Shown here one piece after another: positions 1 to 64,000 of a DNA stretch of 64,000 bases. The notes under the pieces are model-generated. The model searched no databases and was not told the origin of the DNA. It saw only the letters and a program-made list of their open reading frames with translations. The translations under genes and the position numbers were made by a program. The stretch's first letter is position 1. Every line of letters starts with the position of its first letter. The stretch lies in contig JAFCMP010000131.1 in assembly GCA_017506865.1 (NCBI GenBank), forward strand, positions 62,001-126,000, written 5' to 3'. Origin of the DNA: Tribonema minus (taxonomy: Eukaryota > Sar > Xanthophyceae > Tribonematales > Tribonemataceae).

Positions 1-3000
1 GCCGCTGCCGCTGCCGCCACGCTCTTTGGCTCCGCGCTTTTGCGTGCTGCGCGGCGGCGGCTGCTCGTCGTCGCCGCTGCTGCCGCCGCCGCCGCCGCCG
101 CTATCGCCATCCGCGCCGCCATCCGATGCTCCGTTTGCCGCTGCGGCATCGGCGGTGGCGGAGAGGGGCTTGGGCGGCTCTGTGCGGTAGCGCTTCTTGC
201 GGCGCTGCTGCTGCTGCTGCGCCTCGGCGCCGTCGCCGTCGCTGTCTGCAGCACTGGCGGCGGCGGCCGCAACGTGGCCATGGGAGATCTTCGGCAGGGT
301 GCGCTGGCCGTCCTGCGTCTGCTCAGGGGGTAGGGTTAGGTTTAGGTTAGGGTTAGGGTTAGGTTAGGATCAGGGTTAGGTTAGGGGTAGGCACAGCGCG
401 GCGCATGGAAACAGCTGGCTGGTGAATTTTTCGTTATCCCTATTATCACGTGGGCCCTTTGACGCTTGTCAGGAGCATTGCTGCTGCAGCTGCCGCCTGC
501 TGCCGCACTGCCCACAGCCATCTGCGGCGGGCTAGCACAAGCGTCAGAGCTTGTCTGAGCTGCTCTCGGGGGCTTTGGTATTGCAGAGTGCGCCGACTGT
601 GCTGCATCTGGGCGGCAAACGGCGCCAAGCGACTGTCTGGATCACACCAGCGTCAAAGTTGAGTTGGGCGACGTGGCAATGCGCTGCGCGTCGCGCGTAC
701 CCCATGATGTACCGCAGCATGAAAACTCAGCTGTCAAATGATGGGCTCTGTACGATCTGGAAGTACCGATGTCATGACAAACACCAGATTACCGAGTCAA
801 GGAGATGCCTCGTGAGTTGTGCAGTCAGCTGTGAGGGCAGCAGTCGCGCAAATTCAGATCTCTTCGCGCATCCCAACACAGCGCTCGCCATGCAGTGTCA
901 TCGCAGGCGTACATCAACTTCAAGACGCAGCCACAGGAAGGTGACGCGCCTGTACACAGCCATGAATGCGCGCAGCTGCAACGGCGGTCCGCCTAGCGCA
1001 ACGACGGCGTCGCAGGCGGCAGCGCACCAATCACAGCCTTGGGGGCGAGGCCGCGCGTGACCTGGGCACGACGGCACGCACCGCGTCCTCCGCCACCACG
1101 CTTCGTTGAAGAAGATGGGACGTAATTTGGATTTTTCACAATATACACTGGAATTACTGAAGGCACCTTGAGCTTGGGGAACAGCTTCTTCATCTTGCTC
1201 TCGTACTCCGCGACGCGTTCCGCGTCCTCCTCCACCGCCGCCGCCGGCGCAGCGCCGTCGCCTGCTGCGTGCTGCTGCTGCTCGCCCTGCACACCGAAAA
1301 AAAATGCATTTGACGTCGTTCAGATGTGGTCGCCATTGAAACACTTTCAGCTCGTCACATGACACGTAGATTTGTGCTTTGCAGCATCGATGTAAACTCA
1401 TCTGGGCTTGTTCGCGCCCTGAGCGAGAATTGATGAAAGTACATTCATTGAGTGCGATGCTCAATGGATGCGGAGCCATACTGCCTGCCGTCAGGCCACG
1501 CCAGTGAGGCGCAAGCCAACGACTGCGCTGGTCATCACCACAGGGCGTGACGTGTGGCGCTCTCGTAGCAATCGTGGTGCGTGGAGCGCTGCTGCTGCTG
1601 CCGCGCCGCAGCCCTGCGCAATCTAACAGTACAGGCACATAGGCTGATTGTCGCTGAACAACGCTGCGGGCGTTTGCTGACGCGCGTTGGGACGCCGCTC
1701 TGCTGCCGCTGCGCGCTCACCCCGCTCGCTCAAGTTGCGCAGCTCGCTTGCGCGATGAAACTGGACAAGACGCAAGCCGGTCGTAACCGTGTCACTGCAG
1801 AGGGCAACGAGTTGCGCATTGAGGGCTGTGGGTGCCCGTAGCGTTGCTGCTGACATTCACATAGCAGTTGCGGGCTGCCTACGCGCGTGCGAGCAGAGCC
1901 GGCACACAAGGGTGTGCCTCTCGGCTCTCATGCGGTGAGCATGTCGTGCGCTGGTGCAGAAGCTGGAAGTCGTCAGTTTTGAGTTGAAGTTGTCAGGTCA
2001 CGGCACCGATGTGATCAGGCAGCCGCGCAGCGTCAGCTGCACGAGCGCGGGCGCCGTGGTGAGCTCTCAATGGTGATGTAGCAAAGTTCAAGTACTTGTG
2101 TACTTGAAGTACATACTTTGCTCACTTACGCTGTCGTGAGTCCATTCAGCATCACCGAAGTTCAAGAACCAACTTCGCTCACCGGCGCGGAAGTGACGCC
2201 GCTAATAGGGCAGCCGCGCAGCGTCAGCTGCACGAGCGCAGGCGCCGTGGTGAGTCGCTTTCAGTGTTCATGTAGCAAAGTTCAAGTACACACTTCGCAC
2301 CGGCGCGGAAGTGACGCCGCTGATCGGGCAGCCGCGCAGCACCAGCTGCACCACCGCAGGCGCCGTGGTGTGCTCGGCACTTGCAAGTTCAACACCCCTC
2401 ATCCATTGGAGGCGACGTGTTGGAGTTGTAGCTTTTGCACGATCACGTTCACGCAGAGAAGCGTCGCTCCAATTTTCAATTACCAATTGTTGTCGAATCA
2501 ACAAAAATTGAAGTAGTTGCGCTCACCGGCACGGAAGTGACGCCGCTGATAGGGCAGCCGCGCAGCGTCAGCTGCACGAGTGCGGGCGCCGTGGTGAGCT
2601 TCTTCACCTCGCTCCACTCAGACACGGCATTGTGGCCGAGGTCGAGCAGCCGCAGCGCTGCGAGCTCAGAGAGCCACACCGGCAGCTCTGATATCCTGTC
2701 AGGGTGGGGGGGGGGGGTTGGGGCATAGGGCCTGAGAATCACCGCCAACGCCACAGCGATGGTGGGACGGCGGTAATGGGCGGGCTTGACAGCAGCGGCG
2801 GCAGCGGCATGGGGCTCAAGAACCGGCGCAGCGCCGCAGTGGTGGTGGACCACTGGTGGTGATGGGCAGGCTTTACGGCAGCAGCGGCAACAGCAACAGC
2901 AGCAGCAGCAGCACCGCCAGTGAGGACAGCCGCGCGGACAGCCGCAGCATCCCATAGGGCAAACAGCAGTTGGCTACGACCTGATGCGAATGCATAATAA

Positions 3001-6000
3001 ATGGTGTCGCAAGCATGACCAAGGGTCACCTGTAACTTAGGGAGGCAATGCTGCCGACCGAACGCGGAATGCCATGCGCTGCCAGGGAACAGAAACGCTG
3101 ACCTTCATACGGACAATGCAGTGTATCGCAAAGGCGTACATGCACATGACGATTCGCAATTGGCGGTTGGCGGGAGCGGCGCGGTGGCGATGTGAAGGGG
3201 GTACAGTGGGTGAGGGGGTATGTATGGAAAAATGTTCGTGAACGGCCTGCTGCACATAAGCAAATGCAGGCAATCGCCATGAAGAGCACAGGGCGAGGCT
3301 TTGCTGAAGCTCATATGATTTCGTTTTGTCTTCAAAAACTGCATGATCCGCAATCCTCATTTAAGGCAAGTGCTGCGATGTCACTGTCGCAACATGATGC
3401 GTCTGATACCACATTGAGATTGCTGCTGGTTTGAAAACACGTGTGTTCGAAACTCAAGGCTCCTGCACCTATGCACCAATGGTGTTCACTGTTGCTTGCT
3501 AACCCTCATGCTAACCCTAACTCCAGCTCCAACTCTGTTTGCAGGTCCCGCAGCAGTACATGCTGGCGTGAAGCCCTCCAACCAGTGCCCACGATAACTT
3601 GAAGTGCAGAAATGCCTCTTGGTGTGGCGGCTGTAGAACACACGATGACTTCGTATGAAAATCACGTCACAACGCCGCGCAGTGGGCGCCCTTAAAGCAT
3701 CGTGTGCTCAATCTCACAGCTCTGTAGCCCCTGCAGGTCAGCAAAGGCACCCAGGTGACTGTGAAAACAGCATTGTAGCTAGGCTTAGGCTTCGAGTCAA
3801 GAATCTCACAGCCCTGTGGCCCCTGCACGTTCAGCAAAGACACCCAAGTTCCAGCAAAACTAGTGTTGTAGCTAAAGTTAGGCTTCGAGTCAAGAATCTC
3901 ACAGCCTTGTGGCCCCTGCACGTCCAGCAAAGACACCCATGTTACTGTGATAATATGGTTATTAGTTAGGGTTAGGGTTTGACTCGGACAATCAAGCCAC
4001 AGCGCTCACCTGTTGTGAGCCAGCCGCAGCTCCTGCAGCAGCGCGCACGCGCTAAGATCGGGCCTTTCCGACAGGTTGTGTGAGAACATGGTTATTAATT
4101 AGGGTTAGGGTTTGAGTCGGAAACTCAAAGTCACAGCGCTCACCTGTTGTGAGCGAGGCGCAGCTCCTGCAGGAGCGCGCATGCGCTGAGGTCGGGCATC
4201 TCCGACAGCTGGTTGTGCGATGCCGACAGCTGTGCGCGCGCGTGCGAGGCGAGGGAGGGGCGGTGGTGATGAGCGCTGCTGATGATAGCTAGCCCTAACC
4301 CTAGACCTAACCCTAACCTAACCTATGAGTAGCTGCTACACTCAGAGCTTTGATGTGAGGAGCACTACCGTTGCACACGGCGGACAGCGGTGGTGTGAAG
4401 CACAACTTACTCTAACCTTAGCCCGATCTCTCACCCAAACCCCAGACCCTACTTCTACCCATAATCCACAAATGCTAGCTTGCCAATGTGAGCGACTGTA
4501 ATGAGCGCTAGCGGCGTGCGGCGCAATGACACCAGGCTGGGGCACAGTACACGCGCTGATACTGATGGCGGAGCACTGGAGAAATTGTGGTGAGCGCTGA
4601 TGCAGGCGTGTTGAGCGCTGCTGGAGGCGTGCTGAGCACTGATGTAGGCGTGCTGAGCACTGATGAAGGCGTGCTGAGCGCTGCAAATGGCGTGTTGAGC
4701 GAGGCATGTTGAGCACTGATGAAAGGCGTGCCGAGCGCTGGCTCACCTCTGTGAGCATGGCGAACTTGTCCAGGCCGCAGCAGCGCTCGTAAAAGCAGCG
4801 CTCACTACGCTCTGTGATGATCGCAGCAGCAGCGCTCGGCATTGCGGCACCGCGCCTCGCAGCAGCAGCATCGCGCTACGCAGCGGCAGCACCGCGCCTC
4901 ACAGCAGCGCTCATCACAGCAGCAGCGCTCAGCATCACACCAACAGCAGCAGCAGCAGCAGCGCGCGCAGCGCTCCGCAGCAGCGCGCGCTCACCTTGGT
5001 GAGCATGGCAAGCTTGTCCAGGCCGCTGTCGCTCAGCGAGGCGATCGCGTTGTGGCTCAGCACCAGCGTGTTGAGCGCCGCCGCGACGCCCTTCTTCCAC
5101 CACGTGCGCGGCACGGCGGCGATGGCGTTGTCGTTGAGCACGAGGACTTGGAGCCCGCGGAAGGCGCCGAACACGGCCGCCGGCACCGTCTTGATCTGCC
5201 GGAGGGGAACGGTTAGGGTGCCAAGGAGTTGAATTCCGTGCAGCGAAACAGAATCTTGCTCAGAGAGAGTGTGCTTCGATGTGCTCTTGTCAAACAGTCT
5301 GGTCATCCTGTGCAATGGTTCTCGCAGCATGTCTGCGGCAATGTGCTTCGGGCGCGGTGTTGACCAACAAGCTGTTCTCGGCGAGGGTGCCGCGGGGGTT
5401 CAGTGCAGCTGGGAGTGCGCGCTCACAGCTCGGTGAGGCGGGGCGTGGTGAGCGGCGCGCGCATGAAAAGGGAAGCCGTAATGATCAGCAAGGGGGGGGC
5501 TTGCTGAGCAGTGTGCACGATGCGCGCTCCCGACACTTGGCAAGACTGGGCACGCTGAGCACTGGAGTTCTACTACTGTCTGATGTGATTAACAAGCGTG
5601 CTCTAGAAGCACATATGATGTCATCTAGAGTTATCGTCAATGAGCAATTATACACTTTTGCCACGAGGCTGTAGTCTAGACCTATGCAGACTCTGATAGC
5701 AAGCTTGGCATCAGTGACCTGGCCACTGTAAGCGACAACTGATACAAAGTACATAGCCGTCAGCGAGAGTTGATGAAAAGGACACAAGACAGGCAGCGCG
5801 CATGGCTCACCTGGTTGTGAGCGGCGTTGAGCACGTTGAGGTCTGGCAGGCAGCGCACGCCGTCCAGACCCTCCCCCGTCAGCTCATTGTTGTCCACCTG
5901 GCGGCGGCAGCGACAACGCATGACAAGGTGATATGTAGGGTACACGTTTTGAAACATGCTGGAGGGACATTGAGCGCATGGCCAGGGTGTTGCTGGACAA

Positions 6001-8720
6001 GCGAGGATGAGATCCGCATTTGCGTCACTTACCAAATGGGTTAGGGTTGGGGTTGGGGTTAGAATTAGATTAGGGTTAGGGTTAGGGTTAGCAGGACGGT
6101 ATGCCACATGCGCACGGTCCACCGGCACGCATTCGACGTGTGACAGGGTATTTCGAAGGTTGCAGAAGGGCAGTGGAGCTAACCCTACTCTAAGCCTTAC
6201 CCTAGCTCCACCGTCACATGCTGGCTGCCGCAAAGCGGAAGTGGCGACAGTGGCAGATGAGCGACGGAAGTGGGTTATGCCTTAGCCGCGGAGCAGGCGC
6301 TGCTGATGCATACATGCATACATCCGTGAAGTACCCCACAAGAGCGTTTGAGCGAGTGCAGCATCCGCAGCACAGGACCGCACGCACAGCTCCGCAGGCG
6401 TGCGCGTATTGTGTGCAAGCGAGCGCCGCAGCTGCTCGCACGCTGTCGAAGCGGCGCACACGATCACCAGATAGTGTAGGTTATCAACATCACGATCTTA
6501 AACTGCGCGAACAGGTCAGCAGTGCTCGCCTTCAGGTAGCACAATCACCAGATACAGTACCCGACAACACGATCTTCAACTGCGCGCACAGGCGGCAGCG
6601 CTCACCTTCAGGTAGGTGACCAGCGTGCAGCCCTGCAGGGCGCGCAGCCGCTTGAGCTTGTTGCCGCCGAGCTCCAGGCGCCTGTGCAGCAAAAAATGAG
6701 GCAGCAGCGTAGCAGCCACGTAATGTGTACCGTTGATCAGCACCTCTTGCAATACCGTTGATCAGCACCTGTTGCAATACGGCGCTGTTGCACAATTAGG
6801 GCTACATGCCCGAGCTACAGGCGCCTGTGCAGCGCGGAGTGAGGCAGCAGCGTACTTAGCAGCGACGTGGTGCTACGGTTGATCAGCACCTGTTACTATG
6901 CGGCGCTGTTGCACAATTAAGGTTACATGCCCTGGTTGACGTTTGCACGTTCTTATTGAAGTGAAGTTTTGTTTGCGAGCTGCTCGAGATCAGCTCCACA
7001 TCATTGGTTCAGGTGACTCAGCAATCCTCAACTGGCATGCATAAGTTTGCTATTGATGGTGCACACCAATATCATTAGCAAAAAAAGCAGGGTGTCGCAG
7101 ATAGTGGCAAAGTGCTGTGCACGAGAGCCAGAGCGACGGTTTCACATCACATGCATGCTTTTAAACAAGTGGCGGGTGTTTTGCTGCTTTTCACAACCTG
7201 AGGAGGGGCGAATGGCAGGTATCGGATTCAGGGTGTTTAACGCGTTGTTTCGCACAGCAGCGGCTCCGCACACACTGCACATGCTGCCACTTCCAGGTAC
7301 GCTGAGAGAGCTGCAACAGGCAGCACGGCGTGCTGTGAGACAGGGGCACTTCCAACTCTACCAAAGGTATGTGTACTATCTGGTCAGCCTCTCTCAACCA
7401 GGGTTGGGTTAGGGTTAGGTTAGGGTTAGGGTTAGGGTTAGGCACATGTACACCTCCGCCCGTCGCAGCACGTTTTTGGTGCGTCGCGATGGCCCCGCTG
7501 CACGAGACGCAGCCACTGGGATCGCTGCAAGCACGCGCGACCCCTGTTTGCAAAGGCGCTCTGCGAACGAACACGTCACTCGTACTATTTCAGTATTTCT
7601 TCCAAGTACTGTACTTCAATGGTGTGGCCTCGCGCTGCTATCTCGATGCGAGTAATTCAAAAAGTTGATTGCCGTCAACTGCGCGTTGCGACTTCGCGGC
7701 CGTTGGCATCGCGAGCGTCATAGCGCCTGAACACGCGAGACAGCTGTCATGGCACGCAAGGCTAACAGTGCCCGCTCCAAAGATGTCGAAGCACTGTGCA
7801 GCCGTATGCCCGCTTCAGTTGCTGGGGCGCTGTCGGCGAGTACCTTACATTTTTGTTTCATGCTTGTGGTGGTAGTTGACTGCATACATCAACCCATAGC
7901 CAAACTGACATCCAGGCTGGTGCGCTCAAAGCGTTTGACGGCATGACAACTCGTAGTATGGTTTGTTGTTTGCGGTGCTCTGCGGGATACAAAACTCAGT
8001 CCTTCAAGAGATGTTTCGACCTGGATCGGCGCTATGTACTGGTTTGGGTGATGTTAATAAGATTCAGTGCTGGTAACATAACAGGAACACGGAACCAGCA
8101 GTCATCACACACTTCTGCAGCGCACATGCGCCCAAGGCGACACACGTGTGCTTCGCACGTAGCCCGCTAAAACCCGACTGACTGGGCGGTATGGATTGTC
8201 CTGAAAACGGGTAATTATTGTAAGCAAGAAATTGCCAGCCTTCACCCATCTACTCAAGCTATGCGGAAGAACACAGGGAACCGACAACAATTTGGTGTCA
8301 GCTCTCCCAGCATTTCTAACACCGAATACAGCTTCTCGATTCAAATTACAGTCTTGTGCTGCAGATTCAGCAGCTGCATGCGCCGTCGCATGACATTGCT
8401 ATTGTTGAAGACACACAAAAAAATCAGAGGCGTGCCCTGAAACTGATTTCGTTGCCAAGTTCTGCACTCTGCACCTTCAATGTAGAGAGTAACGCACGTG
8501 CTAGCTTGCATTCATGCATCACGCGGAGCATAATCAACATCTCCGTGCCACCAAAAAAATGCACTCATCTACTGTACCTGAGAGAAGGCAGCTGCAGAGT
8601 TTCGATCTTCTCTATCTTCCTCCCAACCAACTTCAGCTCCGTGCATTCCGCTGCACTGACAACGCCAAGCTCCTCCAGAACCTTCTCGGTCGTAAGTTTC
8701 TTGATTGCAGGAAGGCTCAT
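1..8720 (-). CDS. Leucine-rich-repeat protein, 8 exons, C-terminus beyond window
   Basis: Exons in coding order: 8720-8578, 6681-6606, 5897-5811, 5195-4995, 4229-4144, 2695-2527, 1286-1167 and 318 to beyond base 1. All junctions are GT-AG and phases match, giving 400 codons in the window. The protein starts MSLPAIKKLTTEKVLEELGV. About nine LRR units follow, with cores such as LRRLELGGNKLKRL, LQVLVLNDNAIAAVP, LNTLVLSHNAIASL, LQELRLAHNRISELP and LRLLDLGHNAVSEW. The repeats end with EYESKMKKLFPKLK plus QDG, the cap typical of SDS22/U2A'-like LRR proteins. The last exon is disordered, with a Gln run, a basic RRKKR patch and Gly/Ser/Asp-rich sequence. LRR proteins of this shape are protein-interaction scaffolds. 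The partner here is unknown and I do not recognise a specific orthologue. The acceptor of exon 8 could also be six bases further in (exon from 312). Exon order and phase are strong; the start is the first ATG of the frame. Confidence 0.85.
331..390. repeat. Interstitial TTAGGG-type tract
   Basis: About nine imperfect TTAGGG/TTAGG units lie in the last in-window LRR intron, immediately upstream of the exon 8 acceptor in gene sense. There it reads CCCTAAC. Confidence 0.9.
1997..2606 (-). repeat. Donor-side exon-edge array, LRR exon 6
   Basis: The last ~60-70 nt of LRR exon 6 with its donor recur three times in the following intron, near 1997-2065, 2177-2255 and 2297-2372. The true edge is at 2521-2597. 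At least two copies still read LVQL.LRGCPISGVTSAP in an open frame, and the 2177 copy keeps a GTGAGC donor. Confidence 0.85.
3711..3960. repeat. ~92-bp intronic tandem repeat, about 3 copies
   Basis: The block beginning ATCTCACAG and ending in the shared sequence CTTCGAGTCAAGAATCTC recurs at about 3711, 3802 and 3895 inside the LRR intron. No exon homology was seen. Confidence 0.75.
4003..4229 (-). repeat. Donor-side exon-edge duplication, LRR exon 5
   Basis: Exon 5's tail plus GTGAGC donor at 4138 onward is repeated at 4003-4074 with the same TTAGGG-containing intron start. The period is 135 bp. Confidence 0.85.
4291..4326. repeat. Interstitial CCCTAA tract
   Basis: About five imperfect CCCTAA units lie in an LRR intron. 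This is one of the few tracts with TTAGGG, not CCCTAA, on the gene's sense strand. Confidence 0.85.
4593..4781 (-). repeat. 21-bp minisatellite plus copy of LRR exon 4 donor edge
   Basis: About six imperfect copies of a 21-bp unit built on GGCGTGCTGAGCACTGATG run to about 4740. They are followed at 4741-4781 by a degraded copy of the exon 4 tail and GTGAGC donor (true edge 4989). Confidence 0.7.
6041..6091. repeat. Interstitial TTAGGG tract
   Basis: About seven imperfect units (GGTTAGGGTTGGGGTT, then TTAGGGTTAGGG) lie in the LRR intron between exons 2 and 3. The sense strand reads CCCTAA. Confidence 0.9.
6456..6616 (-). repeat. Donor-side exon-edge duplication, LRR exon 2
   Basis: Two copies of a ~76-bp unit, each ending in the LRR exon 2 tail (CTTCAGGTAG on the plus strand). 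The true edge is at 6606 and the copy near 6529. Confidence 0.7.
6671..6935 (-). repeat. Acceptor-side exon-edge duplication, LRR exon 2
   Basis: The exon 2 start with its acceptor (GCGCCTGTGCAGC on the plus strand) at 6677 recurs at 6819, followed by matching intron including a shared TTGATCAGCACCTGTT block. The period is 142 bp. Confidence 0.8.
7401..7442. repeat. Interstitial TTAGGG tract
   Basis: Six to seven TTAGGG units lie in LRR intron 1. The sense strand reads CCCTAA. Confidence 0.9.
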
Positions 8721-9589
8721 CGTGCGCCCAGCCTGCGATGCCTAGCAAAAGCCTGGCCTCGCGCAACCGCAAGTAGGAAGTTCAAGTACTTAGTTCAACT
8801 TCAAGTCGGGGACCAGGATACCTGAGTGGTTGCAACTTTTTGTGTTCCATTGATGGGGGTGGCCAATCGATCAATAATCATGACAACATCACAACAATAC
8901 GTTTCAACAGTGCAAGCAGCTGTGCAACTGCAATGCATCCTGCAGCATCATTTATCGTGATGCATTAGCAGCGTCTGGGAGCAGTTGCATGCATGCAGCC
9001 AGCAGGCAGACGGATGGAGCAAACATTGAACCACAATGACACTGCACGGCGGAGTACGCTATGCTGTCGTATATTGAGCTACATCCAGGCCACCACCACG
9101 AGCTGCAATGTCAAAGCGGTGCACGGTGGCAAGGACGCTGATGCCCCGCTCCTACACGTGTGTTGCGTGCCTGGAAGGCAACGCTGCTGCACTGCGTACT
9201 ATCGGACCAGCGGGCGCGTTGTGATGATTGTATTGACGACCACCTGTGTGTGCAACGATGTGTGCTGTCGTAATTTCTGATTTGTCTGTGCGCCTTCCCA
9301 AGCTACAAAGGTGCGCATGCATGGCCGCCGCTGCACTGAGCAAAGGCAGCAGCTAGCACGAGACTCAACATACCGGATGCGCGCACCAAGTAATGGCACG
9401 ACTGGTCTAATGAATGCCGCGCAGAGCAACCCCACGTTCCCATGCTGCTGGTTGCTGCAGCCAGGAAGCACATGCTGGCAACCCCTTAAGTGTCGATTCG
9501 AGCGTCTTCGCTACAGCTGCGCCATGCTGTGCGCACTTCAAGTACCAAGCGCAACGTCCGCTGCTGCAGCAGCACGCAATGCGTTGCGC
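8721..9589. other. Intergenic region, LRR promoter side
   Basis: About 870 bp upstream of the LRR start codon. It must hold the LRR promoter. I see no TATA box or gene. It joins the 3' repeat array of the glycosylase-like gene. Confidence 0.5.
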
Positions 9590-10085
9590 CTCAGCGGCAA
9601 GAGACTGCTCGTGCGCCGACACCAGCGCAAATTTCTTCGCGATGCTGTGGGAACTTTAAGCGCCAAGCGCGCGGCGGCAGCACACAATGCACCTCCGCTC
9701 AGCGGCGACGCACTGCGCGCCCGCAGACAGCTGCGCGCCTTCTCTATGACGTTGTGCGCTCCTACAGCACATCAGCCGAGCAACACGCCAAGCCACAGAA
9801 CCAGCAGCAGCGCGCCACTTCCATGATGCCGCGCGTTCCCAAAGAATCAGGCGCAACACGGCGAGCAACAGCACCGGCAGCAGCGCGCAGCGAGCGCATC
9901 ACGGCTCAGCGGCGGCGGCGGACCACGCGCGCGCAGACAGCAGCGCGCACTTTCCATGATGCCGTGCGGTGCATCTCGAAAGAATCAAACGCAACACGCC
10001 GAGCAGAAGGAACCGGCAGCAGCGAAGAGCACATCAAGGCTCAGCGGCGACGGCCCGCGCGTGCGCAGACAGCAGCGCGTCGTAC
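9590..10085 (-). repeat. Array of terminal-exon ends downstream of the glycosylase-like gene
   Basis: The end of the last exon recurs past the stop codon: the plus-strand block CTCAGCGGC...GCAGACAGC.GCGCG appears near 9592, 9697, 9905 and 10039, progressively diverged. Spacing is 105-208 bp. Confidence 0.75.
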
Positions 10086-13000
10086 GCGCGGATCAGCGCG
10101 CCGCGCACGGGCGCGCTCTTGTGGTACAGCTGCAGCTGCAGCTCCTGGTACTGGCGCCGCCCCTCTGCCGTCTCCACGCGGATGGGCGCGGGGTCGCAGC
10201 CGAGGTCGCCATCGAACCTGAAGATGGCGCACGCGGGGTGTGTGTGTGGGGGGGGGGGGGGCATCAGGGGGAAATGTAAGCTACTGTTGAAGTTTTGGCG
10301 TTAGCGCTGCAGCGTTCAAAAGCGCCGATTGTTGGCAGCTGCTTGCCTGTACTTGCTGTGCGTGTGCGTCATCACGTGCATTGTGGAATGGTCTTACACG
10401 CGGTGTCACGAGTGGCCAATGACTTGCGCAGGTCTCTGTACCAGTCGCAAAATGGCTAGGCGCCGCCGAACTGGCTCGCCAGCGCACCCACTGCAAGCCC
10501 TCTGTGGCCTCCACAACGCCTGAATACAAGTCAAATGCCGCAGGCAGAGCGCAGGGCGAAATCTTTTGAGCCTGCACTGACGTTCTGCAAATCCAAGCAT
10601 GAACTTCAATTGATACTTGAAGTTTGCACTCGCGCCTGCGACAGCAAAGGCCCGTAGCAGAAGTTCGCCCCCTACCATCAAGCACAATTACTGATTCAAA
10701 GTGCATACATATTGTAGATCTACTGTTTCAGAGTATGTATACATAGAGATGGCACAAGCGCCGTGCGCCACTCACGCTGTCAGGTCGTATGGCGACGCGC
10801 GCATGTCTAGCTGGCGCGCTGCCAGCGCCACCTCCAGCGCATCGACCACAATCTCGGAGGGCACGTAGGGCGCGGCCTTCATGGCCCACTGCGGCAGCAC
10901 ACGTGACAGCGAGCGTGGACGCTCTGAGACTGCGGCGCAGGGGCGAGGCCCAGTGCAACAGCACGCGCACGATAAACAGGAGAAATGGTGCTCTCCATTA
11001 AAAGGCTGCACGCACGCACACAGCTAATTGCGCGCCAAGGCAGTGACGCCTTATACTTTGAGCCCCGAGAAATGAAGCCCTCTGCAAACTTTGAAGTATA
11101 GAAGTAAATACAGGCAGGCTTTGCTTATGAAGCCGGGTCCCCGTCAGTCTGAGAGTTGGATTGCCGAGCATGGTCAATCAGGCACAGTTCAGTTGCCGGT
11201 GCGCTGTCTGTGCACCTTCAAATCAGCAATCTGCGTTTGATTAGCCCACTCAGCGCTGAGGTCCAAAGGTGCTTCCAGAGCCTTGCCTTGACTGGCTCTC
11301 AAGGCATTGCAGAATGCTGTCGCCGAAGCACGGCGTTGCAGCCTAGCACTTCAAACGGCGAGCTCTGTCGGAAGCACACGCCTATCTCTGAAACACGACG
11401 TTGCAGCCTAGACACTCCAAGTGGCAAACCCTGCAAGAAACAGAAGCCTGTCTCTGAAACGCGACATCGCAGCCGCCAACCTCTTGCGGCGACGCCCTCT
11501 GCCGCGCGCGCCTTCAGCAGGCCCATCGCGGCGTGCACGCAGCCGGGCTGCTCGAGCCACAGCGCTGCAGCCTACTAGCACTCAAGGAACGCAAGTCTGT
11601 CTCTGGGAAAACACACGGCGCGTCGCAGCCGAGCACTTCAAACGATGACCTCTAGTGCGCACGCGCACCTTCAGCAAGTCCATCGCGGCGTGCACGCAGC
11701 CGGGCTGCTCGAGCGCGGGCTGCGCGGCGCGCGTGGGCGCGTGCGCGTTGAGCGGCGCTGCGCCCTTTGCGAAGAAGCGGTAGGCGTCGAAGTGCGTGCA
11801 CTGCAGCGCGCCGCGCGCGCCCGCGGCGGCGTTCAGCTCGCGCTGGCTCACGCGCAGCGGCAGGGCCTGCGAGGGGGCAGAAGCCGCAGCCGCAAAGGTC
11901 ATGAAACATGCAGCATGCTAGAGAAACACGCTTCCAGAAGTACGCTTCAACTCTGAAGTACTCATTTTGGTTACTACATGTCATTACAAGCGCTCAAAGT
12001 GTTTGGAGTTGAGGAATACACTGTGTCTGCGCAAACGACGCGCGCAGCGGCAGGGCCTGCGACAGGGGGGCAGAGACCGCGGCCACGAAGATCATGAGAC
12101 ACGCTTCACTGACACACTTCCAGGATTACTTCAACTTTGAATTACTCAGTGGTTGCATATCAAATATCGCGCAGGTCACGCTGGCGGGCAGGCCGGGGGA
12201 CGCCGGGCCCCCTGGGTGGCGCTGTTGCCGCATACTTACAGGGATGAGTCGTGCTCTCATAATGATGAGTCATACTCAACGAGGTGAGTCGTGAGCTGCG
12301 ACGCGACGGCGCATGGAGATGCGGAGCATGCGCATCAACCCGGTGCTGCATGAACGCCTCGACCTACTCGCAACTCCAAAAACAGACATGAAGGCCAGCA
12401 GGTCCGTACAGGGTGTACTGCGAGTCCACTAACTGCAGGTATTGTGCAAGTGCAGCCGCTGTCGATGGTTACATGTACGTGTATGGGACACGCAAACAAT
12501 GACAGCAGCGCTCAGCAACGTGCTGTGGCACAACAACAGCTCTGACGCGAGCACAGTGCAAGGCTCGCACGAAGCGCGAGTTCAATGAAGACAGCTCTTG
12601 AACCTAGGGACTTCTGGCGACCTTGCGTATGGAGCAACACTAAGTAGTCCATGCCTTTCACAGACACCATTTTACACCAGTGACAAGCTCCCAAAGTGGA
12701 CACGATAGTGCGGGCCTTACTCGCTTGCGCCACTGCACTTGCTTTAGAAAGTCACACCATTGCTCATCCAATGCATGTGCATCATGCCAGCACTATGCCA
12801 GACAGGCATGAAGAAGCACGGTACAGGGTTACAACAACAATGTGATCTTGGTGCACAACGTTCTCTCCCGCCAGCACTACGCGCACACATGTCCAAAAAC
12901 CCTGCGATCCTCCGACTGCACCGCTGCTCGCCTGATGCTTGTTCACTCCGCCGTCGCCGACGTCGTACAGCATCGCCCACTCGTGGAGGCCGAAGCACAG

Positions 13001-14132
13001 CAGGTGGGGGCGCCGAGACGCCGTGGCAGCGAGCAGCGCGCTGTTCCAGCGCAGCGCCGCAATCTGCTTTTCCGAGCAGCCGCGCGGGTCGTACACGCCG
13101 CTGCGGCCGCTGCTGCTGCTGCTGCCGTCGCCGCTTTCGTCAGTGCTGCTGCTGTCGCTGCTGATGCTGTTGCCGTTTCCGTCAGAGCTGCTGCTGTCGC
13201 CGCTTCCGTCAGTGCTGCTGCTGGTGCTGCTGCTGCTGCTGCTGCTGGCATCATAGTGGAAGCCCTTCTCGGCCAAGAGCGCGGCGCGCCCGCGCTGCGT
13301 AGCGGTGCATGGCGCCCAAGGCGCACCCCTTCAGGTAAGAAGAAGTCAACTCATTATGAATATGAATGTCGGTGCATAGTGCCCAAGGCGCAGGCCTACA
13401 GGTAAGACGTCGACTCAACATATGTGTGTGTGTGTCCAGCGTAAGGGGCTTGATGTGTGTGAGCATCTGCACACTTGTAAACTGGGCTTGGTGACAACAA
13501 AAAGCGCTGCAGCGTCGTGCTGAAGCAGCTGACCAGTTAGCAGGTGTGCAAGTCGTGTTCTACAGGTCGGGAATCATTGCAACTTGTGTGCCTCATGTGA
13601 GATGGCCTGGATTTCACAGCGTTGCAGTTACAAACTCATACAAGGACATGCGAAAGCACAAACACTCAAAGGATAACCTACAAGGTTTACAAGTGCTATA
13701 CAGCGGTGACTGTCGCAGACTCACCAGGTCTCTGGACCGAACGCCCAGCAGCCTCACGTTGCATCCAGGGGAGTAAGGCAGCAAGGACCTCGGCTTGAAG
13801 CCGTAGTAATGAAACAAGAAATTGTAGATCGGGTGAGCATCGAATTCTATGCTGCCAGTAGCAGCCTGAAGCACAGGGCCGATCAAGTTATTGAGCCTTG
13901 ACCTATGTTTGCCAGCGGCTTCTCGCCACTCGTGCTCCTGTAAAGTCGCCACAACGCCACCCCTCTGCTGGTTTGTTGCAACCTCTGTTGCGACAAGGGT
14001 TGCGGCTTCTTGTGATGCGACCGATGTCAATGTAGCGGCTGCAGCTGCCAGGTGTGCGTTGCTAGCGAGATGAGTGCTCAGAGCAGCAAAAGCTCGTGCG
14101 CTGTGGCAGCACACACTGAAAGTTGCCACCAT
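10034..14132 (-). CDS. Conserved protein of the family labelled '3-methyladenine DNA glycosylase' in actinobacteria
   Basis: Exons in coding order: 14132-13725, 13294-12947, 12221-12180, 11866-11669, 10888-10776 and 10217-10034, about 430 aa. Conserved blocks are HPIYNFLFHYYGFKPRSLLP with a following SPG, then LLCFGLHEWAMLYD, RHP, LPLRVSQREL, CTHFDAYRFF, PLNAHAPTRA, LEQPGCVHAAMDLLK, YVPSEIVVDALEVA, LDMRASPYDL and PIRVETAEGRRQY. From memory, these match in order a roughly 300-aa bacterial family that genome pipelines call 3-methyladenine DNA glycosylase; I know of no proof of that activity. Oddities are a Ser/Thr/Asp/Gly-rich insertion of about 45 residues in exon 2, and a 42-nt microexon (RHPGGPASPGLPAS) placed only because its phase and the RHP motif fit. 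The N-terminal ~50 residues are hydrophobic and Ala-rich and could be an organelle signal. The in-frame ATG at 14159 is an alternative start; the ATG at 14132 has better context. Confidence 0.83.
11340..11720 (-). repeat. Donor-side exon-edge array, glycosylase-like exon 4
   Basis: The tail of the LEQPGCVHAAMDLLK exon plus donor (true edge 11669) is copied at 11518-11565. The intron start (TCTCTG.AA.....CG.CG.CGCAGCC) is repeated about four times between 11345 and 11640. Confidence 0.75.
11840..12095 (-). repeat. Acceptor-side exon-edge duplication, glycosylase-like exon 4
   Basis: The plus-strand block CGCGCAGCGGCAGGGCCTGCGA with the following G/C tract and CAGA.CCGC sequence at 11851 recurs at about 12041. 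Acceptor and exon start are duplicated with a period of about 190 bp. Confidence 0.8.
13300..13410 (-). repeat. Duplicated intron segment upstream of glycosylase-like exon 2
   Basis: GGTGCAT.G.GCCCAAGGCGCA followed by CAGGTAAGA occurs at about 13303 and 13370, two copies about 67 bp apart next to the exon 2 acceptor. Confidence 0.65.
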
Positions 14133-16059
14133 GGCAAGGGCACGCCCCCTGCCGCACATGGGCCAACACACACCAAGTATTAACTTCAAGTGAAAACAAC
14201 TTCCGGTCAACATCAACTTCAAGTCACTCGACATGCATCAACGTTCAGCTTCATGCATGGTGGCTTCGGCGGCGTGTTGGCTAGCGATTGCCAAGGCCTC
14301 ACGGTTTGTCGGTGTATCAAGCTCTGTAGGCATCACACAATCCGCCAATGCTCCGATGCAACAGCTGGTAGTGGCTGTCGTACGCCACTACTGGGCACAG
14401 AGTGCCGCTTCGGGAGCAGCGCAGTTCTCAGCAGATGGCGTGGCAACCTCGCGTACGAGATATTTGGGCCAGGCTGGCCCATTATGGGGTTCCGTCATCC
14501 GCCCATTTCAACCTTGTCCTGTATGTTGAGCATGCAGCCATGCATAATTGTTTGCCACATTGACACTGCAACGGGAGGTTGCCCGGTGTAACGGCCCATC
14601 ACATGAGAGCAGTTGCTATTGTAAGCTCTTTATAATGGCTCGTTTTCAGAGCCTAAGAGCTTGCCAAGCGTGCACAAGTTTGTGTCTTGACTTTGAGCAC
14701 TCATAATTGGTCACGTCCAGATCTGCTAAGTTAACAAAGTCTATCTTTAGGTAAGCTTTGAAGCGCGCATGCACCTTGAAGAATGCGCCTGTGCATATGC
14801 CGCTCATGTTGCGCACGGCGCCAAGCCTGAAACTGCACCCAAGCATACGTGCACTGTGACGTACTGAACCACAGACGAAGAACACATCCTTTTTAAAGTC
14901 CACTGTGCTAATCAACTGGTGCATCTTGATATGATGGTCACGCATGCATAATTCAAGCAGTAAATGCAATAAATCACAGCTGATCATGATGACGGTGGCG
15001 ACTAAAGCACCCATTCGCCGAGCGCACAGCAGAAGCAGCGACCTGTGTACAGACAAAGTCGACTTGTAGAGCAGCGGCCAATGCCAATGCGGCGACTTGC
15101 AGCAAGCACGCACTCTGCACACAGACAAAACAAAATAGAGTGCAGGATGTTTCATTCCAAGGCAGCAGCAGATAGCATGCTTCTAGGTGGTCGGAAGGGC
15201 AGCAGCAACAGCATCAGCAGATGCAGCTCCCGCAAGACGTGCATCGCAATACTACAAGCTTGCACAGCACTGGTGCATTCCAGTCTTGCGCACCTTGCGC
15301 ATGACCTGCGCGGCAGCGACCGCTGAGCACTGCAGAGACGCATGTCACCCTGAACCTTTCGGAGCGTACTCTGTTGCAGTGGTGGCTGCAGTCGATACGC
15401 TGCACCGATAAACAGTTGCTGTGCAGGCGCCATCATGCCGTTGAATGGACTAAATCATCGCACAGGTGGCGCGGCAGGAGCGCGCGCCATCGCGTGCAAC
15501 CGGCTTCAGTGCAGAAGCAGCATTGCGCGCCGTCAAGCCTGCTGGCGGCGGACGACGAGGCTGCGGAGGGTCACCACCCTGCGCCTGCTACGTGCTGCTG
15601 CAATAAAGCGCGCGCGCGCGCGCATGTGCGGCGCTGACATCAGCCTCCAGTACAACCGTGCGACCAGGTGCTGCCAACACGGACTGCATGCATCTTGGTA
15701 TATTGAAGTATACCTGTATGCCACTCGTCGTACAAGCGCGCCGATGCGCCTGGCCCCGCTCATCGCCGGCGCCCTCTTCACCCGAGCTGCCGCTTGCTGG
15801 CACCAGCAGGTGCAGCAGCCGCGGCCAGCGTCCTTGTGGCGGCGGCCGCCAAGCGCAGCGACGACGCGCAGTGCCGTTCACTGGCAGCCAGCAATCGCCA
15901 CATCTGAGTAGGGGCGACCGTCGCGCGCTGTGGCTCAGGGCACCGGCTGGGTAAGAGCATCACTCGTATCGCAAGCGCGACCGCAATATGCATACGCGGC
16001 TTCAGCTAGATCTGTGCGCTGCGGCTTGCGCACCCATGACACTGTGCACCAACCGCGAG
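14133..16059. other. Intergenic region between glycosylase-like gene and TSEN34
   Basis: About 1.9 kb with no supported gene. A minus-strand open frame of 169 codons (15155-14646) and a short plus-strand frame ending at 15907 are present, but neither has recognisable similarity or a clear gene structure. The promoter of the minus-strand gene to the left lies here. Confidence 0.45.
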
Positions 16060-16650
16060 CCCGGAAGCCGTTTTGCTTGCGTGGGGCCGCCCACAATGCG
16101 GTTGCGTCCGCGGCGTTGCTGCGGCACGACCGGAGGGGAGGTGCTTCAGCCGCCGCGCCTCAGTACAGCGGCGTGTGCGCGTGCGGCCTCGCGAACCTGT
16201 GCACCTACCGAAAGCCCCAAAGCGGTGCTGCTTGGGTGGGGCCGCTCATAGTGTGCGCGGCGTTTGCGGCGTTGCTGCACGACCGGAAACACTTCAGAAC
16301 AGCGGCGCGCACACGTTGCGCTGCCCCACGCCGTCGAAGGCAAGCGCGGCGTAGCTGACGCGCGCGCCGTCGGCAGTAGTCGTCGCCAGCACGGCGTGCT
16401 GCTTGCGTGGGGGCGCTCACGGTGCGGCGCGGCGGCACACTACCGGAGAGGGGATGCTTCAGCCGCCGCGCCTCAGAACAGCGCCGTGTACGCACGGCGC
16501 TGCACCTACCGAAAGCCCCAAAGCGGTATTGCTTGGGTGGGGCCGCTCGCAGTGCGGGTTGCGTTTGCGGCCGTCGCGGCACACACAACTGCAGAGGAGA
16601 TGCTTCAGCCGCCGCGCGTCAGAACAGCGGCGTGTACTCGTGGCGCTGCC
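16060..16650 (-). repeat. Array of terminal-exon ends downstream of TSEN34
   Basis: About four copies of a ~130-180-bp unit. Each contains GCTTG.GTGGGG.CGCTCA followed, in most copies, by TTCAGCCGCCGCGC.TCAG.ACAGCG, the latter matching the last codons and stop of TSEN34. Copies lie near 16071, 16229, 16399 and 16530, and the true terminal exon end is at 16619. Confidence 0.8.
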
Positions 16651-19600
16651 CCACGCATTCGAAGGCGAGCGTGGCGTAGCTGACGTGAGCGCCGTCGGCG
16701 GCGGCCGTCGCCAGCACCGCGGCCTTGCCGACGACGCCCTGCATGCGCACAAAGGCGGCGAGCAGGCGCGGCGACAGCGCGTCGCCCGCGGCGCACGCGA
16801 GCACCTGCGCGCGCGCGAATGGCAGATGTGAATGTCAGATTTGAGGGGGGGAGGGGGGACTTTCTGCTTTGAGAAGGGAAGGGTGGACACTCTGCGTGTA
16901 GATTTGAGAGGGAAAAACACTCTGCATGTGGGCGTCGGTGCTGAGAGATCAATGGCGGGGGAAAGAGGGGGCGGAGGGGGGGTGGCGGGGGGGGGTATCG
17001 GGGCTGAACAATGTGCGTACGGCTGGCTTGGCAATCAAAGGCCTTGCTACCAGGCAGCCTTGCTGACACAGATGTGACGCATGCGTGAAGTGCGGACAGG
17101 ACAGGGCAACTGTGGGGCGCTTCACAGTTGCGAGCACTGACACACGGCGCGCATCATGCCATCAGGTTCCATCCCCCACGTCATGATGTTCGCGCTGACG
17201 CTCGCGCAGTCTCGTTCACCACGATTCACCACTTGCAAAGCTCCACAAGGCGCGTGCTATGAGACTTGCTTGTCAACAAATGGCTCACGAGTGAGTCATG
17301 ACGTGTGCCGCTACGTCACTTTCTGTGCTCAACACGCCTCTCACACACACTTCTTGAACGTACTGTGCATTCACGACAGGGAGATCACTGCACCAGCAAC
17401 GTGGGCCAGCGGCTGTTGCCTGCCAGCAAGCACCCCCCGCCAACAGCGGGCCAGCGGCCTACCCGCCTGGGAGTACCAGGGCTAGGGTAAACCCCCTATG
17501 TAGGGTTTGAGTGGTGCTCACCCCGGCGAAGCTGTGGCAGAGCTGCGGATCGCGCTCGTACGCGACCAGGTGCGCGCCTGTGCCCTCAAACAAGCACCCC
17601 CCTCAAGCAAGGCACAGCGCCCTACAGTACCGCTTGGAGCTGATGCTTCACTCTGCGGCTACACCTCTGCAATAGAGCTAGGGCTTGTGCGGCGCTCACC
17701 CCGGCGAACCTGTGGCAGAGCTGCGGATGTGCGCCCGTGCGCTCAAACAAGCACCCCCCTCAAGCAAGGCACAGCGCCCTACGGTACCGCTTGGAGCTGA
17801 AGCTTCACTCTGCGGTTACGCATCTGCAATACAGCTAGGGCTTGTGCGGCGCTCACCGCGGCGAAGCTGTGGCACAGCTGCGGATCGCGCGCGTACGCGA
17901 CCAGGTGCGCGCCGTACAGCGCGCCGCTCGTGACGTAGTACCCCCGCGCCCACAGGTCGTTGAACACGGAGCGCTGCGCGCGCGCCTGAGCCGTGCGCTC
18001 AACTTCAATCTCCTCTTCCAGCTGCGTCGCGCTGACGCGCTGCGCGGGTTTGGTCCCAGGCGGACCGCTGAAGTGAGGGGGGGGGGGGGGGGGGGAGGCG
18101 CGTATTGTTCAGCTAGATGGTGGAATCAAAAGAGTTTGTGTCACTGCAGGGCAGGAAGCGCGTCTTGCCACCATTGAGGCACTGTGAAGCATGGTTCTGG
18201 AGCATCGCTTGAGAGCGCGTGTACCTGCAGGCGTGCCCTGCTGAACTTGCGTGTTGTCAATGGGGTGAAAGGCGCAATGCCAAAGGCAGCCACCGCAAGC
18301 GAGCATTCAATCGGTGCGTCTGCAGCGATCTGCTGTGGCATCAGACACGACGAAGAACGCAACGCACGGTCCGTAGAGCCGAGCACTGTTGCACGTGGCA
18401 AGCCGAGGAGGCGTGCAGTTGATAATTACATCTCGCTGCAACCGGTTCCCTGCTGCCGTGTCCCATCCGCAATGCGCTCGCTGCTGCGCGTCTGCAGGGG
18501 CGGCGCGCGCAAGGCGCCGTCGAAGTTCGCTGCTCTGAGCACTGCGCATCGCGGCCGCCTCATGTTCACAACAGCGTTTACGATCGAGCTGGTCTCACAA
18601 TGTGCGCTTGCCGTGAGAGAACTAGTAGCGCACGCGGCGCGCCATCAGAGTTCGTGCTCTGAGCTTTGCGCACCGCCCTCGCACATGTTACACTTCACAT
18701 TGAATTGCTAAAAAAGTGACCTTCAAACACCAAGTTCAACAAGTGATCTTTGAACCCCACTTCACTTTCCAACTATTCAAGTTCATGTATACAAAACACG
18801 ACGGCGGGCTCGAGCGCGCTGGTCTCGCGGGATGCGCTTGCCGTGATATAACTGGCAGCAGTGCTCAGGTCGCTGAGCACGCGACACTCACCGGTAGACG
18901 GCCACCCAGCCCTCGGACGCGGCCAGCAGGGCCTGCTCAGGCATGAGCACGGCCGGGAAGTTGCTCGTCGACGCGGCGTTGGACGCAGGCATGACGCCTG
19001 CGTGTAGTTCAAGTGCAATGCGCGCGCAGGGTATGTATGTACAAGGTGGGTATCGCTGTAGCGGCTTATGCCTGCAGGGCAGCGCAAGTGCGCGTGGAGC
19101 GATTGTGTGCTGTGCGGTAGAGTGTGCGCGTGAGCACGGCCGGGGAGTTGCTCGTAAGCGCGGCGTTGGACGCGGGCATGACGCCTGCACGGGGTAGTTG
19201 AAGTGCGATGCGCGAGGCAGAGTGCGTACAAGCTGCGGAACAGGCCTCGGAATGTGTATGTTTTACGAAGCGTCCAGGGGGAAGAAGCGGCACGCGCATC
19301 GCTTCTTGACGGGTACCGTCCAGCAAGTGTAGGCACGTAGCTGCAGCAGAGTACCAGCTGGTAGGCTAGCATAAAAGGCGTTGGACGCGGGCATGACGCC
19401 TGCGCGGGGTAGTTGAAAGTGCGATGCGCAAGCAGAGTGCGTAGAAGGTGGGTATCGCTGCAGCGGCAGATGCCTACAGGGCTGCGTCAGATGCGTGCGG
19501 CGCGCTCATGCGGAAGATATTGCTCCACTTACTGATGCCTGCAGGGCAGTGCCAGTGCGTGGAGAGTGTGTGTACGGAAATTTCTCTCCCTGCAGTGCCT

Positions 19601-20854
19601 GATATTCGCAGGGCGCTGCAAACTGCGTGCAGAATGTGCATACAGCAGGTAGGTGATGCTGTAGTAAAGGGGACAGAACGAAGACGGCTCGCCGAGCTGA
19701 GGGAGCGCAGCGGTGCGACACAGAACGAAGACGACTTGCAGAGCTGAGAGGGCCCAGCAGTGCGACGCCAGTGATGTAGCAACCAACAGTACCTCGCCTC
19801 AAATGGTGAATGGGCCTAAGGAAGTGACCGAGAGTCGTGGCACGGCGCAAGCCGGCCACACGCCACGCCTAAGCTCATAAGAAGAAGGAGTCATAAGTGA
19901 TGCAAAGTGCCTATTGTAACCAATTGAAGCTGCCGCCAAGGATCGTCGACCGCAGTCAAGGCTGGCTGCTTCGGGCATAGAGACGACAGTCGCATGCGGC
20001 ACAGTCTCCGTGCTGAGGACTATGCATGGAAGCGCACATGATGTCATGACATCTGTCATCCGCCGCTGCACTGCGCTGCATCAACAGAGCTTTCAATCAG
20101 AGTTCAGCCCACACGCAAGCAATTATTCACGTGAAGCACACAGTGGGGACCTATCGCCGTATTTGTGACTTGTGTATCGCCATGTGTATTTTACTTTACA
20201 TACTGTATGCGCACATGGTGCTCAGGCATGATGTGTCCTTAGCACCTTGCCCATCACCAACACCGCATAGTCAGGTAGTAGACCTGCAAGTGACCAGCCG
20301 CCAAGGCATGGCCTCAAAGCAAGTCTGCTCCAAACCGCTGAGCGTTGTGGTGTTGGCACTCATAAGAGTCAACTCTGCATTTGCAGTGCTTCAGTGTGCT
20401 CCTCCTCATGTCGTCCTCAGAATAGAGACATTTTTTGCTGTGGCAAGAAGAGTTTTTTCACATCATAACATAAACCGGCAACTGAGAGCTGTTGGCGACC
20501 TGATCAATATCATCATATCAGCCAGAAGCTTCAGAACCTCAACCAGGCAAGACAAGGTGTTGAACTCTACAGCACTCTCCAAATGGGTGCTGCCTTCGCT
20601 GCCAACATCGCCGTCCAGCAAACTGCTCTCAAGTTATGGCAGCTGATGTTAGAAAACCTGCATGGGTTTGTCAATGGCGCAGCCTGCTGACTGTGCTTAC
20701 CAACGGGCGAGGCCAGTATCCTGTGGCGACACCTGAGCTGCGTCGCTGCCTCCCTGTCCCACACCATCACCCTCCCTGAGCACAGATGTACCGCCAGTGG
20801 CTCAGCAGCAGCAGCAGCAGATGCGGCCTGTTCAGGCGGCTCTTGCGTTGCCAT
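16619..20854 (-). CDS. TSEN34: tRNA-splicing endonuclease subunit Sen34
   Basis: Exons in coding order: 20854-20701, 18997-18892, 18067-17857 and 16804-16619, giving 218 aa with all phases matching. The N-terminal domain reads LAVHLCSGRVMVWDREA and then FPAVLMPEQALLA, aligning with the human TSEN34 N-terminal fold. The catalytic domain has SVFNDLWARGYYVTSG followed by YARDPQLCH, so the catalytic Tyr and His sit eight residues apart as in human Y247/H255. The catalytic Lys is in GVVGKAAVLA (human K286). All three triad residues are present, so it should be the active subunit that cuts the 3' splice site of pre-tRNA introns in the nuclear TSEN heterotetramer. It is shorter than the human protein (about 310 aa) because the acidic linker is reduced to about 30 residues. 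The start is the first in-frame ATG. Exon 2 is preceded, and exons 3 and 4 followed, by degenerate tandem copies of their own edges. Confidence 0.92.
17516..17900 (-). repeat. Donor-side exon-edge array, TSEN34 exon 3
   Basis: The end of exon 3 with its GTGAGC/GTGAGG donor recurs at about 17516, 17695 and 17851 (true). Between copies there is near-identical intron containing CAAACAAGCACCCCCCTCAA. Period is about 155-180 bp. Confidence 0.9.
18960..19405 (-). repeat. Acceptor-side exon-edge array, TSEN34 exon 2
   Basis: The exon 2 start (plus strand GGCGTTGGACGC.GGCATGACGCCTGC) at 18974 recurs near 19168 and 19378. The intervening intron is shared; period is about 195-210 bp. Confidence 0.88.
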
Positions 20855-21127
20855 GACATTGGCCAATTGCAGAGCTCTTTCATTTGGCAAATCTCACGAA
20901 CTTCAACGCGCCGAGTTCAAAATCGAACCTCAAAATCAGATCCCCGAGCGAGGCGAGGACACCAGGGACTGAGGGTGGTATGGTGGGTGGGGGCGCCTTC
21001 TGAAAGCGTTATCCTCTGCTCCCTGCACTCAACGCGCCTCAGGGGACAGCAGGTGCTTAGGTTTGGCAGATCGTTGACTCTCCAGGTGCCAGTTGGTACA
21101 TAGCGCAACAAAAGCGGCGCTGCAGCC
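20855..21127. promoter_or_regulatory. Divergent promoter region between TSEN34 and SMARCAL1
   Basis: The 273 bp between two divergent start codons must hold both 5' UTRs and both promoters, unless non-coding first exons lie further out. I see no clear TATA box. The SMARCAL1 start codon has a purine-poor GCAGCC context. No other motif is claimed. Confidence 0.5.
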
Positions 21128-24100
21128 ATGCAGCAGCAGGGGCAGCAGAACGACCTTCCTTTGCCGCAGTGGCCCCCGCCGGAGCAACTGGCGGCACGGA
21201 CGGGAGTGCTCAGAACCGGTCAACCCCACAGGCCCATTGCAGCGCAGCCTTCTCAGCAGGAAGAGGCGCAACAGCAGCTGCGGCAGATTCAGCTGCAGCA
21301 GCAGGCGCTCTTGCAGCAGCACCAACAGCAGCAGCAGCAGCAGGCGCAGCAGCACCAGCAGGAGCAGCAGCTGGCTCAGGCTGGCGCCCAAGCTCAACAA
21401 CAACAACAGCAGCAGCAGCAGCAGCAGCCAGGCAGCAGGCGTACACAGCTCCCCGCGGACATGGCGCCGCTGCTGACGGAGTTCAGGGCCTACTGCGAGC
21501 ACGTCGTGGCGGAGGACCCCTCGCAGTTCGAGAAGCTGCAGCGCCTCCGCGGCCACCCCGAGATGCTCCTCGGCTACGCCCAGAAGTGGCGCCTCAGCAA
21601 GCTGGCGCGCGCGTGGTCGCAGACGTGCGGGCGCCCGCTGCCGCCGCTGCCGGAGTTCATGCAGCGGCAGCGCGCCGCCACCGCCGGCGCGCCCGCGGTG
21701 GACCTGACGGAAGACGACGGCAGCGCCGCGCGGCACGCTCTGAAGCGGCCGCTGCCGCCCGCTGACGGCGGCGGCGGCGGCGGCGGCGCAGCTGCGGCGG
21801 CGGCGGCTGGCGGCGCCAACAGCGCGCTGGGCGCGCCGTTTGGGGGGGGGCGCGCGCTGGTGAACGGGGGCGCGGAGGCGCAGCAGCGGACGGCGGATGT
21901 CATGGCGATACTGAAGGTGAAACCAAGATGACCGTTTGCTGTCTCGTTGTGACATTGCGTGAGCGTGGACCATCACCAACAGCTGTGGCCGCTGAAGCGC
22001 CGCTGCTGCCGCTCAATCAGAGCAGATCACAGGCTGTGTTGGGGTCTTAACGCCTGTTGCTGGGCTCTTGGACACCCAGGATGCCATGTTTGCGCAATCT
22101 ATTCGCCATGAGCTTAAACTGCTGGCGGTGCTGAGGCCTGATCTGCCGTGGTCTGGAGTTGCTGCTTGTACGAGTACGGAAAGATAAGCGGCGCCACTGC
22201 AAGCGTACCCTTTGCGCTCCAATGTCAGGACTTAATATGTAGATGTATCTGGCCCGGCAGGCACAAACTAATGGCGAGCAGACAAATTCTTCTTTTGCGT
22301 CTTGATGCCAAGGGATTGCTGGCGCAACCCGCACACCACCTGAGCAGGTGAATGCAGGCAGAGCCATGCTGCACGCGCCGGAGCCGGCGACATGCACGCA
22401 TCACGCATGCTGGCATCGCCAGCATCGCCGACAGCAGCGGCAGTCTGCGCGCTGGCACCAACACGTTTGTCTGACGAGGCTCTCTAACTCGCGCCAACTA
22501 CGTTATAACAGCAAAACCTTGTTTAATTTAAGATATTATCTTGAAGGGCGTAGCCTTTATACTTTTTTTTTAAAATCGAAAATGGTATTTTGATAAAGTC
22601 AAGAATGGTTTTTCGATAAAGTTTGTAATCAGTTTTTACTTGCACGCTGACGCGCCGCCCATCGCGCGCCGCGCAAACGCGCAGGCGCGCAGAGACGAGC
22701 AGTTTGCGGCGGCGCTGGCGGCGGCAGCGGCGCCGCAGCACGCGCAGGCGAGCCAGCATCACCGACAGCAGCCGCAGCCTGCGCACTGCCAGCACCACGT
22801 CTGCTTGACAAGGCTCTCTAAATTCGCGCCGACGCACGCTAACCCGCTGCCCACCGCGCGCTGCACAACGCAACGCGCAGGCGCGCAGAGACGAGCAGTT
22901 TGCGGCGGCGCTGGCGGCGGCAGCGGCGCCGCAGCACGCGCAGGCGAACGCGCAGTACTACAGCCAGACGGGGCCGCAGCTGAATCTGGGGGGGGGGGCG
23001 TCGCTGCTGGGCAATGGGGGGATGGCGGGCGCGGCGGCGGCGGCGGCGGGGGCGTGGGCGCTGCACCAGCAGCAGCAGGCGCAGCAGCGGCAGCAGCAGC
23101 AGCAGCACCAGCTGCTGTACGCGCCCAAGCGGCAGAAGAGCGAGTATGAGGAGGACGAGCCGGGGTGCGTCACGCTGACGCTGGTGTCGACGACGCACTT
23201 CACCGCCAAGGTGAGCGCGCGGGGGGCTATGAAGTGGGGGAGTCTCCTGTAGTAGTTTTGACCATTTCACGCTGTGAACCCCCTTACGATCAGCGTTGAG
23301 CACTTAACCTCAATAATCTGTGTGTGGGGGGGGAGGGGGCAGGGGCGAGCCACCTGTTGGGGAGAGTCCACCTGTTGCAGATCTGAATGCGAGCGCTGCG
23401 AACTCCCCCATGAGCAGCGTTCAGCACTTAACCTCAAGAATGAGGAGGGGGGAGTCACCAGCTGCGTATGTGCAAATATGATGCGATGTGCGCCCACGCA
23501 CGACGCCCAGCACTCCAGTTCAACAAACATATAGCCCTATGCTTGGCGGGGTGTGTATGGCGTGGTGGTCAACAACTTGTGGTGAAACCGCATACTCGGG
23601 TTGCGCTGCAGTGCTTAGATGCATGGCGATCAGGATCCAGGTGCATGGTGGTCAGCTTCGGTCCGCTGGATGTTGCCGAACGCCTGCGGCTGTGAAAGCG
23701 GCGTAGCCTTTTTTTCTAGTCACGGAAGGTGTGGCATTTCAAGGGTACAGTGAGGTCACTCGGATCGTGGCGTGCATGACGCAGTTCCATGCAGGGGTCA
23801 GCTAGGTTTCGTAAGCTAGGTTGTACCGAGGCACATGTACAGGGCGGCACCAGCAGGCTTGTGACCCACAGTCCAGTTGAAGTTGAAATGATTGAAGTTG
23901 AGAAGGGTGCGGCGAGGCTAGTGCGCGTCACAACGGCTCAGCGGCGCGCACATGAAGGACAGGGGAGCGGGACAGAGGGGGGAGGGGGGGGGCATGTCTC
24001 GCGCACTATGACGCTGTTTACTGCACACCTCAAGACGAGGCATGCAGTCAGAGGCATGTTGCGTGCAATGTCGTGTCGGCAGTTGCAGAGATTACCTGCT

Positions 24101-27100
24101 GATTTCTGTATGCAACATGTCCGTTCAGACAGCAGAACTTTTGACACAGCGCAGCAAAAAAGTTTGTGCGCTCATTTTACGGACGGAAAGCAGGGGAGCC
24201 AAGAGGCAGAGCTGTGAGAGCTCGCTTTGTGGTCATTGCACTTCAACCAGGGCTTTGTGCGATGACTGCTTTCACAGGGGTGCCTGGGCGCCTTCATTAC
24301 GTGCCTGTTGCGAATGTGCTAATAAATACTCGTTCATCACAACCTCAAAGGTATGATCTATCGTGGTGTAAACTGATACCTGTTCCTACGCCAGTGACCA
24401 GGTGGGGCAACGTGCTGCTTTGACGCAGAACGAAGTGTTGAGTACTAAGTACATGTGTATGTACACGTACGTGCGTGGGAGCACAGCGCTAACACTGAAG
24501 GCCTGAAGCTGTGCTGGAAAACAAAATTATTCTTAGGAAAACTACAGTTATTGGTGGTGACGCCGCTCCATGAACTTTTCAACTTCACCATCTGCAGTAC
24601 CGTGGGGGAGCCCTGCACAAACTGCCGCAACACGTGTGCACCTGCACCTGCAGCTCACGCGGCGCTTCTGACTTTGTCATCCATTGCACCACCTAAGTGT
24701 CCACAAGCAGCCCGTCTCAATTTGCCACATCTCAGCCGTCGGCGCGTCGCCTCTCAAATGCAGTCATCATCCAGGCGCATTTTACTTTTTGTGGGGTATG
24801 TACGTATCTTGATTGCTACCCCCCCCCCCCCCCCCCCCCCCCCCAGGTCCGCAAGCCCGTGCACCCCATGGTGCAGACGTACCTGCGCCTGACGCCGGGC
24901 GCGGAGTACGACAAGGAGAAGCGCAAGTGGAAGTTCCCGCTGGCGAGCCACGATCGGTGAGCGCGCGCGCACACACATGCATACTCTGACCTCCTCTGAG
25001 TTCTCTTGATTCGTGATTTTGATTTAACGTGCACACTTTAGAGCGTGCTGTACCACAGGCATTGGGAATCCGCTGGCCAGCCACGTCCGGTGAGCGCGCG
25101 GCGCATATACATATACGTATCCTGGCACCTCCTCTGCGGTCTCTTGGTTCATGATTTAATTCGCAAACTTCAGAACGTCCTGTACCACAGGCATTGCGAA
25201 TCCACTGGCGAGCCACGACCGGTGAGCGCGCGGCGCATACGTATGCATACCCTAGCACTTCCTCCTCCGATCTCTCTCGCGATCTGCAACACTGTCAATT
25301 TTTATGTTCATGGGATACCAGTATGCACCATAGCTGCGCAGTTCAATGCCTGGATACGCAAGGTTTGTGTGTTGGCGATGCGGCCTAGCTGAGCGTATAC
25401 ATGCATGCCCTAGCGTCCCTGCAATCGCACATGATTTCGCAATCTGATGTTCCTCTCCCGCATGTGCGGCGATACCGATGGGTGTTGCAAGACCACTTGG
25501 TCAATGCGTGCATGCGCACGGTTGATGCGCTGGCGATATGGTCTTGCTGCGCAGCGGCAGCAGCGCGCGTGCGCGATCGCGCCTTCCAGTGTACTACAAC
25601 TTCAAGTTTCGATCTCGTTACGATGCTCAGCGCACGACGGGCAGCCTTGGCGCGTGCTCACTCTTTTCGCATCCATCTTGTGAGCTTCCACACAGCAGGT
25701 CCTGTGCCGGGTGGTGCTGTCGCGAGCGTTGCTCGTGCTTGTTTGTGATGAACATGTGCGGGCAGCCTTGATCGACACGCACGGTTTGACATGAGGCAAA
25801 GTCCTTCTCAAACGGTCGGCGCCATCGCTCGGCAAGTGAGCCAGAACAGACAGCCACTGCTGTTTTGCCACGGGCTGCCGCCGCCTTAGCCGCTGCTGCT
25901 ACTGCCCCCCCCCCCGCCGCTTTTGCTGGGGTTGGGTGAGTCAGGCCGAACTCACAGCGGGGCACGATCAGGGTTACGTTCGACAATCCGGCTGCTGCTG
26001 CCACTGCTGTTGCTGCCGCTGCTGCTGGCACTACCGCCGCTCCACCGCGCTTCGTGTGCACACGCCGATGCGCCTGCGACGCCGCAGCGCATGCTGTTGC
26101 TGCTGCCGCCGCCGCCGCCGCACACGCTGCTGCTGCTGCCAAGTCATTGCTGCACGTACGTTTTTGCGCCTGCGGCACATGCACCCTGCCCTTCACTGCG
26201 CCTCCTACTTCATACGCCGCCGCGTTGCGTTTTGCCCTCGTCTGCCTCTGCCTTCGACGTACTTCAGGCTGGCCACCGGCCTTTCAAATCACGTCAAAGT
26301 CATCGGCATTCCGCGGCCTGCCATGGGCGCCGCGATGATTGCCAGCTCTGCCGCAGCTGCCAAGGTGAGCACGTCGTGCTGCCGGGCAGTCCGGGGGGGT
26401 GTGCAGGGGGGGGTTGCGTCAGGGCCAACATCGTGGTTGATTAATAACAAAGGGCGTCACCCCCCCGATTATTTCGAGGCGTGCTGCAGCTGCCAAGGTG
26501 AGCACGGGCATTGGGCGTGGGGGGTGGGGGGGGGGGGTAATGTCAGTGCCAATGTCATGGACGATTCTTAGCGAATCGCGTCACACCCCCGGCCCTTTGG
26601 AGTCCAAGCTGCACTCACCCGTGCCCCAACTTCAGACACACCGGGAGGCAGGCTTGCTTGCGTGGGCGTGTCCGCGGTCACCCTGCAGCCCTAACCCTAG
26701 GTAGGCCCGCCACGCGATGCTTACAGTGCGGGCATGCAGTTCACAGCCCTGAGCGGGTGAGTCATCACGGAAGTCTGAGTCACTGGCTCCAACACTCGCA
26801 ACTGCTTGCGCGGGCACATCTGTGCCCCCTCTCCAAACAGCGCACAGAGCTGGCGTGCAGCACAGTCTCTGTGATCGCAAAACCTCGAATCTGATGCCGC
26901 TTGAAGCGCGTTCGGCCGTCGCGCTGCACCATCGCGCGCACGGCCGTGCGCGAGTTGAGCTTGAAGTGCATTGTGTGGCGCACCGATGTCAGGCCGCGGA
27001 GCAGGGCGACGACGCCGAAGATGTCAAGGTGCTGGAGGGCAAGGTATCCGAGCAGCTTCTCAAGCGCGCAGCGCAGTCGATCGGACCACAAAACCTTGGA

Positions 27101-30100
27101 AATGATGCTTCTTGAAGCATGTTTGGACAGGACGCTGCGCCATGTCCATCGTGCACAGTCACGCATAGGCTCATCTTGGAGTATGCTGTGACGCACCGCT
27201 CGCTGCCAGGCCGCGGGGCAGGGCGACGACGCGGGGGATGCCAAGGTGCTGGAGGGCAAGGTGCCTGAGCAGCTTCTCAAGGCCCTGGCGCCGTTTCAAC
27301 GGGAGGGGGTCAGGTGAGTCCGCTGCTGCCGCAGCTGCCGCGCGCTGCGCTGGGCGCGCGCAGCAACAGAGTAGAATCTGTACGTCCTCTGCACCACAGT
27401 ACAGGCCGTGGGGGCGCGCTCCGCAAGCGCAGATGGCGCGTGCACGCGCGCCACGCTGCAAGTGACGCTAGTGCGCCCTCGTGTGTGCCAGGCCTGCTGC
27501 GCCCCGCCAACGCCGCGCACTGCGGTGGTGGCCATCAGTTTTGGCAGCGCCGAGGCGTGCGGCGCTCAAAGCAACTTGCTCGGCGCTCGGCCGCACAACA
27601 GTTTTTTGTTTTTGTTTTCGCGTTGCCCGCAGTCCGCGCAACTCACGCCGGCGCTGTTGCTCCCCGCGCGCCGTGCAGCTTCGTGCTCAGCAAGGGCGGC
27701 CGCGCGATGATAGGCGACGAGATGGGCCTGGGCAAGACCATACAGGTGACTCTCCCGCTTCACAATGCGGCAAATTTGGAAGAGTACTCGCCAGTTGACG
27801 TAGAAGTATACGCTTATGTTTTGTAAAGAGAAGTATCACGTGTTTTTCTTGCAAACTGACCAATGAAACGGATGGTCGTTATGATGAAATTTTGACCTAA
27901 TGCTGGGCAAGACCATACAGGTGACTCTCCCATTTTCGTCGGCCAATTGAGGGCGCTCGCCAGATGATGCAACGCACTCGGACAAGCAGCCCTCCACGAG
28001 GTTGCTTATCATCCATCACCTAAGACACAAGGAATCATAATACCTGCATGCGTAATCCAGAAGAACGTCATGCACCTTGAAGTTTCCAGAAACGAAGTTG
28101 ATGCAACTCGGGCCTGGGCAGACCATACAGGTTACTCCCTTGTCCTTGTTCAGAATACTGATGCTGAACGCTCACAAAACGCCGCATGTGATGATGCGCG
28201 TAATAGTAGCACATCGCCTTTTTCAGCTTCAGTGAGAGCGAACATTGCTTTATGCATGTGCTCCAGCCCGCTGCGTGCGTCTGACCTCGGCGCATGCTAG
28301 GCGATTGCGTGCGCGGCGGCGTACCGCGAGGACCGACCACTTCTCAAAGCTCTTGAAAAGTAGGCGTGAGAAGGAGGCGTACACGATCCCTCACACAAGG
28401 CGCATCGAGCCATCATGAACCTTGATTCTCAGACTGCTGCATGCCGTATCCTTTTACCTCGCACGCCAGGCGATAGCGTGCGCGGCGGGCGTACCGCGAG
28501 GACTGGCCGCTGCTCATCATCGTGTGCGCTTGTTGCACTTGTTGCACAATGTATTCGTCCTGACACAAGTCGTATTGAGACATCACGGACCATGATCCAC
28601 GCAGTAATTCCTGCATGTACTCCCTCCCTGCGCGCACCCGGCGATCGCATGCGCGGCGGCGTACCGCGAGGACTGGCCGCTGCTCATCATCGTGTGCGCC
28701 TCTGAACAATGTAGTTGTCTTGATATGAGGCGGATCGAGCCATGACAGCACAAACCATGATTCACTTCATCCTGCATGCACGTGCTTACTCCCGGCTTTT
28801 GCCAGGCGATAGCGTGCGCGGCGGCGTACCGTGAGGACTGGCCGCTGCTCATCATCACGCCCTCCACCGCGCGCTTCCACTGGGAGCATGAGCTGCGCCA
28901 CTGGCTGGGCGAGGACCAGATCAAGGCGCAGGATGTGAGAATGCGGCTGGCACACAAACCCTAACCCTCATTCTGAATTTAAATTCTGATTGTTTATGCA
29001 GAATGTGAGAACGCGGCTGGCACGCCCAAACCCTAACCCTGAACCTCATCTCAACTCTAACTCTGAACGTAAACCCTGATTTTTAGTGCAGGATGTGAGA
29101 ATGCGGCTGGCGCGCCCAAACCCTAACCCTACCGTAAACCCCAAACCTATCTGTGAGGGCGTCCTCTGACTCCAAAGACGCATGGTGGCTGTACCCTGTC
29201 CGTTTCAGCGCTGTGTACGGGTTGCAAATCGCCGCATAGGACATGCCCTGCCCCCTGACTTCCCTCTGGTTGTAACTCCGGCTCACGCTGCGCGTTGCCT
29301 GTCGTGTGCGCTGCAACGTGGTGACGATGGGAGCAGCAGCAACAGCGCTCATCGATGTGGACCAGCACGCGTCCACTGTCGGCAAGCAATGTGTATGATG
29401 ACGTGTTCTTGTGGACTTGAAGTGGGTCGTCCCCGCACTAGCGCCCTGACGCATGCGTCACTGCGAAGTGTCATGCTGGCCGCCGGCATGGTAGACTCCA
29501 AAGGTCACTGTCTCGCAGCTGCGTCATGTGCAAGGCTCGCCTCATCGTACGGCGAGCACTGCTTGCGGCGTACGCGAGGCGTCTGCTCTGCTGCGTGCGC
29601 GCAGCATTGCGCGCTGCGCGCTGAACGGCCGCAGTGGCGCAGTGCGCGTATCCGCACCCAGTGCAACAGCGGCACGTCACCGCCGCTGTGTACGCCGCCA
29701 CGTCAGCAAGCTGTTTCCTTGTAGTGAGCGTAGGTTGTTTGCGATGCAAGCCCGATAACCCCAACCCTAACCCTGACCCTTCCGGTGTGCACGGTGCGTG
29801 CGGGGGCTCAAATGTGTCTCGGCAGTGTCGAGCCGCAGCTGCCGCCGTTTTAGGTTTTTGCGCACCTCTGTGAGCTTATGAGCGCACCCTTCTGACACAT
29901 CGTGTATTCGCTGACTGTTCCATCTACATGTGTAGATGTAAGAGTATGATGCTTTGGAGAGTACAGCATATTGCCACACGGTCGACTGTCCATTACCCAT
30001 CACAACCCACACTGGCTTTGCCCGCTTCCAAACGCTTCGCTTCTACTCATTCATGTTCAGAATCGCGTATTGACTCGGCGCATCCTGTTTTTCCGGTCGG

Positions 30101-33100
30101 TGCCTGCGCAGATCTACGTGGCGTGCAATGCCAAGACGAAGATCCCCAAGGCCGCCAGCGTCGTCATTACGTCATATGACCTCGTCAACAGGATGAAGGT
30201 GCGCTCCGACCCCGCACGCACGCTCGAGCCCCCTGTGTTGTCATCGTGTGGACCTGCGCCCAGATGCTGTCATGGTCAGCATTTGACGCGGCCCATGGAA
30301 AGCAGCGCGGGCATGGCGCGTGTCCTCACGGCCTGGCCTTTACCCAGATGCATTCACGGGTAACGTAGGCTCGTTCAGGCGGCCTGCGAGACAGCGGTGG
30401 CGTCGCACGATGGTGTTGAATAGCACTCGAATTGCGGCCATGGCCTTCGTTCGGGTGGCTCATAGTACGCAGCGTTGGCATTGCGTGTATCGTCACGTCT
30501 AGGCCTTTAACCCCATGCATTTGCGGATAACGTAGGCTTGTTTAGGCGGCCTGCGAGACAGCGCTGGCATCGCACAATGGTGTTGGACAGTACTCGAATT
30601 GCGGCCATGGCCTGCGTTCGAGTGGCTCATAGTACGCAGCGTTGGCATTGCGTGTACCGTCACGTCTGGGCCTTTAACCCCATGCACTCGCGGATAACGT
30701 AGGCTTGTTTAGGCGGCCTGCGAGACAGCGCTGGCATCGCACAATGATGTTGGGTAGTACTGGGAGTACAACAGCGGCGCAGTGAGATGTGTAGACAGGA
30801 CTGAGCTGGCAGCTGCACGTGACGCGCAAAGTAGGTTGCTGCAGTTTGGGTGGGGGGCAGGAAGTGCGGTCGGGGATATGCACCCCAGCCACCTGACGTG
30901 CTGTTCCCAGCCTTCGCAGCGTAGCTCCCATGCATGAGATCTGTCTGGGACCGTCACTTGCACTCAATGGCCTCTTGAACCAAGCACAGAACGCTGCCAT
31001 TCTCACCTTCGCCCCGACCCTTGTGACATGCGTGTGGCGGTCACTGAATGCGCTGCAGCCTCCCTACATACCTTGAAAATGCCATAGAAGTATTTCACTG
31101 CTCTCCTCGACATGTGTGCAAGCTAATCGTGCGCTGCTGCTGCTGCTGAGCGTTGCTGCCGCAGGACTCGTTCGCGGACAAGAAGTTTGGCGTGGTCATC
31201 GCCGACGAGAGCCACTACCTCAAGGTAAGCCATGGGGGCAGGCGCTGCGGCCGTGAGCTGCACTTCCGGTCCGTCAGATACTTGAAGTATCGTTCCAGCA
31301 AACGCTGTGCAAGTATTCTGTCGGACGTGCCAGTGTGCGTGTACGCGCCAATCCGCAACTGCCGCAGTACAGTAGTGCTTCAAAGTATGCTATCGGACTT
31401 GACAGTGCGCGTGTACACGAGTGCCACTATCTCAAGGTGAGCGATGGGGGCCGACACCGCGGCTGTGAGCTGCATTTCCGGTCTCTCAATTGGGGACCAG
31501 GTGTAGAATGGGTACATGCTTGCTGCAAGACCCCGATGACAAAAATCACAACTCGCGCTGATAAGCAGCCGTCGGGTGTTTGGCACAGCTGCAGCAGAGG
31601 TGATAGCCGGCGGGCAAGTTTGAAAGCAGACTGCGTCGCGGCACAGGAGCAGCAGGGTGAAGTTCAGCAACGTCGTGCAAGTACACTGTCGGACGTGCCA
31701 GTGCGCTGTACACGCCAATTCAAGCTGCTGCAGTAGTACTTCAAAAAAAAATACTTTGTCGGACGTGCCAGTGTGCCCTTTATGTGCCAATCCCCGCTGC
31801 CGCAGTAGTGCTTCACAGTGAGTAGGTCTTGTCGATGGCGCTCGTCGACGGCACTTGAAGTTGATACAGTCGCTGAGCGCTGCTGCTCGTGCACATGCAC
31901 AGGGGCATCATCGCGTCATCACGGGCGCATGGGCCCCGTAAATTGCGCGCAGTCACGTCCGCAGCATCACGAGTGTCGCTGCCAGCAGCTTTGTGCATGC
32001 CCGCTGAACGCATGGACAGCGCCCCCGAAGACGTGCTGCCAATGACCGAAATTTACGCTGCTGCCGCATTTTGTCCAAATATCTCTGAGAGCTCGCACAA
32101 GGCAATCACTGCTAGGCAACTGCTGCAAGCAGTAGTGCTGCATCAGCTTGGTGACGCGAAGCCATCCGATGAGCGCAATGAATTCATGCTTAGAGTAAAG
32201 GGTATGGCCCTACGTAAGCGGAATGCTAATGCTGAGCCATGTTGCAGCACCAGCATCGAGGCCTGCAAGAAAACAGTGTCACTCAGCGCGGCTGCTGCTC
32301 AATCGTGCAAGTAGCCAACCGCCTCCACGGCGCGCACCAACGCCCTGCGGCTGCTTGTCAAGGAGTTGCAGCACGCGACGTTCCTCCAAAACTGCACCAG
32401 CTATCTTGTACTTTCAACATGCATTTCGCCGGTGACTCTCTGAAGTCAGCGCTGTCGCCGCGCGCTGCGCGAACGCGAGTTTCCACAGTGATGCTGAGCG
32501 CTGCTGCTTGTGCGCGCGCCGCAGAACGCGTCAACGGCGCGCACCAAGGCGCTGCGGGCGCTGGTCAAGGAGGCACAGCGCCCTCCTTCCCCTAAAACTG
32601 CACCGACTATCACCATCTTGTAGTTTGGAAAGTGCATTTTGTCGGCAACTCTCCGACATAGACGCCGCCACCGTCTTACTGAGCGCTGCTGCTCATGCGC
32701 GTGCTGCAGAACGCCTCCACAGCGCGCACCAAGGCGCTGCGGCCGCTATTCAAGGAGGCGAAGCGCGCGGTGCTTCCCGAAACTGCAAAGCAATCGCGTA
32801 CTTCCGTTCAAAGTGCATTTCGCCGGTGACCCTGCGAATTTTCACAGTGACGCTGAGCGCTGCTGCTCGTGCGCCTGCCGCAGAACGCGTCCACGGCGCG
32901 CACCAAGGCCCTGAGGCCGCTGGTCAAGGAGGCGAAGCGCGCGGTGCTCCTCAGCGGCACGCCAGCGCTCTCGCGCCCGATGGAGCTCTACACGCAGCTC
33001 AACATGCTGCAGCCCGAGGTACGCTGAGCTGAGCTGCTGCACCATGTTGATAACTGCGCTTTGAGGTGCCGTGCGCCACGCATCGATTGAGGCATTTGTT

Positions 33101-36100
33101 GAGCACTGTGCTGTCACACTTGCGCTCTTGCGCCCCATGGAGCCCTACATGCAGCTCAACATGCTGCAGCCCGAGGTATGCTGAGCCGCGTAGCTGAGAC
33201 AAAAACAGCTGCTGCACTGAGTTGATAAGTGCGCTGTGCGGTGCTGTGCGCCACGCATCGTGTGAAGCAATTGTCGAGCACTGTGCTATCACGCGTGCGC
33301 TGTCGCGCCCGATGGAGCTCTACACGCAGCTCAACATGCTGCAGCCCGAGGCACACAACGTTAAGAGAGGCACGGCATGCTGACTACGGCTGTGCCACTT
33401 ACGCAGTGACTGTGTGGCTACGCAGTGTGCATGTGCCTACTTCTGGAACAGGAGATGTATGGTGCTTCTCTCAAGCTGGTGGAGTCGAACGGCAAATGGC
33501 CTGCTGATCAATCAATCCATGAAAAAGTATAGACTTTCGCTAAAAGTGGACAAAGCAGCGCAGCTGTAGTTGACTCCGCCGTGGCGCTATTGAGCAGCCG
33601 CTGTGCCATGCAAACTGTAGATCCGCATGTGGGGAGCGTTAACTGGGGCGTTTGATGTACAGATGGTCCCAACAGACGCAGAGATCGATAGGGAGCCGTG
33701 CTTGATCGAAATCGAGTGGCATTGCGACTGCGAATCACCTGCTGTGCACCCCGTCGCGCAGGGTTGTCTTTCTTTTCGTCATTGGAAGTGCAGATGGTCG
33801 CAACAGACGCAGAAATCCATTGAGAGCCGTGCTTGATCGCAGGCACTTTGAATGTAAAAATTGTGAATTGCTTCTCTCCGCACTGTTCACGTACCCTATT
33901 ATGCAGGTCTGGAAGGACCAGCACGACTACGGCATACGCTACTGCGCGGCCAAGCGCGGGAGGTTTGGATGGGACTATAGGTATGGATACACTTGCTAGT
34001 GGTAACATGCACATACGTCAAACAAATGCCTTGGGACATTTGATGGTGTAGGTTCATGTACTTTTTATTAATTCTCGCTCAGGGCGCGAAAAAGCCCAGA
34101 TGATTGGCATCTAGCTGTAAGGAATCTACATGTCGTATGACAGTCTGAAAGTGTACATGCCACAAACATCACTGGATATGTTCAAGTAACCACGTTCTGC
34201 AAGTACAGCAACAACAACTTCGAAGTATGGCACACAGTGCCGGCATAATGTAAGTCGCGCGCAGGCACAAAAGCCACAGTACATGTATGCATAACCATTT
34301 TACTACAACGATAGCAATAACTATGGTACACGGCACTGCGCGGCTAAGCGCGGGAGGGGCGGGTGGGACTATAGGTATGGAAAACACTGAGTAGTGTAGA
34401 TTACATGTACACGTCACAAACGTCGCAGTATATGTTTACGTAACCACGTACTGCAAGTACAGTAGGAACTCCTTCCAAGTACTTCGAAGCATGAGATACG
34501 ATGCAGACATACTGCTACCTACTTGGCAGTGTGTAGGTTGCATGCAAGCCTAAAAGGCGCAGCAAATGTACGCACAACCACATTCTGGAATTTCAGTAAC
34601 AATCACGACATACGCTACTGCGCCGCCAAGCGCGGGAGATTCGGATGGGACTATAGGTATAGGAACACTCGGTAGTGTTCATCATATGTGTCACAACCAT
34701 CACAGTACATGATCAGGTAACCACTTACTGCAGGTGTAGTGACACCTAGAAGCATGAACACATGTACTCATAAACTTCAACTCTACAAGCGCGGGATCTG
34801 GATGGGACTGTGGGTAAAGGAACACTATAGAGTAGGTTACATGTACATGTCACAACCTATTACAGCATATGTTCACGCAACCACGTGCTGCAAGTACAGT
34901 AACATGGTACCGGCATACTTGATCATGCAGGTCGCGCGCAGGCACGGAGGCCACAGTTTATCTTCATGTGACCACATACCGCAAGTATAGTCGTAAAATA
35001 TGACAAGGGGAGGACTGCGGCATCTTGCGGTAGCGCGCGGCCAAGCGCTTAATCGTAACCCTCACCCTAAACGCCCACGGTGGGACCACGCGTGCGGGTC
35101 AGGGCTAGGTGACGGAGGTGCACGCTTGCTGCTGTGCGCACAAGTGACGCTCCAACAGTGCTCAACACTTTGTCTCCACGTCACGGTCACGCTCGCTGCG
35201 ATGCTGGCACTGACATTGCGTCATCCTATGCTGGTGATGCACTCATCCTTGACAGTGGGTGGAGCAACCTGCCGGAGCTGCACGCGCTGCTGCGTGCGGC
35301 GGTGACGCTCCAACAGTGATGCTCAGTACGTATGTTCTTTCAAATGACGAGCTGTGAATCATTCTTCGAAGTGTGTGTGATGCTCGTACTGAAGTTCCGT
35401 CGTCCTATGCTCCTCTTCTTTGTTGACAGTGGGTCGAGCAATCTGCCTGAGCTGCACGCGCTGCTTGCGCGCGATGGTGACGCTCCAAGAGTGATGCTCA
35501 ACATTTTGCTCCTCAAGTCACGCTCTTTGCGATGCGTGTACTGAAACTCCTTCATCGGACACTTATGATGCATTCTTCGTCGACAGTGGGTCAAGCAATC
35601 TGCCGGAGCTGCACGCGCTGCTGCGCGCGACGGTGATGATACGGCGGCTCAAGAAGGACATTCTCAGCAACCTGCCCCCCAAGCAGCGCACGCTCGTGGA
35701 GGTGACGGTGGAGGAGGGACCCGCGCTGGAGAGCATGAAGTGAGTCCGCCCAGTCCGAGTGGAGTCGTTTGTGGCAGGCACTTGAAGTTCCAGGTAACAC
35801 TTCGATTTCGGGCAGAATCAGGTAACACTTCAATTTTAGGTAACACTTCAATTTCGGGCAGAATCGTCAAGTTCAGGCATAATCTTTTCATTCAGGCAGA
35901 CACTTCAAGTTCAGGCAGAAAAGTCTAGTTCAGGCAGACACTTCAAGTAGCACGCTCGTGGAGCTGACGGAGGAGGAGGGTCCTGCGCTGGAGAGCATGA
36001 AGTGAGTGCCGCCAGACCGTATTAGTGTTCGTATTTGGCAAAAATGTAGAGAAGTTTCACGCTGACACGCTGAAACATCAGGCAGAAACGTCAAGGATGA

Positions 36101-39100
36101 GGAGGGTACATTGAAGTTTCAGGTGTCGAGTACCAGGCACACAATGTCCAGTTCGGGCAGACCATTTGAGTATCCGCCACCTCCAGTTGAATGGGGACCA
36201 GTCATAGAATGGGTACCTCTTGCAAGCCCCCGGGGGAAGCCGGCAGCGTGCCAAATCACGCCTCGTGGTGACAGGCCAACGAGGATTAGGAACAGCTGCA
36301 GTAGAGGCGATAGCTAGGCGAGCTCCAGATGAACTTTGCGGTGTTCGTCCGGTAGGGTTTGGGTTAGGGTTAGGGGCTTCAGGCGCCCACCGTCAGTGTC
36401 AATAACCCCCCCCCCCCTATGTCGCCTTTGAATATGTAACGGGGCCCATCGTTAGTGTTGCTACACCCCTCCCCCCATGTTGCCCTCCAAAATGTCAAGG
36501 GGCCCATTGTTAGTGCTGGTACGCCCCCCCATGCTGCCCTTCCATAGTATGAATACCCCCCCCCCCACGTCACCCTTCGACGTGTACATACGCAGGGCCG
36601 GTCTGGCCGCTCTCGCCGAGCAGGGCAGCCGCATGGGCAAGCTGCACAAGGCGAGCCTGGCGCCGGGCGGCAGCCTCTTCAGCGCGCGCCCGCCGTCAGC
36701 GTCGTCCAATGGCGGCGGCGGCGGCGGCGGCGCGGCGGCAGCAGCGGCGGCCGCTGCCGCCAATGGCGGAGCGGAGGGTGCTGCGGGTGGCGGGAAGGTG
36801 GCGTTGGACGATAATGAAGGTGCGCTGTGTGCTGCGTGCGGAGCGCCGTGCGCTGTGAGTGACGCTCCTCTCAGTGACTATACAGCGCTCCGTGTGCTTG
36901 TTGTGCATGTACTTTGAGCCACTTTGAAGTGAACATTCGTATACGCCACGGGCATGTCGATGTGCATGCGCGTAGGCATGCACACTACACAACTCAGCCT
37001 ACCGACATCCCAGGAGATGCTTACCTTCGCGGTACTATGGTTGAGTACTTGCGCGCGCAGACGCTCCGACGACGCACGAGCTGGCTAACTAGCACTTGCG
37101 ATTGCACGCGCTAGGTATGCACACTACACAACGTTTTTTCCTTAAAATGTGCTTGGAGAGCCCCGCATGCACCCCCCTTGAGTCCTCACCTTCTCATCAC
37201 TTGAATCGCTTGAATCGAGTACATTTGTAATTAGTGAAATTGTGCGCTGCATGCGACGGCGCACGAGCTGGCTCACCAGCTTCGTGCCGACTCTTGCTGA
37301 AGCAGAATTTTATGATGCATCTGCTGCTCCTTTACCCTGGAGTATTCGCCAAGAACTCCTCATATTTTTAATTCAGTACTTCTGATATTGGTGAAATCAT
37401 GCACTGCGTGCGCAGACGCTCCGACGGCGCGCGAGCTGGCCAACCAGCACTTGCGATCGTACCAGCGCGCATTCACATTACACCACTCAGTTCTACCTAC
37501 ATGTGCGTCAGGAGAACCCTGCACGCACCCCCCTCGACAGGTCAACCTCCCATCACTATGATCATTTCCGAGGTACTTGAGCGTTGTTGTGGTGCAATCG
37601 CGCGCTCGTATGCAGACGCTCCGACGGCGCGCGAGCTGGCCAACCAGCGCCGCGCCATGCTCATGCAGCTGTTTGCCGACACGGGCACGAGCAAGATCCC
37701 CGCGGTGCTGCGGCACATTGCCACAGTGCTCGACGACGAGCTCAGCGGCAAGGTATGTAGTACTTGAAGTTTGTAAATTTGAAGTGTGCAGCATATTTAG
37801 ACTACTCTCAGTGATGTCTGAACTCTGAGTGAGATGCGGTGTACACAGATATCATGACCCCATGGAGTAAAGGCGCATTGCCACCGTGCTCGACGACGAG
37901 CTCAGCGGCAAGGTATGTATGTGTGCAGTACTTCAAGTATGACAAACCTTGTACGCGCGCAGTACTTCAAGTATGAAAACCTGGACATGTGCAGCATGTC
38001 TAGACTGTTGTTTGTTAGTGCTTTGCTGAGTGAGTATGAAACTGAGGTGTGCGCGCACTGGCACGGTGCTCGACGACGGGCTTAGCGGCAGGGTATGTAT
38101 GTGCAGTACTTGAAGTTTGCCAATCTGAAGTGTGCAGTGCTTGGACTGTTTTTGAGTGCTTTGCCCAGTGAGTATGAAACTGAGGTGTGACCCTTGCGGA
38201 GGGTGGGCACATTGCCATTGTGCTCGATGACGAGCTCAGCGGTAACGTTGTGCGCAGTATCTCGAGTCTGCAGAATTGAGTATGCATGTGATCTTCATGT
38301 ACCTGTTAAGCTTGTGGTATTCAAATAGAAGCATGACTCTAGTGGAGTGTAAACACATGTACAGCGTACTTGAAGTGCGCGCAGTGCTTGATCTACGCAC
38401 ACACATGGCTGCACAGCGATTTCCTGGGAGGGCGGAAGTTGAAGTGCATACTGAGCACACCAAAAAAACAAAAACTTGTCCATCCTGCGCTCAAACCACG
38501 CGACCGCATGCCCACTCGCTCCGCTCCGCGCCCCGGCCTCAGATTCTGACGTTTGTTTTCGTCCAGCGCCACCACACTTGAAGTTCATGCCGAACTTCAC
38601 ACCCTATGCTTTCGCGCCCCCGCTCGCCCCGCCCCCGTGCCTCCGTGCCTCAGACGCTGATTTTCGCCCACCACAAGAACGTCCTGGACGCCGTGGAGAA
38701 GTTCATCACCAATGTTGATGTTTGTTTCGCCCATCACTACACTTGAAGTTGATGCTGCCAGTTGAAGTTATTCTTGCCCCCCCCGCTGCGTTCCCCCCAT
38801 GCGATCGTCCCCCCGCTCGCCCCGCCCCCGCGCCCCAGACACTGATATTTGCCCACCACAAGAACGTCCTCGATGCCGTGGAGAAGTTCATCACCAATGT
38901 TGATGTTTGTTTCGCCCATCACTACACTTGAAGTTTATGCTGCCAGTTGAAGTTTTCTGGTCCTCCCCGCTACGGTCCCCCCATGCAATAACCCCCCCGC
39001 TCGCCCCGCCCCCGCGCTTCAGACGCTGATTTTCGCCCACCACAAGAATGTCCTGGACGCCGTGGAGAAGTTCATCACCAAGAAGGGCAGGAAGGTCGGC

Positions 39101-42100
39101 TTCATACGCATCGACGGCCGCACGAAGCCCAAGGTGAGCTTTGTGCGCGTTGTCGCGCCGCCACGAAGTTGACGCATTGCGCGCTGCTTCGCTGAATCTG
39201 CACTGTCCCCCTGACAGCCGCACGAAGCCCACGGTGAGCTTTGCGCGCGTTGTCGTGCCACCATCAAGTTGGCTCATGCGCACTGCTGCGCTGAATCTGC
39301 TTCGTTCCCGGAAGTGGTTTTCGTTTTCAAGCAAGCTCCACTGTGGCGCGCATATCCGCATGATGCATGAAGCGGTGAAGCGGTGGTGGGAAAGGGGGCG
39401 GGTGGAGGGTGGTAGGATACCCCGCCATAGGATGGCTGAATATTCCGCCATAGCTGCGTGTACTGCACCAAAACCGCGAGCCGCTTGCGAAGCGCATGCT
39501 CACCGCCAAGTTGCCGCGCCACCGCGCCCTAGTGCGTCGTCCATCCGTTGCTCGTCGCGTGCGCCGCGCGTCCCATGAGCTTGTGCGGGCAGCGCTCGTA
39601 CATTCGGCAGCATGTGCGAAGTCGCCCTATCGCACGTATCGGCACGCCGCGACAGCCGCCGCCGCCACCGCTCTCTGCCTCCGCTGCGCGTAGTCAGCCC
39701 TGACCATGACCCCAACGCTGATCTGATCACGCACGCGCATGCCACCACCGCGCCACAACCCTCCAAACCCCAGCCCTACTCGCGCGTGCGCGCGCGCGCC
39801 CGCAGGAGCGCCAGGAGCTCGTGGCGCCCTCTCATGCGCCTCGGCACGCCGCCGCTGCCGCCGTCGCCGCCTCTCACTGCCGCCGCTGCGCGCAGCTAGC
39901 TCTGATCCGATATCGCGCGCGCATGCCACAAGCGCGCTACAACCCTTAAACCCTAGCCCTACTTGCGCGCGCGCGTCCACCACAGAAAGATCGGAGCTCG
40001 TGGCGCCCTCTCACGCACCTCGGCACGCCACCGCCGCGGCCGCTGCCGCCGCCGCCGCCTCTCACTGCCGCCGCAGCGCGCAGTCAGTGACCCTAACGCT
40101 GGTTGGGCGCGCGCAGGCCACAGGGGCACCACGACCCTGTAAACCATAACCCTACTTGCACGTGCGCAATCGCTTGCCGCAGGAGCGACAGGAGCTCCAC
40201 GGTGGTGGCATGCGCGCGCGCCACAACGCTCAAACCCTAACCCTACTTGCACGCGCGCGCGCAATCGCCTGCCGCAGGAGCGCCAGGAGCCGCCGCCGCT
40301 CGCCGCCGCCGCTGCGCGCTGGCCCCGCCCTGTTGGCGTACGCACGTGACACAAGTGTTAATTCAACAACTTTTAAACCCTAGCCCTACTTGCGCGCGAG
40401 CCGCAGGAGCGTCAGGAGCTCGTGGAGAAGTTCCAGTCGGACCCACAGGTACGCCTCGCGCTGCTGGGACTCACGGCGGCGGGCATTGGCATCACGCTCA
40501 CGGCCGCGAGCCGCGTCGTCTTTGCGGAGCTGTACTGGACGCCCGCGCAGCTGCTGCAGGCGGAGGACCGCTGCCACCGCATCGGCCAGGCGTCCGTCGT
40601 CACCATCCAATATTTGGTGCGTATCGCACGATTTCGCTAGTGGTGATGCACTGCGCGTCACGCGAGCTTGTGTAGGGCGTGTGCGCCGAGTGTGCGCTGC
40701 AACGGTCTGTCACTTTTAACTACGATGGCGGGTGGTGAGCGCTGCTGCAGGTGCAGGACCGCTGCCACCGCATCGGCCAGGCCTCCGTCGTCACCATCCA
40801 ATATTTGGTGCGTATTGCACGATTGCGATAGTGGTAAGGCGCTGCGCGTCACGCGAGCGTGTTAGGGCGTGTAGGCACATCGTGAGCGCTGCTGGTGCAG
40901 GCTGAGAACCGCTGCCACTGCCGCATCGGCCAGCGGCCAGGCGTCTGTCGTCACCATACAGTACCTGGTGCGTGCGTGCGCTCTTTGCCAATGGCGGTGA
41001 CGTGCTGTGCGTTGCGTGAGCGTGTGAGGGCGTGTAGGCACATGGTGAGCGCTGCTGCTGCTGCGTGGTGCTGCTTGAATGCTTGTCATCGTCAACTGCA
41101 ACTGGCCTTTGAACGCGGCGTTGCAGCACCACGTGGGCGCGCGTGCGCCGCCGCCTGCGCCGCAAGTGGTGTCGGCTCTTCGTCATAGTCACCTCTAACA
41201 GTAACTTGAACTTGCTCAGAGAACTTCAAACCTGCAAAAACTGATGTGCGCATGCGCTCCATGCAGGTGGCGCGGGACAGCCTGGACGACTGCCTGTGGG
41301 GCCTCATCAAGCAGAAGATAGCGCTGCTCGGCGAGATGGTGCGTGGCATGCTGCGTATATTGTTGCATTGTAGAGAACTGCTGTTCACTAGCCTGTTGAT
41401 CAACACCGACACAGAGGTAGACATCGAGGTGATCAATGCGACAGAAGACCGATGGCAGTGCTGTGCTGCTGGAAGTGATTGCGTTGCGGTCTGTGTAGCG
41501 GCAAGTGTAACTGCCGTAACCGTCAAGCGTGCAAATTAGCATGTCACTGCCATATGCTCCAACATACATCAGATGCAAGTCTTCATAGTCCAGGAGTCTA
41601 GAGCCAGTGGTCAAGTATAATGCGCCTTCTGCGTCATCAGTCGACACGTCAGTGTGCGCGGAGCGCGTCGCCGCACGCAGGCTGGGACGTTCACCGCACT
41701 AATGAGGCCGCCACTGAAATCTCATGCAACGAGCCACATGCTACAAGTCGCCGCCATCATCGAGTCACTGCGCGGACACGGGGCATCGGTACCTACAAAC
41801 ACCAACGACACGCAGGCGACGCCAGTCTGTGGACGCCATCTTCTTGTCTCGTCTTCGTGTGCAACGGCCATCGTCACACTGCAAGAGCGCCCCAGTTGCT
41901 GCCGGCGCGTGCTCACAGGGCACACAAGCTATGCGCAGCCTGAGCGCTGCCGCACATTTTCTGGCCGCCGCCCCGACGCACGGTACCCTGAGAGGGCAGC
42001 ACAGCAGGCATACCACTGTGCTCATCTTGTTAGAAGCAGGAAAGGATTCAACAGAACTTGAAAATACTGGAGGTAGGGGGTTTGAGAACAGTGTAGATAT

Positions 42101-45100
42101 GCTAGATTCTATGAATTTATGAGATTTCACATTATTCAATGCTTTACAAATATCAAAAGCTAATGCACGCGCAGCGTCACAGAAACTCAACGCCACTGTA
42201 TTGACCGCGCCATGCAGCATTGGGATCCCCGCCGATATCTAAACGTGACAACAAGTGGGATGTGTGTCGTCTGCCAAACTGGCAGGTGCCGCCCAAGTAC
42301 CGTTCTGTGCAACTACCAATCCAATTGTGATACCTATACTTCAGCCAGTGTTGGCATCATACTGACAACATAAAAACAATCACGAAAACGCCAGCAATGT
42401 CATTTCACATGCGCGCGGCTCACGGGGCTAAGTGGGCCGTTTGCACACGAACCCAATGCAGGTCGAGGGACAGGAGGGCAATGTGATGGCGGCGGAGAGC
42501 CTGACGGCGGAGGAACTGGCGCGGCGCGGCACTGCGCGAGCAGAAGAGATCAAGCAGGCCGCCGCACAGGTGATGCACATGTACCTCGGTATATTCACAT
42601 GAGAGAAGTAAAAGTTGACAAAAGTAGTTTGTGACATACATGGTACATTTGTGGGGAGGTGCCTCTGGTCATGTCATTCATGAGTGACCTTCAGCAGAAA
42701 CGCTTTGTCACAAGACGGTACCGTACACTCCGTATTACGCATGACCATCATATCTGTGGAATGTTCTCGCGCCCCAACCAAGTGTGCACCAGAAGTTCAG
42801 CGTACTTCTGAGGTAATTGAGTGTGAAGTACGTGTGCGCGGCGTGGCACGGCCCTTGCAGAGGAGGTCAAGCAAGCTGCTGCACTAGCGATGTGAACGAC
42901 TGTACGCGTGTTTTTGAGCAGAGAATTTGGCATACTACTTCGAGGTATCATATGTTTCCTCGACGTCACGGCACTGTCGGCCGCTGTCGAGCTGGTGCCC
43001 ATCAGCTTGATCAAGTTGAGTGCATCTCAGCATGCAACCGACAGGACGCCCACCCCCCACTCTCTAACACCATACCCCCTTAACCCCCCCCACACACTAG
43101 CCCAAATTGTGCATGGACCTGCTGCTGCGCTGCAGTTTTGTTAGTGAGCTGCTCGCTCTAATCCTACCGCCCCACCTTCACCCCAAAAGCCAAACTACAG
43201 ATCTAATAAATGCCAACCTCGCTGTCATCAACGCAGACCTTGCTGTCACCAACAGGTCTCGGCTCTTTGCCGCATGCTCAGTGCTGCCCTCCAACCCCCC
43301 CCCCTCGACTCCCTGGACACGCCGCCCGTGTCTGCACAGGCGGCGGACCAGAGGGCTAGAGTTTCCTCCACCTTAACCCCATACCATACAGCCACCACGC
43401 CCAGAAGCCTAGCACGGCGCCGACCTTGCTTTAAATAACGTAACCCTAGCCCTAAATAACAGCGCTCAGTCCCTGTCGCAGGCTCAGTGCCCCCCCCCCC
43501 CCTCCCACTCTCCAAATACGCCGCTTTGTTCTCAAACAGGCCGCCGAGCAGGAGGAGCAGGAGCGCGCGGAGGCGGCAGAGGCCGCGGCGGACCTCAACC
43601 ACCGCGTCAAGGGCGTGTGGGAGGAGCTGCAGGCGTCCGTCTTTGCGGTACGCGCACGCGCACGCCTGCCGCATGAACTTGAATATGAAGTATCAGGAAA
43701 TGTACCCTCCGTGTTGAACCTGTACTATACTGCACATGGACAGAATCTTGCGTGCCCTGCCCATATTGAACCTGGGCTGTACTGCACGTGTACAGCAGTG
43801 AACTGCGGGGTGCTGCAGCGGGCATGCTCTGCCTGATTCAGGAGCGTAACAGTACTGCAATGGTGCTGGATCATGCAGTGGTGGTCGAACAGGGGAGAAA
43901 CTCCCAGAAGGGAGAAACCTGTGTAGGTATGCATGCGCATGCAAGTAGGACACGTAGGTGTTCATAATCCGTCAGGCTGCGATGGCGCTCTGACCCGAAC
44001 CCTCACTGTGCGCGACCGCGGGCGCAGGACTCGCGCAACCTCGCTGATTTGTCATCTGCTGCGAGGCGGCAAGGCTCGCAAGGCGACAGATGACCACGCC
44101 TTATGCGGCGGCCTCCAATGCGATTGATTGCGATGGCGCTCTGACACAAACTCGTACTCTACGCGACCGCCGTGCAGGACTCGCGGAACCTCGCAATAGA
44201 GGACATGCGCCAGGAGCTCAAGGTGGAGGGCGCGTCCGTACCGGAGATGGACCTCGACGAGTGGGGTGAGTGAATCTGCAGCGCTCAGCGACGTGATTGC
44301 TGGCATTCGCGGTCTATGTGTGAACGTGTAGACGGGCGTGTTGTACGAGAGGCGGGGACAATGACTGCCATGCTGCGGCCTCCGAGCGCTTTTGCAGTGG
44401 CGCTGCTCACAGGTGCTTGCAGAGTGCTAGCGCCTCGCGGGCCATAAATGGTAGACGCGTGTCAGATGTCAGACAAGGGGCGGCGGAGATGATCGCCGCG
44501 CCGCATCTGATCGCCATAGCGGCGCCTTTGCTCACTGAAGCTCGCGGCTGGCATTTATGTAGCACATCTAGCAGTTGTGGCAGTTTGACCGGTGCTTTGG
44601 CCTGCAGCGGCGTCGCTGCGCCGCTGGCTCATCAGCGGCAGTGCACATGGAGTAAGCTGCAAAGTGCACATGGCCATCGAGAATCATGTTTGTGAAGCCC
44701 TCCTCATTGGTGTCGGCGGCCAAGTTTGCCGCTGTCACACTCTTCAGGAGTTAACTGCTGTGAGCGCGCACCGACGGTGTGCACCACGCGCATTCTGTAC
44801 AGGAAGAGCCGCGCACCTTCTTGGCGCTGCACACGCAGGCTAGGCAACGCAGGGCAGGAGCACATCATGCCAGGAAATGCAGCGCGAAAGCGCGCGCCAT
44901 GCGGCGTGCGGACCGCGTTGTCATCGCAGCCCGCGCATGCATGCATGTCAACAACAACAGTGCAGCGCCGTGCCGTGTGCGGATCGCGTCGTCATTGCAG
45001 CGTGCGCACGGCATGCGCGTAACCGCCCTCTCGCAGCACCATGCAGGCCCGCCGCGTGATACCCATGTTGTCACGTGTTCAGCCCATCCCGCAGCGCATA

Positions 45101-46879
45101 CAGCACGACAGCACCGCTGCGCGTTTGTCTGTCCCCGCTGCGGCCATGAGCACTTCAAATGCAAGAAAAATAAGGTACAGATTCGGTCAGGACTTGCACA
45201 GACGCACACACAAGATGTGGTCAGGGTTTACACAGGCGCACACACACACGCGCGGCATGCAATCGCCGCCCTCCTTCCGCACGGCGCGGAACTCATATGC
45301 GCATTGCGCGCGCGCGCGCAGGCAACCCGGTCGCGTACGACGAGCAGGACGACTACGCCGCCGGCATGGAGTCGGGCAGCGACGACGCGCCGCAGTGCGC
45401 GGGCGTGCTGGAGGTGCTCGACAGCGATGACGATGACGATGGCGGCGGCGGCGGCGGTGGCGGTCAGTCGCAGGTGGGGCTTTGCGGTATCTCCTTGTTG
45501 TGCAGCCGAAGAGCAGATGTGACGGAATTGGGGGGGGCGGGTGCTCTCGGACTGGCGGGTCTGTAATGAGTGCGCGCCACTTGCCGTAGTCATTGTCACG
45601 GCTTAAGAATGCGCGTATTGGGGCACGTTGCTCGAGTGATAACCTGTGACGACGACGGTACTGGGGGCGGCCGTCAGTTGCAGGCAATACTTTGGTGCCA
45701 AAGCGCATTCCATTGGGAAGATTAGTTTGCACCTTTCAGGTAGCAGCTGGCAAACGGATGCATGACTGGCACTAGGCAGCGGTACGGTCAGCAGCACTAT
45801 GCAAGCACGCATCCGCATTCACAGCCATTGTGCTCTGAACTCTTCAGTCAGCTGACTTGCATAGATAGCTTCGCGTGGAGGTGTCAAATGCTGCATCTGC
45901 AGAGCCGGCCACAACCCTTCCCTTTGTTGCGCTTTGATGGCTCGGACTGATCACTCGCTGCCTGCTCTTGATGTCACAGAATGGCAAACCATCGGCATTC
46001 CATCCCCAGCAGCAGCGGCGGGTGTCTTTCACGGCAGCGTCGGCACACGCGAACAAGAACCACCAGGCGTACACAGCGGCCATGCATCGCACCAGCTCCA
46101 TGCCCGCAGTCGCCGCAGCCCACCACCAGAACCTGCAGCAGCAGCAGCAGCGATCCAGCTTGTACGTTCCAAATTACGCCCCCCCTGCGGCTGCCGCCGC
46201 CGGTGGCGCCAGTGCTGCGCCTGCAGCCAATGGCGCGGACTTGCACCAACAGAATGCGGCCTACGGCAACGCCGCCGCAGCCGCCGCAAAGGCGGCGGCT
46301 GCGGCGCCCAATGGCTGGCAGCAGCACCTGCAGAGCAACGGCGGCTTTGTCCCTGACTATGGCGCGCCGACGGCGGCAGCAGCGGCAGCCGATGGCGGTG
46401 GCAGTGGCGGTGCGCATCCTGTGCTTACGGCTGGTAAGCAGGCAAAGCAAGAACCTCAGCAGCAGCTGCGGCGGCCGGCTGCCGCAGCTGCCCAAAGTGC
46501 GCCACCGGCTGTATTTGACCTCATCAGCAGCGACAGCGAAGGAGAGGATGACGTGGCAGCAGCGGCGGCAGCAAGAGCGGCCGCAGTGGTAGTACCGCCC
46601 GCAGCAGCGGTCGTGGCGCAGTGCGTGGAACTGCTGGACGATGATCCTGATCCCATGGCCGCAAGCGATGCTGGTCAAGTCACCGGCATGGAGATAGATG
46701 ACGCTGGTGGCAACAGCAAATGCAACGGCCCAAGCAATGACGGTGGCGGCATCAATAATGACAGCAGCAATTGCAATGGCACAGGTGGCAGCAACGATGC
46801 CAGCAGCCGCAGCAGTATCAGCAGCGACGGCAGCGGTGGCGGCGGCGGCGGCGACAGCAGCTGGCAAGAACGCTCGTGA
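21128..46879 (+). CDS. SMARCAL1: SMARCAL1-type annealing helicase (SNF2 family), 22 exons
   Basis: Exons: 21128-21916, 22881-23210, 24847-24956, 26268-26364, 27222-27313, 27679-27745, 28806-28934, 30112-30198, 31165-31224, 32884-33018, 33907-33980, 35587-35739, 36596-36819, 37616-37752, 39023-39133, 40407-40616, 41267-41338, 42462-42569, 43540-43647, 44178-44265, 45322-45473 and 45980-46879. All 21 junctions are GT-AG and phase-consistent, giving 1410 aa. A Gln-rich N-terminus is followed by one HARP-like domain (about 360-440, with [12 protein letters not shown]). The SNF2 ATPase follows: Walker [10 protein letters not shown] (~487), DESH box (~582), [11 protein letters not shown] (~610) and the SMARCAL1 signature [17 protein letters not shown] (~655). 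The second helicase lobe has [19 protein letters not shown] and [11 protein letters not shown] (~916). The C-terminal 300 residues are Ala/Gly/Ser/Asn-rich and disordered. SMARCAL1 is a nuclear ATPase that rewinds RPA-coated DNA and remodels stalled forks. I see no clear RPA-binding motif. ZRANB3 is excluded because it lacks a HARP domain and has NZF and HNH parts absent here. Confidence 0.94.
22400..22960 (+). repeat. Acceptor-side exon-edge array, SMARCAL1 exon 2
   Basis: The acceptor plus ~75 nt of exon 2 (true start 22881) is duplicated almost exactly at about 22679 (period ~196 bp). A degraded third copy of the intervening intron lies at 22400-22500. Confidence 0.9.
24819..24844 (+). other. 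26-base pure C polypyrimidine tract at SMARCAL1 exon 3 acceptor
   Basis: An uninterrupted C run ends two bases before the exon start, forming the whole polypyrimidine tract of intron 2 (then AG). Comparable runs flank the TSEN34 exon 3 acceptor (G run on the plus strand, about 18078-18097) and coiled-coil exon 5 (55049-55062). Confidence 0.9.
24925..25250 (+). repeat. Donor-side exon-edge array, SMARCAL1 exon 3
   Basis: The exon tail CTGGCGAGCCACGA.CG plus GTGAGCGCGCG occurs at donors 24957 (true), 25090 and 25222. Periods are 133 and 132 bp. Confidence 0.92.
26345..26540 (+). repeat. Donor-side exon-edge duplication, SMARCAL1 exon 4
   Basis: GCAGCTGCCAAGGTGAGCAC with a following G-rich intron occurs at donors 26365 (true) and 26498, 133 bp apart. 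Confidence 0.85.
26890..27313 (+). repeat. Acceptor-side exon-edge duplication, SMARCAL1 exon 5
   Basis: The acceptor and first ~50 nt of exon 5 (true start 27222) are copied at 27005, with matching upstream intron. The period is 217 bp. Confidence 0.9.
27725..28140 (+). repeat. Donor-side exon-edge array, SMARCAL1 exon 6 (Walker A exon)
   Basis: CTGGGCAAGACCATACAG followed by GTGACT occurs at donor 27746 (true) and 27921. A weaker copy at 28131 has GTTACT. Periods are 175 and 210 bp. Confidence 0.85.
28290..28870 (+). repeat. Acceptor-side exon-edge array, SMARCAL1 exon 7
   Basis: Four copies of the acceptor plus ~50 nt of exon 7 start at about 28301, 28470, 28641 and 28806 (true). Periods are 169, 171 and 165 bp. 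The copies retain GCGATAGCGTGCGCGGCGGC with few changes. Confidence 0.93.
28925..29135 (+). repeat. Donor-side exon-edge array with CCCTAA tracts, SMARCAL1 exon 7
   Basis: Three copies of CAGGATGTGAGAATGCGGCT followed by CCCAAACCCTAACCCT have donors at 28935 (true), 29005 and 29095. The telomere-like tract is part of the repeated unit. Confidence 0.9.
29757..29780. repeat. Interstitial CCCTAA tract
   Basis: Three to four CCCTAA-like units lie in SMARCAL1 intron 7. Similar short tracts sit at 26689-26701, 28957-28970, 29018-29031, 29116-29131, 40228-40243 and 43441-43455. Confidence 0.85.
30320..30760. repeat. 167-bp intronic tandem array, about 2.6 copies
   Basis: CGTAGGCT.GTT.AGGCGGCC starts at 30364, 30531 and 30698, exactly 167 bp apart, in intron 8 of SMARCAL1. 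I see no exon 8 or exon 9 sequence inside the unit. Confidence 0.9.
31205..31800 (+). repeat. Donor-side edge copy of SMARCAL1 exon 9 plus short intronic repeats
   Basis: The exon 9 tail GAG.GCCACTA.CTCAAGGT recurs 212 bp on, at donor 31437. A second repeated block (TCGGACGTGCCAGTG, then CCGCAGTA) occurs about four times between 31320 and 31810. Confidence 0.75.
32310..32960 (+). repeat. Acceptor-side exon-edge array, SMARCAL1 exon 10
   Basis: Four copies of CAGAACGCGTCCACGGCGCG and ~50 further exon bases start at about 32316, 32525, 32710 and 32884 (true). Periods are 209, 185 and 174 bp. Each is preceded by GAGCGCTGCTGCT.GTGCG or a relic of it. Confidence 0.92.
32965..33355 (+). repeat. 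Donor-side exon-edge array, SMARCAL1 exon 10
   Basis: The exon tail CAGCTCAACATGCTGCAGCC plus donor occurs at 33019 (true GTACGC), 33176 (GTATGC) and 33350 (donor lost). Periods are about 157 and 175 bp. Confidence 0.92.
33905..34825 (+). repeat. Donor-side exon-edge array, SMARCAL1 exon 11
   Basis: The exon tail GCCAAGCGCGGGAGGTT with GGGACTATAG and a GTAT donor ends at 33980 (true), about 34374, 34656 and 34812. The interleaved intron with TACTGCAAGTACAGTA is also repeated. Confidence 0.85.
35240..35650 (+). repeat. Acceptor-side exon-edge array, SMARCAL1 exon 12
   Basis: The acceptor and exon start GACAGTGGGTCAAGCAATCT run on through GAGCTGCACGCGCTGCT. Exon-start copies lie at about 35255, 35430 and 35587 (true), 175 and 157 bp apart. 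Confidence 0.92.
35690..36010 (+). repeat. Donor-side edge copy of SMARCAL1 exon 12 plus short repeats
   Basis: The tail of exon 12 ending GGAGAGCATGAAGTGAGT is copied with donor at 36002 (true 35740). Between them is a cluster of short repeats built on GGTAACACTTCAATTT and TTCAGGCAGACACTTCAAG. Confidence 0.85.
36352..36377. repeat. Interstitial TTAGGG tract, reversed orientation
   Basis: Four units lie in SMARCAL1 intron 12, with TTAGGG on the sense strand, opposite to most other tracts. Confidence 0.85.
37045..37670 (+). repeat. Acceptor-side exon-edge array, SMARCAL1 exon 14
   Basis: CAGACGCTCCGACGGCGCGC and further exon bases occur at about 37061, 37251 (partial), 37415 and 37616 (true). 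Spacing is about 165-200 bp. Confidence 0.88.
37715..38250 (+). repeat. Donor-side exon-edge array, SMARCAL1 exon 14
   Basis: GTGCTCGACGACGAGCTCAG then CGGCAAGGTATGT occurs at donors 37753 (true), 37913, 38093 and about 38242. Spacing is 150-180 bp, with ACTTGAAGT-type intron sequence between. Confidence 0.92.
38540..39085 (+). repeat. Acceptor-side exon-edge array, SMARCAL1 exon 15
   Basis: Copies of the acceptor and first ~57 nt of exon 15 start at about 38653, 38839 and 39023 (true), 186 and 184 bp apart and nearly identical. A short relic lies near 38540. Reading on from either upstream copy reaches an in-frame TGA. Confidence 0.95.
39630..40440 (+). repeat. Acceptor-side exon-edge array, SMARCAL1 exon 16
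   Basis: CCGCAGGAGCG.CAGGAGCTC (exon 16 start) recurs near 39806, 39985, 40183, 40277 and 40407 (true). The copies are separated by AACCCTA.CCCTACTTGC and Ala-codon-like GCC repeats. Confidence 0.88.
40540..40980 (+). repeat. Donor-side exon-edge array, SMARCAL1 exon 16 (motif VI exon)
   Basis: The exon tail GACCGCTGCCACCGCATCGG through ATATTTGGTGCGT has donors at 40617 (true), 40808 and 40968. Periods are 191 and 160 bp. Confidence 0.93.
44020..44200 (+). repeat. Acceptor-side exon-edge duplication, SMARCAL1 exon 20
   Basis: GCAGGACTCGCG.AACCTCGC occurs at about 44025 and 44175 (true exon start 44178). The matching upstream intron contains GCGATGGCGCTCTGAC. The period is 150 bp. Confidence 0.85.
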
Positions 46880-48715
46880 CTGCGGCTCAAAGCAATGGGC
46901 GCAGGCGCACGGTGCACTTACGCCGTTCCGCTGAGGCCAGCACCGCCGCTGGTGCTGGTGGTAGTTACAGGTCGTGATCGCTGTTGTAGCATGCTTCACA
47001 TGACAGGCAGTTTAGACTCCCTGCGCCCCCCTTCGCCCCGCACGCTCCCCTGTCGATAGCCAGCGGACCTTGACTCTCAGGCCCTGTGTACAGCAGCTGC
47101 AGCATTTGGCGCTGCATGGCCTGGTCCGCATTTTACAGTCTACTAGCCTTCCGCGCCTCGTTGCTGCACAGGTGTCTGCCTCGTATGACGCGCCTGTGCG
47201 GAAAATCTACTGCTGACCTTGTGCTTGCTTTTCAGAAGTGTTGCTTTTACTGCGCCTGCCGGTGTCTTGCAATGCTGTGAAGCTGCTGCGCGCTTTTGAG
47301 CAAGTTTCATGCCTGGCATTATCATGCAGCGGCAGCCACTCTCGTGACAGCACACACAGCATTTCTTTGTGCCATCAGCCAGGCTGTGACACGCTCACAC
47401 AAGCACATGGCTACACAACATAGTGGCAAGACAGCGCGTTCTTGCTGAGCCAACATCCTACCTGATTGCTGACCAGGCTGACTGCACCAAAAAGCTTTCT
47501 GGAATATTTTTGCTTGACATTAAGCTGCTGCACGGAGCATGTGCGCACCTTGGGTGTAGAGCATTGGCAGACCCCTTTGTCACTGTGCCAAAACACTGTG
47601 GAGGATGATGCAGGCATGTGAGTTTCATCAGAGTTGTGAGCAAGCGCCCCAGGTGCACACGACACAGAAAGGTTTTATTTGCCTTGTCGTGATGGCACAA
47701 CGCCATGCTCAGTGCTCAACTCCCCTCTGTCACAAGTCTCACTGTGCTTCACTCAAAAGGCCGCCTTATCTTATACAGTGTGTTGGCACGATGTGCGCTA
47801 TCTGTGCGAGAATCATTATCATTGGGTTGTGAGACCTAGGGATCCTCGGGTTGTGCCTGGCTCCCTCACTCAACACTCGCAAATACACATGGGCCATTGT
47901 TGAAGAGAGGACCAGCAGAGGTTTTGAGTCATGTGAATGTTGCGTATCGGCTGTGCCTGCCATACTGAAACAAAAAGCTGTAACAACTTGTTGTTATTTC
48001 TACTTGTGCATTTTAGTCTAAAGTCTTTCCCAACAAAGTTCATGCATCAGCACTGGCTAATGACACAAGCTCGTGGTGTCGTTTCCTACCAAACCAGACA
48101 TGCTAGGCGGTCAGCAATAAATAATCCACAAGTTCTGAGGGCCGACATACCTGATGCGTTCGTGCTACTATCCGCTTTCATGATTTATGCACCCCCCATT
48201 TAGCTCGTGTTATTTTTTACGAACTTCAACTTCAAGTGTTTAAAAATCGAAAGAGGCGTCTCATCAACTCTGTAAGCACCAGTGTTGTGCGGCGCGCAAG
48301 GCACACACGACCACTAGGCGACGGCATCGCCTATCTGTGGCCCACCAGCCGGTGGCAGGCGAAGGGGGCAGCTGTACAAACCTGATGGGTAGGGGGGGCA
48401 CCGGCAATTGAGAATTCGTGTTTGTGCCGGAGGGCAGAGCGGCAAGGATGAGAGCAGCATGCGCCAGAAGCATCAAAAACGCATGGTCTAGCACAGGAAC
48501 AGTCTCCGCGACGGTTTAAGCCTTTCTCCGCCACCAGCTGTACGCGGATCGGCTGGCTCAAGTGGCCTTGCATTTGGTTTGCTGGATAGCGAGCCAAAGG
48601 CACCATCGTTCGACATCACGCGTGCATGGCCAGAGCCCTCCAGTGGCCGTGCTAGCCGTCTTTTGCACATTTGAAGCCGTCGTCGTCCAGCCCGCCCCAT
48701 CACAACTACAAGAAG
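46880..48715. other. Intergenic region between SMARCAL1 and coiled-coil gene
   Basis: About 1.8 kb expected to hold the SMARCAL1 3' UTR and the promoter and 5' UTR of the coiled-coil gene. I see no further gene or exon-edge array. No confident polyadenylation signal is claimed. Confidence 0.5.
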
Positions 48716-51700
48716 ATGGCCGAGCCACCTGCGATCGAGATCCCCCCCTCGCTCGCCGAAATAGACGCGATCAATCACAGAGAGGAGCTCATGGAGCGCT
48801 CGCTTGAAATTGGCAGGATGGTGCGGGAAAGGTGAGCTGATACATTCCTGTCATCGTACACACGAGCTTGTGCCAGCGTGCCATGGCGTCGTATGACAAA
48901 GCGGCCTCCCCTATCTTGTTGCCATTACACGTGTACCTTCCATTTTTCATGTCTGCACACCTAGTACCCTCAGGGAGTTATGATTGCTGCATGAGCCGCT
49001 GATTGTCTGTGCAGTCTATGATCATTGACACGCATACGCTTTGTTGACTAGTAGTAAATCAGCCTGGCAGTGGCGTCCCATTGATGTACACTTAGAGCAT
49101 CGAACGCGGCTGTCGCTGGTTAGACCAGGCCGTCAAACAAACAGCTGGGCACATTCCGCTGCTGTCTGCCCGCTTGATTTCGGCAGCGCCACTGTGACGA
49201 GAAAACTCTGTGCTAGACGAATCACCTGACACATCTTCACGGTAGGTAGCCATCGCCATCATGCAAGGTCTGTTGGCTCAGCGGGCCTCACCCCCCCCCC
49301 CCCCCTTCCCCCACGCGCGCGCGGTGCAGCCTCGCGACCGCCAGGCCGGCGTCGCCCGTGAGACACATCCCAGAGTTCAGCACGCAGCACGTTTCTGCCA
49401 GGTGCGCTTGACGTCCGCACACGCGCGCGCGCTCGATGCATGCTTCAGTGCTCAGCCATTGGCATATAACGCTGTGCATCAGGCAGAGGACACCGGCGAC
49501 GCGCACGCGCACGAGCGCCATCCTGTTGATACGCGCGCGCGCGCATTCGTGCTTTCATTTACTGATGCAGATTCGACTTGTGTCGTTTCAAAGCGTGTGC
49601 TGTAGCGGGCGCAGACGCCGCTGACGCTCGCAACTCCAAGGATCGCTGTTTTTCAACAGGGGGGGGGGGGGGGGGCGGGAGGGGGCGGCGCACGCGCTCA
49701 CTTGGCGGCGCCAGGCAGCTTGGCAGGCCTTCCCCCATTGTGTGCTCTCGCAGGAAATACCACGCGGCGATGTAGGAGGCTCTCAAAAGCAGGCTACGTG
49801 ACGGAGCTGGCGGCTGGGGGGCTCCAGGAGGCGTGGGGGGGTATGGGGGTGGGGGGGGGTGGGGGGGGGGGCGTGCACTACGGGCATACATGCTGGTACT
49901 GTACCGGCGCTGGTGACCGCAAAAAGGGGCGATGCGTTGTCCTACGCATTTCCTAGCTCCTCTCGATGGCCCTGTCGATGGCCGCCCCCTCGTCCAAGTG
50001 GCACGAGCAGCAACAGCAGCGGCGGAGGAGGCAGCGGAGGAGGCGGCAGCGGCTGCTGTCGCTGCTTGTGCCAGGGGGACGGGAGCGCGGCGATCGACAC
50101 GGCCATGGAGAGGAGCCAGAATCAACGTAGGCTGCGCATGCCCTCCAATCAGCGCCGCTGCATTGTGCCTCTGGCAGAACGACACGGCCGTTTACCAATC
50201 AGCAGCCTACGCCAGTCGGGGTCTGCGGAGTACAGCGATGTACTCAACTGAGGGGGGCGAGGGGGGGGGGAGGGGGCGGGGCGCAAGCAAGGGGCAGAGG
50301 GGGGGGGGGGGAAGTATGAAACGCGCATCACGCATCGAGCGATGCGGGCGTGCACTTGCCCTGAGACTCTCTGCCAGACTGGCATCTTTTGCAGTATCGG
50401 CGCACTCACTATCTCACGCATCTACATGATGCCATGACAACTTCTACCATTCGAGCTCTTGACCGCGAGTCTCTGGATGCAGCGCCTCGAGCGCCCTTGC
50501 AGCGCGCGTCGCTGTGTCGCCCGCAAGCACCGCCTAGCCTCGTGGTTTTTCAACTGACCCATCAGATGTACTCGAAGTATTGCATCGCGCGGGAGCGCCT
50601 GATGATGAGCAGCTGCAGACCGTGTTGAGCGCTGCTGCCGTATGCGCGGTACACTGTGACTCTCCTCGTACTTTCATCACACACGCGCCTTCTGAAATAC
50701 TGAATGCTGAGGGTCTGGTTACATGCGTGCTACCGGCGGGCACTCTCTGAAGCTCGTGAGCCTGTGCGTAGAAAGTTCTACTGTATGCGCACAGACTGAA
50801 ACGGGCTGCTTGTTGTCACTCCGTTGTCCTGTTCTCGCGACAGGGAGTTTGAGCAGCTCAAGAAGGACAATGCTGCCCTTGTGGTGAGTCACTGATACCG
50901 CGACGCGTGCACAGCGCTCAGAATGATGATGTGGCACTGCTCAGCACTGCGGTCATCACGAGTGCAGCTGTTGTTGGAGCGCGGCAGCGCACGCGCGCGC
51001 AGCGTCACAAGTAGCTCGTGAAGTGCATTTCCCGCAGACTACTTGCAGTGCGGCATTACTAGTTGACGTTGCATCTTACGCGCAACGCTGCGGTGCACGC
51101 GCAACATGTGACGCTCCACGTCAGTCGAGCCCCCCCCCCCCCCCCCCCTCTCATCCCCCCCACCCCCTGCACGCATAGCTTGGCGCCCCCAGTACCCTGG
51201 CAAATGCCCTCTTGCGTAACTGTTCGCATACATTTCGACCCACGCGGCGCTTCCGCATGGCAGAGACATTACGTTGGCGTCAACAGCGCGCGCGGGAGTT
51301 TGTTGCCCCCGTCATTGACCGTACATGGCAGTGCTCGATCGACTTCAACTCTCCACTTAAGTTCAAGTTGTGCCGTCGAGGGCGCACCGCACTTGAAGTC
51401 AACGCTTGCCCTGACCCTTACGTTTCAAGACGCTACCCCTGCAGCATATTGGTCGTTGCACCTTCACCTGATGTTCACTTGACGCTGCTGACGCGTCTTA
51501 TTGAAGTTGCTTGAGAGCTGACGTTTTGCGAGCGCGGCACGTCACCTCCAAAAGTTGCACACGAAACGACACTTTGACAACTGCACACTATGCGAGATTC
51601 TGCGCACAACACCATTGTCACGTGACGCACGCGCGCTCCGCCGCCTGCCTGCCTGCACAATCACCTTGAACTATTGCACATGAAGTGGCACTTCAACAAC

Positions 51701-54700
51701 TGCGGAGCGCGAATTTTGGCGTACAAATCCCTGTCGCGTGATGCGCGCGCCCCGCCGCCTGCCTGCTTGCCCTCAGCGCATGGTCCACGTGCGGAACGAG
51801 GCGATCGAGGCGTTGCTGCAGGAGGCCAATGAGATGGCGATGGACACGCGGCCTGCGAGCACAGACATTGAGGTGAGGATACCTCAATACCTCAAGTAGT
51901 ACTTCAAGTATGAGTGACGTTGAGGTTCAGGTGCGATTGTGGCGCTGCTGCATGAGGCCAATGAGATGGCGATGGGCACGCGGCCTGCATCCACAGACAT
52001 TGAGGTGAGGATACTTCAATACTTCAAGTAATACTTCAAGTATGAGTAATATTGAGGCGCCGCTACAGGAGGGCAACAAGATGGCGATGGACGCGCGGCC
52101 TACGTGCACAGACATTTGAGGTGAGGAAGTTTCAAATAGTACTTCAAGTGTGAGTGAGGACGAGATTGGGATGCAGCAAGAGACTGCTTTTTTGTTGTTC
52201 AGCTGCGTTCTTCTGAGGTCACCCCATGCGCGCTCACATTGCAGAACGTGCGCACAGGAGTTTAGCAGCGCCCTTCTGCACAAATATCACCGCAGGCGAA
52301 CCAGACTGCACCTGTGTACACAAATACACTCTGGTGCGCTAGTGGATTGACCAATGACTACTGAGCAAGGACTCAATTTCGCGGCAACTTTAACACTACG
52401 CGCTAGAGCGCGGGTCGCGATGCTACAGGGCAGCGATGCCCATGGACAACAAAGGCATTTGTTCCAAACAGGAAAAAATAGTTGCGTTAAGGTACTTAAG
52501 GAAGTGTGCAACAGGTAGCAGCGTCACGGTTGTGCAGCGTCTAGACTCCGTTTAGCAGAGGCAGCCGCACTCTGTGTGTGGGCCACATTGTGCTGTTGCA
52601 ACTACGTGCAAAATGTGTGGGCCACACCTTGCAGTTGCAACTACGTGCAAAGGCTAGCGTACAATATGACCGCGTTTAGTTTACAGCTGTGCGCCACTTT
52701 GATGAGCACTGTCACCAATGTAATTGCTGCGCACGAATTCAGCAACGTACGCAACATCTTACTTTTAGTCCATCAATTTGCTTGACAAACTGCTGCTACA
52801 AAGCATTGTACCGCCGTCATTGCAGCGGGTAGCAACTGCTGTGGAATGCAGGGTCCGGCATCACTGCCAACATTGTCCGAAAGCGCCAAACTGCATTGTC
52901 AACTTCAACTCACCTCAGTCTCGTCATCAGGCAGCACCTCTGAGGGGCGCCGAGGAGTTCCGCGCGCGCAATTCGCCTGCATGGCCACATGATTGCATCG
53001 CGGCTCTTCATACCCCTCATTAACACAGAGTGCTAAGCGATGATTGCTAGTCAGTGCTCAGCGCCTCAGACTTGATCACCATCCAGCACACTGCGCACTG
53101 CAATACGCTACCTGCGGTACACATTAGTATGCATCATGCATTGTACATGTGATATTCACCAGGCGACACGCGCGCGCCGCGTGCAGATGCATGTACTTTT
53201 TAGTAGTTCTCGCTTCGGGCGCAAAAACGCCCAGATGGTGGGTGTCCAGCTCGCTACCAGAACCTTCATGTATCCTGTGAGCACCTTGAAAGTGTCAAAC
53301 ATACATGCATGCGTATACTTCTATGACATTCGTGGACGATGTGCTGCATCGCGTGCAGGTGCGGGACCTGACCGCCAAGCTCGCACAGCGGGAGGTGGAG
53401 CTCATGGCGCTGCGGCAGCAGCTGGCCGCGCTGCGCATCGATCACGAGCGGGAGAAGACGAATGCGCAGGTACCAGCACACGCTGTATCATACAGTCTAG
53501 ACCATACAGCCTGTATGTTCTAGACTTTCGTGTGCGTGCCCGAGCATGCGGGTGAACACGGCAGCAAGAGCAGCGCGTTGCTGCAACACGCGGCTGGCCG
53601 CGCTGCGCATCGATCACGAAAGGGAGAAGGCCAATGCGCAGGTGCGCGCCGCTTCAATTGCACACGCGCTGTATATTCTAGAGCTTCGATCCAATAGCAC
53701 GAGAGAGAGAAGTCCAATGCGCGCGCCACTTCAATTGCACCCGGGCTGTATGTTCTAGAGTTTCAATTTAAGAGCACGAGAGGGAGAAGGCCAATGCGCA
53801 GGTACGCGCCAATTCAGTTGTCCCTGCACCTCATCACCAGTACATAGCGTATGTTTCAGACCTTCAGGCGTGCTCAAACGTGCGGATGAACACGGCAGCA
53901 AGAGCGCGTGCGTGTCGCGCACTTGTATAGCCCGTTTGGCATGGCTGTACAGTGGGAATGCGAGGCTGCCCCCCGATGCTTACTGTAAAAAACTTGTGAA
54001 CGTCATGTGAAGTGGGCGTGCCTCTGGTATACCCAGCCCGGTTTTCGCGCTGCAAAGTGCGAGAGTGAGTAACAACGCTCAGCGCCTTCACAAACTTTAT
54101 CGTTGCGCACGAGCGCTGTAAGGCGAGCGCTGCTGCACCGCGCCTCGCTGTTGTCCGACATGGCGTTCATACGTAAGGGGGTGCAACGACTGCGGTGCGC
54201 GTGCACTGCGCAGAGGGCATGGATGCTTGCGCCACTGGCGCCAATCCTCGCAGTGTGCCATACTTGAAGTTGCTGGAGCTTGACTGCAAATGGGGGAGGG
54301 GAGGCGCAAAACAGGCCTTGCGTCAAGGTGACCCACCATACCCTCTTGTTGCTCCGCCGTGCTGTGGTGACGAGCAGTTTGTTGCCATGCCGGGCGCTGA
54401 AACAGCTTCACAGTGCCAGCATGTGTGCTCTGCCGCAGCCGTGGCTTCAACTCAGCGAGCGGCAGCAACAGATGCCTGTGAGCAAATAGCGCGGGCGGCG
54501 GCGCGTGCATGTGACGCGGGACGAGTGATGATGCTCGTAGGATATGCAATTGTGCTCCGTTGAAGTTGAAGACACGTGCTGACGACCACGGGGCGTACAC
54601 CTGTGTCACGCTGCCGCAGTCACGGGCAATAATACTCATCGCAATTCGCACGCGCTTTTTCTCCATTGCCACAGATTCTTCAAAGCCGTACATAACTTCG

Positions 54701-56447
54701 CTGACGCACGACAACGCTAACAAAGTGAGCGCTGCCTCCTTCCCCCCCCGCCCCCCCCTCCCCCCCCCCACCGCAGCGCTACCTCGAGCAGCGCAATTGC
54801 GCGGCGCGCGTCGGACGTCGCGCATCTCACGGCGACAGCACGTGTTTTCCCTGCTTTGCCGCAGATCCTTCAAATCCGTACAGCCCTTCGCTGATGTGCG
54901 ACAACGCTAACAATCTGAGCACTGCCTCCCTGCCCCCCCACCCCCTTCCCCCTGCCCCACCCACCGCAGCGCTACCTCAAGCAGCGCGACCGCGCGGCGC
55001 TTGATGTGCGACAACGCAACTAATCTGAGCGCTGCCCCCGCCCCTTCACCCCCCCCCCCCCCGCAGCGCTACCTCGAGCAGCGCGACCGCGCGGCATGCG
55101 ACCGCGCGTCCCACGTCGCGCAGCTCACGGCGACGGCGCGCCGCCTCCAGGCGCAGATCGCGCAGCGCGACGGCCTCATCGCTGAGCGCGACATTGCCAT
55201 AGAGGGGCTGCGCGGCGAGCTCGCCCGGCGGCGCGGGGACGAGGGGGGCGGGGGGCAGGGGGCGTGTGAGGGGGAGGGGGGGGGGGCAACCGAGGGGCGG
55301 GCGGGGTCGAGGACGCGGAAGTCAGGCACTGCCGCTGCCGCTGCCGCCGCCGCCGCGGTCATGATTTCCGCGGCGATGGCGGGGGCGCGCGATGACGGCG
55401 GCGGCGGCGGCGGCGGCAGCGAAGCGCACAGCGATGAGGATGCGGGCACGGACGCCGGCGAAGGCGACGACAGCAGCGCTGCGACCGAGGTGCGTTGCGC
55501 CTTTGCGTGCTCGCAGAGTGCGCCGGAGTTTTTGGATAGCGGGTGTGGTAGGTGTCCACGGGCGCGCGTGTAGTGCAGCCTGTGGAATCTGAATGCCATC
55601 CCTTTCTGCCGGAAGTGTTGTCAAGTAATGGTGCTCGTTCAGTGTGAAGCGCAGACTGCCGTGTGAACGTCACATGCATGCATACATGCACCGGATTCAT
55701 GTCGATCATGCAAAGGCGACAGCGCGCGGGGCATCTGACCTTCAATACCATATTGCTGTCATGATGGTGCCAGCTGCAAATTCTGGTGCCAAGGTGCACG
55801 AGCGATGTTATGGTGGCCAACTGAAATCGATACCGCCAACGTTGTGTGATCTTAGACGGGTAGATTGCGGTGACAGTCAAAGTGCCTCGCGTGCCTGTTT
55901 TGGCAGCATTGTAGGCTGCGCTGCACTTACCCTAACCCTAACCCGAACTGCTTGCGCCGTGGTGGGTTCAGTGTGTTCCTGCAGTCATGAGCATTTGTCG
56001 TGACGTAAAGCGTTGCTCAGACATGCAGCCCAGCCGGTAGTAACGACGCAGTTCATGTAAACAGCAGGCTTGCAGGTGCCTGCACTGCCAGACAAGCGGA
56101 CATCTCATGCGGCCGCCACTCAACAAAAACGCGACCAGACCAGTAGTCGTAGCCCTACCGCTAATTACATGCTTTGCCACGGACGCTTTGAGGAGAACAC
56201 TAAGTCCCTGAGTAAAGCGCGTGAATCGACAGCAATGGCTCCTCGCCGATCGCTCTTGCACGGCAGAGGCGGGAGGAGCACGGCCGGCGTCACGCACGGC
56301 AGAGGCGGGAGGAGCACGGCCGGCGTCACGCGCGGCACGGGGATGCGGACAACGATGCAACAGAAGATGAAGTGCACGAGCCGGACGAGCCGCCGCACAC
56401 CGCCGCATGCATCCGCAGGCTTCATTCCAATTCGCCTAAGCGCGCAG
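48716..56447 (+). CDS. Coiled-coil protein of unknown function, 3' end uncertain
   Basis: Exons: 48716-48831, 50844-50883, 51777-51872, 53359-53469, 55067-55489 and 56303-56447 (or from 56267), about 310 aa so far, phases consistent. The N-terminus is MAEPPAIEIPPSLAEIDAIN. Heptad-rich helices follow: LMERSLEIGRMVRE, EFEQLKKDNAALV, NEAIEALLQEANEMA, LTAKLAQREVELMALRQQLA and RLQAQIAQRDGLIAERDIAI. They predict one long coiled coil of about 200 residues. The rest of exon 5 is low-complexity Gly, Ala and Asp. Exon 6 is charged (DADNDATEDEVHEPDEPP) and is less certain. It either splices at the GTGCGT after 56447, in phase 1, or reads on to a stop at 56489-56491. I found no convincing downstream exon. 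No family is recognised. Exons 3 and 4 are followed by, and exon 5 preceded by, tandem copies of their edges, as in the neighbouring genes. Confidence 0.65.
51800..52135 (+). repeat. Donor-side exon-edge array, coiled-coil gene exon 3
   Basis: The exon tail GAGATGGCGATGGACACGCG through CAGACATTGAG with GTGAGG donor ends at 51872 (true), about 52004 and 52120. Periods are 132 and 116 bp, with ACTTCAAGTA motifs between. Confidence 0.92.
53410..53810 (+). repeat. Donor-side exon-edge array, coiled-coil gene exon 4
   Basis: The exon tail GAGGGAGAAGGCCAATGCG with donor recurs at 53470 (true), 53642, about 53725 and 53802. The 53642 copy keeps about 50 nt of exon homology. Confidence 0.88.
54720..55110 (+). 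repeat. Acceptor-side exon-edge array, coiled-coil gene exon 5
   Basis: A poly-C tract, CGCAG and CGCTACCTCGAGCAGCGCGA occur with exon-start copies at 54777, 54970 and 55067 (true). Each is preceded by a GACAACGC.AC.AA.....GAGC block. Confidence 0.92.
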
Positions 56448-56770
56448 GTGCGTGTGCGCTCATGAAAATGTTGAAGTTCCAACTCGCCTAAGCGTGCAGG
56501 TGCGTGCGGACTCACGAAAATGTTGAAACTCCAACTCGCCCAAGCGCGCACTTTCGTGCGGGCTCCGAAAATCTTGTTGAAGTTCTAACTCGCCCAAGTG
56601 CGCAGGTGCGTGCGGGCGCACAAGAGTGCGGTTGAAGTTGCACGACAAAGTATTGCGTGACTTGTGTGCTTCTGAGTGGTTCACTGTTCACGCCGCCGCA
56701 TGCAGTCGCAGGCTGCACTCCAACTCGCCCAAACGCGCAGGTTTGTGCGGGCTCACGAGAGTGTTGAAGT
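56267..56770 (+). repeat. Duplications at both ends of the last recognised coiled-coil exon
   Basis: A 36-bp unit containing GGCAGAGGCGGGAGGAGCAC is present twice (acceptors before 56267 and 56303). Downstream, the exon tail CCAACTCGCC.AAGCGCGCAG plus GTGCGTGCG recurs about four times (near 56481, 56532, 56588 and 56722). Confidence 0.8.
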
Positions 56771-59700
56771 TGCACCACAAAGTATCACGTGACTCGTGTG
56801 CATCTGAGTACTGGTTCACTATTGTTGATCGCGAGGGCTGGTGTGGGACGCCTCTAGGTCCTGAGTGTCACCATTGTATGTAGCTGTTCTATTCAAATCA
56901 TCACCGTCGGTGTGAATGGCTCGCGAGGCTTCTGTGAGTCAGGAATTGAGGTGTATGCGGCTTTTGACTCATCTGGTTGTTGTAATCTCACAATCACACT
57001 CCGCAGCCCATGTGACAATTGGGTCGCCAGGTCACGTCACATTGGGGCGTGGAGGGCTTGCATGACCGACAAAGCGTGGCCACAGGCCATTTGCGCAGTG
57101 CAACACGAGCTTTGTTGGGAAACGAGTATTTGAATATGTATTGGCTGCACCGTATATGAATATGTCTTGGCTGCACCCCTGTAGCGGATGTGCCTGGGCA
57201 GCGCGGCGGTTTGGCCTTTGATGTATGATTAGATCTTGTTGCGATTTTGAAAATCATTTCGACATTAATGCTGGGATACTTTGAGTGGACATGCGGAGTG
57301 CGCACAGGGCCCTCACATCAAGTTTCATGCTGGCTTCACAAAAGCTGCTAAGATGTACCATGCGGCAGACATTCGGGCGCTCACACGCTGGGGAGTTGTC
57401 AAGGATGCTGAAGCTTCTTGATCGTCTTTGTATATAATTTATCGGGGTTGGCTCACACAACTTGAGCCTCATTGTGAAAATTGCCCACTTTGAGGCACTT
57501 TAGGCATGTTGAATACACATTGTCGTCTGACCAGGGCTAGCTAGGTTGCATACACGAACCCAATAGCTTGTGTCATCTTTAGTTGGTGGCGTGCATTCAC
57601 CCACACATGGCCTCCCTTGAGGCATTGGCGACGTCCCGTGACTGCATGAAGAAGTTGAAGGCGCAAGTCAAAATGTCAACAACTAGTGCTCAACTAGCAA
57701 CTTGTGTGAAGGCCACAGATAATTAAGTCATCAGCGAGAATTCATCGTCTAGGGCCAAAGGTCAGGCACAACACACCCATTGGACATGATGTGCTTCTCG
57801 TGGCTGGCAGTGCTGACGGCAGGTACTCAGGGAGCGCATCAACTAACAGCGCTCACTCCTGGCACCAGCATCAGTTGTCGCTGCGTGCGTACAGTGCGTG
57901 CTATTCAGCAGCGTTTCTCTGATCGTGATGCTGCAGCTGTGCTCTGGTGCATGAAGGCCACAACCAAGCCCAACATTGCTGCCTGCTGTCATTGTGGTCT
58001 CGCATGCAGGCTGCGCAATGGCCACAAGGCTGCGCTCCAAGAGCCTAAAGAGGTGAAGCGAGAGGACTTGCTGTCTGTCCGTAACCGACAGGGCGCGAGG
58101 GCTGGGGTAGAGACGGCACTTGCACGTGAATACTGTGAAATTGCCAATGTCTGGCGCAGTCGAGATTATTGTACCAGCGTGTGTTCTTAGGATGTTGATG
58201 TCAATTACGATGAGTGCAGGCACTATGCCAGGCGATGCACCTTCTGCATAGTGCTTACGCACAGCACGTCAACTGCATGAACGCATGAGATGCAGCTTTG
58301 AGCTTTGTTGGCATGTGGGATGCATCACGTATGGCTGAGAGACACAAACTCAGGCTGCCACTGAGGCCAATGGGGTATGCCAAGAAGGAATGAAGACGCT
58401 TCACACACCTACACGTTTGCCAGCGGTGCCAATGTGTTGACTTGTTTGTACCCTTGTGGCTTCCCCCCCCCATGGCCCGACGTACATTGTTGAAGTGCTC
58501 TCCTGCAACAATCTGCTTTGAGCTCGCCCGCACTAATGTTGCTGAACCACTGTGCCAAGAAAAGTGGTCTGACCTGGAGAAACGCGCCTTATGAAGATGA
58601 CACATGCCGTAATCAGTGTTCAGCTGTTGGGCGGGCATGTGCAGCCAGTGCGTGGGCAGATAGTATTTGCACTGACCGCAGCAGGTGTATTTTGCAGGTA
58701 CCTGCAAACTTCTGCGAGAGGTATCGTGCCGTCAGGCCTTGAACACTGCAATTTACCTGAAAGGCTCTTGGCAAGGGCACGCATGAATCGCTGCAAGTGC
58801 AGGTGCGCACTCAACTTGCCCAGGTATCGGCTGATATAGAAAGTACTACTTGCTGTTGGCAGAAGCATGATTTCAATGTGCAGTGGTGCTGGAGATGACA
58901 CCACCGTAATCAGTGTTCAGCTGTTCGGCGTGCCTGTGCAGCCAAATCATGCAGCTCTTTGCTCTGACGGCAACATGCACATTTTGCAAGTACTGCTGGA
59001 GGTATCGGACTGACAGGCCTACAACACTTATAATCAGCCTGAAAGCTCCTTAGAAAGGACACATGTCCGCAAGCGCAAGTGTGCACTCAACTTGACATGT
59101 CCAGCATCGGCTGACGTACTACTAGTGGAAGCATGATGTCATGTGCAATTCTCAGATACCCGTGTGCGCAAAGCGGTGATTGACTTGGGCGGTATGCGCT
59201 TCACAGTGGACAATGTGGGCACCATGTTGGATATTTACTTCCCCCACGAGATGGATGAGTTGAAACAAACGTCAGCCATACCCGCCATAAAACTCAATCT
59301 CAACTATGCAGTGCTCGCTTTCGCCATGCAATCCCATCGGCGAGGAAGCAAATAGACTTTGCTAGTATGAATGTGTTCAACAACTGCGAGGTAAGGCTGA
59401 GCCTGCAAAGTTTTTGCAATTGTGAGGTAAGGCTGAGCCTGCTTTGCATTGCACACACGCATTGATTACCTGTGAGAAAGACCCAAGCCCAAACAGAGCA
59501 CGCCTGCTGTGACATGCACCAGGTCCGCTGGTCCAGCTGCATCAGTCAGCCACCACTATGACGCATCTGCTGTTCGGAGCCGCTCGGAACCTGAGAGCAA
59601 GCAGAGCCAAGCACAGGCCCTTGCATTATTTAGACAAGATGGTTTGAAATTGGCTTGCGCTGACAACCCAAAGACATTGGCAATTCAGCTGCAATTGTGA

Positions 59701-61611
59701 TACACTGGAGTGTATGCGGCAATGACAGAGTGCATGGCAGTGTGCTTTTAAGCAATCCTATTACGATGCATGACAGACACATCAACCCAGGTGAGGCATT
59801 CGATTCCCGCTTTTCAGAGAGAAGTCACACACAATCAATTCCTGAAGAGCTACTTACGCCTGCAAGTGTCGGTCAAAGTATCTTTTGGTGACGTTCCCCT
59901 GCCTGTCCCTGTTCTGTTCTGTTGTTGTGTTGTTCAAGCTTATTCTCTAGGCAATTTGTGTTGCTGTCCTGTTCAGGAGTTTCCCAGAAGCGTATGAAAC
60001 ACAAGTGCTGGCAGCCCCAGTATATACTGCGCCCATGCAAGGTCGCATCCAGTGCAAAAGTGTTGGAACATTAAGTAGGCCCACCTGAGCAGAACGCGCG
60101 CCTCGCCGCCAGTGTACCGAGGACACCGTGACCGTCATGACTTGTAAGGCCTTCGTTTCAAGCTCTGAGCTGATGTGTGTTTTGGAACGGGCACAGCGCG
60201 TCTGCATGCGGCGCCGCGGCCGATGTGCCCTGAGATGATGATTCATGTAGGGTCCTGCGAGAATAAAAGCTCCAAGTTGACTTGATTCGGCCTTGCGTTC
60301 CCGTGATAGTAGTAGTAGTGTACCAGGTGTGCACTCGCTCCGCAGGGGCGCGTCCACCACCACGAATCTATTGCTTCTGCATCGCGCCACACTAGCGAAG
60401 CGTTGCAAGGTTGTGCGTGTCTCACCTCACTCCAGATCTTCACAACTTGAAGTACGAATTTGGAGGAGGAGGAGAGCTCGCTACGGTTGAAAGCTTTCCA
60501 TCGTCTCTCCCTCTCGAGCAGAACACGTGCTGCGAGAACATTAAGGAGTATCGCTTGCCAACGAGGAAACACTGTCTGGGTGTGGGTGAACCAACAACGC
60601 AGCCCTCAGCGCAGCTTGACAGGTGACTGTCAGCAATTTACGTCCTTCTCGTCGGCTGCCATGGCAGTTGTGTGCGGGTCCTCCCTTTAAATTAGCTGAA
60701 TTTTTGCAGTGAGCACCACATAATCATCACTAGTATCCTGATAGGTTCGACGCTGTTTCACATAATGATCTGCTGAAACTTTGACGTAGGCTCAGCCTCC
60801 AGACATGCTTTGATGGACATGATGTGGTGTGAAGCTTGGACTGTCCACTTCTTACAGCCCCTTTCAAGATTTACTTGACGTACTTTCCAGTGATTGTTTG
60901 CATCAGTAGCATCTGGAGCCTCTTCGTTTGTGTGATATATTCATATGACATATGCATACATACGGTGAATGTGAATGGTGTAACATCTACCATCAGCGGC
61001 AGTAAATAGCCAGTCCAAGCCATAATAGGTCCGGGATTGGCCGACTTTGCACCTTTGGAGAAAAAAGCGGAAAGGGTCGGTGTACAGTGAGCCAATATTG
61101 TGCCTTCTGCGCTGCAGCACATGACATTGAAATTGTGCCATACTACTCACTGCAGTGAATGACTGTCGCAGCTGATGTGATATCCTAGAAGGTGATATTG
61201 TCATGTATGCATGGGCACGCTCCTTGTTCAGCTCTCAGACTGCCGATTGTGCCGACGAGTCCTTGCACATGGTCGCACAGGTGCCTGTCGCCTACATGTC
61301 TGCATGACACTTTGACATCCGCCTGCCTACTGGCAACCATTCCCATCACCCCCACATCACTGTATCAGGGTGACCCAGTCACCAGTTTGAGTTGTCTTGA
61401 GGTATGGCACCATCATGCATCATCTGTATTTTTGTGAAGAATCCCAGCACAGCCAATCAGTTTCCTCCCAATGGCATCGGCAGTTCGGAAATCCCAGCAC
61501 AGTCAAATTGAATCAGATTCGGCCCATAAGCAATTGAGAGCATCACTGCAGCCAGCAGCATTTGTATGCAACTGAAAGCTTGTCCCGTGAGGTTGCATTA
61601 CAAAATATCAT
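56771..61611. other. Region with fragmentary open frames, no supported gene
   Basis: About 4.8 kb, visibly less G+C-rich and without poly-C tracts, Gly/Ala codon runs or exon-edge arrays. Several short stretches look protein-like: about 57310-57420, 57950-58190, 59150-59355 and 59770-59900 on the plus strand. They do not join into a model I can defend and I do not recognise them. They may be a decayed gene or element, or chance. The 296-bp duplication at 58.6-59.1 kb lies here. Confidence 0.4.
58605..59150. repeat. ~296-bp tandem duplication, two diverged copies
   Basis: CGTAATCAGTGTTCAGCTGTT starts copies at 58608 and 58904. Both continue through matching blocks (AACACT..AAT...CCTGAA and CACTCAACTTG), each ending near a CAATGTGCAG or GTGCAATTCTCAG acceptor-like sequence. 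Confidence 0.7.
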
Positions 61612-61644
61612 ATGATAAAGGTACCTACATATGCATCACTTCAC

Positions 61645-62154
61645 ATGGCAAGCAGGCTGAAGAAGATCCTGGCCGGGGACGCGTCATCATGCGTGCCGCT
61701 CATCTTCACCGCCCTGTCAGCATATGCCCTCCAGCTTGATGCGGCACGACAAGGGGGCGTGGGCCCGCTTGCTGACGGATGGCTTGCCGCCCGGTTGTTG
61801 GCAGTGCGTCACCAAGCCGCGCAGCCATCGCAACCTGGTCAGGAGCGGAGAGGCAGAGCAGGTGATGGCGGCAGCAGCAGCAAGCGCGGTCACGGTGGCG
61901 TGGGCGGGGGGACTACGACGCGGGCTCTAAGTCAGACTTGGTGTACAATTCAGAATTTGATTACAAGTTGGAATCTGAGTTGGACTGGGTGTTTTGACGC
62001 ACAGTCTGATGCGCCCTCAGACATCATGGACGTCGACCCCAATCCCGGCAGCCAGAACAGCAGCGCATTGGCCGTGATAGCGGGGCTTGCAGCAGGCTTT
62101 CAAGCGTCAGACATGGCCGGCGACCCCGACGTCAACAGGGGCTGCAACTGTTAG
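61645..62154 (+). CDS. Possible hypothetical protein, unrecognised
   Basis: An open frame of about 170 codons from the in-frame ATG at 61645 (another ATG is at 61612) to a stop at 62152-62154. It begins MASRLKKILAGDASSCVPLI, has a Gly/Ser-rich middle and ends in an acidic segment with DIMDVDPNPGSQ and DMAGDPDVNRG. The other two frames across the same stretch are also open for long distances, as expected in GC-rich sequence, so the frame is not secure. It could be the upstream exon of the open frame at 62301 or may not be a gene. No similarity is recognised. Confidence 0.3.
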   Translation: MASRLKKILAGDASSCVPLIFTALSAYALQLDAARQGGVGPLADGWLAARLLAVRHQAAQPSQPGQERRGRAGDGGSSSKRGHGGVGGGTTTRALSQTWCTIQNLITSWNLSWTGCFDAQSDAPSDIMDVDPNPGSQNSSALAVIAGLAAGFQASDMAGDPDVNRGCNC

Positions 62155-62300
62155 AGCAGAAGCTCTGCCCACAGCTTCCGGGTCCTAGGCCACACCAGCC
62201 ACCGCAACACGGCAGTGCGGCGGGTCTGCTCTGCTGATCATGATGCAGTGAGCAGTGCGTTTCCTGACAATCTCCTGGTACCTGCAGCCTGCGAGGTTTG

Positions 62301-63022
62301 ATGAGGGTGACCTTGGCGGAGCAACGCTCAGCGGCACGCTATGTGACTGCCCAGGTCGGCGCCAACGACGACGCGCGCGGCATGATGCTGTCTCTGATGC
62401 TCGACGAGGCGTCGAGGTGCGTGGCGCTGTACGCCGTGCCAGCGGGGGGGGCGCTGCCGGCGGGGTACGCACCTCCGCCCTCCGCGAGCGACTGGTACAC
62501 GCCAGAGCAGGCGCAGGCCATGTACGAGCACAGCGGCATGCGCATGTGCACCATGCCCGAGGGGTCCGCCGTAGAGAGCCAGCAGCACGGCTGCATCTTT
62601 GTAGACTTCCCCCGGCTGCTGCGAGCGTACGTCCAGCTCGGCAGCGGCGCTGACGGCATTTTCTTCGAGCCCATCATCAGCGAGCGTCACCGCGAGAACG
62701 ATGCCGGTGTTGTAGTGATAGAGCGCGTCTACAGCGTGCGCGCCATCGAGGGCGTTGAGTTCTTCATTGAGCCCGACGCTCACGCAAACAGCACGCGCCC
62801 CTGGTTGCAAGTCAGAATACCGGGAAACTGCGACAGTAGCCCACAGCGACGGCGGCCACTGATCCGGGAATGCGTGCCGGTCATCCTCAGCTCGTGGTTC
62901 GGCGGCATCACCGCTCAGCGACCGCTCAGTGCGCAACACCCTGCTGCCTACTTAGTGACTGGCATGCTCACCATCCGCCCCGCATCGGCTGCGCACGCAC
63001 AGGCCGCAGCAGCCGCCGCCGC

Positions 63023-63053
<31 letters not shown>

Positions 63054-63068
63054 GCCCCCCATGCCTAG
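62301..63068 (+). CDS. Hypothetical protein with poly-alanine C-terminus
   Basis: An uninterrupted 255-codon frame from ATG 62301 to TAG 63066-63068. Codon choice is G+C-rich at third positions, like the recognised genes here. The N-terminal 200 residues have balanced composition with stretches such as ARYVTAQVGANDDARGMMLS, GCIFVDFPRLLRAYVQL, DGIFFEPIISERHREN and RAIEGVEFFIEPDAH, which look like a folded domain I do not recognise. It ends in roughly 20 alanines encoded mainly by GCC repeats, then PHA. A possible splice acceptor (CTGCAG) ends at 62287, so an upstream exon is possible. No intron interrupts it, unlike the multi-exon genes to the left. Confidence 0.45.
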
Positions 63069-64000
63069 TTCTTGACAGTCCGCCGGCCGCCAATTAGAGC
63101 GGCCGCGCGTTGAAGTCGTGTCTTGTTGGCGTCGGTGCACAAGAAGTTTTGTCCTCAGTCTGCACACACAGGTCGCAACATAGGTTCAGAAATCAGTGAT
63201 GGTGCTGCACAATTGTGATACTCACTCCGATTTGGTGGCATTTTGAGGGTACTACTGAGTACAGAGGTTCAACTTTAAGCTACTGTTACTTCAGCCCCCC
63301 CCCCCCCTCTCGCACATTTTGATGCTACACAGCCTCCATACCATGCAGTGATTGCCATTGCCGCTGATTACGCATTTGTGTCAGTGTGTGTTGCCGCTCT
63401 GCTGTTTGCTGGCACTCTGCGCACTTCAACTGCAACAAAGTGAATGAGTCGTGCGACATCATGCCATTTGACCATATTGAGGCTTGCATACATGCCGCGT
63501 ACCACATACGGGCTACGTAGCTTATGTGCACTCTGACGCCTGTCATGTGCTTTAGATGCTGAGTTTGGGGTGCCTGTGTGCATCTTGCCAATGGTTGCCA
63601 TGCGGCGCAATGAACACGTGCTGCTGCATGACTTGCCAATTCAGTGGCTATGACGCTTGATGGTCAACGCTCATCACACTCTGGTGTAGCATCTTGTGTC
63701 GTAGCGACGATGGAAACAAGGTACGTGTAACACTTCTGTCACACGGTGCCAGTGGTGCAAGAACCGTGGGACAAACAGTATGATAGAATATCAATGACTG
63801 AGCGCTGCGCGGGCAGCAGTTGCACCATTCTTCGTGTGTCTGGTGGTGCCCTCCTAAGCTTGCAAACACTACCAAGGTAGATGAAGCTTTGATGTTTTGT
63901 ATGAAGCTTGAGCACTGAGCACAGTCGGCAGTACTGCAGCGCTGCTCAGGTGTGGCTGCTGCACACGTCTCGCTGAAGGAGTGGGCCTGGTAGATACCTA
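63069..64000. other. Non-coding end of window
   Basis: No supported gene. It contains a 12-base C run near 63296. The open frames present are short and lack similarity that I recognise. Confidence 0.45.

Follow-up and report, generated by a model that had tools for sequence, protein, structure and literature searches.

Copies of exon edges and their splice sites in a 64-kb window of Tribonema minus suggest that introns lengthen by short local duplications

Several ways in which local duplication or mobile sequence reshapes introns have been described. The nearest precedent found is the potato RdRp gene, in which a tandem duplication crossing an intron-exon boundary created a new intron (Ma, Lan and Niu, 2016; PMC4974935). 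Both there and at the present locus, duplication crosses the boundary and duplicates the splice signals; the potato account concerns one case that made a new intron (PMC4974935), whereas the copies at the present locus number in the dozens and sit within existing introns, and no new intron was seen. In the classical model of intron gain, an exonic AGGT is duplicated and the segment between the copies becomes an intron (review, PMC3443670; Drosophila study, PMC2891723). Like the process at the present locus, this model rests on short tandem duplications that arise locally in genes and bear on splicing, but the sequence signature that it predicts is lacking in the window (0 and 1 of 37 introns). 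Introners are mobile families common to many introns (PMC9860276), and stwintrons are likewise a shared intron family (PMC8469720). As with introners, introns at this locus repeatedly gain or change sequence; in contrast to them, nothing is common between introns, with matches for 2 of 2592 edge probes and 1 of 826 intron windows. Tandem exon duplication supplies exons that can be spliced in (PMC9013439). It also places a duplicate of exon sequence locally beside its source, but the whole exon and both splice sites are duplicated, whereas only partial copies occur here (complete exons in 0 of 44 clusters vs 4.2 expected). Furthermore, the genome of the green alga Haematococcus lacustris carries the telomeric motif AACCCT and is 47.3% repetitive, with most of the repeats short and "organized in tandem" (PMC7617258), exon edges being unmentioned in the passages cited; the window studied here also holds short TTAGGG-type arrays. 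Among the matches listed in the open-access literature, with few subscription papers covered, exon-edge copies are not described as a general genome feature, and a duplication process tied to exon boundaries was not met among the matches listed in the open-access literature. Altogether, the event is of a known kind and is remarkable for its frequency here.

The window, a stretch of 64,000 nucleotides, has a eukaryotic gene structure with spliced models and GT-AG introns. Its GC content is 57.9%, reaching 69.2% in exons as compared with 56.5% in introns and 56.3% in intergenic DNA. Exons were modelled with a self-made gene finder (a simple splice and codon model) and then cleaned by hand. Ahead of all edge counts, 16-20 called exons whose peptide repeats that of a neighbour were taken out by hand as decoys; a further dozen or so exons, weak or terminal, were set aside together with the entire small model 48716-50537, geneE was excluded from the edge counts, and exons 8578-8732 and 13725-13846 were taken over from an earlier gene-finder run. 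Pfam and PDB checks were made on the cleaned proteins only. The multi-exon models number six, three of them with Pfam support; the window has no tRNA genes, and no Rfam match was obtained in it at gathering score. The six genes are as follows.

993-8732, - strand: leucine-rich-repeat (LRR) protein gene (Pfam LRR_8, 4.8e-26), 8 modelled exons: 8578-8732, 6606-6681, 5811-5897, 4995-5195, 4144-4229, 2527-2695, 1167-1286, 993-1061
10034-13846, - strand: geneB, unnamed (Pfam: no match), 5 modelled exons: 13725-13846, 12932-13294, 11669-11866, 10776-10888, 10034-10217
16619-18992, - strand: tRNA-splicing endonuclease-like subunit gene (Pfam tRNA_int_endo, 1.9e-13), 3 modelled exons: 18892-18992, 17857-18067, 16619-16804
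21128-41338, + strand: SNF2/SMARCAL1-like helicase gene (gene finder, Pfam and PDB matches), 17 modelled exons; exons 1-9: 21128-21916, 22881-23210, 24847-24956, 26268-26364, 27210-27313, 27679-27745, 28806-28934, 30112-30198, 31165-31224; exons 10-17: 32884-33018, 33907-33980, 35587-35739, 36548-36819, 37616-37752, 39023-39133, 40407-40616, 41267-41338
42456-46409, + strand: geneC, unnamed (gene finder; Pfam: no match), 5 modelled exons used: 42456-42569, 43540-43647, 44178-44265, 45322-45473, 46010-46409
50844-56447, + strand: geneD, coiled-coil-like protein (Pfam: no match), 5 modelled exons used: 50844-50883, 51777-51872, 53359-53469, 55067-55489, 56267-56447

The helicase protein matches Pfam SNF2-rel_dom (3.7e-34) and Helicase_C (2e-19), and its joined exons match solved SNF2 helicases in the PDB over both domains (query residues 10-240 and about 388-519 of 521), with the inter-domain stretch uncovered. 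The gene is SMARCAL1-like, and the endonuclease-like gene is SEN34-like. Viral contigs, searched for relatives, yielded three distant helicase matches at 32-34% identity, which were left out of the analysis.

Copying of exon edges was assessed on 72 edges; 1 of the 37 introns, shorter than 150 nt, was left out of the edge tests. Each probe spanned a junction with up to 55 nt (up to 40 exonic and 15 intronic) and was searched for in the adjoining intron. A low-complexity filter removed 9 of the 72 edges in one comparison, and windows failing it were dropped from the window tests. A copy in the adjoining intron was found for 32 of 72 edges. At the same threshold, the probes gave no match in the intron across the same exon (0 of 61) and only 2 of 2592 in other introns, bearing out the earlier claims that copies lie only in the intron next to their edge and that no inserted introner family is involved. 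Probes from exon interiors likewise gave 0 of 50 matches. Intron-interior controls matched in 15.4% of 1091 cases one-sided and in 26.9% two-sided, and intergenic controls in 4.4% of 724. A per-edge shuffle test counted 33 of 72 edges as copied: 20 of 32 in the helicase gene, 5 of 12 in the LRR gene, 3 of 8 in geneD, 2 of 8 each in geneB and geneC, and 1 of 4 in the endonuclease gene. By this test, all six genes are affected, in line with the initial annotation, which had counted five, the helicase gene most and the other five together with 13 of 40. That annotation had also held that most internal exons carry copied edges, which stands at the level of the exon, a copied edge being present for 23 of the 31 internal exons and a copy in 24 of the 37 introns; taken singly, roughly half of the edges are without a detectable copy. 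Donor edges were copied in 19 of 37 cases and acceptor edges in 12 of 37, a difference that is not significant (P 0.16). Introns with copies have a median length of 1056 nt and those without 777 nt, values that are purely descriptive. Exon-edge copying is thereby confirmed as real and beyond chance.

The individual copies were catalogued. Among 60 catalogued copies, 57 contain at least 10 nt of exon together with intron, in a few cases only 1-7 nt of the latter, so the duplications span exon-intron junctions as had been proposed; the remaining 3 of 60 fall below 10 nt and were dropped from the counts. In the 57 kept copies, the exon part measures 10-104 nt and the intron part 1-184 nt, and 37 of these copies derive from the helicase gene. 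The position of copies on the intron side, with the complete exon outermost, follows from the duplicated segment spanning the junction and is not independent evidence. The copied edges, from the catalogue unless stated otherwise, are listed below.

1984-2374, - strand: LRR gene, donor edge of exon 2527-2695, three copies, also visible
3946-4083, - strand: LRR gene, donor edge of exon 4144-4229, one copy
4734-4788, - strand: LRR gene, donor edge of exon 4995-5195, one copy
6459-6539, - strand: LRR gene, donor edge of exon 6606-6681, one copy
6810-6932, - strand: LRR gene, acceptor edge of exon 6606-6681, one copy
11434-11557, - strand: geneB, donor edge of exon 11669-11866, one copy
12041-12154, - strand: geneB, acceptor edge of exon 11669-11866, one copy
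16042-16617, - strand: endonuclease gene, copies of the end of the CDS in exon 16619-16804 with its stop codon and the sequence downstream, no splice site in the model (repeat matches, clusters)
17501-17742, - strand: endonuclease gene, donor edge of exon 17857-18067, two copies
19128-19504, - strand: endonuclease gene, copies located 5' of exon 18892-18992 (first in the model), with CAG and the ATG segment among them (repeat matches, clusters)
22642-22778, + strand: helicase, acceptor edge of exon 22881-23210, one copy with 93 nt of exon and 43 nt of intron, AG intact
25070-25277, + strand: helicase, donor edge 24956/24957, two copies, spacing 133 and 265
26463-26613, + strand: helicase, donor edge 26364/26365, one copy
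26853-27064, + strand: helicase, acceptor edge 27210, one copy
27903-28156, + strand: helicase, donor edge 27745/27746, two copies
28271-28691, + strand: helicase, acceptor edge 28806, three copies, spacing 165, 336 and 505
28998-29130, + strand: helicase, donor edge 28934/28935, two copies, exon part only 7 nt, dropped from the counts of at least 10 nt
31417-31488, + strand: helicase, donor edge 31224/31225, one copy
32273-32774, + strand: helicase, acceptor edge 32884, three copies
33115-33354, + strand: helicase, donor edge 33018/33019, two copies
34320-34852, + strand: helicase, donor edge 33980/33981, three copies
35094-35534, + strand: helicase, acceptor edge 35587, three copies
35944-36040, + strand: helicase, donor edge 35739/35740, one copy
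37051-37448, + strand: helicase, acceptor edge 37616, three copies
37872-38286, + strand: helicase, donor edge 37752/37753, three copies
38602-38897, + strand: helicase, acceptor edge 39023, two copies
39213-39309, + strand: helicase, donor edge 39133/39134, one copy
39765-40290, + strand: helicase, acceptor edge 40407, three copies
40741-41055, + strand: helicase, donor edge 40616/40617, two copies
42836-42892, + strand: geneC, donor edge 42569, one copy
43978-44044, + strand: geneC, acceptor edge 44178, one copy
51933-52174, + strand: geneD, donor edge 51872/51873, two copies
53575-53905, + strand: geneD, donor edge 53469/53470, three copies
54702-54998, + strand: geneD, acceptor edge 55067, two copies
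56451-56823, + strand: geneD, donor edge 56447/56448, about four copies (by eye and repeat clusters)

Coding ends without a modelled splice site are copied as well: the stop-codon region recurs downstream in the endonuclease gene (16042-16721) and likewise at the terminal exon of geneB (9517-10079), and copies of the ATG exon of the endonuclease gene lie upstream of it. The one to four copies per edge reported initially correspond to 1-3 in the catalogue, with four recognised by eye at donor 56447. The description of the copies as tandem holds in that they are local direct repeats and fails for many in the strict sense, as the nearest copy directly adjoins its source in only 14 of 31 cases and is set apart by intervening sequence in the others. 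The nearest copy lies 76-394 nt from its source edge (median 165). It is the youngest in 11 of 15 cases, a tendency that is not clear (P 0.12), and an age ladder growing out from the edge is not significant.

The placement of duplications was analysed by comparing the window with itself. This yielded 115 direct-repeat matches within 3 kb, from which 13 short or low-complexity ones were dropped to leave 102; later steps also dropped pairs more than 1200 nt apart. The window contains 45 duplication clusters, and 44 of these overlap gene spans. An exon end is included in 34 of the 44 gene clusters, as compared with 14.7 on a rotated exon map (sd 2.8, highest 24, 2000 rotations); in three of the 34 it is an outer CDS end and not a modelled junction. 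Under the assumption that frozen exons doubled detectability, about 22 of 44 would be expected, and 34 of 44 then has a P value of 0.0002. When all exons were masked before the search, which put 5 of 41 clusters outside gene spans and reduced the denominator to 36, 20 of 36 gene clusters abutted an exon vs 11.4 expected (sd 2.6, highest 20; P 0.0005). Thus, the initial annotation's own counter-case, in which duplicated edges are no commoner than duplications elsewhere in introns, is contradicted in the window by an edge excess both without masking (34 of 44 vs 14.7) and with it (20 of 36 vs 11.4), and by the same figures the repeats differ from ordinary intronic minisatellites, whose placement is independent of exon edges.

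A gradient was also found in strictly intronic 55-nt windows scored one-sidedly for a copy deeper in the intron. Copies were detected for 22 of 63 windows at 0 nt and 25 of 69 at 20 nt from the edge, then for 12 of 60 at 200 nt, 7 of 54 at 300, 4 of 51 at 400 and 3 of 40 at 500, with 10 of 587 in intergenic windows and 1 of 826 in the cross-intron null. The two-sided profile is flatter, in part because deeper decoys count too: 39% within 30 nt, 32-36% at 30-300 nt, 27% at 300-400 nt and 18% beyond 400 nt, with 3.6% of 617 intergenic windows. This flatter profile therefore indicates a moderate edge bias, about 1.8-2.3 fold at the cluster level. In paired introns, near windows exceeded deep ones in 18 and fell below them in 9 (n = 33, P 0.019). 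GC content was rejected as the driver; the near-edge vs deep difference persists in three of four GC bands, is reversed in the fourth (at least 0.7, with 7 near windows), and intergenic values are low in all four. A dispersed near-palindromic motif (core TTGAAGT/ACTTCAA) has 77 matches in place of 4.4 expected. It was rejected as a breakpoint or edge signal, showing no edge or orientation bias and lying within 15 nt of only 3 and 2 of 57 copy boundaries vs 5% at random. The bias toward gene bodies is strong and the bias toward exon edges is moderate.

Plain random tandem duplication with no edge preference, in which exon-internal events are purged and the frozen exon half of a copy stays recognisable longer, accounts for several of these features and is nevertheless unlikely. 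Geometry alone would confine copies to the adjacent intron and leave the complete exon outermost, copies have retained their exon part better than their intron part (89.1 vs 81.4% identity to the true edge), intron interiors carry copies too (15.4% one-sided, 26.9% two-sided), and up to 300 nt the two-sided profile hardly changes. However, the edge excess remains with exons masked (20 of 36 vs 11.4) and in the one-sided, strictly intronic windows, and copies are five to eleven times rarer in intergenic DNA (3.6% of 617 windows) than in introns (18-39%). The observed gradient away from exons and the intergenic deficit are both predicted if duplication is uniform and deletions turn over intergenic DNA and deep introns, such that repeats survive near selected exons. 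Against this reading, which is given a rather low probability, the far member of a pair lies 76-394 nt into the intron and is unsheltered, and by the present authors' own estimate pair survival would rise about two-fold at most, less than the roughly five-fold one-sided gradient.

The divergence of the copies bears on whether they are retained for a function. Mismatches to the true edge by codon position amount to 79 of 894, 71 of 890 and 141 of 890 (8.8, 8.0 and 15.8%), and without geneB and geneD, which supply 9 of the 57 copies, to 60 of 753, 63 of 751 and 122 of 752. The extra mismatches at codon position 3 are the contribution expected from silent substitution in the true exon. Half of the intron divergence is 9.3%, near the values at codon positions 1 and 2 (8.8 and 8.0%). 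The ratio of divergence at positions 1 and 2 to that in introns is 0.45 (95% interval 0.35-0.56), or 0.46 (0.34-0.62) for nearest copies only, and therefore fits one frozen coding member and one dead member; a pair of coding members should lie far lower, and a pair of dead members at about 1. The decoy GT is intact in 27 of 33 cases and the AG in 20 of 24, with an expected fraction of 0.82. Copies decay like dead DNA, splice dinucleotides included.

Many of the decoy splice sites, whose presence the initial annotation had proposed, are as strong as the true ones, on a score matrix trained on gene-finder exons with some decoys still among them. Decoys score equal to or better than the true site for 16 of 33 donors and 8 of 24 acceptors; median scores are 6.0 for decoy vs 6.1 for true donors and 4.6 vs 5.0 for acceptors, and 23 of 33 donor and 16 of 24 acceptor decoys score at least 4. 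Judged from the sequence, these strong sites are apparently ignored. Their near-equal scores would suit duplicated edges kept as alternative or regulatory splice sites, an explanation that becomes very improbable given that neither the splice dinucleotides nor the exon parts decay more slowly than neutral sequence and that coding constraint is not evident on the copies. Complete-exon copies are absent from the 44 gene clusters, where 4.2 were expected (sd 1.7, P 0.006), in keeping with the idea that such copies would be spliced into the message. Intron birth from duplicated exonic AGGT segments also involves tandem duplication and splice sites, yet the intron start resembles the downstream exon in 0 of 37 introns and the intron end the upstream exon in 1 of 37, and even allowing that old gains could have lost their trace this origin is hardly credible for the copies.

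The ages of the copies were also considered. Overall divergence between catalogued copies and their sources is 5-25%, none of 45 intron parts of at least 30 nt diverges by less than 5%, and none of 80 matches of at least 60 nt exceeds 95% identity, which speaks against simple assembly duplicates. The lack of copies below 5% does not fit well with a steadily running process; duplication may have become slower, or assembly may have collapsed near-identical copies. An assembly artefact as the source of the copies themselves could draw on these missing near-identical copies and on the single window, but it is extremely improbable, as the 5-25% divergence carries a codon-position pattern that errors would not make.

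The best explanation, and one considered likely, combines recurrent local duplication, a gene-body bias with a moderate edge bias, a selective sieve and a spliceosome that uses the exon-attached site. Recurrent short, local, direct duplication would copy segments to nearby positions, mainly in gene bodies, and would catch exon edges more often than random placement. Selection would then act as a sieve, in which an intron-side copy without a complete exon leaves the message unchanged and whole-exon copies are lost. The spliceosome would keep to the exon-attached site, probably by exon definition, leaving decoys as strong as true sites free to decay, and introns would gain sequence from their ends inward. 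The broad spacing and the more than half of nearest copies that are non-contiguous are therefore read as template switching or repair and not as simple unequal exchange. Template switching in replication or repair would thus be the mutational step, exon definition would render the decoys harmless, and net intron growth would result. A further-reaching proposal is that a dedicated or structurally driven duplication process targets exon edges in this lineage, that throughout the genome introns grow longer at their ends, and that exon definition makes full-strength decoy arrays neutral; this is possible but doubtful. Slippage in replication or repair at a chromatin, composition or transcription boundary between exon and intron might drive such targeting.

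The interpretation of the initial annotation is partly supported. Within one 64-kb window, and with 37 of 57 copies in one gene, the evidence for recurrent local duplication suggests that introns lengthen by short local duplications catching exon edges. If general, this would provide a natural collection of duplicated splice sites in which the true site is known in each case, and with it a direct test of how the spliceosome chooses between near-equal sites. In addition, it would constitute a sequence record of intron lengthening and would show a duplication process tied to exon boundaries.

Copying in this window was found to extend beyond splice junctions, since coding ends that carry a stop codon are also copied. 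At two minus-strand loci, the coding end, its stop codon and the sequence downstream of it are duplicated in the downstream direction:
16042-16721, minus strand, copied coding end with stop codon, tRNA-splicing endonuclease-like gene
9517-10079, minus strand, copied coding end with stop codon, unnamed gene at 10034-13846

Repeats also occur away from exon edges. One of the nine duplication clusters overlapping gene spans that were scored without exon contact lies in an intron, starting about 66 nt inside it, and some repeats are confined to coding exons, in the SNF2/SMARCAL1-like helicase gene and in the gene at 10034-13846, where each unit length is a multiple of three:
30265-30761, plus strand, intronic, 167-nt unit, 2.8 repeats
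13115-13204, serine-rich region of the gene at 10034-13846, 42-nt and 27-nt units
21254-21424, glutamine-rich first exon of the helicase gene, 78-nt spacing

The near-palindromic 9-mer ACTT[C/G]AAGT is overrepresented across both strands of the window (30 matches against 0.3 expected), as is its 7-nt core (77 against 4.4), which is densest in introns (1.58 per kb), followed by intergenic sequence (0.89) and exons (0.14). Sites of this motif, spread window-wide (for instance 2102, 8798, 35780, 37762 and 52021), showed no relation to exon edges or copy boundaries in the window. Short interstitial TTAGGG-type (AACCCT) arrays are also present:
345-366, 4308-4323, 6073-6090 and 7406-7440

Two predicted plus-strand coding segments with good codon scores gave no Pfam match in the parts scanned:
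42456-46879 and 62355-62928

In the catalogued copies, divergence was examined for 45 intron parts, meaning the portions matching intron beside the true exon edge; it peaks at 15-20%, and none of these parts falls below 5%. Some short tandem arrays outside this catalogue are fresher, for example:
56258-56337, 36-nt unit, 97%
35820-35854, 18-nt unit, 100%
The divergence distribution of the copies suggests either a past episode of duplication or the collapse of young copies in the assembly.
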